A DNA stretch of 64,000 nucleotides. Origin: Agelas oroides (Eukaryota > Porifera > Demospongiae > Agelasida > Agelasidae). This document shows, one piece after another, positions 1 to 64,000 of the stretch (the stretch's first letter is position 1; every line of letters begins with the position of its first letter). The position numbers and the translations under genes were made by a program. Below the pieces are notes generated by a model that searched no databases, was not told where the DNA came from, and worked only from the letters and a program-made list of their open reading frames with translations. The stretch spans positions 449,001 to 513,000 of the forward strand of contig OX422200.1 in NCBI GenBank assembly GCA_949130485.1. Direction: 5' to 3'.

Positions 1-285
1 GGACGTCCTCTACCTGAGTACCAGGCTATAGGCTGGAACAGTCAGGACGTCCTCTACCTGAGTACCAGGCTATAGGCTGGAACAGTCAGGACGTCCTCTA
101 CCTGAGTACCAGGCTATAGGCTGGAACAGTCAGGACGTCCTCTACCTGAGTACAAGGCTATAGGCTGGAACAGTCAGGACGTCCTCTACCTGAGTACCAG
201 GCTATAGGCTGGAACAGTCAGGACGTCCTCTACCTGAGTACCAGGCTATAGGCTGGAACAGTCAGGACGTCCTCTACCTGAGTAC
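1..285. repeat. 44-bp minisatellite, about 6.5 copies
   Basis: A 44-bp unit beginning ggacgtcctc is repeated head to tail from the first base to about 285 with almost no variation; one copy has an A for C change. It runs off the left edge. It lies in or beyond the last intron of the sortilin-like gene on the minus strand. Confidence 0.95.
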
Positions 286-367
286 ATCAACCCCATTATA
301 ACCCCTACAACTAATATACAAGCATAGTCTCTTGCAATATACAGTGTTGACACATAGCCACGCCCAC

Positions 368-3300
368 CTGCTGCACTTCCTGGGTATGATGGTGGGCTGT
401 CCTCATAACTAGAAGGGTTGTTCACCCTCCGTGACTCCAGCTCACTGGTGGCCAGCCTCAGATAGCGGCGATGGAGAACAGAATGCTTCCTGTGAGTGCA
501 TGTAGAGTTGTGTAGATATGAATATTAAATTATATAGTGAGCTTTGTTTGTGCAAGTGTTATGTAGTGAGCTTTATGCAGATATGAATAAAATGACCTTT
601 TCCCTTCTTCTCTTCTTCCCTCCTCCCTCCTCCCCGTCTTCCTCCTCACCTCATGAAAACCACTGCCAGCACAATGAACACCGTGGCTACGAGTGAGATG
701 ATGACCAGGAGGACACCCATAGCAATAGCAGGGACATTGGGGGAAGTGGCGGCTGGAGGGGAGGAGGATGAGGAAGGTGGTGAAGGAGAGGAGGAAGCTA
801 GATGAGGGAGGAGGGAAAGAGGAAGGATAAAAACCAAAAGGGGAGATGAGAGAGAAGGGATAGAAGAGGGGGAGGGAGAAAGAGAGAAGATGAAGCTGGT
901 CAAGAGCAACTTTCATTAGTTGCCATGCTTACTTATTGTCGCCAGCAAACTGACCTACGTTACCGAAACATGTGATTTAATCAAACTCACTTGCCAATGG
1001 GTGGGCGCATGTGGTATTGTATGGGGAGAGAATACTGGACACCCCACCCTGACACACATCACCGGCTATCTTACGATACCTAGGGGTGGGGGGGAGAGAA
1101 GGAGATGGGGCAAAGGAGAGAGGAGGAAGGAATGGAGAAGAGAGGAAAAGGAGAAAGAAAGGAAGAGAGGAAGAGAGGAGGGAGTAAGGCAGGGGGAGGG
1201 AAGGACAGGGGAGCAGGGAGGGAGGAAACAAAGGAGACGAGGGAACTGAAAGGAAACTGGGAGCTTGTTGGTATATTACAAGCTGCCACTCACCCTCGAG
1301 ACTGCACATAGGTGGTGGTGCCGGGTGTGGCACAGGGGTTGCCCAGACTGAAAGAAGTGTCTTTCACACATGCACCAGTAAGATTCCTGCCGTAACCTAA
1401 GTCACTGTGTGTGTGCGTGTGTGTGTGTGTGTGTGCGTGTGTGTGTGTGTGCGTGTGTGTGTGTGTGTGTGCGTGTGTGTGTGTGTGTGTGTGCGTGTGT
1501 GTGTTGTGTGTGTGCATGTGAGCGTGTGTGTGTGTGTGCATGTGCATGCGTGTGTGAGCATGTGCGTGTGTATGTGTGTGTATGCGTGCATGTGTGTGCA
1601 AGAGGGTGCGTGGGTGCATATGTGTGTGCATGCATTTCAACAGCCTCACTCACAGACATAAACTAGCCTAGTTCCAATGTGGCCTGTGAACAAGGGTGGT
1701 TCTAGCACAAGATACACCTACCTGTGCGTGTGTGTGTGTGTGTGGCAATCCCACTACCTACCATTCAAAGTCATCCTGGTTGCAGATGCACCTGGTGAAA
1801 CTGATCTCCCTGATGTAGTCCGGTCCATTGAGACAGCAGTGGTCTGGCCTCCTCCTCTCAAACACAACAGTGGCACCAAGCACACAGTTGTCAGACAAGT
1901 GCTAGGAGAGAAATAATAGAATGTGAGGAAGAAGTGTAAAAATGTTAGAGAAATTGAAAGGAAAGAGAGGCTACCACATACTGTATCCTGGGGGGTCCAT
2001 TGATAGTAGTCACTGGTCACACACTGTTGTTGAAAGATGTTTGAGAAATTCACTGTCACAATCTGCCAAACTCTGTTATAAACACCATACAGGCTGTAGA
2101 GGAGGAGGAGGGAGAGAGGAGGGGGGGAGGGAGGGAGAGGGAGGGAGAAAGAGGGAGGGGGGGAGAGAAAGAGGCAGAGAGGGAGGAAGGGAGGTTCAAC
2201 ATGGACGCTTCAAACTCCGCAGCACCAACTCCACTTACCTCACAACAGTGGTAGACTGTCCTGGTTCTGTTATAACCCCAAACACTGTCATGTTCCCAGA
2301 TGGCTTAAAATTGAACGGTGTCCAGTTAATCCCCTCGTCACAGCTGTACATGAGTACCCTGGATGGAGTTGTGTGGTAGTCTGGAACAGCCACCATCAGT
2401 CCCCCCTGGTCCACTACAACCATCCCCCAGCTTCCCTCCAGTGTCTCATTCCACGTGTTTCCCCCATCAAGTGAGATGTACAGGTTGGGATTAGCTGACA
2501 GCTGTCCTCCGATGGTCCCGTGGGCCACGATGATGCCAGGAGCAGAGGCTAAAGAGTACACACCCAGTCGAGCGTACTCTGTTGTGTCCATGTGGAAGTG
2601 GAGGGAGCAGAGGGGGGGCTGGCAGTTGACTTGTGTGCTATTCTTGTAGTGGCTTGGAGGAGTGACAAGACCCCATCTCCCACCATTGTTGAAGCTGATG
2701 ACAGTCCTTAAGGGAGCATTTCGTACACTTGGGCTCGCACGGACATATGTGTTTGCTATCATTGTTCCATTGACACCATCAATCTGAGGTACAGGTATGC
2801 CAGGGAGAGAGGATGGAGAGAGGGAGAGAGAGAGAGGAGGGAGGAGGGAGGAGGGAGGAAGGAAAAGAGGAAAGAGGGAATTTTTGCATCCATCCATATT
2901 TCAGCTTCTATCCCCTACATCTACAACCAACCCACCAACTCAAGATCGATATTGATGTTGCGAAGATCAACGACAATGTCTCGCAGTGAGAGAGAGTAGT
3001 CAACTCCGGTGGTGTCCGAGAGGTAGAGGTTGAACTGGCCACTGACATGCTGTACGAGCACCATGGCCTGCAGTGTGTTGATGTGGGCCACCAGATAGTT
3101 CTGGTGGGTGTTGGGGGAAGGGAGGGAGGGAGGAGGGTAGAGAGTCATGGTCAGGAGGGTCACAAAATATGATGTATGTGCATTGGGGGAGGAGGAGGAG
3201 GGAGGGGAAGGAGGTGGGGGGAGAGAAGTACAAAGTTATGTAAAACGTAACGTGTGTGTACACATAGAACTGGTAATGTACCTGGTGAGGGTCGGTGGAT

Positions 3301-6300
3301 GGGATGATGGTGTTACGGAAACTCTGGCGCTTATAGCTCACCAACAAATGAATGTTGCTTTGTGCATCTGTTTTCTGACGACAGGAAAAACAGTTTTAAA
3401 ACATAGCTTGTTACAGAAAAGGAGTTGGGAAGAAGGAGCATCAACTGTCCATGCACTTGTCCACACCTGTGCAAAAATGTAAGGTCCAACAACAGCAAAG
3501 TCATCATGTCGTCCAAGGTTTGGGTCGAACTCCTTTGCAGTTGAGCTACCATAAGGATGGTGCTGAGTGTAGAGATTCACTGTGAAGTTATTACCTAGGG
3601 TGTGGGGGTGTGGGTGGGTGTATGTGGGGGTGTGTGGGGGGAGGGGAGGAGGGGGTGCAATGTTCTACCAGTCCCTGGTAAGTGACACACCATGAGGTGG
3701 ACTCACGGTTTCTATCATTAGGATCATAGACATTGTAGAAGATGGTTGAGTTGTCTGCATCAAAGCTCGGGTCAGCCCTACACACAGGAGAAAACCGCAG
3801 TTTATGATACATAACAAAATGTCCAACCCTGGGCAGTCTACAGTCTAGTCTCAGAACCAGACCCTCACTGGTTCCGAGACTGCCTACAGTCGTATTGCTG
3901 AGGTACAGTGCATACGTACCACTGGTAGTTGGAGGACCGGTCAACGTTGTCAGAAACAGATATCCATGTCCTACCCAGGTTTTCCGTGACATAGAGCTAG
4001 CGAAAGAGAGGTGGACATGTTACTTAGCCAGAACTGACTTCTGATGAGCATATTCACTGGTAACTGGTCAAACGCTCACCTTGTTGTATCTGGTGTCAAG
4101 TGCCATGGCCCTTGAGGACTGTGTTGGGCTGAACACCAGGTAGCGGGGGTCTATGGTGGATGGGCTAAAGGACTGGACCTGGAATGTTCGGCCTTCGTCT
4201 TGTGTATAGTAGATCTTAGCTGTATTGGCAGCTGGAAAGACCAGCTACGTGATGTGTGAGGGTGTGGAGGAGGTAGTATTAGCGGGTGAAGGAAATGCAC
4301 ATGTATGGGTGTAGGTCAACGTACCATGTTCTTGTTGATGGGGCTAACATAGAATATCGGCCACAGAAGAAGGTTACGATTGTTTGGATCCAGTTGACTG
4401 TTTATCAGTGTGAAGCTGGTGCCATAGTTAGTAGACCTGGGGTCAAGGGTCAGAGGAACAAGAATAATGAACTTTTTGTGCATAGCAAAACTGCAATGGC
4501 ATATTCCTTGACAGCCATCGGCCCTACTTGTGAACTGGATCATTAGCTCCCCTTCTCCCTCCTCCCTCCTGGTCCCAATGAACAACTTAGAAATAATTAA
4601 ACTGTGTAGAATGTCACTGCTATATCGGTGGTCAATGAATGTAATTGAGCGATAAACTTGCTTTAATCGAAAGTTGAAATTCAAAGGTGTTTGGGTTTGG
4701 CCTCACCCAGGACACACAGTGAATCTGACATCTCACCTGTAGAGGTTTGTGCTCACGGGGTTTCTCCTCCGGTCCAGGTTGTAAGTGAGCACAAAGATGG
4801 CCTACAGAAGGACAGACAGGAAGTGATGGCACACCAGAGTCACCATATCTGGCTTTCCGTTTGGAGGTTAACCAAATGTGGCAGTAAACAGCTTTGGCCA
4901 GTCACAGCTACATTTATGTCTTACATACCGGGTAATTGAATCCATACCCAAAAAAGGATATACCATCCCTTTACATAAACAAACCTCAATTACTACCAAA
5001 TACATTGACCTTTTTGCTGTGGATAAAGTTTCCCATGTTTTGCAAGTTAGCATGCATTTGGAAAACTAAAAGACTGCAAAAATTATGCTCTTACACAAGC
5101 TCTGCACATTAGTATAGACAACACCATTGCGAAAATTAAACTGGCAAAATTTCGTAAAGCTTTTTTATGCTTTTGCGAGATACCATACATGGTATGATGG
5201 TCAACATAGGCCAGCACTTGTAGGGGCTGTAATACAGTCAGTCAGTTATGCGTAAGATAAGTACAACTGGGGCCAGGGGTATTAGCCATAACTCAGTGAC
5301 CACCATAGACAGATTTCGGGGGTATTGGTCATACTACACTGATCACCATAGACAGATTTCCTACCCATCATGCCTCTTTCAGGTCTCATATCCTGTGTGG
5401 GTCAACTCCTACACGCAGACATGGCAGACATGCCTGTGAGTTAATGCCAGAATTGGTAACTTGAATCCCTTCACTTTGTGTTTAAAGTATGGAAACTAAG
5501 CGCTCATTTCTGTGGTGTCAACTTGCAAACATATTTGGCAAGTTTCTGCTGGTTTCACAACCATTTTCCCTTGGGGCTTCTTCTTGTCTAAACAGACCTG
5601 AAGGGGTAAGCTTCTCCAACCAGCTACAGGCCGGCGATTCACGGCAAGTTTCAGTTTCATTCAACTCTTGCATACTTAAAGAGGGCAGTACAAAAGGTAG
5701 CCTCCCCATTCAAATGTTGCATAATTAATACCAACCAGTAGGCAGCTTATACAGGCTTTCACGAATTATAAGACAATTTGCTGCCTAAATAGCTATCCCT
5801 TAACAGCAAAGAGGGGGGGTAATGAGGCTGGACAGAACAAGAGGTGACCTCCCCACTCACCAAGCTTGGATCTCCAGAGTAGTGAATTCTGGCATACTGG
5901 TAGCCATCCTGCAGGCTAACTTGGCCCTGGGTCTGAGGTACCCTATCCGCCTGGCGCCTGCTCCTCAGCATCTGAGGGAAGACAAAAGTGGGACCGACTG
6001 TCAGAGGAGAAATGTCTCGACTTGTCTCACAGCTTGGAGACTCAACTGTGTTGGTCACAGACTATATTACTGTATTACTGCAGTTTGCATTACAATGTAA
6101 GCGCAACTAATTTATGTAGCCGCAATATAACTATGCGGTTGTAACAACCAGCTGGTATATACCCCCAGGCTGCCCAACTACCACCATGCACTCTCCGAAC
6201 CTTCTCCAATTCGTCAAAGGCCTCCTGGGCTGGTGTGTGCTCGATGGAGTCCTGATTACGCACCAACTGCCGCACCCCCCTCTCCGCCACTTTGCCTTTG

Positions 6301-6413
6301 AAGTCGCTGAAGGAGAACAGCCGCGCGGAGGCAGGCGTTCCCGCCAAGACCACCAGGACAAGCAGACACGCTGTCACTGATCCCCACGACATGACGCGGC
6401 TGTTACTCTTCAT
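368..6413 (-). CDS. SORT1-like: Sortilin-like VPS10 domain receptor, gene A (last exon outside window)
   Basis: Type I sorting receptor that would carry lumenal cargo between Golgi, surface and endosomes. Seventeen exons read on the minus strand: 6201-6413, 5861-5971, 4737-4801, 4325-4436, 4080-4244, 3920-3996, 3707-3777, 3467-3594, 3282-3374, 2936-3100, 2239-2783, 1982-2093, 1762-1901, 1294-1404, 991-1079, 650-752, 368-489. About 807 residues are visible; human sortilin has 831. Residues 1-31 are a signal peptide. A furin-type RSRR at 74-77 would end a propeptide, as in sortilin. The VPS10 ten-bladed propeller carries Asp-box motifs (DGGNTW, DEGRTF). A cysteine-rich sortilin C domain follows ([13 protein letters not shown]), then a TM helix near 737-763. 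The tail begins [13 protein letters not shown]. The donor at 368 has phase 1 and matches the paralogue, so a short terminal exon should lie left of base 1. An alternative in-frame start at 6392 (MSWGSV) matches gene B. Confidence 0.9.
1405..1600. repeat. (TG)n microsatellite abutting a splice acceptor
   Basis: Long interrupted TG run in an intron of sortilin-like gene A. On the coding strand the CA tract ends in cacag directly at the acceptor of the exon 1294-1404, replacing a normal pyrimidine tract. Confidence 0.9.
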
Positions 6414-6956
6414 GTGTTTCGCTAGCCGTTTTCACAGTCTACCGAAGCCGTACTATACATGTACATCCTGTATGTAAACAAACGTCATAGTGACGTCATG
6501 TATACTGACGTGTACGTGTACGTGTGGTCTCGCGTAGCCAGACTCTCGAGACTAGTTTCAAAGCTCTAATCTGATTTGTTGGGTTTAGAGGGCAATGGTG
6601 CATATAGTTGTGTATAATATATTGACCAATAAGGTTAGAGCTTTGAAAAGTACTTCAGGATAGCTCCTCTTTCTCGATCAAGTTTCCCTATCTCCAAACC
6701 GCAAGCTATGATCATGTGACCAATCTGGAACAGAAAGCCTACCTCATTAACACCAGTTGATGAATGTGGTACTGTTTGTACATGGTTATGTAAACGTGCA
6801 AGCTTACAATAACAAAACTGTGCAGTTATATTAATGTTGAAACAAGAAGTAGAACACAAGGTCACATTCTGCCCCAAGATTCACATTTTACACAAGTATA
6901 TTTACAATGATAAAACTACAGTAAAACCTCTAATAAAACTATTAACAAAAAAATCT
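6414..6956. other. Spacer between tandem sortilin-like genes
   Basis: This 543-bp stretch lies between the start of gene A and the stop of gene B, both on the minus strand. It must hold the gene A promoter and the gene B 3' UTR. I see a CRE palindrome near 6491, a partial inverted repeat at 6533-6556 with tctcg/cgaga arms, and no coding signal. Confidence 0.7.
6491..6498. promoter_or_regulatory. CRE-like palindrome TGACGTCA
   Basis: A perfect TGACGTCA lies about 80 bp upstream of the gene A start codon, followed by further TGACGTG-like and ACGT half-sites up to about 6525. CREB/ATF-family factors bind this palindrome in animals. The role here is inferred from position only. Confidence 0.45.
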
Positions 6957-9900
6957 TCACAGTGCTATAGGGTCCTCATCATCATCGTCGTCTTGTCTGT
7001 AAATACCTGTGAATGGGAGAGATGAAGGAGGAGTATATACCTGTTGGGTTAGCCATTATTATAGTTCCACCTTAGTTTACAATACCCACATACTAGCCCA
7101 GTCCTGCTCCCCACCTTACACCCACCTTACACACACTTGAAGACAATTGGGCGAGCGTGAGCGAGCCCCACACTAGTGAGTTGAATTGAGATTTTTCATA
7201 TAATATTATCTGTCGTACGTCGTTCTGTATGTTTTCAATGCTGTAATTTAATGCAATAGCCGTGGGCCACGTGCGGACTGTAAGTAAGGTTTTCGTACAA
7301 CTTGGCAGCCAGCTAGCTCCGAGGTGCTTTGAGAGATGACGATTATGAAAGACAGCCAGGAAAAGCAGCTGGAGCGTGCGCACTTATTGAACAAAGGATA
7401 GCTTAGAAGTTGTGTTTGCAGCGACATCCAGGAGCATGAGTATTTAGTGTATGTATGTATACAAGGGCTATTAAACAGTTGTGTAGAGAGGCTGAAAGCA
7501 GAAAGCGGCAGAGACCCTCCTTCGATCCATGGCTGATGGATGGCGAAACCCATCTGCTATTTCTAAGATGCCTCAAGTAAGGACTATGCATGACAATCGA
7601 GGCTGTTTTTAGACTTAGCCTACAGTTAGCCAGAGTAGATGCTTAGGTTGCACTAAGGGCTGCATTGTATGGTACCACCCAATGACAAGCTAGTCTCTGC
7701 AACCATCTTCTCTAAGCTGTTAAGAGTAACAAGGTTTGTTCAGCTACATGCCACGCCACCTGTGTGCTGTGATCTGATACTTCACTGAATAGCCTTGGAT
7801 ATATAAGTTAAAGCAGTGTATTGCTAGCTCACGCTCGCCCACAATATTCTACATTCGCCTAGTAATTATACTGACTATTCCTTCATATTGCATACCTAGC
7901 CTCGTACCCAGGCCGTTTCTCCTACGAACGCCCTGGGTACGAGGCTAATTGCATACCAGGAGCTTATGAACCGCTTCGCGGCGCTCATAAGCAGTTCATA
8001 AGCTCCTGTGCATACTGAAGTTAGTGATCAAATACCGGGGGTGAAGATGATCTGGGAATGAGCTGGTCTTCTTCCCAGACTCATACACCCCAAGCTTTCA
8101 TCATCTAGCTAGGAACAAGACTACTGATGTGATGGACAAGCCCTGCTCTTACACAGAAGTGATGCAAGGCTGAGTGTTTGAACTCTTACAGGCTGTTCAT
8201 GAGTTACCGTAATTATTCGAATTCTAAGTAAGCTTAAAAAATAATTAGGTTGTGACTGGATTCATCTGAAAATGAATTTCTTACGTAAAATTAGATCTTA
8301 GGTTGCATAAGAATCACAGTACTTTTTTTTTTTTTGATACGTAGTAGAAACACAAGGGGGCTTTTGCAAGCCTTATAAGTGTATAGTTGATTTTTCCTAG
8401 AATTGTGTACAGACCTGGATGAACTCTGTAACCCATGAAGGCAGTACCAAGTGTCCTGCACTACCTAGGTAACTAACTGTACAGCTGGTTTTTCCTCGAA
8501 CTCTTCGACCAATGAAGGTTGCACCAAGTGTAGCTAGATAAGTATATAGCTGTTTTTCCTGGAATTGTGCACAGACTTCCACTGAACTATGAAGACAGTA
8601 CACCTGTTTGTGGGACTGGTAGAAGGCCACGCAGGTTGGAGGTTGGCTTCAGTCATTATCTTACGCTAAATATTGGATTAGATTTGTGATAAATTCCTGA
8701 AATTGAATTTCTTACGTTAAATTGGATCATACGTAGTATTAGAATAATTACGGTACCGTACCCACCTGACATCTTTACTGGTGGTGGGCTGTCATCATGA
8801 GCAGAGGCAGTGTTCTGGTAGGTGAAACGTGTTGGTCGCTCTTCCCCACTGGTGGCCAGCCTCAAGTAGCGACGGCGAGCAATGGAATGCTTCCTGTGAG
8901 ATTAGAATACAAAATTGAAGGCTGGAGCACTACATCTTCCTCCCTTCCCTCCCCCTCCTCCTTCCTTCTCACTTCCCCATCCCCTCTCCCAGCCTCCTTC
9001 TCCTTCCTCCCTATCCCCACCCCACCCCACCCCACCCCTCACCTCATGAAAACCACAGCCAGTACACCAAGCACGACAGCTATGAGCAAGATGACCACAA
9101 GGAGGGCACCCAAAGCAATAGCAGGGATGTCAGCAGTTTGGGGGGCCGTAGCAGCTGGAGGGGAGGACGATGAGGGAGGAGGAGAAGGAGAGGAGGGAGG
9201 ATGGGACAGACGAGAGGAACCTAGGGAAGGTGAGTGGGAGAGGGGTGGGAGGGGAGGGCAAGAGAGGGTCAGAGAACGCCAGTTAACATTTTATTGGGGC
9301 GAGCCTGAGCGAGCCCCACACTAGCGGGACTGCATTGCGGAAGTGTGTGTGTATCTATGCTTGCGGCCATATACCGTAAATTTTAAATGCGCATTTAAAT
9401 ATTTCCCGAAAATTGAACGTCCTCGTGCACTTTAGTAGTAAGCCTCAATAGATGAAGGGGCTGCTGCCAGAGTGCAGCGTCGGCAACCGTAGTGGAAACG
9501 GCTCAAGTTGAAGCACGGACGGAAACTTACTTCTTGTTTGTCACAGTAGCTACGGACCGACCCGGCATCAACGGCAGGCCAGTGCTCGCAGACCGCACAA
9601 AATGACACGCCGGGTTGAGATCGCTTCAGGTAAGGGTCATGCATAAACGGCACTCATAAACGCTAGCGATTCAGCTCATGATTTCACCGTGAAGCTTAGT
9701 CTATTCTTGTGTAGCCATAGTAGCTGCTTGCTCAGGCTCACCCCCACCATTTTCTAGTGGTAAAAACTTGTATAACAATCCCCTTTAGTATAGCACACGC
9801 CATACACAATGCTACCAGTGAGAAAAGATGTCAGTATTTACTTGGAGTGGGAACTTGGGGGGCAGTAGTGACTGACGAAGAGGGGGATGAGGGAGGATGG

Positions 9901-12900
9901 GTGGGAGGATGAGCCGGGGATGAGGGAGGATGGGTGGGGGATGAGGGAGGATGGGTGGGAGGATGGGTGGTGGATGAGGGAGGATGGGTGGGAGGATGGG
10001 TGGGAGGATGGGTGGGGGATGAGGGAGGATGGGAGGAACCTATGGTGGGTGAAGAAAAGAAAACTTTGTAGTAAGGTAAAAATCAATGCTGCCAATAGAT
10101 AGATCACACTGGTATGGATTGTGCAGAGTGATCTGTTTCATGTGGAGAGGAAAGAATATATACTGATGTCTGGTTTACTTGAAGTGGGAGAGTGGGAGCA
10201 TGTGGCGCTGTATGGGGTAAGAATGCCGGGTGCCCAGCCCTGACACACATCACCAGCTATCTTACGATACCTGGGAGAGGGGGAGGGGGAGAGGAATGGA
10301 GGATGGGAAGGAGGTGGGCTATCTTAGGAACTTGTATATGTATGCCAATAGTCCAAGATGTATAGTCATAGTTGAGCTTACCCTTGTGACTGTACATAGG
10401 TGGTGGTGCCGGGTGTGGCACAGGGGTTGCCCAGATTGATGGAACTGTCTTTCACACATGTACCAGTAAGATTGGCGTAACCGAAGTCACTGTGTGTGTG
10501 TGTACATGTGAGCATGTGCACGTGTGTGTGTGTGCATGCGTGTGTGTGTACATGTGAGCGTGTGTGTGCATGAGTGTGCATGTGTGCATGCGTGTGCGTG
10601 TGTGTGTGCATGCGTGTGCATGTGTGTGCATGTGTGTACACCTGAGCATGTGTGTACACCTTCCTACAGATTACTGTATTAACGAACGTCTTACTTTTGT
10701 GGCTTTCTCACCCCAGTATACTAACACAGGGGAAAGCCTGCCAGTACCATGTACATGTACGTATTTCTTCAATCAGACACCGCAGCTACTATTTTTATAG
10801 TGACATATCTTAGAGATCTTGAAGAGTGGCACACCCGAAAACTTTTGGACCATTTCGCTCAAGGCCAATAGCTGAGCACCATGCAAGTGCAGCAACTAAA
10901 ACACTGTCACCAACACAGCCAAACCAAGACAATCTTGGACTTTGCCAAGCCACCAAACACATTGTGCCAGGCCTTCCCTTACAAACACTGAGGTGAGAAA
11001 TCCTGGCTTGTAAAAACAGGTGTGTGTGGCAATCCTGCTGCATGTACCTACCATTCAAAGTCATCCTGGTTGCAGGTGCACCTGGTGAAGCTGATCTCCC
11101 TGATGTAGCCCGGCCCGTTGAGACAGCAGTGGTCTGCCTTCCTCCTCTCAAACACGACAGTGGCACCAAGCACACAGTTAACAGACAAATGCTGGGGGAG
11201 AAGAGGCAGAGAGAGAACGAAGTGTTGGGGATGGTAGTAGCAGGAAGGAGTGGGAGAATGGAAGGGAAAGAAAGTGTTCTGACACGTACTGTGTCCCTAA
11301 GGGTCCAGTCATAGTAGTCACCAGCCACACACGTTCGTGGAAAAACATTTGTGAAATTCACCGTCACAATCTGCCAAACACTGTGGTGTCTTTCAACACC
11401 ATAGAGACTGTAGGGAGAGAGAGAAGGAAGAGAAAGGGACGAAAGGAAGAGGAAGGGAGGTTCAATGTGGTAGCTGCTAACACTGGAGTAACTCAACCTA
11501 CTTAGTACTCACCTCACGACGGTGGTAGACTGTCCTGGTTCTGTGATAACCCCCCACACTGTCATGTTCCCAGACTGTTTAAAATTGAACTGTGTCCATG
11601 ACATCCCCTCGTCACAGCTGAACTGAAGTACCCTGGATGGATTAGTCCGATGGTAGTCTGGAACAGCCACCATCAGTCCTCCCTGGTCCACTACAACCAC
11701 CCCCCAGCTTCCCTCCAGTGTCTTGTTCCACGTGTTCCCTCCATCACGTGAGATGTACAGGTCAGGATTACTTGACAGCTGTCCTCCGATGGTCCCGTGA
11801 GCCACAATGATGCCAGGGGCGGAGTCTAAAGAGTATACACCCAGTCGAGCGTACTCTGTTGTGTCCATGTGGAAGTGGAGGGAACAGAGGGGGGGCTGGC
11901 AGTTGAGTTGCGTGCCGTTCCAGTAGTGGCTTGGAGGAGTGATCAGGCCCCATCTCCCACCATTGTTGAAGCTGATGACAGTCCTTAAGGGAGCATTTCG
12001 TACACTGGGGCTCGCACGGACATATGTGTTTGCTATCATTGTTCCATTGACACCATCAATCTGAGGTATAGGTATGATTGTGCAAGGGAGAGAGGAGAGA
12101 GCGGGGAGGAGGAGGGAGGAGGGAGGAAGGAAAAGAGGAAAGAGGGAGTTTTCACAAGCATTCGTCCATCCACATATCAGTACCTATCACCTAAATCTAT
12201 TACCAACCAACCCACCAACTCAAGATCGATATTGATGTTGCGGAGATCAACAACAATGTCTCGCAGTGAGAGAGAGTAGTCAACTCCGGTGGTGTCTGAG
12301 AGGTAGAGGTTGAACTGGCCACTAACATGCTGCACGACCACCATGGCCTGCAGTGTGTTGATGTGGGCCACCAGATAGTTCTGGTGTGCGTTGGGTGTGT
12401 GTGTGCATTTGGTAGTTGGAAATGACAAACGTGACATGTGTATACATAGAACTGGAAATGTACCTGGTGTGTGTACACAAGACTAGTGGCCTACCCGATG
12501 AGGGTCGGTGGATGGAATGATGGTGTTGCGGAAACTCTGGCGCTTGTAGCTCACCAACAAATGAGCACTGTTGTTTATTGTTTTCTGAGAGAAAGAGACA
12601 GAGCGGTTGAAAGAGGAGGAGCCCAAGGCCTTCACTGCCTTCAGTTTCGTTCTCTAAGTGGTTTAAAACTGGAGGTGGTGAAGGCCTACTGGCAGCCGGC
12701 CTCGTTCCCAGGCTCTCTCCTCAAAAGTGGGAGGAGGAGAGAGCCTGGTAACATTTGCCGAAAAAGTTAAAGTTTCGACTTCCGGCCCCTTGTTCTGGCG
12801 GTACCAATCAGATTGCAGAACGAAGCCACGTGTACACATTTGTCCACTCAGCAAAAAGTTTACAACTCGAAAATGAACTTGTAAGTTCAGACTACCTCTC

Positions 12901-14016
12901 AAAAGTTGGTGAAAAACAGTTTTCAGATGCGCAGAAAGGGCGCAAGTCCAAAGAGTTCAAGATTGAAGTTGACTGTAGTTGGTTTGCAGGACCACCTTGC
13001 TCACTTCACAGCTCTGAGTTTACTTGTTAAAAGTGCGTCACAAAACTCAACAGACCTGCGGATGTCTCAAAGACGAAGAGTAAAGTTGTAAATAGCTTGC
13101 GCTGCTACTAGATATGGTACCGGGCTCTCTCTTCCCCCCAAATATTGAGGAGGGAGCCTGGGAAAGAGGCTAGCCTGCAGGAACCATGGAGAGAGATCAT
13201 ACACATGTACACACACACACACACACACCGCTGCAAAAATGTAAGGTCCAACAACGGCAAAGTCATCATGTTGTCCAAGGTTTGGGTCAAACACGTTCCG
13301 AGTTGAATTACTGTAAGGATGGTGCTGAGTGTAGAGATTCACTGTGAAGTTACCACCTAGTGTGTGTGTGTGTGGGGGGGGGTGTGGGGAGGGGAGGGGA
13401 GAGGTATGGGTGTGTGTGTGTGGGGAGGGGGGTTGGGGGGTGAGACAGGTACTAGTTCCCTGGTAAGTGACACACCATGAGGTGGACTCACGGCTTGTAT
13501 CATTAGGATTATAGACATTGTAGAAGATTGTCGAGTCGTCTGCATCAAAGCGCGGGTCAGCCCTACACACAGGTGGAAGACAAAGCTACCTGAACATCAA
13601 TGTCCAAACACAGCTTGTTATTATCCTGAGGTACAGTGTATACTCACCACTGGTAATTGGAGGACTGGTCAACATTGTCGGAAATCAAAGTCCATGTCCT
13701 ACCCAGGTTTTCTGTGACATAGAGCTAGCGAAAGAGAGGTAGACACGTTATTTAGCCAGAACTGACTTCTGATGTCCACACACACACACACACACACATA
13801 CACTGAGCATGTGGTGTAATAGCAGCTAAAAAAGTGCCCACTTTGTTGGTGATGTTGTCATGTCCAATGGCCCACAGTAGTTGTACTGGGTTAAACTTCA
13901 GGGAGCGGGGCCTGATGGTGGGTGGGCTGAAGGACTGTATCTGGAATGTTAGGCCCTCATCAAAAGTATAGTAGATCATGGGTGAGTTGGCAGCAGGGAA
14001 GACCAGCTGTGTGTGT

Positions 14017-14082
<66 letters not shown>

Positions 14083-17000
14083 GCATGTGTGTGTACAGTT
14101 GTTGTGTACAAGCCTCTACTCAAAAACAAGTCCAACCCAAAACAAGTGAATTCATGTCATGCAGGAAAAGCACCATCTCTGTGCAGTTGTCCTGTCAGTA
14201 CTCCACTATATAGTGGCCAAATATGAGTTAACCGAGGTTTTGGCCTGATTGAGCCTTGTCAGGTGCATGCAGTATAAGTGGTTGAATGTTTGGTCTTCAA
14301 CTCAAAAAATCACACTGTATTTGGCCGGTATGAGAGTGAAAAACCCAGCACAAACACATCCTACAAAAACATACCCAGATATGTTAGGTACAAGCCTGAT
14401 CCCAGCAGTGGCTAGTTAGGCACATATCCTGAGACAGGTATACCTTGTAAAACCACAGGTAGCTACCCTTTTGGCTCAAAACCGTGTTTTTCTTTCATGC
14501 AAACACAATGATTTAGCCTCCCTATGCTTGTTGTGTGTGCCCCCAATAAATGCATATGCAATCAACAACATATCAACTGTAGGTGAACGTACCATGTTCT
14601 TGTTGATCGGGCTAACATAAAAATTCCACCATAGAACTGGGTTACGATTGTTTGGATCCAGTCGACTATTTATCCGTGTGAAGTTTGTACCATAGTTGGT
14701 GGACCTAGGGGTCAAGGGTCACAGGAACAAGACAGTACCATAAACACATTGTTAGACATTTTTCACATACACTAACAAAACAGCAAAGCCACAAGCAACA
14801 AGATATATATAATTTATGCATATATACATATCTACTGTATTCCTTCAATCAGACGCCATGGCTACTATTTGAGGGCAGCTACTATTTGAGGGCGGCTACT
14901 ATTTGAGGGCGGTGTTTATTTCTTTGGAAAGCCCACAGAAATCAACAACGGCTGGATAAAGACGGGTGATACAGCAATGACTATCAGTAGTGCGCGGAGC
15001 CTCTCAGTCCTGCGGTCAGCTGTGGAAACGAGTCACACAACATGAACAGTCCCAGTGCTAGCTTGCTGACCGTCGTCAGCTGTTATTCACACACATGTAC
15101 GTGTGTCGCGGCTACTATTCGAGGGCAATGTTTATTTCGCTCAGAGCTTTCGATTATGTGGCTACTATTCAACGGTGGCGTCTATTCAAAGAAATATGGT
15201 ATATATATATATATTGGACACCCATTGTCTGTGTACTTGTTAACTGACTAATTAACCCACTAATTTTTATGGCACATGTCCATAAAACTAACATAATTTA
15301 TACGCACAGCTACATGTATATTGACTTCTATAATTTATGCATACAAGAATCTAGCCTCATTCCCAGCCTGGGTACACCTTGGTGCGTAATTACATAAATT
15401 GTACCATTACAGTACACGTATAGACAACTCCTCACTTGTAGAGGTTTGTCCTCACGGGGTTTCTGCTCCGGTCCAGGCTGTAAGTGAGCACAAAGATGGC
15501 CTACAGTAGGACAGACAGGAAGTGATGGCACACCAGAGTCAGCAAATCTGGCACACTTGCCAGTTGGAATCTGTAGCATAGAAACTTGTCAACTTGCAAA
15601 CATACTTGGCAAGTTTCTGTTGTCATAGTTGGTTTCAAAATCATTTCCCCATTAGACTTCTTGTCTGAAGGGGTAACCTTTTGCTACCTAGCTAGGATAG
15701 CTACAGGATAGCACTATTTACACAAAAGCATACAAGAGAAGGATGGAGGGAGAAAGGACTGGGACAAGAGGTGACCTCCCCACTCACCAAGCTTGGATCT
15801 CCAGAGTATTGAATTCTGGCATACTGGTAGCCATCCTGCAACTCAAACTGGCCCTGGGTCTGAGGTTGGTGCTCACTTGCCTGGCGCCTGCTCCTCAGCA
15901 CCTGAGGGAAGACAAAAGTGGAACTGACTGTCAGAGAAGAAGAAATATCACAGTTTGTAACAGACCCCTACTACCAACCCTAGGGCTGGTCTACTGGTCA
16001 CACCTTGGAGACCCCTACTACCAACCCTAGGGCTAGCTGGTCTACTGGTCACACCTTGGAGACCCCTACTACCAACCCTAGGGCTGGTCTACTGGTCACA
16101 CCTTGGAGACCCCTACTACCAACCCTAGGGCTGGTCTACTGGTCACACCTTGGAGACCCCTACTACCAACCCTAGGGCTGGTCTACTGGTCACACCTTGG
16201 AGACCCCTACTACCAACCCTAGGGCTGGTCTACTGGTCACACCTTGGAGACCCCTACTACCAACCCTAGGGCTGGTCTACTGGTCACACCTTGGAGACCC
16301 CTACTACCAACCCTAGGGCTAGCTGGTCTACTGGTCACACCTTGGAGACCCCTACTACCAACCCTAGGGCTGGTCTACTGGTCACACCTTGGAGACCCCT
16401 ACTACCAACCCTAGGGCTAGCTGGTCTACTGGTCACACCTTGGAGACCCCTACTACCAACCCTAGGGCTGGTCTACTGGTCACACCTTGGAGACCCCTAC
16501 TACCAACCCTAGGGCTGGTCTACTGGTCACACCTTGGAGACCCCTACTACCAACCCTAGGGCTGGTCTACTGGTCACAGAACACATCATAGGCTCATACA
16601 GACTGATACTGTCTACCAAAGCTCCCTACACAGGAAAGTAGCTGAGATTCTGGAATCATCAGCTAATACAAAAACTCCTTCTATTTGATCAAAAGGTAGT
16701 CAGTTATATGTTCCCTAATGAAGCATTTGCAACTGAGGTCAAGACTTTTGATCAGCAAAAGTCGTGATTTTCATTGGCCACGCCTCCTTAGTATTGATGA
16801 TCTGTTAATTTTTGCAGTTCAGAGGTCACTTCAGACCCTTGATCAGCTCTTAAAAATGACATGAATCACCTAATTCTATTTTTATCTCAGTCACAGACAC
16901 TTCCACAGGCGACATACAAGTGACCGCCCCATGTTGATGACCCAAGTGAGCTGAAAAGATTACAGAGTACTGATAAACTGTATGATCGTTGCAACTCTAC

Positions 17001-17366
17001 TCCTAAACTGTAACTGTGAGCAGAACTTGATAGGACAGCACACGTGCAGACATTATCCGGTGTACAAAAGCTGTACAGCTGATGTAAACAATTTGTCCAC
17101 AGCTGATGTACAGCTTTTGTACAAAATTCGCAGTTATCTAAATTTCAGCGATACTCTAGGAGACTCATTCCCCCAACCTCTTCCAATTCGTCAAAGGCCT
17201 CCTGGGCTGGTGTGTGCTCGATGGCGTCCTGACGCACTAACTGCTGCATTCCCCTCTCCGCCCCTTTGCCTTTGAAGTCGCTGAAGGAGAACAACCGCGC
17301 GGAGGTAGGCGTTCCCGCCAAGACCACCAGGACGAGCAGACACGCTGTCACTGATCCCCACGACAT
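6957..17366 (-). CDS. SORT1-like: Sortilin-like VPS10 domain receptor, gene B (complete)
   Basis: Paralogue of gene A and directly upstream of it in tandem. Eighteen exons: 17178-17366, 15788-15901, 15436-15500, 14593-14704, 13842-14006, 13648-13724, 13492-13562, 13229-13356, 12495-12584, 12216-12380, 11513-12060, 11290-11407, 11052-11191, 10382-10489, 10179-10270, 9043-9154, 8766-8893, 6957-7006. The sum is 2472 nt, or 823 aa plus stop, close to human sortilin. Parts in order: signal peptide 1-24, RSRR furin site 66-69, VPS10 propeller, sortilin C domain, TM helix, and a tail of about 55 residues. The last exon encodes an acidic cluster ending DDDDDEDPIAL and then stop. It resembles the acidic-cluster/dileucine end of vertebrate sortilin that recruits GGA and AP adaptors. 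Introns are larger than in gene A because of MITEs and minisatellites. The CLEAR-type site 81 bp upstream suggests lysosomal co-regulation (inference). Confidence 0.92.
7148..7841. mobile_element. Non-autonomous DNA transposon with GGGCGAGC termini
   Basis: The ends are inverted copies (tgggcgagcgtgagc at left, gctcacgctcgccca at right) flanked by a 4-bp direct repeat caat. The element lies in the last intron of sortilin-like gene B and has no coding capacity. A related copy lies at 9295-9745. Confidence 0.7.
7897..7947. repeat. Short hairpin repeat (TAGCCTCGT...ACGAGGCTA)
   Basis: About 17 bp perfect arms around a 17-bp loop, tagcctcgtacccagg against cctgggtacgaggcta. One of several hairpins of this type in the window, here in an intron of sortilin-like gene B. 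Confidence 0.75.
9295..9745. mobile_element. Second copy of the GGGCGAGC-terminus element
   Basis: The left end tggggcgagcctgagcgagc and the inverted right end match the family of the 7148-7841 element, imperfectly at the right. The interior differs and has no gene. It lies between exons 15 and 16 of sortilin-like gene B. Confidence 0.55.
9880..10045. repeat. GGGAGGATGGGTG minisatellite
   Basis: Purine-rich tandem array of units around gatgagggaggatgggtggg, about 7-8 irregular copies, in intron 15 of sortilin-like gene B. Reading frames across it are artefacts of the repeat. Confidence 0.85.
10491..10660. repeat. (TG)n-rich tract at a splice acceptor
   Basis: Interrupted TG/CA repeat that abuts the acceptor of exon 10382-10489 in gene B, exactly as the corresponding repeat does in gene A. 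The repeat therefore predates the duplication or arose twice. Confidence 0.85.
12701..12752. repeat. Hairpin repeat in gene B intron
   Basis: Inverted repeat cccaggctctctcctc ... gaggagagagcctggt. A related hairpin lies at 13120-13174. Both are in gene B introns around the exon 8-9 region. Confidence 0.6.
14017..14090. repeat. (GT)n microsatellite at the acceptor of gene B exon 5
   Basis: A pure GT run with a few interruptions. On the coding strand it reads (CA)n and ends in cacacag at the exon boundary 14006. Confidence 0.9.
14860..15200. repeat. Dispersed repeat with GGCTACTATTTGAGGGC motifs
   Basis: The motif ggctactatttgagggc occurs three times in tandem near 14870-14915, and diverged copies follow near 15110 and 15160. 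It looks like a fragment of an interspersed repeat within gene B intron 3. I see no coding potential and cannot assign a class. Confidence 0.5.
15964..16577. repeat. 47/51-bp minisatellite, about 13 copies
   Basis: Near-perfect tandem array of a 47-bp unit starting acccctactacc. Three units carry a 4-bp insertion (51 bp). It lies in the first intron of sortilin-like gene B. There are no distinct spacers, so it is not a CRISPR array. Confidence 0.95.
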
Positions 17367-17446
17367 TGTTATAGTCCGATCACAGGCTCGATCACAGAGG
17401 TACATAGTCATATATAATTTGTTGGCTTGTGAAAAAGGAAAACAAA

Positions 17447-17456
17447 GTCACGTGAC
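17447..17456. promoter_or_regulatory. CLEAR-type E-box GTCACGTGAC in a divergent promoter
   Basis: Perfect 10-bp palindrome GTCACGTGAC, 81 bp upstream of sortilin-like gene B and 75 bp upstream of FEM1. This is the consensus bound by TFEB/MITF-type bHLH-Zip factors at lysosomal genes in vertebrates. Sortilin sorts lysosomal cargo, so the placement fits. Function is inferred. Confidence 0.55.
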
Positions 17457-17487
17457 CAAGCTGGGGCGCTAGGTACCGGTAATGCAG

Positions 17488-17521
17488 TTTCGTTCCCAGG
17501 TTATAGTCTGGGAACGAGGCT
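17488..17521. repeat. Hairpin repeat in the divergent promoter
   Basis: Short inverted repeat (cgttcccag ... ctgggaacg) of the TAGCCTCGT hairpin type. It ends only about 10 bp before the FEM1 start codon. Confidence 0.65.
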
Positions 17522-17530
17522 GTCGCCAAA

Positions 17531-19657
17531 ATGGCTGAAGTTGGTGAAGATCCTACTTGTCCCACAGCCACTGCTGTACAGTATTGCACCCTCACTAATG
17601 AGGAGTATCAGGCAGTGTGCAACCTGGCAGCCGGAGGCAGGCTAGAGCAAATGAAAGAGTTCGTTAGTAAGGTGTGCTCTAGAAAGGGGCACCAGCTGGG
17701 ACACGAAGCCTTCTGGCACAAGGGTAAAGCCTCACCACTTGTCCTAGCTGCACACCATGGCCACCTAGGAGTAGTGGGGTATCTCTTAAATGTATTTCCC
17801 CTTTATACCAATGAGTTTGTCAACCAAACAGCTACCATTAGCTTTGATGAAGGTGCTCAAGAAGTACACCACTGTACTGCTCTTAATGCAGCAAGTATCA
17901 GTGGGCACTTGGGCATAGTGGAGAAGCTCTTACTATCAGGGGCGTCAGTAAACATCCCAGATTGCCTGGAGGCAACCTCATTTTGTGAAGCCACATTTCA
18001 CGGTCATCTTGACATCATGAAGGCTCTTGCCAATCGAGGAGCGGACATTAACACGCCTAACATGTTTGGGTGGAGTCCATTGGATGTAGCTGTCTCTAAA
18101 GGGCGGCTACATATTGCAAGATATCTGCTGGAGATTGGAGCTGATACCCTCCACACCACTCCTGAAGGACACACAGCTATGCACATTGCAGCAGGGATGG
18201 GAGAACTACTGATGGTGAAAGAGCTACTCAAGCATGGTATGCCACCACTCTTTGCGACAGCATCGCCCTTGAGTGAGAGTTACACCCCATGTCCACTTTA
18301 TCTTACTGCTGCTAATGGCTTCACTAGTATTGTGAAACAGTTCACAAGGCATCCTGACTGTCCTCCAGCGTGTGAAAGTGATGCATGGTTACTAGTAGGT
18401 GTAAATACACTTGAACAAGGAGGAAGCTACAACCAGTATGCCAAATACTGGGAGATGGGACTTGCTTTGCGAGGAGAGAAAAACGTCAGTCCGTTATATC
18501 TGCCTCCAATTGATACATACTGGAATAGAGTAGAAATGAGATCACTCAAAAGTTTACAAAATGCCAGCCACTTGTTGCAGAATGATGACAAAGATCTTGA
18601 AATGCATTACCAAGCCCTCATTGTCAGGGAGCGTTGTATGGGTCCTGGGGACCCGCAGATGTTCCAGAGTCTTACAAACACTGCAAAGAAAGTCATATGT
18701 AGGCAGCAATACAGTGAAGCTGAACCACTGTGGTTGAGAGCTATTGAACTGGCAGAAAAGTACAAACTTACACCTTTGGAGCAGGGATTACCTCAAACTC
18801 TGGAAATGGAGTGTGGCAGGTGGCTGGAGGAATATCTTGCAGGGTGGCTGATAATCCTGGTTCAAAATGGCTACACCCCAGATTTCGGCAGGTGTGTGGA
18901 CTTTGCCTGGAAGCTGTTGAATGCAATACAATCTCGAGTTCAGGTGCTGCATCTGCAGTATGGTTGTGAGAAGAAAGACCCACAGTATCTTCTTGAGAAC
19001 CTCCTGCTACTGTTTCACGTCTGGCTCTACCACAACTCTGAGGCTACAGCTGGGCAACACAGATCTGAGCAACAAATAGACACCTCTGTCAGACACTGTG
19101 AAGAACTTGGGTGCAAGTTTGTTTCTGAGCATCTCCACTTGCAAGATGGGTCCACACTGCTCCACCTGGCACTGCAGTCACAGAAGACACTTTACATGTT
19201 CCTCCTTACTGCTCCACTGATTAAGCAGGAGTTGAGACACTTTGCTCGGCTCTGTAATGAGCCCCTACTGGTTGATGCACTGCTGAGGTGGGGTGCTGCC
19301 GAGGTTGTCAATCTACCCTGTGGGCCAGAGGGTGATAGACCACTGCACTTAGCAGTTAGAAAGACCAATGTGTACCGTGAGAAGGGTGTTTGTGAGGCGT
19401 TGCTCTCCGTCCTACTGTCCCATGGAGCTCACCCTGATGCTGTGAACCGTAGAGGTTTGCCCCCTGCCATGATTTGTCCATCAAGAGGTGACTCCACTGG
19501 AGAGATAGCCACCCTTCTTGCTCCTGCCACACCTCTCCCTCTTACTTGCCAGGCCTCCATCACAGTCCTTACATTAGGGCTACCCTACTCAACACTCCCA
19601 TACATCCCCCCACGCCTCAAACAGTTCATACAACTGCACGACAAGACAAAAGTATAA
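17531..19657 (+). CDS. FEM1: FEM1-like ankyrin-repeat CRL2 substrate receptor
   Basis: FEM1 proteins recognise C-terminal degrons and hand substrates to cullin-2 ubiquitin ligases. This is a single uninterrupted 708-aa reading frame with a good start context (aaaATGG). After a short N-terminal extension come about six ankyrin repeats (roughly 65-280), for example TALNAASISGHLGIVEKLL and SPLDVAVSKGRLHIARYLL. The FEM1-specific middle region follows: LPPIDTYWNR near 325, then LIVRER near 363, with a TPR-like helical stretch. Further C-terminal ankyrin repeats include TLLHLAL and PLHLAV. The end resembles the family's IPxxLxxF terminus. Human FEM1A-C are 617-669 aa, so this is slightly longer. 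The absence of introns is unlike every complete neighbour and may point to retrocopy origin. It is head-to-head with sortilin-like gene B. Confidence 0.92.
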   Translation: MAEVGEDPTCPTATAVQYCTLTNEEYQAVCNLAAGGRLEQMKEFVSKVCSRKGHQLGHEAFWHKGKASPLVLAAHHGHLGVVGYLLNVFPLYTNEFVNQTATISFDEGAQEVHHCTALNAASISGHLGIVEKLLLSGASVNIPDCLEATSFCEATFHGHLDIMKALANRGADINTPNMFGWSPLDVAVSKGRLHIARYLLEIGADTLHTTPEGHTAMHIAAGMGELLMVKELLKHGMPPLFATASPLSESYTPCPLYLTAANGFTSIVKQFTRHPDCPPACESDAWLLVGVNTLEQGGSYNQYAKYWEMGLALRGEKNVSPLYLPPIDTYWNRVEMRSLKSLQNASHLLQNDDKDLEMHYQALIVRERCMGPGDPQMFQSLTNTAKKVICRQQYSEAEPLWLRAIELAEKYKLTPLEQGLPQTLEMECGRWLEEYLAGWLIILVQNGYTPDFGRCVDFAWKLLNAIQSRVQVLHLQYGCEKKDPQYLLENLLLLFHVWLYHNSEATAGQHRSEQQIDTSVRHCEELGCKFVSEHLHLQDGSTLLHLALQSQKTLYMFLLTAPLIKQELRHFARLCNEPLLVDALLRWGAAEVVNLPCGPEGDRPLHLAVRKTNVYREKGVCEALLSVLLSHGAHPDAVNRRGLPPAMICPSRGDSTGEIATLLAPATPLPLTCQASITVLTLGLPYSTLPYIPPRLKQFIQLHDKTKV

Positions 19658-19832
19658 CAACTAGTAAAATTAATGATTGTGAATACTGCACACAACTACA
19701 CTAAATTACCGTACATGACTCAATTTCTCCACACTACTGTAACTACATAAAATTTAGAAGAATGTCAGGGCAGTGCGAAGTTATAAATACTTTGTACATG
19801 TAGATAGTGAAAAGTGCAAGGCTGATATAATG

Positions 19833-22800
19833 TCAAAGTGAAAAAATGTCGGGGTCCACATTATTGTATTCGTCCGGGCAGATCTCACTCGTGTACGGTA
19901 CGCAATTGATGTAACCACACTCACGGCAGAAGTTGGGGTTTCGGATGACATAGAAGGTGACAAACCCGGCAACAAAGAGAAGAATCAGTGATGGCAGGCA
20001 GATGATGAGCAAAATCCTCTTACGACACGCATCCCATGTGCCAAATGTAATGTACGGCACAAATATGATGGCAGAGATGACGCCAAACAACAGGCCACCT
20101 GAGAAAAGAGGGTATAATTTATGTGGATATTCACACTCTGAATTGCAAATTGGGGATACAGTAAAGATAGACACCATGCTGGCTCTGTCATTGGTTACCA
20201 AGGAGACCAAACAAGCATATAAGTGTGGTATATAGGAGGCCATATCTCAATGCAAAGGACAACTTTCAACTTTCCTAATTAGTAAGTATAAACTTTCATT
20301 TTTAGTTCAACAAAACTGGTGGTGTTGAGCAGTGATATGTACATGGGCCATGTTGTCAACATAGGGGGGAGTCCCTAGCAACAACACTGATGTAAGGGGA
20401 TATACCTACCGACATGGGCCATGTTGTCAACATATGTTGTCAACATAGGGGAGAGTCCCTAGCAACAACACTGTGATGTAAGGGGATATACCTACCGACA
20501 TGGGCCATGTTGTCAACATAGGGGAGAGTCCCTAGCAACAACACTGTGATGTAAGGGGATATACCTACCGACATGGGCCATGTTGTCAACATAGGGGAGA
20601 GTCCCTAGCAACAACACTGTGATATAAGGGGATATACCTACCGACATGGGCCATGTTGTCAACATAGGGTAGGGTCCCCAGTATCAGTAGGAACAAGACA
20701 AAAGCAGTGAGCTTCAGGAGTTCGAACCAGGCGTTATCGACAATCTGCCAAAACTGAAAGAGTTCCACAAACAATACTCCCAGTAGCCCAAAGACAGCTG
20801 CAGATGCTCCAGCATTCACTTCATAGGGAATGAAGATTGCACTTAGCTGGAATGTGTGTGTGTGTGCGTGTATAGGTGGGTGTACATTAGGGAAGGGGGA
20901 GGGGGTTTTATGTGTGGGAGCTGATATCCTACATTTCAATAGTAACCCAATACTTACAGTACATATGTACAATGTATACCGACTTGGTACTCACAATGTT
21001 GCCTCCTACACCACTGATGAGGTAGATGAGTCCCACCCTCAGCCAGCCAATGGTACGCTCTATCTTGATCCCCACATACAACTGAATCACCACCACTATA
21101 AAAGTATGGATGACACCGAGATGAATAAAAATGGACATGAACCACCTCCAGAACTGGTTTGCTGTTGGTAACTTATCCTCCCCAATAAATGCCTCATTGA
21201 AGCCACAGATATCTCTCAGACAGTTCACCTCACTGCAATTATCATCGTCTGGATGGAAGATACCTCCTCTGGCGCTGCATTCATCAATGTGCATCACTTG
21301 ACAGTGACCAGTGATAGAGATGCAGCACGGATGAAAAGGTCCGGCGGGACCCAAGCGTGAAATGTTATTAGAACAGTTAATATTGGGTTCAAAGGTTGCA
21401 TTTTCGGACAAGAAACTGATGTTACGGCTAACGATACATGCGCTCCGGGTAGTGGTCCCAACATGTTGCTCATTCTTGCAACATCCCATATCCATACTCC
21501 TAAATGCTGCAATTCTCCTGCGAATCCCAAAATCATTCCGCATACATGGTGTGAACTTTGCTCCGTATTGAATCAGGTCACGAGGAGATGGGCCAATCCA
21601 GAGGTTTACAGAGCGGTAGAAGGTCACATTTTGAGTTCCATTGATTCCATAGAGAGATGGAAAGGCTGTCGTGTTAGCGACAGGTGCTACTCCAATGGGA
21701 GCGAGTCCCCTGATGGCGAGGAGGACAATCATACCAATGACCTGTGCTATGGTGATGAGGACGATGAACACAGGCCAGAAGGAGGGGAGGGATTCCACCT
21801 TGCTCCGCACAAGTGTGCTCTGACGCTCCAACTTGGTCTTCTTTTTCTTCTTCTTGCGACGATTTCTGTCCTCTGGACGGTCAACCGACTGCAGACGGTC
21901 ACGTCGGATCGTCCCATCCCTGCCCAACTGTGGAGTCCCTTCACCACCATCTGGAGGTGAACACATTTATGCACTTGACTAGGTGCTGTAAAATGAGTAC
22001 TTTATTGTTATGCTATTGGACACACACAAATGATCATGTTGAATCATGTGATCACACACTGAAAAATGTGATTCCATATTCAGAAATCTGATTGGTCCAG
22101 GATCATGTGACCCCACATTGAATCTGATTGGCCCATGATCATGTGATCCTACATACAGAAATATGAAAAGAGACAGCAGTGGAGTAACTACCTCTTCCAA
22201 AGAACTCGACAGCGTTGTCATGTTGCCTCCTCTGACGAATCCTCTTCTCTGCCTACAAAAGTAAAAAGATGAAAGCTCATAATGACATAATTATAGCATT
22301 TCACACACTTTATGTTTCATTTGGTGGTTTACATAAACCAGTTCCAAGCCACATTAGAGTGTTTACACAGATGTTCTAAACCACTTTGTAAACTTTGGTT
22401 GAAGAGCTAGCTACTAAGGCTGGCCTTGCAGATGGTTTGGTATGTCTAGCCCTCATGTCTAGCCCTCATGTCTAGCCCTCACCCCGCAGCACAGTAGTGC
22501 ATGACATGTTCCTACCTTGACAAATCGCTGGTAGTAATCCCACGCCTCATCTTTGTTATAGATGAAATCACCATGAGGTTGTTGCACGGGTACTGCTGTT
22601 GGCTGCGGCTGAGACCTCCACTGCTCAGGAGGCTGTCTAGGAGCTGGAGGGGGGGGGGGGGGGGGGGGTGGAGAGGTAAATAGGGCCCTACTAGTGAGGC
22701 ATAAGTTACTGTCATGCAACAGCGTGTAAATGACTACAAGCAATCACGGCATTTGTCAAATTACAGATGTACATCTACAACTGGTATTTTGGCCATTTGT

Positions 22801-25800
22801 CCCGTCTACTCCTTCCTTGCTTACACCCTCTGCCCCCTCCCCCCTCCCACATCCACCATCCTCACCAAGATTCTGCTGCGGCTGCTGTGCTATTAGAGGA
22901 ATTCCGTACGGTTCTGGCCCCATGTCATTCCCACCCTCATAGACAGACACCCGGGTCACTCCACTTTGGGGAAGGTTGGAGGGAGCACTGACAGCGACAG
23001 AGCTGGAAATACCAAGAAAAAGTATAATCACACATCTTCTGCTATGGTACAATGTCCCAAGACAGCAGAACCTGTCAGAAAAGGGCATCCCCTAAATTAA
23101 TCACACCTTTGGACACAAGTATTTTCACCCTGAAATGTGCTAATCAGAACATATTTGTACCAAGAGTGTCTGCGCTGTTCCAGCTTCATACCCAGGCTCT
23201 GAGGGAGTGGCAACAGTGTTCTTAGCTTGAAACAAGGGCACCTTCCTAATTATTTGTACCAAGGCCATCTGGAAAGTTTAACCACACTAGCCCACACTTC
23301 ATTCCACAAAGAAAGAACACATTTGAGTATATGGAGCAAATGTACAAATTAGGAGTCACGTTTGTGGATGGTGGACTCGACAGAAACATGTCCATTGTAT
23401 ATTGAAACAAACAAGTTGGAACAGCTGTCTTACGCAGGTGGTTGTTGGACCACGTCCCGATAGTCAGGGGGAGCAGCCGAGATGAATACATCTTCATCCT
23501 CTTCGTCGCTATCACTGAGCTCCTGTGGGTTGAAGGAATGTCCCACTGGGGGACCTGGATAGTCGGGGGGAGCCTCAGAGGCAAAGTGTGCTCGGCGAGA
23601 GGGACGACGGGCTAGTGTGGGTCCCATACCCACTCCACCATCCTGTGAGAATGGGAAGGGAGGGAGTGAGTAAGGGAGAGTGCAGTAGAAATGTTTCATG
23701 TGTGAAGAGTGCATGTGTGAGGAGTGCATGTGTGAGGAGTGCATGTGTGAGGAGTGCATGTGTGAGGATGCATGTGTGAGGAGTGCATGTGAGGATGCAT
23801 GTGTGAGGAGTGCATGTGAATGGAGAAATGATCTCTGTGCATGCAAGTTATACACGAAGTCAAATAACAATGTTACCACGTTAGAGGATGGATGAGATGC
23901 AGAACAGACAAACCAACACACGAGTACCATTATGATGCCAAGAACTTACTCATCTGTGATAAATTCCATTCTTCTGACTCTCTGTGTTGCATCACAGGGT
24001 ACAAAACAAACCACACCCTCACCCCCTCTACCTATCTACCTGTTGTGAATATAATTAGACTGAGGTTTATCCATTTATGTAATATTACATCATAGTTATT
24101 ATCCATCATTATATTACGTGTTCTGGAACATTCCTTATGTTTTATTTAACCGATTTTGTAAAATCGAGAGTTCTGTTCTTGGCCATGTGATCAGATCGAA
24201 GGTTATTGATCAACAGGTTATGGGCCCAGAAGACGCCTTTGAGCCGCTGCTAGATTAAACCACTTGTGTATTGAGACTGTGTTTGACTGGTACGTAGTTT
24301 AACAGTGCATTGAGAGTTGAGAGAGAATGGAAACTGACAAGTGGTCAATCGACAAGCTTGGTAGCTCCAATTGGATTACCTGGAAGTTTCAGATGCGACA
24401 CTACTTGTTGTCCAAGGGACTGTGGAAATACGTTGATGGAACTGAAGTTCTAGCGGAAGGGGCCACAGACGCCGCCCAGAGAACATTTCGTGACAACTCC
24501 CAGAAGGCTCTCTCGACGATCGTAATGGCCATCAGTACCCCTCAACTGTATCTCGTCACCTCCTGTGAGTCTCCCAGAGATGTTTGGGACACGCTTCGCA
24601 GCCATTTCGAGCGCGGGACACTCGCTAACAAGCTGTTCCTGAAGAAGAAGTACTTTCGTAAGGAAATGAAGGAAGATACGTCTATGGAGGCACATCTGAA
24701 AGAGATGAAAGAGCTAACAGACAAATTGGCATCAATTGGAGCAGCTATATCAGAGGAAGACCAAGTGGTAACCCTTCTAGGCAGCCTGCCACCCACCTAT
24801 TCGACTATCGTGACTGCATTAGAAGCTCGTGTCGATGATGTCAGCCTGGACTTCGTACAGCAGGCACTTGTTCATGAAGAACAAAAACAGAAGGATGCCT
24901 TGAAGCCTGATTCCTCACCTGACTCTGCTCTCTATAGTAAAGGAGGATACAGACCCCGAAGACAACCGGTATGCTGGGATTGCCAAGAGGTCGGTCACAT
25001 TCGTCGTTTTTGTCCAAAGAATAGACCTGCTGACAAATCCCACAAGGCCTCTGCGGCCGAGCAATGTACTGAGGAAGATGAGTATGAATACGCATTCCCT
25101 ATGTCTGGAACCACACCTAATCGAGAGAAGTGGATCATAGACTCAGGTGCAACTAGTCACATGACATTCCAGAAGCATTTACTTCATGACTATCGAGAGT
25201 TTGATACACCAGAGAGAGTTGGGCTTGGGGAAGGGAGAGTGGTTGACGCCGTCGGAACTGGAAGTGTCTGCTTAACCATGCAGTTCAAACTGAGTGACCC
25301 GAAGCGAGCAAAAATGCACAAGGTGCTTTACGTACCCAAGCTGGCGTGTAATTTATTCTCAGTCAGAGCTGCAGCACAACAGGGAAACCTAGTCAAGTTT
25401 GGCTCTTCGAAATGTTGGATAAGGAACAGGGAGGGTAACCTTCGTGGCATGGGATCGTTGAATGGAAGCTTGTATCATCTCAACTGTGAGCCTGTACTAC
25501 CGGTAACAGAACAAGCAAGTGCAGCCTGTGAACACAGCGCTGATTTGTGGCATCAGCGTCTTGGACATGTGAATGCCAAATATCTGATTGACCTCTCTCA
25601 GAAGGAAATGGTCACTGGAATGAAGTTGCCCAAAGAAGTACAACTGTCCTTCTGTGAGGGGTGTGTGGAGGGTAAAATGCATCGTCAACCATTCAAGTCA
25701 GTGGGAGAAAGTCACCGCTCGAGCAGGAAGCTTCAGCTAGTTCACAGTGATGTGTGTGGACCCATGGACGAATCGCTCGGGGGAAAACGCTATTTTGTCT

Positions 25801-28059
25801 CGTTCATAGATGACTACTCCCGGTGTTGTGCTGTCTACTTCCTGTATAGCAAATCTGAAGTGTTTGAGAAGTTCAAAGAATTTGAAGCTAGTACCACTAA
25901 TGAAAGTGAACAATACATTGGAACTCTGAGGACGGACAACGGCGGCGAGTATGTATCTAAGGAGTTTGAAGCTTACCTGAAGTCCAAAGGGATCAAGCAT
26001 CAACTCACCATCCCATACACTCCAGAGCAGAACGGAATTGCTGAGCGTATGAACAGGACCATTATGGAATCTGCTCGAGCCATGATGTCACATGCGAATC
26101 TTCCAAGCAGTTACTGGGCTGAGGCTGTGGCTACAGCTGTGTATGTCAGAAACAGATCTACATCATCTGCCCTCAGAGAAGACATGACACCATATGAAAA
26201 GTGGTATAGTAGGAAACCTGATGTTAGTCACCTCAGGGTATTTGGGTGCATAGCCTACGCACATGTTCCGGACTCGCAACGTCGGAAACTAGACAAGAAG
26301 TCACAGAAGTACCGATTCGTCGGCTACTGCAGGGACTCAAAGGGATACAGACTGCTTGATGAGGAAACACAGAGGGTTGTCAAGAGAAGAGATGTTGTAT
26401 TTAATGAAATGAGCTTCAACATCAACAATCCGAGTCAGCAAGCAACCATAGATCTGGATTCTGAGGGTGAACCAGAACAGAACCCAAGCATCAGTGAAGA
26501 TGCTCAGCGACAGCATGTGCGTCAATCCTCACGAACGAGGAGGCAACCAGTCCGATTTGGGTTTGATGAGTACGTGGACGTAGCAACAGTTGATCACTTG
26601 GCCTGTAGGGCAGCTCAAGTTCTTGAGCCCAAAACGATCGAAGAAGCTCTCTCAAGTGATGAAGCAGACAAATGGAAGGCTGCTGCTGACTCAGAGTACA
26701 GCTCGTTGCTGCAAAACCAGACCTGGGACCTGGTGGAGTTGCCCCCCGACAGAGAAGCCATTCCCTGCAAGTGGGTATTCAAGATGAAGGACATGGGACC
26801 GCTGCACTACCTGTTAGGAATCACTGTAGTGCAAGGTGAAGACCACATTGCTGTTCACCAGAAGCAGTACATCCTCAGGCTGCTCAAACGTTTCAACATG
26901 GAAGATGCCAAACCTGTGTCCACACCAGCTGATATCAGTGTCAAGCTCACTAAGGATGATGGTATGAGCAAAGATGTGGACGCAGCTGAGTACCAGTCAC
27001 TTGTTGGAAGTCTCCTCTACGTTGCTATAGCAACTCGGCCAGACATATCACAAGCAGTGGGAGCTGTTTCCAAGTTTTGCTCAAGTCCTACACAGGCACA
27101 CCTTACTGCTGCCAAGAGAATACTTCGGTATCTCAAGTGCACTGTGGACACTGCTCTGACGTACAGCAGATCACCCAGTGTGTCACTTGTTGGCTACAGT
27201 GATGCAGATTGGGCAGGTGATCTCGACACTAGACGATCCACATCTGGTACCTTGTTTCTAATGGGTGATGGTGCTGTCAGCTGGACAAGCAAAGCTCAAC
27301 CTGTAGTTGCCTTGTCGTCCTCTGAAGCTGAGTATATTGTTCTGAGTATGGCTACACAGGAAGCAGCTTGGATGCAGAAGATGCTTAATGATCTCCAGGC
27401 CTGTGTAAGTCCATTGAAGATAATGGAGGACAACCAGGGTGCAATTGCTATTGCGAAAAACCCTATCGCCCATGCCCGTACCAAGCACATCGACATACGA
27501 TTTCACTATGTTCTGGAAGCAATTGAAGAAGGTATCATCGAAATTGAGTACTGTCCAACTGACGTAATTATAGCCGATCTATTGACGAAACCATTGAGCA
27601 AGGAACGCTTTGAGAGACTGAGACAGATGATGGGACTGATCAACCTCACTAATTAAGTGGGAGTGTTGTGAATATAATTAGACTGAGGTTCATCCATTTA
27701 TGTAATATTACATCATAGTTATTATCCATCATTATATTACGTGTTCTGGAACATTCCTTATGTTTTATTTAACCGATTTTGTAAAATCGAGAGTTCTGTT
27801 CTTGGCCATGTGATCAGATCGAAGGTTATTGATCAACACTACCTTCCTTCCTTCCTTCCTTCCTTCCTTCCTTCCTTCCTTCCTTCCTTCCTTCCTTCCT
27901 TCCTTCCTTCCTTCCTTCCTTCCTTCCTTCCTCCCTCCCTCCCTCCCTCCCTCCCTCCCTCCCTCCCTCCCTTCCTTCCTTCCTTCCTTCCTTCCTCCCT
28001 CCTTCCCTCCCTCCCTTCCTGCCTCCTTCCCTTCTCAAACACACACATACACATACACA

Positions 28060-28107
<48 letters not shown>

Positions 28108-30571
28108 CCCTCACCTCAGCTCTGATCCCAGACACCTGCTCCCAGCCCAGGGAGTCAGCGGTGCCGTGTTGCGACGCCTCTGTCACACCAAAAAAGTCTC
28201 CCACTGCTCTTCCAATTCCCCGGATAAGCGTCCGACCTGTCGAGTAGCAGCAACATAAATTAGCCCAACTACATAGTTCAATGTAGCCTCATTCCAAAAT
28301 GCACTGAAGGATTTGGAATGAGCCCGGGAACGAGGCTAGTCCAACATACATTGTACACATTAGGCTGCTTGTGAGGGTATGTTTTAGTATGTGCTCACAA
28401 AGACTCAACAGCTGGGTTTTGCCTCAACCCAACAGTAAAGACAGGCAGCCACTAATTCTATACACACCCCTCATGGCCCTTATCTGTAAACAAGTTGGCA
28501 AAATGTCAGTGGTGCAGGGAGAAGGTCAAACTAGAAGGCAACATAGAGAAAACACCACTGTTGATTTCAGTTCTGTTCAAGTGTTGCATACTCAGAGACC
28601 ACACTGGTGATTGTTGGCAGCAACAATTTTCTGTTGGTAAAATTTCACAGAAACTGCAAGCTGGGTTTTACTTGGAAACTGAACACAATCACCATCCCTT
28701 TCAGTTTTCGTTTCAGTGAAACTTTACCAGAATACACTAACAATTGAACAGAGCTAAAACCAACAGTACAGGTGGTATGTTATGATAACCACTTGCAGCT
28801 GAGGTAAACCGCAGGCACTAGGTCACTGGGAGCGTGGTTTAGACTTGTTTACAATAACAAGAACATTAATAGACCTGAGGAAAAAACAATGACTCAGCGA
28901 TAGCCTCCCCGCCCCCCCCCCTCCCCCTACGTAGCATAAAGGTCCTCTAAAACCTGCTCTATCATATCCGTCGCTCCCTTTGTCCTTTCTTGTGTGAGTT
29001 TGGCTCTCTTCACACTCAAATTCTCCCTCTGCACTTACTGAAAGTGCTCCTCTGCTGTGAACCAGGTGCTGCTATGCCATGGGCACTGTAATCCGGAGGT
29101 GACACCTCATGGGACGAGTGTGGCCCATACTCAACATTAATGTGAATCAGCACCTGCGAGGTGAGTGTGTGGGTGTGAGACCAGGGAGAATGGGAATAAA
29201 TATGGACTGAGAAGAATGAGCATCAATATGTTTTGTCTCAGACTATTAGCCAAACTACATTTATAGTTTCACATCAGTGCCCGCATCTCATCCAACCCCC
29301 CACTTCAAACCAATTTTTGTGGGTCAGTAACCACTTGATCTGCCTCACAACTAGCTGTTATCCCCTGTCTGTAGTGTTATGTGGTCTCAGTTTGCAATGG
29401 TGGTGGTCTCAGCTAGCAATGGTGGCCACCGGTTAAAGCCTACTTGTGTTTGTGGCCTGAATTATACACACTGAAAACTCTTGTGCTGTGATAAATAGCT
29501 ACCCTCGTTCCATGCTCTCCCTGCAAGAGAGCCTGGGGAATGGACATGAGACCAGAAAGCAAGGTGTGCATATTGTTTGCCAGAAAGAGGAATACATAAT
29601 ATGCTTGTGTGGCTTACACCACACTTATTCCCAGGCCTTCCCCACCTTCAGGTATTGGCTGCTTGCAGTACGCTAAAAACAAACAATCAAAATCACACAT
29701 GCGCTCAACTAATCACACCATGCTCAATTGGCTCAGAGAAGACCTGGAAACGAGGCAACTACACAGCACATGGTGCAGTGCACACAGGTGTGACAACAGA
29801 CATAAGCAATTGACACTAATAACAAGGACATCCTGCTAACATCACATGATATGAACCAACTTTCCACATGATCTCATACCAACCACCATTTGTTGAGTCA
29901 TGTATACGTACATTGTTGGCAAATGGACCAATTCTTAAACAAAGGCTCATGCCACTAATATGGCTGCAGGGATATGGTTTCTGTGTGAGGAATCAACTGT
30001 GTAAGGAGGAAAGCATGGTTACAATAGGCACCAAAGGTGCATATGCAGCAAACATCTGTGTTGCATAATGTTAAGCAGGTGGTGGAAAACCACAGGTGGG
30101 AAAGAAGCTTAGAAGCACAGACTGTAAAGTCGCATACATATGTATTCTACCATATATACTATGTGCTAGGCGCAATCATAGATATAATAATTATACCCTC
30201 CCTGTCTATGGCGCAATCCACCTAGCGCTACCACACACACACTCAACTTTTTCACACCCCACGCTCTGACACTTGTCTGGCACACCCCAACACAATTATT
30301 CTCCGTCCCACTTAAAAAGTTTCTTATAACCCATGCAACTGACTTGGAAGAATTGCTGCCATGTGACCGCCCCAGTGGTGCCCAGTCTGTTGAACTCGCT
30401 GTTTAGGTAGTCGGGCGGGGGGTGCGTGGACAGCGAACAGTGCTCAAGGCAAGCTTGAATAGCGTCGAGGAAGCGCTGGGAGGTCACCCCACCGCTCTCC
30501 GCGTCGCTGTGCTGCGAGAAAACTTGCCTAAAGTGGCGGATCTGCTCCTGAGTGAACGAACCTGCAGCCAT
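19833..30571 (-). CDS. RHBDF-like: iRhom-like rhomboid family protein with EF-hand-like N-terminus
   Basis: iRhoms escort ADAM17 and EGF-type cargo in the secretory pathway. Ten phase-consistent exons: 30344-30571, 29039-29153, 28115-28236, 23434-23642, 22866-23002, 22516-22643, 22192-22252, 20995-21950, 20642-20846, 19833-20098. The sum is 2427 nt, 808 aa; human iRhoms have about 855. Residues 1-76 resemble a degenerate EF-hand pair. PPDY motifs occur at 52-55, 95-98, 180-183 and 213-216. Residues near 130-135 read GDFFGV, as in the iRhom N-terminus. TM1 is near 391-415, then the Cys-rich iRhom homology domain and the rhomboid core. Unlike mammalian iRhoms (GPx), the core has GAS with Ser667, plus His719 in AHVGG, so the Ser-His pair of active rhomboids is present. 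The tail ends CVPYTSEICPDEY, as in iRhoms. Intron 3 hosts the copia element. Exon 1 is the least certain exon. Confidence 0.85.
20331..20665. repeat. 73-bp minisatellite built from an exon end and its splice donor
   Basis: Copies start at about 20409, 20495, 20568 and 20641, plus a diverged one near 20345. Each unit repeats the 3' end of the iRhom exon 20642-20846 (coding GTLPYVDNMAHV) with its GTAGGT donor and intronic bases. The copy at 20641 is the true exon end. Confidence 0.85.
22649..22667. repeat. G19 homopolymer = C19 polypyrimidine tract
   Basis: Nineteen consecutive Gs. On the iRhom coding strand this is a C tract just before the acceptor of exon 22516-22643. Confidence 0.9.
23695..23825. 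repeat. 15-bp GAGTGCATGTGTGAG minisatellite
   Basis: About eight irregular copies of gagtgcatgtgtgag in intron 3 of the iRhom-like gene, between exon 23434-23642 and the copia insertion. Confidence 0.85.
24041..24215 (+). repeat. 5' LTR of the copia element
   Basis: 175 bp, starting tgttgtgaat and ending gatcaaca. It would contain the promoter and start of the genomic RNA. One mismatch to the 3' LTR was seen (t at about 24068 against c). Confidence 0.95.
24216..24229 (+). other. Primer binding site complementary to the initiator tRNA-Met anticodon arm
   Basis: ggttatgggcccag immediately follows the LTR. It is the exact complement of the conserved anticodon stem-loop of animal initiator tRNA-Met. 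This is the half-tRNA priming mode known from Drosophila copia, not the usual tRNA 3'-end mode. Confidence 0.75.
24327..27656 (+). CDS. Copia Gag-Pol polyprotein with internal RT deletion
   Basis: One 1109-codon frame. Parts in order: a gag-like N-terminus, a CCHC zinc knuckle near 215-228 (CWDCQEVGHIRRFC), an aspartic protease motif DSGATSH near 270, and an integrase with an HHCC region near 408-448 and a core with HSDVCGP, RTDNGGEY and PEQNGIAER (473-575). A C-terminal RNase H region follows (YSDADWAGD near 957, SSSEAEY, and a conserved end). Between CKWVF near 814 and DMGPLHYLLG the whole reverse-transcriptase palm is missing, including the catalytic YVDD segment. The reading frame is preserved across the junction (about 26777-26789). 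It could make Gag, protease and integrase but not reverse transcriptase, so it would depend on another copy. Confidence 0.93.
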   Translation: METDKWSIDKLGSSNWITWKFQMRHYLLSKGLWKYVDGTEVLAEGATDAAQRTFRDNSQKALSTIVMAISTPQLYLVTSCESPRDVWDTLRSHFERGTLANKLFLKKKYFRKEMKEDTSMEAHLKEMKELTDKLASIGAAISEEDQVVTLLGSLPPTYSTIVTALEARVDDVSLDFVQQALVHEEQKQKDALKPDSSPDSALYSKGGYRPRRQPVCWDCQEVGHIRRFCPKNRPADKSHKASAAEQCTEEDEYEYAFPMSGTTPNREKWIIDSGATSHMTFQKHLLHDYREFDTPERVGLGEGRVVDAVGTGSVCLTMQFKLSDPKRAKMHKVLYVPKLACNLFSVRAAAQQGNLVKFGSSKCWIRNREGNLRGMGSLNGSLYHLNCEPVLPVTEQASAACEHSADLWHQRLGHVNAKYLIDLSQKEMVTGMKLPKEVQLSFCEGCVEGKMHRQPFKSVGESHRSSRKLQLVHSDVCGPMDESLGGKRYFVSFIDDYSRCCAVYFLYSKSEVFEKFKEFEASTTNESEQYIGTLRTDNGGEYVSKEFEAYLKSKGIKHQLTIPYTPEQNGIAERMNRTIMESARAMMSHANLPSSYWAEAVATAVYVRNRSTSSALREDMTPYEKWYSRKPDVSHLRVFGCIAYAHVPDSQRRKLDKKSQKYRFVGYCRDSKGYRLLDEETQRVVKRRDVVFNEMSFNINNPSQQATIDLDSEGEPEQNPSISEDAQRQHVRQSSRTRRQPVRFGFDEYVDVATVDHLACRAAQVLEPKTIEEALSSDEADKWKAAADSEYSSLLQNQTWDLVELPPDREAIPCKWVFKMKDMGPLHYLLGITVVQGEDHIAVHQKQYILRLLKRFNMEDAKPVSTPADISVKLTKDDGMSKDVDAAEYQSLVGSLLYVAIATRPDISQAVGAVSKFCSSPTQAHLTAAKRILRYLKCTVDTALTYSRSPSVSLVGYSDADWAGDLDTRRSTSGTLFLMGDGAVSWTSKAQPVVALSSSEAEYIVLSMATQEAAWMQKMLNDLQACVSPLKIMEDNQGAIAIAKNPIAHARTKHIDIRFHYVLEAIEEGIIEIEYCPTDVIIADLLTKPLSKERFERLRQMMGLINLTN
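27664..27838 (+). repeat. 3' LTR of the copia element
   Basis: 175 bp, matching the 5' LTR except for one base. It is followed at once by the ctacc target duplication and a CTTC microsatellite. Confidence 0.95.
27844..28105. repeat. (CTTC)n / (CCCT)n tract followed by (CA)n
   Basis: A tetranucleotide tract to about 28030, then a CA tract from about 28040 to 28105, beside the copia 3' end. It lies inside the iRhom intron, just downstream of exon 28115-28236 on the coding strand. Proline/serine-rich frames across it are not genes. Confidence 0.95.
28284..28339. repeat. Hairpin repeat (TAGCCTCATTCC...GAACGAGGCTA)
   Basis: Imperfect hairpin of the family seen at 7897 and 62958, in an iRhom intron. 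Confidence 0.6.
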
Positions 30572-30890
30572 TGCTGAGTTTGCTAACTACTAAAGACAAC
30601 ACCAGCATAAGGAAGACGTCACAAAACCTTAAGATGGTGGGGAGTGTCTTTCCAGTTTAGGAAGTCATCATGTCATGTGCTCAACTGTCCGGATACCGGA
30701 TCCGGATATACACAAAAAACGTCATCGCTAAAATATTTCGCGACATCATCTTTGTTTGAAACCGGTCGAACTCTCTTGGTATACCGTTTCGGAGCGTCGG
30801 AGAAACAAAACTTGTTTAGAAGGCTGTTGCAAGTTTGTGAGTGACTTTTGGCGACGAGGCGAATGAAGACAGATTGACTACTGGCTGTAA
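30572..30890. promoter_or_regulatory. Divergent promoter region of iRhom-like and RNF4-like genes
   Basis: This 319-bp interval separates the two start codons. It contains a GACGTCA half-CRE near 30616 and clustered CCGGAT repeats near 30690-30705, which resemble ETS sites. No ORF fits. It probably drives both genes (inference). Confidence 0.5.
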
Positions 30891-33700
30891 ATGGCCGAAG
30901 TAAGGACCCGGGGGAATTTCCCTGCACCATAAACACTAACTTGGATAACTGTTAGACCTCTATAATGGTCTCCTTTGCTGTACGTTAGAGAAGCTTGTAG
31001 TGAGCACTGACCTGATGCCTAAATAGGTCAGCACACTTCGTATGTACAGATTGAAGGTGCTCTAATTAGAGTGGACACTCAAGTAACTTCTTCATATGCT
31101 TATTTCATTTCCTTGTTCCTCGGTGTACCCTCCTCCCTGGGTACCTTCACATGTAGGCTTATTTCAAATGGGCTGCCAAGAATGGCAGCAGTGGCCCCTC
31201 CCACTCGGCTGGCACAGGGAAGAGAACAAGGGAGCAGCAGACAAGAGTGGGGAGGAAGAGAAAGAAGGATGGGCAGAGGACCACCTTGGTACCCTCCACG
31301 ACGCGACCATCTTGTATTGTCAGCACTAATGACCACATGGACAGAGAGCCAAGGTACAACAAGTCCACGCATCATTAAGGCTAGGGATACAACTTCTAAC
31401 ATGGCTATATGTACTTTTCAATCATCTACTAACTTGACCTTAGCCAAGTTGACATACTTGTATACAGCAACAGTTACTATCCTTCTTTCTCTTATTCTCC
31501 TCCTCTTCCTTCTTCTCTCATCATTTGCCGGCCTCTCCTCCTCAACCGTTATCCCTACATTTCTATCTTCCTTCACAGATCACCCACTGTATTGGAGGAT
31601 GAGGAGCCTGTGATGGTTGTATCAAACGCCTCCTCCTCCCCCCGCCTCACACAAAGACCCATCTCCCTGGATTCTGCCTCTGGTGATGAGCTCACTAGTG
31701 GCAGTGCAAGTGGAGGAAGGAGGACCCAGAATGATGGTGAGTATATGTAGCTGTGGTAGGATAGGGATCACTGGGACAGAAGGGGTTTCTCTTTACAAGA
31801 AAACGGTGGTAGAAGATTCTGGTCAGTGTGTGTTCCATTCTAGTTACAAAACAATGTGATACTGAATTTGAGGATCCTTCCATCTTAAAGCTGTGTTCTC
31901 ACGCACATACACATACTAGTCTATCAAGCCAGCCCATCTCTCACCCTCCAGAAAAGTGAGAGAGGGGCTGGCTTGATAGCTTTTCTGGAGGGTGAGAGAT
32001 GGTCTGGCTTGATAGATTAATACACATACCTGCTCACACATGGATGCACATACACACAGATGGTTCGAGGGAAGGAGGTGCAGTGGTAGACCTCACCAAC
32101 GACAGTGGCGTGGAGGATGAAGATGTTGTTGACCTCACATCACCCATACAGGTCAGTTTGACCTTTGAACCTGTTGCCATAGTGAATAGCTGATGTACTG
32201 TCTTTCCCTTCCCTCCTGAATTCACTACTGCGACCAATGGCATGCAAAGATTGTAATAGGTAGGTTACATTTGACTTAATATAGAGGGTCCAATAACCTG
32301 AACTTTATATCATTTTAATGTTCCAGATCAGGAATTTCAGCGTTTCACTAGGCAATCTCAGAGAGGAGCTCCAGAGATGGTAATTGTTCAGGAGTCGGAT
32401 GATGAGGTGCAGGTTATCAACTCACCAGTTGTGTAAGTCACTCCAAGGAGGTCTACAGTCACTGTTGTGGGAGGTGGGAGGAATGGTTGAATTAGGGGGA
32501 GTTGAGGGAGAATAGTCTTCTTGTATCTGTGGAGTCCTGCTTGTCTGATACTGTATAGCCGGAAATTTTGACGGGGAATTAAATTTGGCCGTTTGGTGGT
32601 CAGGGTTGAAACCGCCAAATTAAAATCTGCCAATATTATTTCGTACACAACGCGTAATGACAAATTCCATACAGTAGCACTCTTGGCCTCGTCCAGCGCC
32701 CCTCTACACAGCTGTACAAGTAGCTCGGTGGTACAGTGGAACCCCGCTTAACGGACACCCCTCAACAGCGGACACCCACTATATAACGGACAATTCTGAA
32801 GTCCTGACTGTTCTTCCATTCACTTCAATACTTAAGCAACCCCTGAACAGCGGACACCCCGCTACTCCGTATAACGGACAGCTTTTGCGGTCCCAATTGT
32901 ACGTAAACCATACTCAACTACCCCGATTTAGCGGACACTCATCGACCTTTTCAGCAAGATTGTCCACCATCGCTGCTGTAGTTAATAACTTGACATTAAA
33001 TTAGTGCTGTTACTCGTAGTACAAGCCTCTGATTAGCCATCCCTGCCAGCGTACAGCAAAGGAAAGCTCTGAAAATGCAGCCAAGTTTTGCTCAACAGCC
33101 TGATTACGCAGTACCACGCCTACTGGAAATATACCAGAAGCCCCTGAGTTAGGGACACCTCACTATAAGGGACAAAATGTTGGTTCCCAATGGTGTCCGT
33201 TACAAAGGGGTTCCACTGTAGCACACTGCCAGTTTTATTTCTTGTAATTTGCAAACTCATGGCTTTGTCGGTGGCATCTCAGGTTTATCAAGGAGCATTT
33301 TCATCTCTCGCTTGAGGTACTTGAACATTTTTTTTACAGTCAGTTTGGGACCAAACCTCCAAATTTAAAGACCGCCAATATTTCCGGCTATATGGTCTGT
33401 CCTCTTGTTCTCTACCACAGTCCTATAAGCAGATCAACAGCAAGAAAGAGACCCAAGTACTCCTCTAACACCCCCTCCAATCCCCCTCCTCCTCCCCCCT
33501 CCACTAAATCCACTCTCCAATGCCCCATATGTCTGGACACTGCACAACAGTTTGAAAGCTCCGGCCGTAGCCTGGTGACTACTGTGTGTGGACACATATT
33601 CTGTAATGTGTGTATCCGGAACTCCATTCAGAGACAGCATAAGTGTCCCACTTGTCGCAAGAAACTGACACTTAAACAGTACCACGAGTTATTTGTCTAG
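30891..33700 (+). CDS. RNF4: RNF4-like SUMO-targeted ubiquitin ligase
   Basis: RNF4 binds poly-SUMO chains through tandem SIMs and ubiquitinates the modified proteins with its RING domain. Seven exons: 30891-30899, 31157-31353, 31579-31736, 32060-32151, 32250-32259, 32327-32432, 33421-33700. The sum is 852 nt, 283 aa; human RNF4 has 190. The N-terminus is basic (GKRTREQQTRVGRKRKK), like RNF4. SIM-like segments are PVMVVS, AVVDLT, DVVDLT, then IVID and MVIVQESDDE. The RING is CPIC ... CGHIFC ... CPTC, and the end RKKLTLKQYHELFV matches the RNF4 C-terminus that forms the dimer and E2-activating surface. The 10-nt micro-exon 32250-32259 is required for phase and supplies part of a SIM. The first exon codes only MAE. 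The start is the first ATG in the bidirectional promoter region with a matching donor. Confidence 0.88.
31919..32016. repeat. Compound inverted repeat in RNF4 intron 3
   Basis: Segments tatcaagccagcc and ggctggcttgata are arranged as inverted copies, with ctctcaccctccagaaaag and its complement interleaved. The result can form alternative hairpins. No coding content. Confidence 0.7.
32734..33218. mobile_element. pogo/Tigger-type MITE in RNF4 intron 6
   Basis: A 485-bp element flanked by TA on both sides. Its terminal inverted repeats start CAGTGGAACCCC and continue to an AACGGACACC motif at both ends. Internal gcggacac/ataacggac repeats are typical of Tc1-pogo non-autonomous elements. No transposase frame. 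Confidence 0.85.
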
Positions 33701-34099
33701 TTCTGTCACATTGTCTGAGCTCATGTTATCGGCGCAGTTTGCACTGTGTCATGTGATGTCATTCCAAACTCCTCTCGTGTATGTCTGTTTCCACTACAAA
33801 GACATACCACAACTTTCATGTGTTACTGTCTAATTATGCAGCTTCAGTTACCAGTTCAGGAAGTTTAAATTTGAGTCAAGTGAACTTCAAAAACTTGTAG
33901 GACAAAATCACACAAACCCACCCACGCACAGCCATATTTCTTGTGTGTGGGTTCAGAGGAATCAATATCCAGTTACTACAGGAATAGCTAGCTAGCTGCT
34001 AGTGTCTGTATGCAGACCACTGGTGCCTATCTATTGCTGCTATTGAAAAAGCACATCTAGCTACTAGTTTTTCTAAAAAAAAGTCACTGCATATGTGAG
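33701..34099. other. Convergent 3' spacer of the RNF4-like gene and receptor C
   Basis: About 400 bp between two converging stop codons. It should hold both 3' UTRs. I see no repeats or ORFs of note. Confidence 0.7.
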
Positions 34100-37000
34100 T
34101 CATGGGATTTCATAAGCACCTGGCTCTTCCCCCTGGCCACCCTCATAGCTAACTTCTGCATAAGCTGAACACTTCTTCATGGTCATCTCTGTGATCCTGC
34201 ATGAGAACAGGCATGAAGTAGAAGGACAACCTAGATGACTGGTGTATTACAGTAAAACAAAAGTACAGATCATCTCCACGTGGGATGAGATTTTGACTTT
34301 CAAATGGCTATGTTCTACCAAGAGCATTACTTGGACATCAACATGCAGTTAGTTATAATACCATAGAAAGACCCCTGATTGTCCTGTATCCACAATAGAC
34401 TTATACTTTTCTGAGTACAGTCCAGGTGGTGTAGAGGACAAACTGCACACGGCAAAGACAAACCATGCAACTCCTCATACACTGCTTGAGCTATAGAGCT
34501 GACAGATAATAACATGCAGAAATGACTGCTGTGATCTTCTCACCTCTGGGATTCACTTGCTGTCTTAGAGGTAGACCTGCATGGTACAATAATATAATAA
34601 GTTCCATCAGAGATCAAAATACCTCACGATAATGATTACCTCCAGATGACTGAAGATTGTATAACAGCCACCACTAGGAGAACCACCACTGCTAATACTG
34701 CGACTCCTGCCACTGCCCAAGCTAACAAGTCCAATGAAACTGTTGTACAGCAAATGTACACAGTAACAAACACCGAGCTACCTCATCCCCAGGCCAGGTT
34801 CTCTTGGCATAATGGAACCAAGGTTTACCAAGAGCCTAGCTATAGCATAATATTACCTGGGTCTTCTGTAGGGCATGTGGATGGTGTGCCTGGAGTTAAG
34901 TTGAAACCACAAGATTAGTCGTACAGAAGATATACACTATTAATCCCAGCATACCTGGAGTACTGTTGACAAGATTGCCAAAAGGACCAGTGGTTTGATT
35001 ATTCACTGCTGCCACTTGGAATGTGTACAGAGAAGCGTTTGGAGTCAGTCCAGAAACAGTAGTCTCGTGAATTGGGCCATCAGTTACTACAGTCTGCACA
35101 GCCCCACCACACATGGACTGATACTGCACAAGGTAGTGGGTGACTGCTCCACTTCCATTGAAGCACTGAACCTCACTCCAGGAGACATTTACAGTGGTGG
35201 GGTTCACTGCAGTGACTGTTACCAGCTGTGGAGCTCCTGTACAGTTGAGAAAATCAGACTGTATGCATGATCATGCACAGCTTGCTTGTAACTTACCTCC
35301 CAGTATGATGGGTTCACTGAATAGACCAGTTCCATTGACATTGACTGCTGCCACTTGGAAAGCATACTCAGTGTTTGGAGTAAGGCCATCAATTCGGATG
35401 CTACTTGTTGCTTCTGCCTTGCTCCCCTGCATATCTCTATCAGCACCACAGGTTGCATAATACCTCACAACATAGCCAGTGATGGGCCCATTTTGTTGGA
35501 CACAAGGCACTTCTCTCCACCTGAGAGATGCTTTACTGGGTTGCACAAACATACCCTGCAGTGACTGTGGAGCTCCTGAGGGAACTGAGCATGTAAGGGG
35601 TGCTGATTACATTGGCTATTGCTAGTTTGGCTATGTATTAATTATGACATCATTTTTGAGTACAGTATTATTACAAGTTGTGGAAGTACAGTAAAAGTTG
35701 GTGATTACAAAAAAGTAACGAAGTGCATCCTACTAAGTATGCAAGTGTTGAAGGAATTCATCTCCTACCTGCTGTGAATGTCCTTGCATACACTGGGCCA
35801 ATAGAGAACACTCTACCTCCACTGAACCCAGACTGGTTGACAGTGAAAGTGTAGTTTATTCCTTCTTGCAGTGTATCAAACATGTGCTCCTGGCGATCTG
35901 TCTCCAGCCTTCCCTCATCAACATAGGCCCCACACGTCCCCCTGTAGTAGATGTGGTACTGCTGTGTGTGGCAGGGAGCCACCCATGTCAGACGTACTGA
36001 GGCAGGGGACAGTACAACTGCTGAGAGACTGTGAGGACCTGAACGGATAGACATCATGTGACCACAAATCTGTGTTTCCACAAACATTCAGTATACCTTG
36101 TAGTGGAAGGAATGCTACCCCCTCCCTCCTGTACTCTCCAGCAGTGGCCACCACAGCAATAGTGTAGTTTGTGTTGCATTGGAGGTCAGTGAGAGTAGCT
36201 GCAGCTGCCTCTGGGTTTCTGAGCTGCAGGGAGGACTCACCACCTCCCTCAGGACGGTAGGTCACAGTGGTGGTGTGGAAGCAGTCAGGAGCTGGCCCTG
36301 AACTAGACCATCGCCATGTTACCCTGACACTTGAGGCACTTGTGAACTGAGCAGTGATGTTAGTGGGAGTGGGAGGGGCTGGAGTGGTACAGTGGTACAA
36401 AGTACAGTACATTGTATGAAAGATTGCAATGCACAGTCATATCACCTCATACCTCTTGCTGGCAGAGAAACTGTTTTAGATACACTTGTTTTACCAGTTT
36501 GACCACCACTGGCATGAACCCAGACAGTGTACACTGTATCACACTGGAGATTGAGCAAGGTGGCACTGGTTGCTGCTACTGTACTGCCCGCTGTGTACAT
36601 CAATAGAGAGCCTCCCTCGGGTTGGTAGTCAACTCTAACATTGCCAACACACATGGATAGACCCTGACGTGACCACTGCCATGACACACTGATACTTGTA
36701 TTATCTGCAGTGGCTTCAGCTGTCACTCCAACTGGGGCAGGTATATCTGTAAAATGGCAGTGCCACCATCATGTTATTGACCTGTAAATATCTCATACAC
36801 ACAATTTTCATTACCTCCCACAAGCACTTGCACTGCACTACCAGTCACTGTGGAACGTGTGCCACCTGGCTCTCCAGTCACCACCACAGTGATGTAGTAA
36901 TATGTACCACACTGAAGGCCAGTCTGCATGACCTCAGTTTGTGATGTATTGGTAGTTGTGTTGGTTGCTACTACAGCCCCATGACTACTAGTTCTGAAGT

Positions 37001-37317
37001 CCACCCTCACAGATATCACACACTGTGGTGGTGCTGTTGTGCTCCAGGTCACTCTAGCAGCAGGGGTTGAGCCACTCACACTCTCAGCACTCACAGTGAC
37101 AGTGTAGGATGAAAACTGAACAGCTGCAATTGAGAATGAAAATTCTGCATGAAGATGGTAAGTTGTGCTAAAACTCTTGTTTACACAATACAAAGTGTTT
37201 AGTAGTACCTGTGAGGGAGCAGCTATGTGATGCTAGCACCAGATGAGAGCTGCAGAGCACCACAAGAGTAACAAGAAGGCACCATGGCATGCAACACCGG
37301 ACGTGAAGTGAATGCAT
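34100..37317 (-). CDS. FN3 receptor C: six FN3 domains, TM, YEIP tail
   Basis: Single-pass surface protein of unknown ligand. Eleven exons: 37209-37317 (signal peptide), FN3 exons 36815-37123, 36453-36746, 36097-36378, 35769-36038, 35297-35575 and 34955-35236, then 34857-34889, 34640-34739 (TM), 34544-34576 and 34100-34196. The sum is 2088 nt, 695 aa. Every FN3 domain is one exon bounded by phase-1 introns, so domains can be shuffled. Several FN3 domains carry a Cys pair (EVQC ... SMCGG, APCHT ... GTCG), suggesting an internal disulfide unusual for FN3. A 10-residue stalk with TCPTEDP precedes the TM helix near 627-648. The short cytosolic tail contains SAYAEVSYEGG and ends AYEIP. There is no kinase or phosphatase domain. 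The ectodomain matches receptors D, E and F. Confidence 0.85.
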
Positions 37318-38222
37318 TGTTGAGCTGACTAGTAGCTACTAAGTTACACTCCTTCCTGAATATATGTACATAAAAGAGTTGATGGTAAACTAGTCTAATA
37401 ATGTTTTGGAACTAGAGCCTAGTTTACACTTAGTACTGATGATTTTTGGAAATGACCACATTAATTACTTAGTTTGTTAGTTTACATAAAATTCTCCCAA
37501 ACTGCATTAGTGTGCATTCTAGACAATTTGTAAACAGCTACCAGTCAACACCACTATCATAAGCAATGCTGTCACTCTAGTTGCTTATGTTTACCACCAC
37601 ATACATAGCTACAAGTAATTGGAGAATGCTTCTGTGTTGCACAGTAGGCCACTTTCTTTCCTATCCTCGGCTTTTGTGTGGTGCGGGCTGGAGTAGAACT
37701 CATACTGGTAGCCATGGCAATGTGTATGGTAACGACCAAGGCCCGCCCCTGCATGTCGGCCAGACCCTGCACGTTGGCCAGACCCAACCAGTATATAGCC
37801 ATGGGTTGACACTGAAATTCAACAAACATGCCACAAACCAGCATGCAAATAAAAATGCTTCGCATCATTCTTAGCTAGCTACAGTACAATGTGTTAGGTA
37901 GGCTCTTAAGGCCTGCTTCAATGGAAAAGCATTTCAAGCCATTCTACAAAGCCAGAGAGACTTCTTGAGTTTGATTCAGCAGCCTCCAGGTTGAGACCTA
38001 AGCTATGAGGTTATTGGTTGTTGTTTTGAAGTATCAAGTTTCCTTAAATGTTGCTGTCCTAACTGAGAAAGCAAACAAGATGTACGTATCAAGTAAACTA
38101 GCTCGTAGCTAATTGCTACAAAAACTATACTTGTAAACATGCTTCATCAAAACCAAAAGAAAACCTAGCTACAAATTGTCTCATCTACTGCATGTATTTG
38201 TTCGTTAGTCACTGTGCACAAG
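37318..38222. other. Spacer between receptors C and D
   Basis: About 900 bp containing the receptor C promoter and the receptor D 3' UTR. It includes AT-rich sequence and a tandem ggccagaccc duplication near 37755-37790. I see no gene. Confidence 0.6.
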
Positions 38223-41200
38223 TCATGGGATTTCATAAACTTGTGGCTCCACCCTCTGGTCACCATCATTGCCAACCTCTTTATAAGCTGGACACTCTTT
38301 CATAGTGATGTCAGTGATCCTGCATGAGAACATGAAGACATGCCAGTAGGTATAACATGTAAACCTACATGCAGCGGGCACAGCAAATCATATTATTCTC
38401 CCTATGAGGTGATGCTCTTTCTCTTTCAACAAACCAACAGCTTTATTGAGTAATCAACAGTTTATTTTACATTATTTTAATTCATAACTTACCCTTCTGA
38501 TTGTTTGGGTGATGTTGAGTACACACTGCACACAGCAAAGACAAATCAACTCACACAATGCTTGTGTCAATACCTGGTAGACTACATAAACATGCAGCAA
38601 GAACTGTTGCATTTACCTCTGGGACTGACTTGTTGTCTTAGACGTAGACCTGTATGGTATACAATGACCCTAAAATAAGCTCAAGATGATAACAATGATT
38701 GTTTGTTTACCTCCTGGACCAGATGACTGTAAACTGTCCAACAACAACAACCACCATGAGAATAAACACAGTGAGAACCAACACTGCTGCAACACCTGTC
38801 ACTGCCCAAACTTCTTGGCCATCTGATGGAGCTGCTGTCTCGTCTACTGGAGCCGTAGTCTCATTGGATGGATCTGTTGTACAGCAAAATATACACCGTA
38901 GCCTCATCCCCAGGCTATTGCCCTAGTTTTATTTCATTCCCATGCAGTACGTACACATGCATAGGGAGAGAGCCTGGAAACAATGGCTTATAGAAGTTAT
39001 ACATAATTATTGTGAATCCCTAGCGTTACCTTGTCTGTAGTCTTCCGTTGGACATGTGGGTGGTGTACCTGGAGTCAAGTTTTGTACAGTTGTATTACCA
39101 CATAAGGTAGGTTGACTTTTCAAAATCATCCCTACTTACCTAGAGATAATACAACAAAATTGCCAAAAGGACCAGTGGTTTGATTATTCACTGCTGCCAC
39201 TTGGAATGTGTACAGAGAAGCATTTGGAGTCAGTCCAGAAACAGTACTCTCATTAACTGGGCCATCAGTTACATTATTCTGCACAGCCCCACCACACATG
39301 GACTGATACTGTACAAGGTAGTGGGTGACTGCTCCACTTCCATTGAAGCACTGAACCTCACTCCAGGAGACTGTTACAGTGGTGGAGTTCACTGGAGTGA
39401 CTGTCACCAACTGTGGAGCTCCTACATTTGCAAGAAGTGGTGCATAATCAATATGTTATACCTATCACTGTCTACATACATGTACCCCATAGCTGCAGAA
39501 TCAAGTAGCTAGCTAAGTGGCACATGAGTTACCTCCCAGTATGATGGGTTCACTGAATGGCCCTGTTCCATTGAAGTTGACTGCTGCCGCTTGAAAGGCA
39601 TACTCAGTGTTTGGAGTAAGGCCATCGATGGTGTCACCTGTTGTCACTACTGAATTGTTTCGCTGCACATTTATGTCAGCACCACAGGTTGCATAATACT
39701 TCACAACATAGCCAGTAATGGGCCCATTTTGTTGGACGCAAGGCACCTCTCTCCATCTGAGGAATACTTTAGTGGGTTGCACAAACCATACTGCCTCCAG
39801 TGCCTGTGGAGCTCCTGAGGGAACTGAGTATGCAAGAAGTTTTGAGTTGATGTCTTAAGTTAGCTCTACATATACCTGTATTTACCTGCTGTGAAGGTCT
39901 TTGCATACACTGGGCCAGTAGAGAATACTCTACCTCCACTGAACCCAGACTGGTTGACAGTGAAAGTGTAGTTTATGTCTTCCTGGAGTCCATCAACTGT
40001 GTGCTCCTGATGATCTGTCTCCAAACTGCCCTCATCAACATAGCCACCACACGTCCCTCTGTAGTAGATGTGGTACTGCTGTGTGTGGCAGGGAGCCACC
40101 CATGTCAGATGTACTGAGGCAGGAGACAGCACAACTGCTGAGAGACTGTGAGGACCTAAAGGGATAGATACCTTAGGTTTATAATAACATCATAAACACC
40201 ATAGACTTTCGGATACCTTACACTGGAAGAAATGCAACAAAGACACAATCAATGATACATTGATTTGCCACATATACAGCAGCTTGATAAGCCATTGACA
40301 TGTGACCACAATAAGTTCAACTACCATTTGCTGACTATACCTTGTAGTGGAGGGAAAGTTAACCCCTTGCTCCTGTACTCTCCAGCAGTGGCCACCACAG
40401 TGATGGTGTAGTTTGTGTTGCACTGGAGGCCAGTGAGGGTGGCCTCTGTTGCTGCTGGGTCACTGAGCTGCAGGGAGGACTCACCACCTCCCTCAGGACG
40501 GTAGGTCACAGTGGTGGTGTTGAAGCAGTCAGGAGCCAGACCTGAACTAGACCATCGCCATGTTACCCTGACACTTGAGGTACTTGTGAACCAAGCAGTG
40601 ACCCCAGTGGGAGTGGGCGGGGCTGGAGTGGTACAGTGGTACGAAATGTTGTGAACTGTATGAAAGACTGCAATAAACATAATATGCACATACACATGCA
40701 CACCTCCTGAAAATATCACTGCATGTACCTATAGCTATACCTCTTGCTGGTAGATAAACCATTCTGAGGTCACTCCTTGTATCATTTGAACCACCCCTGG
40801 CATAAACCCAAATTGTATACAATGTGTTGCACTGGAGATTGGGCAAGGTGGCACTGGTTGCTGTTGTGCCCACTGTGTATGTTTGCAGAGAGCCTCCCTC
40901 AGGTTCACAGTAAACTCTAGTGAAGCCCAGACAGAGGAGTAAATCCAGGTTGGACCACTCCCATGACACTCTAATGCTTGTGTTGTCTGTAGTAACTTCG
41001 GCTCTCACTCCAACTGGGGCTGGTATATCTGTACAATGACATAATTACCATCAACTTGCTAAAATTGTTAAAATGGACCCAATGTTCAAACTTTACCTCC
41101 ATTAACAAGCACCTGCACTGCATTGCTACTCGCTGTGGGACGTATACCATCTGAGGTTACTCCAGTAACTACCACAACTGTGATGTAGTAGTATGTATCA

Positions 41201-42007
41201 CACTGGAGGCCAGTCTGAACGACTGCAGTGCCTGATGTATCATCAGTTGTGTAGGTTGCTACCACAGGCCCAGTGCTCCTAGTTCTGAACTCCACCCTCA
41301 CAGATGCCACACACTCAGGTGGTATTGTCGTGTTCCAGGTCACTCTAGCAGCAGGGGTTGGGCCATCCACACTCTCAGCACTTGCAGTAACCATGGAGAA
41401 TGTAAACTGAGCAGCTGCATAAAAATTTGGAAAATATTACACCCCAAGTGGATAGTAATGAATGAATGAATGTTGAGAAAAGTCATACGAGTGCTTGCAA
41501 ATGCCTACTATTTTATATAGTCATTCTCTCCCAGGCTAACCAGGGCCTACTCAACTTGCGACTTGGAGTTCTTAAGCCTGCTGAGCACTAACAAGACAGC
41601 TACTTCATACTCCTATGATATATAGTCCTACATTTAACCACTGAAGGACCCCAGTAAATTACACAGGGAACCCCGTAGCTAGATTATGTTTCTTTGATTG
41701 CCTAACCATTAACATAATTTGGCCCATATACCGGTGTGTTCACATTATGCATAGCTAGCTACCCCTCCACTATAGCATCCAGTTGCGGCTGGTAGCTAAG
41801 TACCAATAGGACAAGCATGCACAAGTGCCTGAACTATAGCAAAGATAGTGTACCAATGTTCTGCTATCATTTACACTTTGCACTTAGTTCAAAATATCAT
41901 GTATATAACTACTATTAGCTACCTGAGATGAAACATGTCTGGCCTCCAACTAGCATCCAGCTGTAGCTGCTAAGCACCAACAAAATGCACAACAATTCAC
42001 TGGCCAT
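38223..42007 (-). CDS. FN3 receptor D: six FN3 domains, TM, YEIP tail
   Basis: Paralogue of C with the same layout. Exons: 41923-42007 (signal peptide, MASELLCILLVLSS), FN3 exons 41097-41414, 40741-41028, 40341-40622, 39886-40155, 39533-39814 and 39140-39421, stalk 39030-39068, TM 38711-38873, 38617-38649, 38223-38319. The sum is 2139 nt, 712 aa. The stalk is longer than in C and rich in Thr/Pro/Glu with an N-glycosylation NET. The TM is a run of V/L near 640-662, followed by IWSRR. The tail reads ITDITMKECPAYKEVG and ends VYEIP. Signal peptide and tail are closer to E than to C. The Tyr residues are candidate SH2 or PTB docking sites once phosphorylated (inference). The ligand is unknown. 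Confidence 0.85.
41760..41830 (-). pseudogene. Relic signal-peptide exon within receptor D intron 1
   Basis: On the minus strand the sequence resembles the signal exons of D, E and F (TTGGTACTTAGCTACCAGC then CAACTGGATGC) but has no usable start or donor. It looks like a decayed duplicate. Confidence 0.4.
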
Positions 42008-42289
42008 GTCCGTTGAAGGCTGCGTATTATCCTGTTCTGTAATCAAACTATGTGGTTTCCAGATGGTGTAGTTTGTTTATGTTGCTAATCTAAACCACTT
42101 TGTGAATGGTGTTAGGCTTACAATTCTCTCAGTGATCCTGCAATCATAGAGGCATGTACAGTGTACAGTTACCACCACACAAAACCTTCACTAATGCTAT
42201 AGCTAGAATGCAAAGAACTAACAGTGTATACATAAAACCTGAGAGAAAGATGCTAGTGCGTCACAGCTAGCAACCAAAAAGGGAGCAAT

Positions 42290-42376
42290 TCTGTACTCCG
42301 ACTAGGATCCATCCAGTTACAGCTGTCAACTCAGTACCAACAAGATGAACAACAATACACCGGCCATGTCCATCTG
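42290..42376 (-). pseudogene. Relic signal-peptide exon upstream of receptor D
   Basis: Starts ATGGCCGGTGTATTG and encodes [13 protein letters not shown], like the D/E/F signal peptides, but then hits an in-frame TGA where they read on. The following bases still align with the GGATG part of the family. It is a dead first exon from a lost tandem copy. Confidence 0.7.
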
Positions 42377-43265
42377 TTACCATGGAGGCATAGCATACCT
42401 AAAGTATGTAACAGCTGTCAACTACTCTAATGTTTTCAAGCACTCTGCCACTAAGTCAACAATTGATGTAAGTATCATAATCGGAGGCATATATTATTGA
42501 TGATAAAGTACTACTAATTTACTATCTATAATATGGTACCCAAGATAAGCAAAGAACAAACATCCTTTTGTGTGTTGCAACTGGAATAGAACTAACTCTC
42601 ACACAATGACTAGTGTACAGAGTCACCCACTACAAAGGATGCCTACAGTGGAAGTTCGAAACTCATGCAGAAATGTGAGCATGCCTCAATGTTAACATTC
42701 ACACAGATATTTTTGTTTTCAGGATGTTCATAGACAAGATAGCTAGCCATTTCTTTAAAGTCATGTAGCAGTTTTTTGAATCACAAATGCAAGAATAGCG
42801 AGACTCCCTCTGGAACATTCTGGACATGATCAGCAGCATACGTGATGACTGCAGCCAGCAGGAGTCCAGATCAGAAGAGAGTCAGTTGCAAGATGTCCAA
42901 AGATAAACTGTATGACAACAACTGCAGGAGAGTATAGGACATGGGGACTTCTGCAGAACAACTGGTGAGGTAGTGTAGGACAGGGACTACCTCACCAGTC
43001 CTCCTGCAAGAGTTCCCATGTCCTAATAGGATTCAGAGGTGTTATTTGCAACAGTAGGCACTCATGAATGATGATGTTGTTGTTGTTTTTTTGCTGAGAG
43101 AGTGAGAAATCCACTTGAAAAAATCCCAGCTGGATCCCGGAATTTTTTTTCTGTGGATTTATTCCTTGCTCTGCTCTCAGCAAAAAAAGGGGGAATTGCT
43201 GAGACCTGGAAAGGAGGAGCTGCTGAGACTTGAGGAGTTGATTTTTCAAAATCATCCCTACTTAC
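42377..43265. other. Spacer with two inverted repeats
   Basis: No gene seen. At 42920-43025 there are inverted segments around actgcaggagag / cctcctgcaagag with tgtcctaat. At 43088-43190 tttttttgctgagag pairs with ctctcagcaaaaaaa. The latter resembles an old MITE. Confidence 0.5.
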
Positions 43266-44110
43266 TTAGAGATAATGATAATACAGCAAAATTGCCAAAA
43301 GGACCAGTGGTTTGATTATGCACTGCTGCTACTCGGAATGTGTACAGAGAAGCATTTGGAGTCAGTCCAGAAACAGTACTCTCATTAACCAGACCATCAG
43401 TTACAGTATTCAGCACAGCCCCACCACACATGGACTGATACTGCACAAGGTAGTGGGTGACTGCTCCACTTCCATTGAAGCACTGAACCTCACTCCAGGA
43501 GACATTTACAGTGGTAGAGTTCACTGGAGTGACTGTCACCAACTGCGGAGCTCCTAGCATTAATGCAAGAAGTGGTACATAATCAATGTGTTATACTTAT
43601 CACTGTCTACATGTACCCCACTAGCCTCATACCCAGACCACATGGGTACGAGGCTAGTACCCCACAGCTGCAAAATCAAGTAGCTAGGTAGCACATCAGT
43701 TACCTCCCAGTATGATGGGTCCCTGAATGGCCCTGTTCCATTGAAGTTGACAGCTGCGACTTGAAAGGCATACTCAGTGTTTGGAGTAAGACCATCAATT
43801 TGTGTGCTACCAGTTGATTCTGGTTTGTTCTGGTGTCTTCTGTCAGCACCCACAGGTTGCATAATGCCTCACAATACAGCCAGTAATGGGCCCATTTTGC
43901 TGGATCCAAGTTTTTGCAGCACACTATCATCATGCATAAGCAAAGTTCTTGTGTGTTGCTCAGTAAGAGAGGAGATATGAAGATAGTAACTTGTGTTTAT
44001 AGAACCTGAGAGAGAGCAGCTCTGTGATGCTACTAGCTACCAGATGAAAGCTGCAGAACACCACAAGAGTAGCGAGGTACACAGTGTTGAAGTGACATTG
44101 TTGAGCTAGC
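43266..44110 (-). pseudogene. FN3 receptor remnant (ψ) between D and E
   Basis: An intact sixth-type FN3 exon lies at 43266-43553 (APQLVTVTPVNSTT ... with phase-1 borders). Upstream is a fifth-type FN3 exon at 43700-43915 that lacks its N-terminal part and is broken by frameshifts. A decayed receptor-C-like signal exon lies near 44000-44105. No TM or tail exon follows before receptor D. This is the residue of a deleted tandem receptor gene. Confidence 0.75.
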
Positions 44111-44603
44111 TACTCATTCCTGGTCCCTGTGCCTAAACTATAGCAGAGATGATGGCAGTTAGCTAGTCACTGCCACTAAAATCTTGTTTACATGCAGTAA
44201 TGCTTGATCACATTAGAGTGTATTTTTCATAAATGATATTACTTGTAAACAGAGCAGCAATTTCTTGCATTATAGTTAAAGTAACTTTTGTGGATTAATT
44301 TGAGGTCAGACTTACGATAAACAAAGTCCCTGTGTGTCGTCCATTGTGACCTTGTACCTCATTTTCTAATTTACAAGGCTAGAGAATGACACTCTTATGC
44401 ATAATTATTCATGCTGTGCCCCTCCCCCTTTCATCTCGATGTAGTACCATATTGCGTCATGTCCTTCAATAACTGTACAAAAGCAGACTTGTTCCTTTTA
44501 CTACTACACTAACCCCTTTACTATACATGCCTAGAACACTCTGTGGTTTCTGGTTAATTCTCTATCAAGAAAAGTTGCTTTTTTAAAGTAACTAGCTAGC
44601 TGA
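44111..44603. other. Spacer downstream of receptor E
   Basis: About 490 bp, AT-rich, no feature recognised apart from the expected 3' UTR. Confidence 0.6.
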
Positions 44604-47600
44604 TTACTGTGCATGTGGGATTTCATAGACATGTGGCTCCTCCCTCTGGTCACAATCATAGCCACCATCACAGCCAACTTCTCCATAAGCTGAACACTCC
44701 TTCATAGGGATCTCTGTGATATTGGTCCTACATGAGAACATGAAGAATATCTGAGATATCTGCTAGCAACAACTTCATTGAGTTGTACCCAGATTTGCAC
44801 TGCATCATAGGCTTAAGTTAAAAGAGTTTGGGAGGCATAGAGTGCACACTGCACACAGCAAAGACAAATCAACTCACACATTGCTTGTGTCAATACCTGG
44901 TAGATTACAAGTAATTACTGTTTGTGATCATACATACCTCTTGGTTTGGTTTGTTGTCTTAGATGTAGACCTGCATGGTACAATGGTCATAATTATGATT
45001 GGTACTTCAAGATATCCCTATTAATCTGAGATTGGCTTTGCTTGTTGTCATAGATATGGATTAACATTAGTTCTGACTAGAGATCAATGTTGTTTACCTC
45101 CTGGACCAGATGACTGTAAACTGCACAACAACAACCACCATGAGAATGAACATGGTGAAAAACAACACTGCTGCAACTCCCGTCACTGCCCAAACTTCTT
45201 GGCAATTTGCTGGAGCTGCTGTCTCATCTACTGGAGCTGTAGTCTCATTGGATGGAACTGTCTCATTGGATGGAAGTGTTGTCTGATCTATAGCTACAGA
45301 ATGTAAATGTACACAGCAACATACAAAGTCTAGCTTCATCCCAGTCTACTTTCCATTTTACAGTACAAAAGAGGGGAGAGCCTTGCTTACAGTATATATG
45401 TGTGGACATGAAGTAAATTGTTAGCTACACATAAAGAAGGCACGCTACATTTCATTGCTTACAGTATAGCTACACGTATGTACACATTGAAGCACATTGA
45501 AAGTACACATGTAAGATGTAAGACACAGCAATACCTGGATTGTTTATTGGGCATGTGGATGGTGCTCCACCTATAGATACAAAAGATACTCTCTTCAAAA
45601 TCACATTTCATTGCCTACACAAACATGTGGAGGGAGAGAACCTTTGCCACGAGTATACATATGTAAGCATTACCTGAGTCATCTGTTGGGCATGTGGGTG
45701 GTGTACCTGCAGTTATAGTTGTAAACTATCACATATACACAAGGTAGCTACACTCCTCAAAATCACCCCTGCATACCTGCAGATGTAGCAAGATCAACAA
45801 GATGGCTGAAAGGACCAATATTTTGATTATGCACTGCTGCCACTTGGAATTTGTACAGAGAAGCATTTGGAGTCAGTCCAGAAACAGTAATCTCATTAGC
45901 CGGACCATCAGTTACAGTATTCTGCACAGCCCCACCACACATGGACTGATACTGCACAAGGTAGTGGGTGACGGCTCCACTTCCATTGAAGCACTGAACC
46001 TCACACCAGGAGACAGTTACAGTGGTGGAGTTCACTGCAGTGACTGTCACCAACGGTGGAGCTCCTGTAAATTGAGTGGAAAATCAGACTGTATGTATGA
46101 TCATGCACAGCTTGTTTGTAACCTACCTCCAAGTGTGATGGGTTCACTGAATGGGCCAGTTCCATTGACATTAACTGCTGCCACTTGGAAAGCATGCTCA
46201 GTGTTTGGAGTAAGATACTCAATTATGGTGCTACCTGTTGTCACTACTCCCTTGCTCCCCTGCATATCTCTGTGAGCACCACAGGTTGCATAATATCTCA
46301 CAACATAGCCAGTTATTAATCCATTTTGTTGGATGCAAGGCACCCGTCTCCACCTGAGTAACACTTCAGTGTGTTGTACAAACATGGCCTCCAGTAACTG
46401 TGGTGCTCCTGAGGGAACTGAGTATGTACAAAATTATGTACTGAGTAAGCAAGTGATCCTCGTTTACTTAAACATTAGTATTTATTCTACCTGTTGTGAA
46501 TGTCTTTGCATACACTGGGCCAGTACAAAACACTCTACCTCCACTGAACCCAGTCTGGTTGACAGCGAAGGTGTAGTTTATTCCTTCTTGCAGTGTATCT
46601 AATGTGTGCTCCTGATGATCTGTCTCTAAACTGCTCTTATTAATGTAGGTCCCACATGTTCCCCTGTAGTAGATGTGGTATTGCTGTGTGTGGCAGGGAG
46701 CCACCCATGTCAGACGTACTGAGGTAGGAGACAGTACAGCTGCTGAGAGACTGTGAGGACCTGAAGGGATAGACAGCAATAACCGTTAGTTTTCATCATA
46801 AACACTTGAGCACTTCATTGTACCTGGTGGTGTAAAAAATGTTACCCCCTCCCTCCTGTGTTCTCCAGCAGTGGCCATCACAGTGATGGTGTAGTTTGTG
46901 TTACACTGGTGGATAGCGAGAGTGGTCTCAGTTGCTGCTGGGTTACTGAGCTGCAGGGAGGACTCACCACCACCCTCAGGATGGTAGGTGACAGTGGTGG
47001 TGTTGAAGCAGTTGGGAGCTGGGCCTGAACTAGTCCACTGCCATGCTACCCTGACAGTTGAGGTCCTTATAATCTGAGCAGTGATCCCAGTGGGAGTGGG
47101 AGGAGCTGGAGTGGTACGATGGTACAGTTAAGTCAGTTAAATACAGATTACATATTATGTGTATACCTCTTGCTGGTAGAGGAACCATTATGGGGGCACT
47201 TGTTGTAGTAATGTGATAATGACCACCCCTGACATAAACCCAGATGGTGTACTTTGTGTTGCACTCTAGGTTGGACAAGGTGGCACTGGTTGTTGCTGTT
47301 GTGTTGCTTACTGTGTACATCATCAGAGAACCTCCCTCAGGTTGGTAGTGAACTCTAACAAGGTCAACAATGCATGTGGGCTGAAACCGTTGTGACCACT
47401 GCCATGATACTCTGACACTTGTGTTGTCTGCAGTAACTTCAACTCTTACATCAATTGGGTCTTGTATATCTGTGCAATGGAAGTACCATGATCACATTGC
47501 TATACCAATTGAATCTCATGCATGCAGTATTTTTTACCTCCAACAGCCGCTTGCACTTGTCTGCTATTCAGTGTGGCACGTATACCATCTGAGGTTTTTC

Positions 47601-48367
47601 CAGTAACTATCACAGTGATGTAGTATATAGTACACCGGAGGCCAGTCTGAATGAACTCATTCTCTAATGTATTGTTAGTTGTGTAGGTTACTGCTGCAGG
47701 CCCCCTTCTACTAGTTCTGAACTCCACCCTCACAGATGCCACACACTCAGGTGGTACTGTTGTGCTCCAAGTCACTCTAGCAGCAGGGGTTGAAAATCCC
47801 CTCACATTCTCAGCACTCACAGGAACAGTGGAGAGTGTAAGACTACCAGCTACATGTGTAATAACAAAAATGCTGCAATGACACATTGTGGGGATTGTAC
47901 AATAGCTACATAAATCATCAAGAAAACTCTTAGTAGCTATGTAGCTATGCTGTCGTCCAACTAGCATGTAGCCTAGCTGAGTAACAACAAGACAATTCCC
48001 TTACCACGGATGATAGTTTTATTATTCATAGACTATTCCTACAAAGCATACACCCAACCACTGAAGGGGCCCATGCAGATGTCACATATTCCTACATCTG
48101 CATGTTCTGTATACTTCATAATCAACACAGTATATGAAGTGACTTCCTTGGGCTAGCTATATATTATAGTGGATGGTGAACCAACATTCTGCCACATAGG
48201 CTCATTGATACTTAGCAGTTATAGTTATTATCATCATTATGTAGCTTTAGGTATATCTACTGAACTACCTACATAGTACCTGAGAGGGGGCATGTCTGTC
48301 CTCCAACTAGCATCCAGCCGCAGCTTCTGAGGACCAACAAGATGAACAAGAACGATTCACTGGCCAT
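44604..48367 (-). CDS. FN3 receptor E: six FN3 domains, TM, YEIP tail
   Basis: Exons: 48280-48367 (signal peptide, MASESFLFILLVLRS), FN3 exons 47538-47849, 47167-47469, 46824-47105, 46491-46760, 46127-46408 and 45777-46064, two stalk exons 45674-45706 and 45535-45570 (both with a TCP motif), TM 45098-45293, 44938-44970, 44604-44727. The sum is 2247 nt, 748 aa. The stalk exon is duplicated relative to C and D, and the TM exon carries a repeated PSNET. The tail has SAYGEVG, then HVYEIPHAQ and stop, three residues beyond the YEIP end of C and D. The signal exon, the first FN3 exon and the introns between them are nearly identical to those of phosphatase F, while the C-terminal half resembles C and D. 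It therefore reads as a chimera or a product of gene conversion. Confidence 0.87.
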
Positions 48368-49535
48368 GGTTTGTATCCAGAATCCAGCTAGCCAGATAAA
48401 CTTGTTTGTAAGCAAGCTCACTAGCTAAGTGGTTTACAAAAAACAATTTCCGAACCATATATAGCATTGCTATTCTAAGCCACTTTGTAAACAGTGTTAC
48501 CTAATCATGTTTTTGAGCACTCTGCCACTAAATCAACAACCTATGTAGCTACATGTACATATCGTAATTGCATTAGTTGCACTACTACTTACTCTATCTA
48601 TGTTATTAGGTAACCATCCTTTTGTGTGTTGCAGAGTAGAACTGTAGCTAGCTATGGGAGCAACCAAGACTGCATGACTCATGCATGTATATAGTTAGGT
48701 TGACAATCATCCTCAGAAATTTGACAAGTATGCCACAGACCAACATACAACCTTTACTGCACAATATAGGGTATGTAGCTATCTCAATTGCTCCCAAGAC
48801 CCACTTTCGCCAACTGCCATGGAAACTATATTCCACCTGAATCAATGCGGAAAAGCTCTCATTTATACTAACTTAGTCTCTTACAAAAACTAGATCAAAG
48901 CAAGCAAGCAAGCAAATCAGCCAGCCAGCCAGATATGGTGTGCATTGCTATATAGGAAGATATGGTGCACAGATGCAAGGGATGTACCAGCTGTGTTGGC
49001 AGATCCATTGTTCATGCAAGCAACAATTTTTTTGTTTATCAGTTTTGAGGGAATAACGTACAAAGAGATCAAATTCAGTTACTGTTGTCAGTGTCAGTCA
49101 TAAAGTAAATTCATTGTTTAGTACCAAAGGGGGTGGAAGTTAACATTCCCCAATTTAATATGTTACCAATCTGCATTACCTTATCATGGATTATTTGCAC
49201 CTGCAAATTTTGTGTACAAGATTACCAGTATATACTATACACATTACCAAAATTTGGAATCTTGAACCTTGGGATCTGGTAATTATAAGTTCACAAAAAG
49301 TTTATGATTGTTCATAAATGTTCTTCGTGGTTCACTGTAGTAAAAAAAAGTTCAAGCAGAGGAAAAGGTCCTGTCATTGATAGTAGAGTACTCTGGTTCT
49401 GTTCATGATCTCTGCCTCGTTTCCAGGTCGAATTCCGGATCGTGTGAACCAACCATACCTATTAGTCTCGCAAGCCACACCCTTTGCAGGGGGTGTGGCT
49501 TGTGAGACTAACCTTGTACTGGACTGCACTGAGTG
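48368..49535. other. Divergent spacer between receptor E and the copine pseudogene
   Basis: Copy of the 61195-62351 spacer with many small differences and indels. It includes a 16-bp-arm hairpin at 49463-49510 (tagtctcgcaagccac ...). It would hold the receptor E promoter. No gene is seen. Confidence 0.65.
49463..49510. repeat. TAGTCTCGC hairpin repeat
   Basis: Perfect-arm hairpin (tagtctcgcaagccacacc and its complement, one mismatch). The paralogous copy is at 62278-62325, so the insertion predates the duplication. Confidence 0.75.
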
Positions 49536-51455
49536 ATGGCGACCTTATGGCATGCCGCTTGTAACAAAACTCGAAATTGCATATGGTCACCATGTAAGCA
49601 AACTTGCGTGAAAAAAAAAAAAAAAGTGAAAAGAAAAGAAAGGAAGAACTGTATCCCCTGTCCCTAGCCCTAACCCTAGCCCTATACCACTTGTCCACTA
49701 GCTACCCCGGAGGACCACTTACACTATACCGTCTAATGTGTGAACTATACTGTATAATACCCTTATATGGTGACCACGTAAACGACTACTTTATACGGTG
49801 ACCATGTAAGCTTACATGGCTTACACGGTGACCATGTAAGCTTACATGGTGACCATATACAATCCCGAGTTTTGTTACAAACGGCGTGCTGTACAACCTA
49901 CCCTCCCACGTGTTCTCCAAATCCGACCCGTTGGTGGCAGTCTACACGTACAACAAGTCCAATGATCAGTGGAATGAGGTGCGTGCAGCTAGACAAAGCA
50001 TTACCTTTAAGTAGGACAACCTTGAATCACAAATCTCCGAGTCATGTGGACGGACGGATGGGTAATGTCTAACTGTACACAAGATTCACCAAAAAATTTG
50101 TACCAAACTGCTTTCTCTACCAGGGAGTTATGCCCACAAATCCATACGTAAAGTTTTTACTTGTCTTGTGTGTGTGTGTTGATGATGTGGTCAGACTGGG
50201 GGTGGAGCCTTTGAGAGGGTGCAAATTTTTATTTTAGCTGAGGGACTAAAAATTGATTTGTCCTGGGACCACTTCAATTCCAGTCTACAGGCCAAAACAC
50301 ACATTTGACCTCAAAAACAGTAATTTGGCTATGGTGGCTTTCCAAAAAAATTCGACACACCTCCACTCAAACCAACCAAAACTGAGCCCAGTTTCAGAAA
50401 GCTCAACTCACCCCCTACAAAACTATGTATGCTTTTTCCCACTCACCTCCAGGCCAGGGAGTTATGCCCACAAACCTACTCCCTGTCATTGCCCCTAGAA
50501 TGGAGCCAAGTTACACACATTCCCACTAGCATACAATCGGGCGAGCCCGAAAGGTCAGCTTTCTACAGTACCTTTGCCAGACAACTGTGTGATGATACCC
50601 ATCTTCCAGGATGGCTCTCTGCCTTTCCACCAGACTCACAAACATTCAAGCCCACTCAGGCAAGCTTTGCACACACAAATAGCCAACCATCACATTCAAC
50701 GAGCTAGAAAATCTTTTTAGTGTGTTTTTTTTTTAAGTGTTGGAGGATTTCTTCAAAGTTGTGCCCAGCCACATTAAAGTGCCACCAGACCACTACAAAG
50801 GGCCGCAGGCCACATCAAAGGGACACGCCCCCTTTGTTGATTCCGGTTGCCACCATGGGAAAGTGTAAACAAGCCAACAAATTTCAATTGCGCCATTATG
50901 GTCACCCGGCCTCATTAATTATTCATAAGCAAAATCGGCCCGATTCACGATTCAAGGTTGTCCTACCTTTAGACGAATCATCTGTCCTAATGTCGTAGAC
51001 TTTTCCTCAAAAGAAGTGGAACATTGCCTGCCTAAACTGCATAGTGAGAAATGAGGTGCATGCAGCTAGACTGAATCATCTGTCATGAGAAATTCCAACA
51101 TACATGCTCACATGCTGATCAAAGAAAGGTTGTTGGTAAATTTGTTATGATGAACAACAGAACCCTGCCTGTTTACACTTGTCAATACCAATGACCATGG
51201 AATGAGGTGCATGCAGCAAAATCATCTGTCACGCTGTCGTGTGCTCACTATTATACTCAGAGACACTCACATACATAAGCTAGATTAAAGAAGGCTGGTA
51301 GTTCTATGTAGATCTTTTACGATAAGCAGAACTGGAACCCTGCCTTTCTAAACATGATGGAATGAGGTCCATGCAGACATAACGCAGCTAGCTACTGTAA
51401 ACAAATGATGTGCTAGCTGCTGTTGTAGACGAACTTTGCATAGTGATCCATTCCC

Positions 51456-51507
<52 letters not shown>

Positions 51508-51566
51508 GCTCGCACTGATTGGATCAAGAGCAATATTAACCGTTTTGAGGAAGTGCAGAAACTAAG
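49536..51566 (+). pseudogene. Copine 5'-end pseudogene
   Basis: Duplicate of the copine start at 62352. ATGGCGACCT is at 49536. A 350-bp insertion follows, then the rest of exon 1 from ACCTACCCTCCC, lacking its middle part (the VELHLSCKKLRD segment), to the donor near 49978. Exon 2 (51505-51566) keeps its CA-tract acceptor but has lost 33 nt. About 1 kb of unrelated sequence lies in the intron. No third exon is seen. It is non-functional as a copine. Confidence 0.8.
49546..49895. mobile_element. MITE inserted in copine pseudogene exon 1
   Basis: 350 bp with inverted ends of about 50 bp (gcttgtaacaaaactcg near the left end, cgagttttgttacaaacg near the right), flanked by a 4-bp duplication acct. 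The interior has palindromic gtgaccatgtaagcttacat units. No coding capacity. Confidence 0.8.
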
Positions 51567-53100
51567 GTACACAACAGTTGAGGTAACAACAAGAGTATAC
51601 ACAAAATATAATCCGAAGGAGCAACTCAGGTTTGCCCTTACCATAGGCAAGGACTGACGTTCACTCATCTGTGGGGCAAAAGTATATAACAGACAAGCAA
51701 CACCTTAGACTCATGCAACACCATTACCACAGTTGGGGGTTTAGTCACATTCCTGTGGCAAGTGGTTGTGTTACTCAAGTTGTAGTACTCAAATTGGCAT
51801 ATGCACACTATGTATGGTAAACATGTTCCCTGGCCATCCTTAGCATTCTTAAGATATCAGTACCTTTGTAGAAAAACCAGTGTAAGCGCACATAAGCCAT
51901 TTTTGAGTGTGACAACAAACTTGAAATTTCTAATATTTGTTCTAGCAGTGAACTTCAGCACAAATCTGCGGCTATATTCCTTACTGAATAGAATAGCTAT
52001 TATTCAGACCCCATCCAGCTTTGTCATCAGAAAGTAGGAAGAGCATGGTATATGAGTGTCGTGAAGCAGTTCATAAGCTCCTGCCATGACATAATTTGAC
52101 AAACAGCCAAAATTTTCAGCAAATTGTTCAAGCAAATAGCTATACATCCAGGTTCAGTATAGTTACTGCCTCGACTAGCTAAGTTCAACTTAGCTGCCTG
52201 GCTCCTCTTGCTGTTCTGAACTCAGGTATGTAATGCACAGTTAACCCCTTTCTATCATCCTTCAATCCTGACATCACATAAGTGAAATAATGTACCAGGC
52301 TCTCTCACTTTTCTGTAATGCAAGCGATAAAATGCCTGGGAACGACTCATGGCTGCAGTGGGACTGAATCATTTTCAGAGTCCTTACAGTTTGTTAGTCT
52401 CAGCATGTGTTCTTAAGGCACTGACTCAAGACAAAGAACACCTGGATGAATGCCTCTCAAAAACTTTTGAAAAGACAAGCCAGACATCATTATAAATCTA
52501 GAGGGATCGAGAACTGCACTGTTGTATGAACTCATCAATTCAAGCTTGTAATCTGTAGCTACACACCTGGTATAAGCATGCAGTATAAGCATGCAAAATG
52601 TCCTGGGGTGTAGGCCTTTGCCAGCTTGTCAAAAAGCCTCTGGTACACAGTATGCTGGTAGTGGAGGCTACTGTTTCCCCACAAGTTTCTTGACAGATAA
52701 AGTGATCAAGGAGTGCTTCTTTGAAGAATAGTACTGATACCCTGTGTATTTAGTAGTATAGCATTCTGTGTTTTAGTCAGGTAATTACCATGCTATTAGC
52801 TAGTCTCGCGTGGCCAAACCCTTACTGGGTAAGGGTCTGGGCACGCGAGACTAGCTCTCAGTTATGAACCACTGCAGAATGATCTGACTAAGAGTTGAGC
52901 TTACTGTGAGTGAATACTGTAGTATTGACACAGATAGACTGTAGTTGAATAATCTTGTTTAGGAACTATTTAGTGGCTCCTGGGAGTTTGCATGCACTAT
53001 AGAAGTACCTAATATTCACTTGCACAGTGCCACTTGAACTGTGCAGTCTGCAACATTTCACTTTAGTGTAGTGCATAAGTACATCATGTTCAGATTAGAA
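51567..53100. other. Spacer without recognised gene
   Basis: About 1.5 kb between the copine pseudogene and the relic FN3 fragment. A strong hairpin lies at 52801-52854. ORFs here are short and unsupported. Confidence 0.6.
52801..52854. repeat. TAGTCTCGCG hairpin repeat
   Basis: Arms tagtctcgcgtggccaaaccctta and its near-complement. Same terminal motif as the hairpins at 49463 and 62278 but a different interior. Confidence 0.7.
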
Positions 53101-53102
53101 GT

Positions 53103-53290
53103 CATGTCCAGATTGGAAATGTTCAGATGGGAAATATTCAGATTGGAAATGTTCAGATTGGAAATGTTCAGATTGAAAATGTCCAGATTGAAAATGTCCA
53201 GATTGAAAATGTCCAGATTGAAAATGTCCAGATTGAAAATGTCCAGATTGAAAATGTCCAGATTGGAAACGTCTATATTGGAAACGCGGA
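53103..53290. repeat. 15-bp GATTGAAAATGTCCA minisatellite
   Basis: About 12 copies, graded from gattggaaatgttca to gattgaaaatgtcca. The 15-bp period keeps all frames open on both strands (NLDIF on minus). It directly abuts the relic FN3 fragment. Confidence 0.9.
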
Positions 53291-53322
53291 GATTGGCAGA
53301 ATGGAATGGCCCTTCTCGGCCA

Positions 53323-53560
53323 CCGTAGAAAGGACCAGTGGTTTCATTATGCGCTGCTGCCACTTGGAATTTGTACAGAGAAGCGTTTGGAGTCAGTCCA
53401 GAAACAGTACTCTCATGAACTGGACCATCAGTTGCTACATTCTGCACAGCCCCACCACACATGGACTGATACTGCACAAGGTAGTGGGTGACTGCTCCAC
53501 TTCCATTGAAGTACTGAACCTCACTCCAGGAGACATTTACAGTGGTGGAGTTTACTGTCT
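53323..53560 (-). pseudogene. Relic sixth-type FN3 exon
   Basis: Minus-strand sequence matches the last FN3 exon of receptors C-E (SWSEVQ ... SMCGGAVQN ... SGLTPNASLYKFQVAA). The start of the exon is lost after TVNS, its conserved Cys after EVQ is Tyr, and the end runs into the minisatellite. No partner exons are nearby. It lies downstream of phosphatase F. Confidence 0.75.
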
Positions 53561-53900
53561 ACACTAATAAGACTACCTGCCATATTTATTCACTTCCAAA
53601 CTTGCATCATCATAAAAGTGAATGTTGAGTAGTAAACCTTGTTCAACTATAAGTGGCAAGTAAGGGCAAAAAAAAAACAAAAAAAAACAGTAGCCAAAGT
53701 ATTTCCCTGCTTACAGAATCATACAAAGTGTGTAGCTATGTAATGATGAATGGAACTGTACAGATAGGTAATGTTGTAATACACACCACTGTTGCCACAA
53801 TGTAATCCACTAGGTTGCTACAGCTTTAACAAGTTAAACAATATACTACCGGTACTAATGCTATGAATCCATGCTACAATGACTTGGTTGAACAAGAAAG
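53561..53900. other. Spacer below phosphatase F stop codon
   Basis: About 340 bp with A-rich runs near 53670-53690. Expected to hold the 3' UTR of the phosphatase gene. Nothing else seen. Confidence 0.6.
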
Positions 53901-56900
53901 TCATTTGAAATTAGAGTAAATGCTGAATGACTCGAGGAACAACAACATCAGATCAAATATGAAACGGTACTGTTCCTGCAGGAAAAGACAGTGGATAAAA
54001 ATGGTACTATTATTAGTATGTACACATACTGTTTTTAGAGCCATGATAAGTTAGCTAGCAATGATGTGTGCTCATTAGAAATCTGAAAAATTGTCAATCT
54101 GGGATTTAGTTGCAATGTAACAAGCTGAACTCACACAAATTACTAGAGCTTACCATAGTGAGGACACTGCCTGGCTTTTGGAAGCGGAGTGCCTTCACTA
54201 CCTGGAACACATCCACAATGCCCTCTGTCTTGCAACACTCAGTGGCACTGATGAATGAACAGAACACTCCACACCGGCTCGCTGTATTACTGTGTGTGGT
54301 GAGTGGAAGGAAATGGAATCATTTCTCTACACATGTAAAACTGGAAGAGTGACCCCATCCAGCTGGCTCACCTGCCATGGACCACGATGGGTCTGTTTCC
54401 AGTCCTCCTCTGTACCACCAACACCTGCTCAATGACTGCCATGATGGCAGGAGGGGAGGTGCACAGACCTCCAGGGGTCCAGCAGGGTATCTGGAACTGA
54501 GTCACCTTGTGATCCTCACCAGACTGCAGGAAGAGGTAAGAAGATATGAAGAGGTATGGAGAAACAAATGTCTGAGTTATAAAACAGAGTAAAAAGTAAT
54601 ATATCAGCTGCATAGATGGATACTTGTCTCATGCAATATATACGTACCTTGGGGTTGGTGATGCTGATGACACGTTCTATGAAACCATCCTGGTCTGTGG
54701 CTTGGAGGACAGACACACTGTACTCTCCATACTTCTGCACTCCCTTGGTACTACCATCAGGCCAGTATTGGTGGCACACTTCCTGCAGTGAAGAGAATAT
54801 GATTGCTGGTTAATGAAGTATATACTTCATCTACTATCAGCCTGTCTCCTACCTTTCCATTCTCCACGAGGTCTGACAACATCACAATCACCCCACACTC
54901 TCTCTCATAGACCATCTTCCAGAAGTCTCGACAGGTGGAGTTCATTGGAGCCTGGGTGATAATGAACCCCTTCCACAGCTTGTAGCCCTGTGTGTGTGCG
55001 TGTATGTGGGTATATAATCCCAAACTCAAGTTTGTAATTATAAGCTACCACTCAATGTGAAGTTGCTCATATTAGCTAATCTTACATTTGCAAAACTGGC
55101 ATGAATGTAGTCATTAGTTTCACCCTTCAGTACAACCCTCCATTTGTCAGCTATAGTGCATACAAGAACAACTCAAGTCCATTTCAAAACCTCACTCCAC
55201 CAAATTTGTTATCATTTAGTCTCACATGGCAGAAAGTCCATGCTCCTGTTTAAGTTAGGGAAGCGGGAGGCAGTGGCTCTGATGACTTCAGTAGGTTTTG
55301 GAGTCACCTGACCAAGAACCTGTTGGATCAGACAAAATAAATGCTAGCAGTGCAGGGCCGTAGACAAGTTTTTTAGTTTTGGGGTGCTAACTTTCACTAC
55401 ACATCATAAGCAGTTGTGTGCTATGGCTATGTGCTATATCCTTCAAATACAAATGCCAAAAATTTGGGGGTGCTTCAGCACCCCAAGCACCCACTTGTCT
55501 ACGGCCTTGCAGTGTAGTCTTTACATGTCAAAGTTAAAGTAAAGGTAGCTTCGTGACATTCCTCTGGTGTAGTGAAGTTTTTCAAAAATAAGGATAATGT
55601 ATATACTCCAATGTTTATGCTGTCCAACTGTCAACATGTTTAGTTCCACATCAACATCCAAAGTCAACTCTACCAGATGGAAGATAGTTTCTTTTACTAG
55701 TGCAGGGCTTAGGACAATAACAGAATATCACAGTACAAACATGACCATACATGGAACTGTGTCTCAAATCCTGTCCTCCCAGTTTCACTGTCCTTCCGTT
55801 TCAGTTTCTCAATGGCACTGGCGAGTCCCGAGGCTGGGATCTGGGTGACTCCACAGGTGAGAGACTCCAGGACAGCATCATGGATGAACACGTACTGGTC
55901 CTGGATGAGACACATGAAGCACTTCTATGTATACATGTCAACTAAATACGAATAGTCCTTAATAAAAAAAGTATGTGTCAGCCCAATTCAGCTGCATGCT
56001 TCTCTTACCGAGTTCTGGACCATCTTCATACGCTGTCTCCTCATCTTGGTGACGATGGCAGGGATGTCCACTACATTCTCCTTGGCAGCCTGCTCCAGAG
56101 CCATGTCAATGGCTATCAGTGTACCTGTCCTTCCCACACCAGCACTGCAGGGAGAGATGTGGACCCTCATTGCTGTGACAAAGCAATACACACACAAGTA
56201 CACCATTGTACATTTCCAAACCTAGCTGACCTGCAGTGCACCAATGTGGGTCCTCTGAAGAGCATCTTAATTCGACGAAGGTAGTTGAGGATTGGCCCAG
56301 CATACTCTGGAACACCATGGTCTGGCCAGGAGGTGAAGTGGAACTGAGTCACCTTCAGCTGATTTCCTCCACTCCTTTCACACTGCAGAAGATAAAGAAC
56401 ATACCTAAATACCAACTTCAACAGCAGGTGTGGTATATTGTAATAGTGATTACTACATACACTCGTTTTCATTATTGAGACTGTTTAGGAGCTCATCAGT
56501 TATATACATCACATATACATATATGTACATAGCAGTCACATTCGGATCTCAAAGTCACTATACTATTAACATAAACTGCAGACATGACTTACAGAGACAA
56601 ACAGCTGTCTGATGGTGTAGTCTGCAAACACCTGCTGGTCTGTGAGGGTGACTTTGAATGGACCATACTCTTGGGTCCCCTGCTCTGGCCAGTACTGCTC
56701 ACACTTCTTCTGTCCCCCCTCCACAGCATTGGTTACCATGGCAACTGCATGGATCTGTTCCTGCCAGACCATCAACCAAAAGTCAGTGACAGTGTTTGGG
56801 AGAGGACCTATGGAAAGTTCAGAACCTCAACTGAAGAGCTGAGATGCAAGTCTTATGTAGCTCACCTTGGGTGGCAATGTACTTCTTGCCTTGAGAGTAA

Positions 56901-59900
56901 CCCTGAGTGTCAGATATAATCATGTGCAGAGGGGCTTGATGCAAGTTTTCCCTAGTCAAATATTTTTAGGGAGCTTACATCTACATAGGCAGCATTGATG
57001 TAGTCGTGTTCACAGTCAACACCTCCAGAAATGGACTTCAGGACAACACGATGATCATCATCTGTTCCAAAAGGGAAAGCAATTTTTTTATCTCTAAAAT
57101 AAACAACTACTTCCTTTACAAACACTGTTAAAACAACATTGGCTCACAGGCGGTGATGTTCCTAAATCGATTCAGAAGCCTGTTTTCAGAGGATTTGCCA
57201 ACAGTTGTCTGGTGCCCTTCCTCCCCAGAGGGCAATGCCTGAGATCAGAGAACAACAATCATGTTTTGGAGGTACTGTTAATATATCATAGATAGATATA
57301 CTACCTGGAATTGTACAACAAAGCCACCATTGTTGTGGGCATGAAAGCTGGAGACATACTCTCCAAACTTCTCTCTAGTGATTGGGTTACTCTCCACTCT
57401 GGGTGTACTGGCACGCTCCTCATCCTCAGCACGCACCACCAGCTTGGTGCATCCTTCCACACTGCCCACATTGTTACTGACAGTGAAGGTGTAAGTACCA
57501 GCATGCTTCGGCTCCACAGCCATGAGCGTCAGTGAGCCATCCTTCCCAACCTCAGTGGAGTAGTCATCCTTTACCTTCCTCCCATTGAAGAGCCAGGTGA
57601 CAGTGGGGGTGGGGCTGCCAGCAACCTTCACTGTCAGGATGACCTGCTCTCCTTCAGAACACTGCACCTCCCGCTGGTAATCCACAATGGTTGGAGGCAA
57701 TACTGCATGTGTGTGTTAATGATTTAGTTACTGCAACACTGCATACAAACATTGTTAGGTAACATTGTGACAACCTGATTGACATGCAGTTAACTAAATT
57801 TGCATGACTTTTTGTGCTACCTTGCTTTTGCCTTTAAATTTTCAATAAACAATATTTGAAGTAAAAGTGTGAGATTGTATGACTGTAGAAGCAGCAGACA
57901 CAGAGGAGAGAAGTGCAGAATAACTGTTACTCAAATTTGTGAATGGCAGTCTAAGAATTGTATTATAGGCACACTGCTGCAGTAGGTTCTGCTGTGGAAT
58001 TGTGGAAGATTTGATGACTGTAGGATGGCAGTTTGTAGAACAACTAAGTAAATGTGTATCGCATTACGACACACACTCTTTCAGACATTCAAGAAAATAT
58101 GTCACAACTAGTTTTATATTATATTGATAAGTATTGCAATTGTTTAAAATGAAAGGGTGTTCAATTAAACATCGCATTTTACACAAAGATGAATTGTGGT
58201 ATTTACCCAATTTGTAAATCAACAAGTGTCATAACCAGGATTTAACTTACTTGCAAGTTTCATATAGCAGGTATTGTCAACAGATGTAGCTGCATCTTGT
58301 TCATCTTTACTGTCAACACTGTCCATATCTTCCATGTCAGCCAACTCCACTGCAGTGACCTTTCCACCCATGTGCTTATGTCTAAAGGAATAACGTTATA
58401 TATATGGTGGTGCCAGAAGAGCCTTTCTAAAGGCAAATTGAGGGTTTCTTATATATATATATATTTTAAATGTGGACTGCATTTATGTAGCAGCATGATG
58501 TGAGCTGATGTGAGTATAATTTAATGCATGGCCTTACCTCCACCAGATGACCAGGACCACAATGCCAACAGCTACAACCAGGGCCAGCACAACCACAGAC
58601 CCAGCAACACCAGCCACCAAGCCAAGGTCAAGGGGTGATCCAGAGCTAGGATCACTGGGTAGTTGAGTGACACTGGCCAATTGAGTGACAGGGTTAGTGG
58701 ATGATGGAGGTACATCTGCATAATGCCATGAGTAGACAGAACAAAGTGCATATGTATTCAGTGATGTTTCAATTTGTCAGCAACCAATGGTGTATACAAC
58801 TGTTAAGCTACCTGAGTCAAATGAGTCATTTGGACACATGGATGTTATGCCTGCAAAATACAGTGAAATGAATCATAGCAGGGTCCATTTAAATTACATC
58901 TGACACCTCACCATGGAGAGACACATTGGTGGGATTGCTAAAGGGTCCAATCTTCTGATTAGCTCCAACTGCAGCTACACGAAATATGTACGCAGCAGCA
59001 TTTGGTGCCAGATCTGAAACAGTTTCAACTGTACCATTAGTCGTTACATTCTGCACGGCACCATTACATGAGGACCAATACTGCACAAGGTAGTTGATGA
59101 CTGCTCCACATCCATTGAAGCACTGAACCTCACTCCAGGAGAGAGTTACAGTGGTGGGGTTCACTGGAGTGACCATCAAGCATGGAGGATGTAGGCGTCC
59201 TATAGTACCCATGCGACAACAATAATCGTTAGTTTTCATCATAAACACTTGAGTGCTATGTACTGAGTAAGCAAGTGATCCTGGTTTGTATTAAACATCA
59301 GTATTGTACCTGCTGTGAATGTCCTTGCATACACTGGGCCAGTAGAAAACACTCTACCTTCACTGAACCCAGTCTGGTTGACAGTGAAAGTGTAGTTTAT
59401 TCCTTCTTGGAGTCCACCTAATGTGTGGTCCTGACGATCTGTCTCCAAACTGCTCTTATTAATGTAGGTTCCACATGTCCCCCTGTAGTAGATGTGATAC
59501 TGCTGTGTGTGGCAGGGAGCCACCCATGTCAGATGTACTGAGGTAGGAGACAGTACAGCTGCTGAGAGGCTCTGTGGACCTACAGCAGTCATGTGACAAC
59601 AATAATTGTTAGTTTGCATCATAAACACTTGAGCACTTCATTGTACCTGGTGGTGTAAAGAATGCTACCCCCTCCCTCCTATGTTCTCCAGCAGTGGCCA
59701 CCACAGTGATAGTGTAGTTTGTGTTACACTGGTGGATAGTGAGAGTGGTCTCAGTTGCTGCTGGGTCCCTGAGCTGCAGGGAGGACTCACCACCACCCTC
59801 AGGATGGTAGGTGACAGTTGTGGTGTTGAAGCAGTTGGGAGCTGGCCCTGAACTAGTCCACTGCCATGCTACCCTGACAGTTGAGGTCCTTATAATCTGA

Positions 59901-61194
59901 GCAGTGATCCCAGTGGGAGTGGGAGGAGCTGGAGTGGTATGATGGTACAGTTAAGTCAGTTAAACACAGATTGCATGATATTGTGCATACCTCTTGCTGG
60001 TAGAGGAACCATTATGGGGGCACTTGTTGTATTAATGTGATCATCACCACCCCTGGCATAAACCCAGATGGTGTACTTTGTGTTGCACTGGAGGTTGGGC
60101 AAAGTGGCAAGGGTAGTTGCTGTTGAATTCCCCACTGTGTACATCATCAGAGATCCTCCCTCAGGTTGGTAGTGAACTCGAACAAGGTTAACAATGCATG
60201 TGGATAGATTCTGATGTGACTCCCACTGCCATGACACTGTGATACTTGTGTTGTCTGCAGTAACTTCAACTCTTACATCAATTGGGTCTTGTATATCTGT
60301 GCAATGGAAGTACCATGATCACATTGCTATACCAATTGAATCTCATGCATGCAGTATTTTTTACCTCCAACAGCCGCTTGCACTTGTCTGCTATTCAGTG
60401 TGGCACGTATACCATCTGAGGTTTTTCCAGTAACTATCACAGTGATGTAGTATATAGTACACCGGAGGCCAGTCTGAATGAACTCATTCTCTAATGTATT
60501 GTTAGTTGTGTAGGTTACTGCTGCAGGCCCCCTTCTACTAGTTCTGAACTCCACCCTCACAGATGCCACACACTCAGGTGGTACTGTTGTGCTCCAAGTC
60601 ACTCTAGCAGCAGGGGTTGAAAATCCCCTCACATTCTCAGCACTCACAGGAACAGTGGAGAGTGTAAGACTACCAGCTACATGTGTAATAACAAAAATGC
60701 TGCAATGACACATTGTGGGGATTGTACAATAGCTACATAAATCATCAAGAAAACTCTTAGTAGCTATGTAGCTATGCTGTCGTCCAACTAGCATGTAGCC
60801 TAGCTGAGTAACAACAAGACAATTCCCTTACCACGGATGATAGTTTTATTATTCATAGACTATTCCTACAAAGCATACACCCAACCACTGAAGGGGCCCA
60901 TGCAGATGCCACATATTCCTACATCTGCATATTCTGTATACTTCATAATCAACACAGTATATGAAGTGACTTCCTTGGGCTAGCTATATATTATAGTGGA
61001 TGGTGAACCAACATTCTGCCACATAGGCTCATTGATACTTAGCAGTTATAGTTATTATCATCATTATGTAGCTTTAGGTATATCTACTGAACTACCTACA
61101 TAGTACCTGAGAGGGGGCATGTCTGTCCTCCAACTAGCATCCAGCCGCAGCTGCTGAGGACCAACAAGATGAACAATGACGATTCACTGGCCAT
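53901..61194 (-). CDS. PTPR-like: Receptor tyrosine phosphatase F: 5 FN3, TM, cytosolic Ig, PTP D1 and pseudo-D2
   Basis: Removes phosphate from tyrosines at the inner membrane face. Exons: 61107-61194, 60365-60676, 59991-60296, 59647-59928, 59310-59579, 58912-59199, 58812-58850, 58538-58715, 58251-58381, 57305-57702, 57148-57238, 56979-57061, 56866-56902, 56593-56807, 56231-56382, 56009-56144, 55751-55900, 55226-55319, 55086-55150, 54853-54987, 54648-54782, 54372-54523, 54154-54289, 53901-53975. The sum is 3948 nt, 1315 aa. Signal 1-29, FN3 domains to about 515, TM near 563-586, I-set Ig domain about 632-725, PTP D1 about 745-1052, D2 to the end. D1 has [20 protein letters not shown] and [10 protein letters not shown] (Cys956), so it should be active. 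The usual Tyr of the KNRY loop is Phe (NRFRN). D2 has HGSNTASR (Cys to Gly at 1245) and no WPD Asp, so it should be inactive. The end [10 protein letters not shown] fits the family. Confidence 0.88.
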
Positions 61195-62351
61195 GGTTTG
61201 TTTCCAGAATCCAGCTAGCTAGTTTGTAAACAAGCTCACTAGCTAAGTGGTTTACAAAAAACAATTTCCGAACCATATATAGCATTGTTATTCTAAGCCA
61301 CTTTGTAAACAGTGTTACCTAATCATGTTTTTGAGCACTCTGCCACTAAATCACAACCTATATGTAGTTAGGCCTAGCATTAGTTGCACTACAACTTACC
61401 TAGCTATGCTATTAGGTACCACAAGATAAGCAAAGACCATCCTTTTCTGTGTTGCAGACTGGAGTACAACTGTAGCTATGGGAGTAACCAAGACTGCATG
61501 ACTCATGCATGTACATACGTAGCTAGGCTTTGTGCAATAGGGTATGTAGCTATCTCAATTGCTCCCAAGGTCCACTTTATAGACTGGTAGCTAACTGCCA
61601 TAGAAACTATATTCCACCTGAATCAATGCGGCAAAGCTCCTGTCTATACTAACTTAGTCTCTCACAAAAACTAGATCAAAGTAACCAAGCCAGCAAGCAA
61701 TAGTTCTGTACAGTGAGTGATACTAGCCTTGTGGTAGAGCTTGGGTACGAGACTACAGTGATACCAGATATGGTGTGCTTTCCTATATCCTAATTGTTCA
61801 TGCAAGCAACAATTTTTTGTTCATAAAAATTCATCAGTTTTGAGGGAATAACAGAAGTGTACTACAAATAGACTATTGTTGTCAGCGTCAGTCATATAGT
61901 TTTACAGTTGAAATCCCAGTACCAGAGTGGGGTGGAAGTCCCCAAGTTTAATGTTACAAAGGGATGTTACTGAACTGCATTACCGTCTTATTTGCACCTG
62001 CACATTGCATTTTGTGTACACGATTACCATCCAGTATACACGTAAAATTTGGGATCTTGAACCTTTGAAGGGTAAGTTCACAAAAAGTTCATGGTTATTC
62101 AAAAAATGTTCTTGGTGGTTCACTGTAGTAAAAAAAAAGTTCAAGCAGAGGAAATGTCCTGTCATAGATAGTAGAGTAGTACTCTGGTTCTGTGAACTTT
62201 GTTCATGATCTATCTCTGCCTCGTTCCCGGGTCGCATAATTTCCGGATCGTGTTTGTCCGAACCATACCATACCTATTAGTCTCGCAAGCCACACCCTTC
62301 GCAGAAGGTGTGGCTTGCGAGACTAACCTTGTTCTGCACTGAGTCTGAGCG
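61195..62351. promoter_or_regulatory. Divergent spacer and promoter of phosphatase F and copine
   Basis: About 1.16 kb between two start codons facing away from each other; the paralogous copy is at 48368-49535. It must hold both promoters. It contains a hairpin at 62278-62325 only about 25 bp before the copine start. No ORF is supported. Confidence 0.6.
62278..62325. repeat. TAGTCTCGC hairpin repeat near the copine start
   Basis: Near-perfect arms (ttagtctcgcaagccacacc and its complement). Paralogous to 49463-49510. Confidence 0.75.
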
Positions 62352-63217
62352 ATGGCGACCTACCCTCCCCCATCCCTGCCGGGCGGCCCCAGCATGCGCG
62401 TGGAGCTGCACCTCTCCTGCAAGAAGCTTCGCGATGCAGACGTGTTCTCCAAATCCGACCCATTGGTGGCAGTCTACACGTACAACAAGTCCAGTGATCA
62501 GTGGAACGAGGTGCGTGCAGCCATTTACGTCTGTCCTACTGTCGTAGACTTTTAAACAGAAGTGGAACCCTGCCTGCCTAAACTGAGATGCTGAGCTAGA
62601 CTAATCATCTGTCAAATTATGAAGAATTCCAACATATTATATGCTCACATGCAAACAATGAATGGTAGATCTGTTGTGAGAACCCTACTTGTTTACACTT
62701 GTCAATACACACCAATGACCAATGGAATGAGGTGCATGCAGCTAGACAAAATCATCTCTCACACTGTCGTGTGCACACTATTAGGCCATACCAAATTGAT
62801 TTTATGTTTCACGGATTGCTTAGGTCAGAAACATGACCCGGTAGGCAGGCAAAAAAATAAAAATAAAAATGACCGAACTTCTCATGAATTTAATTAGATA
62901 CCACTCAGTCACACAAAACTGCTCGCCATCCTCCATTCTTGCCACGTGGTGAATACTTAGCCTTGTTCCCAGGCCTTCGCACGTTCGTCGCTTGCTGCAC
63001 GATAATTTGTAGTGCTATCGACGAATGCGCGAAGGCCTGGGAACGAGGCTAGAGAGTACTGGATTATGTGTGCATATTAATTGCATTTTTACATTTTTTT
63101 TTCAATTTTCAAAAAAAAGACCCGGCCGGATCCGTGAAACATAAGATCAATTTGGTATGGCCTTACTTAGAGAAAATCCGACATACATGCTCCCACTTAC
63201 ACACACACACACACACG

Positions 63218-63257
<40 letters not shown>

Positions 63258-64000
63258 GCTCGCACTGATTTGATCAAGAACAATATTAACCCAGAGTTCA
63301 GCAAGGCTATTGAAATGAACTACTGTTTTGAGGAAGTGCAGAAACTAAGGTACACAACCGAACAAGTACAGTACTGCAACAGAACCCCTACATACTGAAC
63401 TGTACTCTGAATGGAGGAATTCTTAGTGGACATTCCATGTTTAATCTTGCAGGTCTTCACACTCACTAATAGTCTACAGTCTGATAGCTTGAAACCTTTG
63501 TAGTGTAGGAAGTTCATGGTATGTTAAACCTGATGTACCTTGACCCCAAGACTACAATATTGCACTAGTGGGAGTTGAAGAACCTGGTCGGTCACATACA
63601 ACTGTAGTCCCACATGCCAGCCACCACCTCAGAGAGGGTCTGGTGAATCGAGTCAACAAAAAACTTGTCCCACCACCTTGTATAGTGTGGTCCAATCATA
63701 TTGCACTATTTTGTCACATGACACATTACATCGCTACATTAACTGTCTTGACAACAGCAACAGAGACTGAAGGAACCCTTCACAGCTGGTGTTTTGAAAT
63801 CCAGTTACATCATCTAGAATTCCAGTGGAACAAGATCAATTCACCAGACTCTCCCCTCCTTGTGGCTAGTAGGACTAGTACAGCTGCCATCAGTGACTTA
63901 CTATATTTGATCTGATAGGTCAGTCTGCTGTTCTGTTGTTCAGGTTCTCTGTGTACGACTTGGACAATGCGACTGCAACACTGGCAGATGATGACTTTCT
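62352..64000 (+). CDS. CPNE: Copine, 5' part (first C2 domain), runs off the right edge
   Basis: Copines are calcium-dependent phospholipid-binding proteins with two C2 domains and a von Willebrand A-like domain. Three exons are visible: 62352-62510, 63255-63349 and 63944 onward, with phases 0 and 2 that join correctly. The predicted start MATYPPPSLPGGPSMRVELH leads into the first C2 domain: LSCKKLRDADVFSKSDP, VAVYTY, then TDLIKNNINPEFSK and FEEVQKLRFSVYDLD. This matches the copine C2A pattern, in which SDP and YDxD supply calcium ligands. Exon 2 is preceded directly by a CA repeat. The gene is divergent from phosphatase F, and its 5' end is duplicated as a pseudogene at 49536. Confidence 0.9.
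62958..63052. repeat. Long hairpin repeat in copine intron 1
   Basis: Arms of about 30 bp (tagccttgttcccaggccttcgc against gcgaaggcctgggaacgaggcta) with a 40-bp loop. The longest example of the TAGCCTCGT hairpin family in the window. Confidence 0.75.
63199..63254. repeat. (CA)n tract at the acceptor of copine exon 2
   Basis: CA repeat with two CG interruptions, ending acacag at the exon 2 boundary. The pseudogene copy has a pure CA run at the same place (51461-51504). Confidence 0.9.

Follow-up and report, generated by a model that had tools for sequence, protein, structure and literature searches.

A clustered family of FN3 receptors with two alternative cytosolic modules in the sponge Agelas oroides: a candidate paired-receptor complex

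Organization of the locus

The window, by which we mean the whole stretch of DNA analysed here, comprises 64,000 nt of the genome of Agelas oroides (Porifera; Demospongiae), namely OX422200.1 449,001-513,000 of assembly GCA_949130485.1, read on the forward strand. It contains four receptor genes, C to F, together with relic exons:

34100..37290, minus strand: gene C, with signal peptide, six FN3 exons, stalk, TM, two juxtamembrane exons and tail
34100-34196, minus strand: tail exon of gene C, SAYAEV ... YEIP
38223..42007, minus strand: gene D, with the same plan as gene C
38223-38319, minus strand: tail exon of gene D, PAYKEV ... YEIP
43273..44071, minus strand: relic gene between D and E, with FN3-6 and FN3-5 pieces and a signal-exon remnant
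43273-43551, minus strand: relic FN3-6 exon of this relic gene
43716-43905, minus strand: relic FN3-5 exon of this relic gene
43993-44071, minus strand: signal-exon remnant of this relic gene
44604..48367, minus strand: gene E, with the plan of gene C but two stalk exons and one juxtamembrane exon
44604-44727, minus strand: tail exon of gene E, SAYGEV ... YEIPHAQ
53328-53555, minus strand: relic FN3-6 exon between E and F
53901..61194, minus strand: gene F, with signal peptide, five FN3 exons, stalk, TM, juxtamembrane, Ig-wedge, D1 and D2

The spliced exon models give proteins of 698, 723 and 746 aa for C, D and E (12 exons each) and of 1311 aa for F (24 exons); the frame is kept throughout, internal stops are absent and all 56 introns of C-F have GT-AG boundaries. 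One of the two juxtamembrane exons is apparently gone from gene E, where no donor is seen for it. The coordinates of the initial annotation proved correct, as did its reading of the array as one phase-1 exon per FN3 domain, with relic exons among the genes and with cytosolic parts that differ between C-E (short tails) and F (phosphatase).

The ectodomains of C-F are built of FN3 as the sole domain type. A domain-by-domain alignment yields 57-100% protein identity between domains at the same position, against means of 22-41% between positions, so that same-position domains are clearly more alike than unrelated FN3 pairs. The earlier view that the same domain types recur in the same order stands, except that F has five domains to the six of C-E and lacks FN3-5. 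The proposed sharing of Cys patterns likewise stands in part: paired cysteines lie at matching places in C-F, at about 32-35/66-72 in FN3-1 to FN3-3 and about 22-26/35-44 in FN3-4 to FN3-6, but extra cysteines are present in FN3-2 of D, FN3-4 and FN3-6 of E, and FN3-6 of F. The predicted structure of FN3-1 (mean pLDDT 44.6) was too poor for use.

The cytosolic tails

Across the genome we located 42 tail exons. An ITIM-type motif, [SILV]xYxx[ILV], is present in 40 of these, most commonly as SAYGQI; within the window C and E have it and D does not. The second motif takes the form YExP in 35/42 tails. Its exact form YEIP, by which the tails had been defined, occurs in just 5/42 and was rejected as the defining motif; in the window it does end C and D, but E ends YEIPHAQ. 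The tail tyrosines are conserved in 42/42 and 41/41 copies, which indicates that the tailed genes are under constraint.

The initial annotation had cast C-E as activating receptors. This label finds no support: an ITAM (YxxL/I, 6-12 spacing, YxxL/I) was found in none of the 42 tails, and the scanned membrane segment of C-E is free of charged residues save for one Arg, which D and E have at the inner end, so that a charged-residue adaptor is not indicated. The motifs point, as far as sequence can tell, to inhibition rather than excitation. The tail of C-E was found nowhere else in a search restricted to sequences with shared words.

The phosphatase gene

The cytosolic part of F is encoded by the following exons:

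58251..58381, minus strand: juxtamembrane exon with CYMKL
57305..57702, minus strand: exon encoding both an I-set Ig domain and the wedge of RPTPs, cytosolic with respect to the TM
55751..57238, minus strand: D1 phosphatase exons, active-site motifs intact, signature split by an intron
53901..55307, minus strand: linker and D2 exons, Gly in place of the catalytic Cys

D1 has both the WPD loop and the CX5R signature, and its matches to PTP sigma and LAR score about 1e-132; with a TM helix and a PTP domain, F is a receptor-type PTP. D2 is predicted to be inactive, since its catalytic Cys is replaced by Gly. An R3 RPTP is defined by the combination of FN3 repeats with only one PTP domain (PMC5336234); F was rejected as a member of this class on account of its two PTP domains and its Ig domain.

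The initial annotation did not remark on the Ig domain. An extracellular position for it was rejected, because F has just one predicted TM helix, which the domain follows, and because the wedge is encoded by the same exon. The order TM, juxtamembrane stretch, I-set Ig, wedge, D1 and D2 recurs in 17 of the 19 sponge proteins that we read, and the I-set Ig domain before D1 on the cytosolic side places F with these sponge Ig-RPTPs. A further reason against an extracellular position is that, judged by eye, both canonical cysteines of the domain are missing in 17 of 19 aligned rows, the exceptions being the Corticium protein P0001, which has both, and P0026, which has one. The possibility that FN3 and phosphatase exons belong to separate genes was discarded, as annotated sponge proteins carry both. 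A paper by Ono et al. from 1999 reportedly concerns a sponge PTP. The titles and abstract openings returned by a literature search contained no description of phosphatases with a cytosolic Ig domain.

A genome-wide family

In the 259 Mb genome (141 contigs) we mapped, besides the tails, 62 FN3-1 exons and 21 Ig-wedge exons marking Ig-phosphatases, a scale that lay beyond the view of the initial annotation. Contig C1 carries 30 tails and 15 Ig-phosphatases, interleaved, and on contig C18 tailed and Ig-phosphatase genes adjoin. Module type was read directly for C-F and two further C18 loci, where 6-7 kb include FN3, juxtamembrane, Ig and D1 exons in the order of F; all other loci were typed by coordinates only. 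Genes with closely similar ectodomains thus lie in clusters while carrying unlike cytosolic modules, a combination that characterizes paired receptors.

Relatives of the ectodomain were absent from the prokaryote genome contigs searched, while an alignment search of such contigs with the phosphatase returned two bacterial loci. A protein search with the whole of C gave 15 weak FN3 matches among those listed, only one of them with a species-group name (bacterial), and is thus little informative on other sponges. No description of the array as such was found in the titles and abstract openings of the literature search.

A near-identical tract in E and F

Genes E and F share a tract of 909 bases with two mismatches:

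47417..48325, minus strand: copy in E
60244..61152, minus strand: copy in F, positioned by applying the exon models' constant offset
47538..47849 in E, equal to 60365-60676 in F, minus strand: FN3-1 exon, identical in DNA

Besides part of the signal exon and the first part of FN3-2, the tract takes in FN3-1 and introns 1 and 2; its runs of identity measure 221 and 665 bases, the latter exceeding the maximum of 263 in 2000 permutations. Identity amounts to 103/103 aa in FN3-1, 428/430 in intron 1 and 68/68 in intron 2. Beyond the tract identity falls on both flanks and the gene bodies are about 92% alike; outside FN3-1 DNA identity is still high (96% in FN3-3 and 92% in FN3-4), which tells against an exchange specific to FN3-1. 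The tract resembles the products of gene conversion in paired receptors. For these, two vertebrate studies describe conversion confined to the ligand-binding regions, which are converted between receptor kinds (PMC5112662, PMC5701461). The first of these, on Xenopus, holds opposite orientation to be necessary for intrachromosomal conversion (PMC5112662); E and F lie on the same strand, which counts against conversion between them.

The outermost domain and the module type

On a tree of 54 FN3-1 exons the PTP label changes 15 times, against a mean of 15.2 for shuffled labels, and at least 10 of the changes are forced by starred branches: FN3-1, the outermost domain, is unassociated with module type. 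Among the closest FN3-1 DNA pairs, four join opposite modules (381/381, 294/294, 283/288 and 288/294). With the E/F tract, these pairs point to conversion that keeps the outer domain alike on both receptor kinds; a restriction of exchange to that domain is not established. The expected contrast is that FN3-6 should follow module type. In 21 matched genes it gave 4 changes against a shuffled 5.4, with 64/500 shuffles as low, which is not significant; this infirm result counts against the explanation that we favour. Estimates of dN/dS for FN3-1 are 0.72 (C/D), 1.16 (C/E) and 1.43 (D/E), with bootstraps that include 1, and the excess over the other domains has p = 0.19, 0.061 and 0.014. Positive selection on FN3-1 was therefore not accepted, the ratios not being significantly above 1 and giving only a hint.

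Relationship to known receptor systems

In having clustered genes with alike ectodomains and unlike cytosolic parts, the sponge genes are comparable to the CEACAM, Siglec-11/16 and KIR systems, from which they differ in that their ectodomains are FN3 rather than Ig. They further differ from vertebrate paired receptors in that one partner is a receptor phosphatase instead of an ITIM or ITAM receptor, in the lack of an ITAM arm among the 42 tails, and in occurring in a sponge. The Botryllus fester co-receptors and Hydractinia Alr are likewise clustered invertebrate receptors with ITIM-type tyrosine motifs; the accessible text on them gives the former Ig and sushi ectodomains and leaves a phosphatase partner sharing the ectodomain unmentioned (PMC12065747). 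C-F, with FN3 only, lack the Ig-type ectodomain of these receptors.

On the phosphatase side, F shares its cytosolic I-set Ig before D1 with the Ig-RPTPs of Geodia, Halichondria, Ephydatia, Amphimedon and Corticium; the ectodomains in these other species are FN3, sushi or others. Its tandem D1-D2 is that of the LAR/PTP sigma and RPTP alpha class, which provides the closest solved sequences and folds, but it departs from these in its cytosolic Ig domain and its inactive-looking D2.

A paired-receptor interpretation and its alternatives

In our view C-F belong, all four, to a large family of type I receptors in sponges, and we give a probability of roughly 0.6 to the explanation as a whole: a family with shared FN3 ectodomains, two modules, an FN3-1 matched by conversion and a common ligand. 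Its foundation in sequence consists of the exon models, the two modules, their placement across the genome, the tract common to E and F, and an FN3-1 that shows no association with module type. The intron that follows the TM exon would be the point where a modular FN3 ectodomain meets one of two partners: a short tail bearing YExP and an ITIM-type tyrosine (mostly SAYGQI), or an Ig-D1-D2 tyrosine phosphatase. FN3-1 would be the recognition domain, and gene conversion together with unequal exchange would maintain matched versions of it on both receptor kinds. A single ligand may then draw tailed and phosphatase receptors together: Src-family-like kinases would phosphorylate the tails, SH2 proteins would bind the two phosphorylated motifs, and D1 would restrain the phosphorylation. 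The paired-receptor logic originally suggested thus gains from the E/F tract, from the interleaved genes on C1 and adjoining ones on C18, and from an FN3-1 free of module type, while its activating arm is unsupported.

Neutral concerted evolution is a doubtful but serious alternative: chance crossing-over or conversion in a fast-turning tandem family would homogenize neighbours, and tailed and phosphatase genes would act apart on different ligands. Tandem and segmental duplication with relics, the want of a firm contrast between FN3-1 and FN3-6, and close pairs within a type as well (e.g. two phosphatase genes, 277/291) are in keeping with it; the constraint on the tail tyrosines and the joining of opposite modules in four of the closest FN3-1 pairs speak against it. 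Rather unlikely, in our estimate, is homophilic or trans-adhesion, whereby the FN3 ectodomains would bind one another across neighbouring cells, and the phosphatases would have tailed receptors for their ligands or cis partners, in the manner of adhesion-type RPTPs. Many RPTPs are adhesion receptors, the homophilic PTPRK being an example, and near-identical outer domains on both kinds would suit self-binding, but the tail motif implies that the tailed receptors signal in their own right. Finally, an artefact, whether of an assembly that is mosaic or collapsed or of exon models that wrongly splice FN3 exons to these tails, is highly improbable even though E/F identity and splicing are known here from assembly and exon models: the assembly is large and contiguous, identity falls at both tract edges, tail frames and motifs are conserved genome-wide, and annotated sponge proteins have TM, Ig and D1 on one chain.

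Implications

The favoured reading offers a concrete sponge receptor complex, with a genomic pattern that is a hallmark of vertebrate paired receptors and with the phosphatase itself as one arm. The cytosolic Ig domain of the receptor phosphatases poses a separate structural question, common to several sponges. More tentatively, this may be a germline paired-receptor complex for recognition of self, neighbour or microbe. Gene conversion would maintain versions of a diverse FN3-1 on tailed receptors of the ITIM type and on receptor tyrosine phosphatases alike, the latter bearing a cytosolic Ig domain, so that one ligand would engage a substrate receptor and its resetting enzyme. If so, paired-receptor logic would have arisen in sponges independently of vertebrates, and these proteins would be candidates for sponge allorecognition receptors.

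Four receptors with one ectodomain plan

The four genes, each read exon by exon, are three FN3 receptors with short tyrosine tails and one FN3 receptor phosphatase:

37290-34100, minus strand: gene C, tailed FN3 receptor, 698 aa, 12 exons
42007-38223, minus strand: gene D, tailed FN3 receptor, 723 aa, 12 exons
48367-44604, minus strand: gene E, tailed FN3 receptor, 746 aa, 12 exons
61194-53901, minus strand: gene F, FN3 receptor phosphatase, 1311 aa, 24 exons

These models have GT-AG at 56 of 56 introns and no internal stops, and each FN3 domain is encoded by a single phase-1 exon. The initial annotation had proposed one domain order and the same Cys patterns for all four. Aligned by domain, the ectodomains are 57-100% identical in protein at the same FN3 position versus means of 22-41% between positions, which is above chance-type FN3 likeness; the common plan stands except that F, with FN3-1, 2, 3, 4 and 6, lacks the FN3-5 of C, D and E, which run from FN3-1 (outermost) to FN3-6. 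Likewise, Cys pairs occupy matching sites across C-F, but four domains carry extra Cys. In protein, the FN3-6 domains of F and of C-E are no more than 61-65% alike, and the acceptor region of this exon in F looks, by eye, as if copied from that of FN3-4, consistent with a recombination event that removed FN3-5. Pfam recovers fn3, one I-set and two Y_phosphatase stretches in F, and six fn3 stretches in C. The window outside C-F contains no match to a phosphatase, Ig or tail exon (E 1e-3, queries of at least 25 residues).

The window also holds a tandem duplication of a sortilin/Vps10-like gene region (1-17400; ~0.6-6.4 kb versus 9.0-17.4 kb), a minisatellite of near-identical copies with a period of ~100 bases (15962-16578), a 716-aa open frame with ankyrin repeats and no internal intron (17507-19654), and a Copia-type element (24041-27838) with gag, integrase and RT matches, whose 175-base terminal repeats are 99.4% alike, pointing to recent insertion.

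The tail module

C-E have tails of 52-55 residues. Those of C and E have SAYxEV, which matches the ITIM consensus; PAYKEV of D falls outside it. YEIP, the ending originally noted, is found in all three, but among the 42 tail exons kept from a genome search with the E tail exon (47 matches at E up to 1; five at E 0.17-0.70 dropped) exact YEIP occurs in only 5 and YExP in 35, a typical tail being ECSAYGQI ... IYEHPQ. The first tyrosine is conserved in 42/42 and the second in all 41 with sequence there; the tail is a module conserved at the sequence level. The suggestion that the tails are activating is not supported: no ITAM is present in C-E or in any of the 42 exons, 40 of which are of ITIM type. 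No such tail was recovered in other species at E up to 1 among 355 candidates, which is weak evidence of absence since that search depends on shared words.

A phosphatase module with a cytosolic Ig domain

In F the transmembrane (TM) helix is followed by the juxtamembrane CYMKL, a single exon encoding an I-set Ig domain and the RPTP wedge, and the phosphatase domains D1 and D2. The claim of an active phosphatase agrees with the motifs, D1 being predicted as such from its WPD loop and [12 protein letters not shown]; in D2 [11 protein letters not shown] replaces the catalytic motif. The closest solved structures to D1 are PTP sigma and LAR, and the best for the Ig-wedge exon is titin (6e-32). 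In ten phosphatase loci (L051-L060, one of them F), the juxtamembrane match is CYxK[IL] in 8 and CYEQI in 1, while that of L055 is cut; by eye, 6/10 fit the ITIM consensus.

A protein search using F residues 560-1020 matched 7985 of 7989 scored candidates. Among the 120 matches listed, 32 of the first 33 are from sponges by name or gene prefix and one is unnamed; the prefix Em denotes Ephydatia muelleri, as follows from PMC7385117. Of 19 proteins read from these 120, 17 have a TM helix, then an Ig match, then D1; P0004 and P0026 have no predicted TM. An alignment of F with 18 relatives (P0004 left out) lacks, by eye, both canonical Ig cysteines in 17/19 rows, in line with a cytosolic location. 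The AlphaFold model of the Amphimedon relative P0022 (mean pLDDT 63.5; Ig-domain blocks 59-85) predicts a TM helix at 53-77, Ig strands at 132-218 and wedge helices from 242, and its Foldseek search ranks RPTP alpha, sigma and LAR first. Our literature search found no description of a cytosolic Ig domain in receptor phosphatases.

The Ig-D1-D2 protein P0026 (Geodia barretti) starts with MGNKSS, which we take to be a possible N-myristoylation site; it could be a form of this cytosolic module that is anchored to the membrane. On an Endozoicomonas contig (L001), from the genome of a bacterium associated with animals, positions 9998-10753 code for a protein related to eukaryotic receptor-type PTP domains (32% identity).

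Arrays across the genome

The assembly has 259,295,671 bases in 141 contigs. The FN3-1 search gave 66 matches (62 mapped, four short weak ones dropped) and the Ig-wedge exon 47 (21 kept; 26 weaker or pieces of kept ones dropped); these counts, like that of the tails, are lower bounds. Contig C1 has at least 30 tails and at least 15 Ig-phosphatases interleaved at 6.40-6.99 Mb; C18, whose positions 449001-513000 form the window, has the three tails of C, D and E, then six Ig-phosphatases, of which F is one and the other five lie to the right of the window; a further five tails are on C17. Two further C18 loci (6 and 7 kb read) repeat F's order of FN3, juxtamembrane, Ig and first D1 exons and have additional FN3 copies. 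In three cases neighbouring FN3-1 exons are arranged head to head, and two of these pairs combine tail and phosphatase.

On C7 (2560378-2745622; loci L063, L064, L067, L070, L075, L076, L079, L080 and L083) eleven FN3-1 exons could be assigned neither a tail nor an Ig-phosphatase within 12 kb, and two divergent tails in this region end in YALPR; a third cytosolic module may exist. Another dense PTP exon array, with ~5-30 kb spacing and no Ig-wedge match in the kept set, lies at ~4.87-5.07 Mb on C12.

Outer domain and cytosolic module are not associated

When each FN3-1 exon was given the type of the module that follows it on its own strand, up to 12 kb away, 49/62 were typed (30 tail, 19 phosphatase), which left 13 open, 11 on C7. 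The FN3-1 tree has 54 of these exons (27 tail, 18 phosphatase, 9 open), two not fetched and six under 190 bases being left out. It requires 15 changes of the phosphatase label versus a shuffled mean of 15.2 (262/500 shuffles as low) and 16 of the tail label versus 18.3 (82/500); at least 10 are forced by its starred branches. The rows left open on C7 do cluster (4 changes versus 8.5 shuffled). FN3-1 does not follow the cytosolic module. At the DNA level, 9/18 phosphatase and 19/27 tail rows have a typed FN3-1 of the opposite kind as their nearest match (11 expected each). Close cross-type pairs are E/F (381/381) and, on C1, 6625686/6673624 (294/294), 6782767/6808846 (283/288), 6505583/6508017 (288/294) and 6535801/6591198 (297/315); the closest phosphatase-phosphatase pair is 277/291.

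If only the outer domain were exchanged, FN3-6 would be expected to follow module type. Among 31 FN3-6 exons it does so, the phosphatase label needing 4 changes versus 8.7 shuffled (0/500 as low), but the 10 phosphatase rows represent six genes, with four from one gene. With one exon each from 21 matched genes (six phosphatases), FN3-6 needs 4 changes versus 5.4 (64/500) and FN3-1 5 versus 5.4 (264/500), giving no firm contrast; a wider FN3-6 set yielded only 10 rows, two of them phosphatases. FN3-1 has the highest dN/dS of the domains in two of the three C-E gene pairs (1.16, 1.43), versus 0.72 for C/D, where FN3-6 has 0.78; in none of the three is it significantly above 1.

The likeness of E and F spans ~3.1 kb including upstream sequence, where the adjoining kilobase is 90% alike over aligned bases. 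In DNA, FN3-1 is identical, intron 1 matches at 428/430 and intron 2 at 68/68, followed by FN3-2 (90%), intron 3 (90%), FN3-3 (96%), intron 4 (87%) and FN3-4 (92%). From signal exon to FN3-4, E and F differ at 81 of 1877 columns. Two of these mismatches lie within a 909-base tract (identity runs of 221 and 665), and the other 79 fall in the 968 columns outside it (~92% alike). Single 100-column windows just beyond the tract reach 97-98/100; farther away, downstream windows drop to 85-99 and those further upstream to ~56%-90%. The 665-base run exceeds all 2000 column permutations (maximum 263). A Xenopus paper holds that intrachromosomal conversion requires opposite orientation (PMC5112662), so the shared orientation of E and F counts against reading the tract as conversion.

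A candidate paired-receptor system

By sequence, the sponge has receptors of two kinds that follow a common ectodomain plan and carry matched outer domains. In known families, tandem-SH2 phosphatases dock on phosphorylated ITIM-type tyrosines and Crk/Nck-type SH2 domains on YxxP motifs, and the D1 domain of a receptor phosphatase takes phosphate off tyrosine. One ligand would gather tailed and phosphatase receptors, kinases would mark the tails, the phosphatase receptor would reset them, and the balance would set the outcome. Given the ITIM-like motif, the tailed arm may itself inhibit, so activating and inhibitory labels are not to be assumed.

For frog and primate paired receptors, conversion of the ligand-binding regions is reported to maintain the likeness of the partners (PMC5112662, PMC5701461). 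ITIM-type motifs, shared with the sponge tails, are described for Botryllus fester co-receptors and candidate Hydractinia genes (PMC12065747). Our literature search found no ectodomain-sharing, FN3-based receptor phosphatase partner in a sponge. We file the sponge set as a variant that would work like paired receptors.
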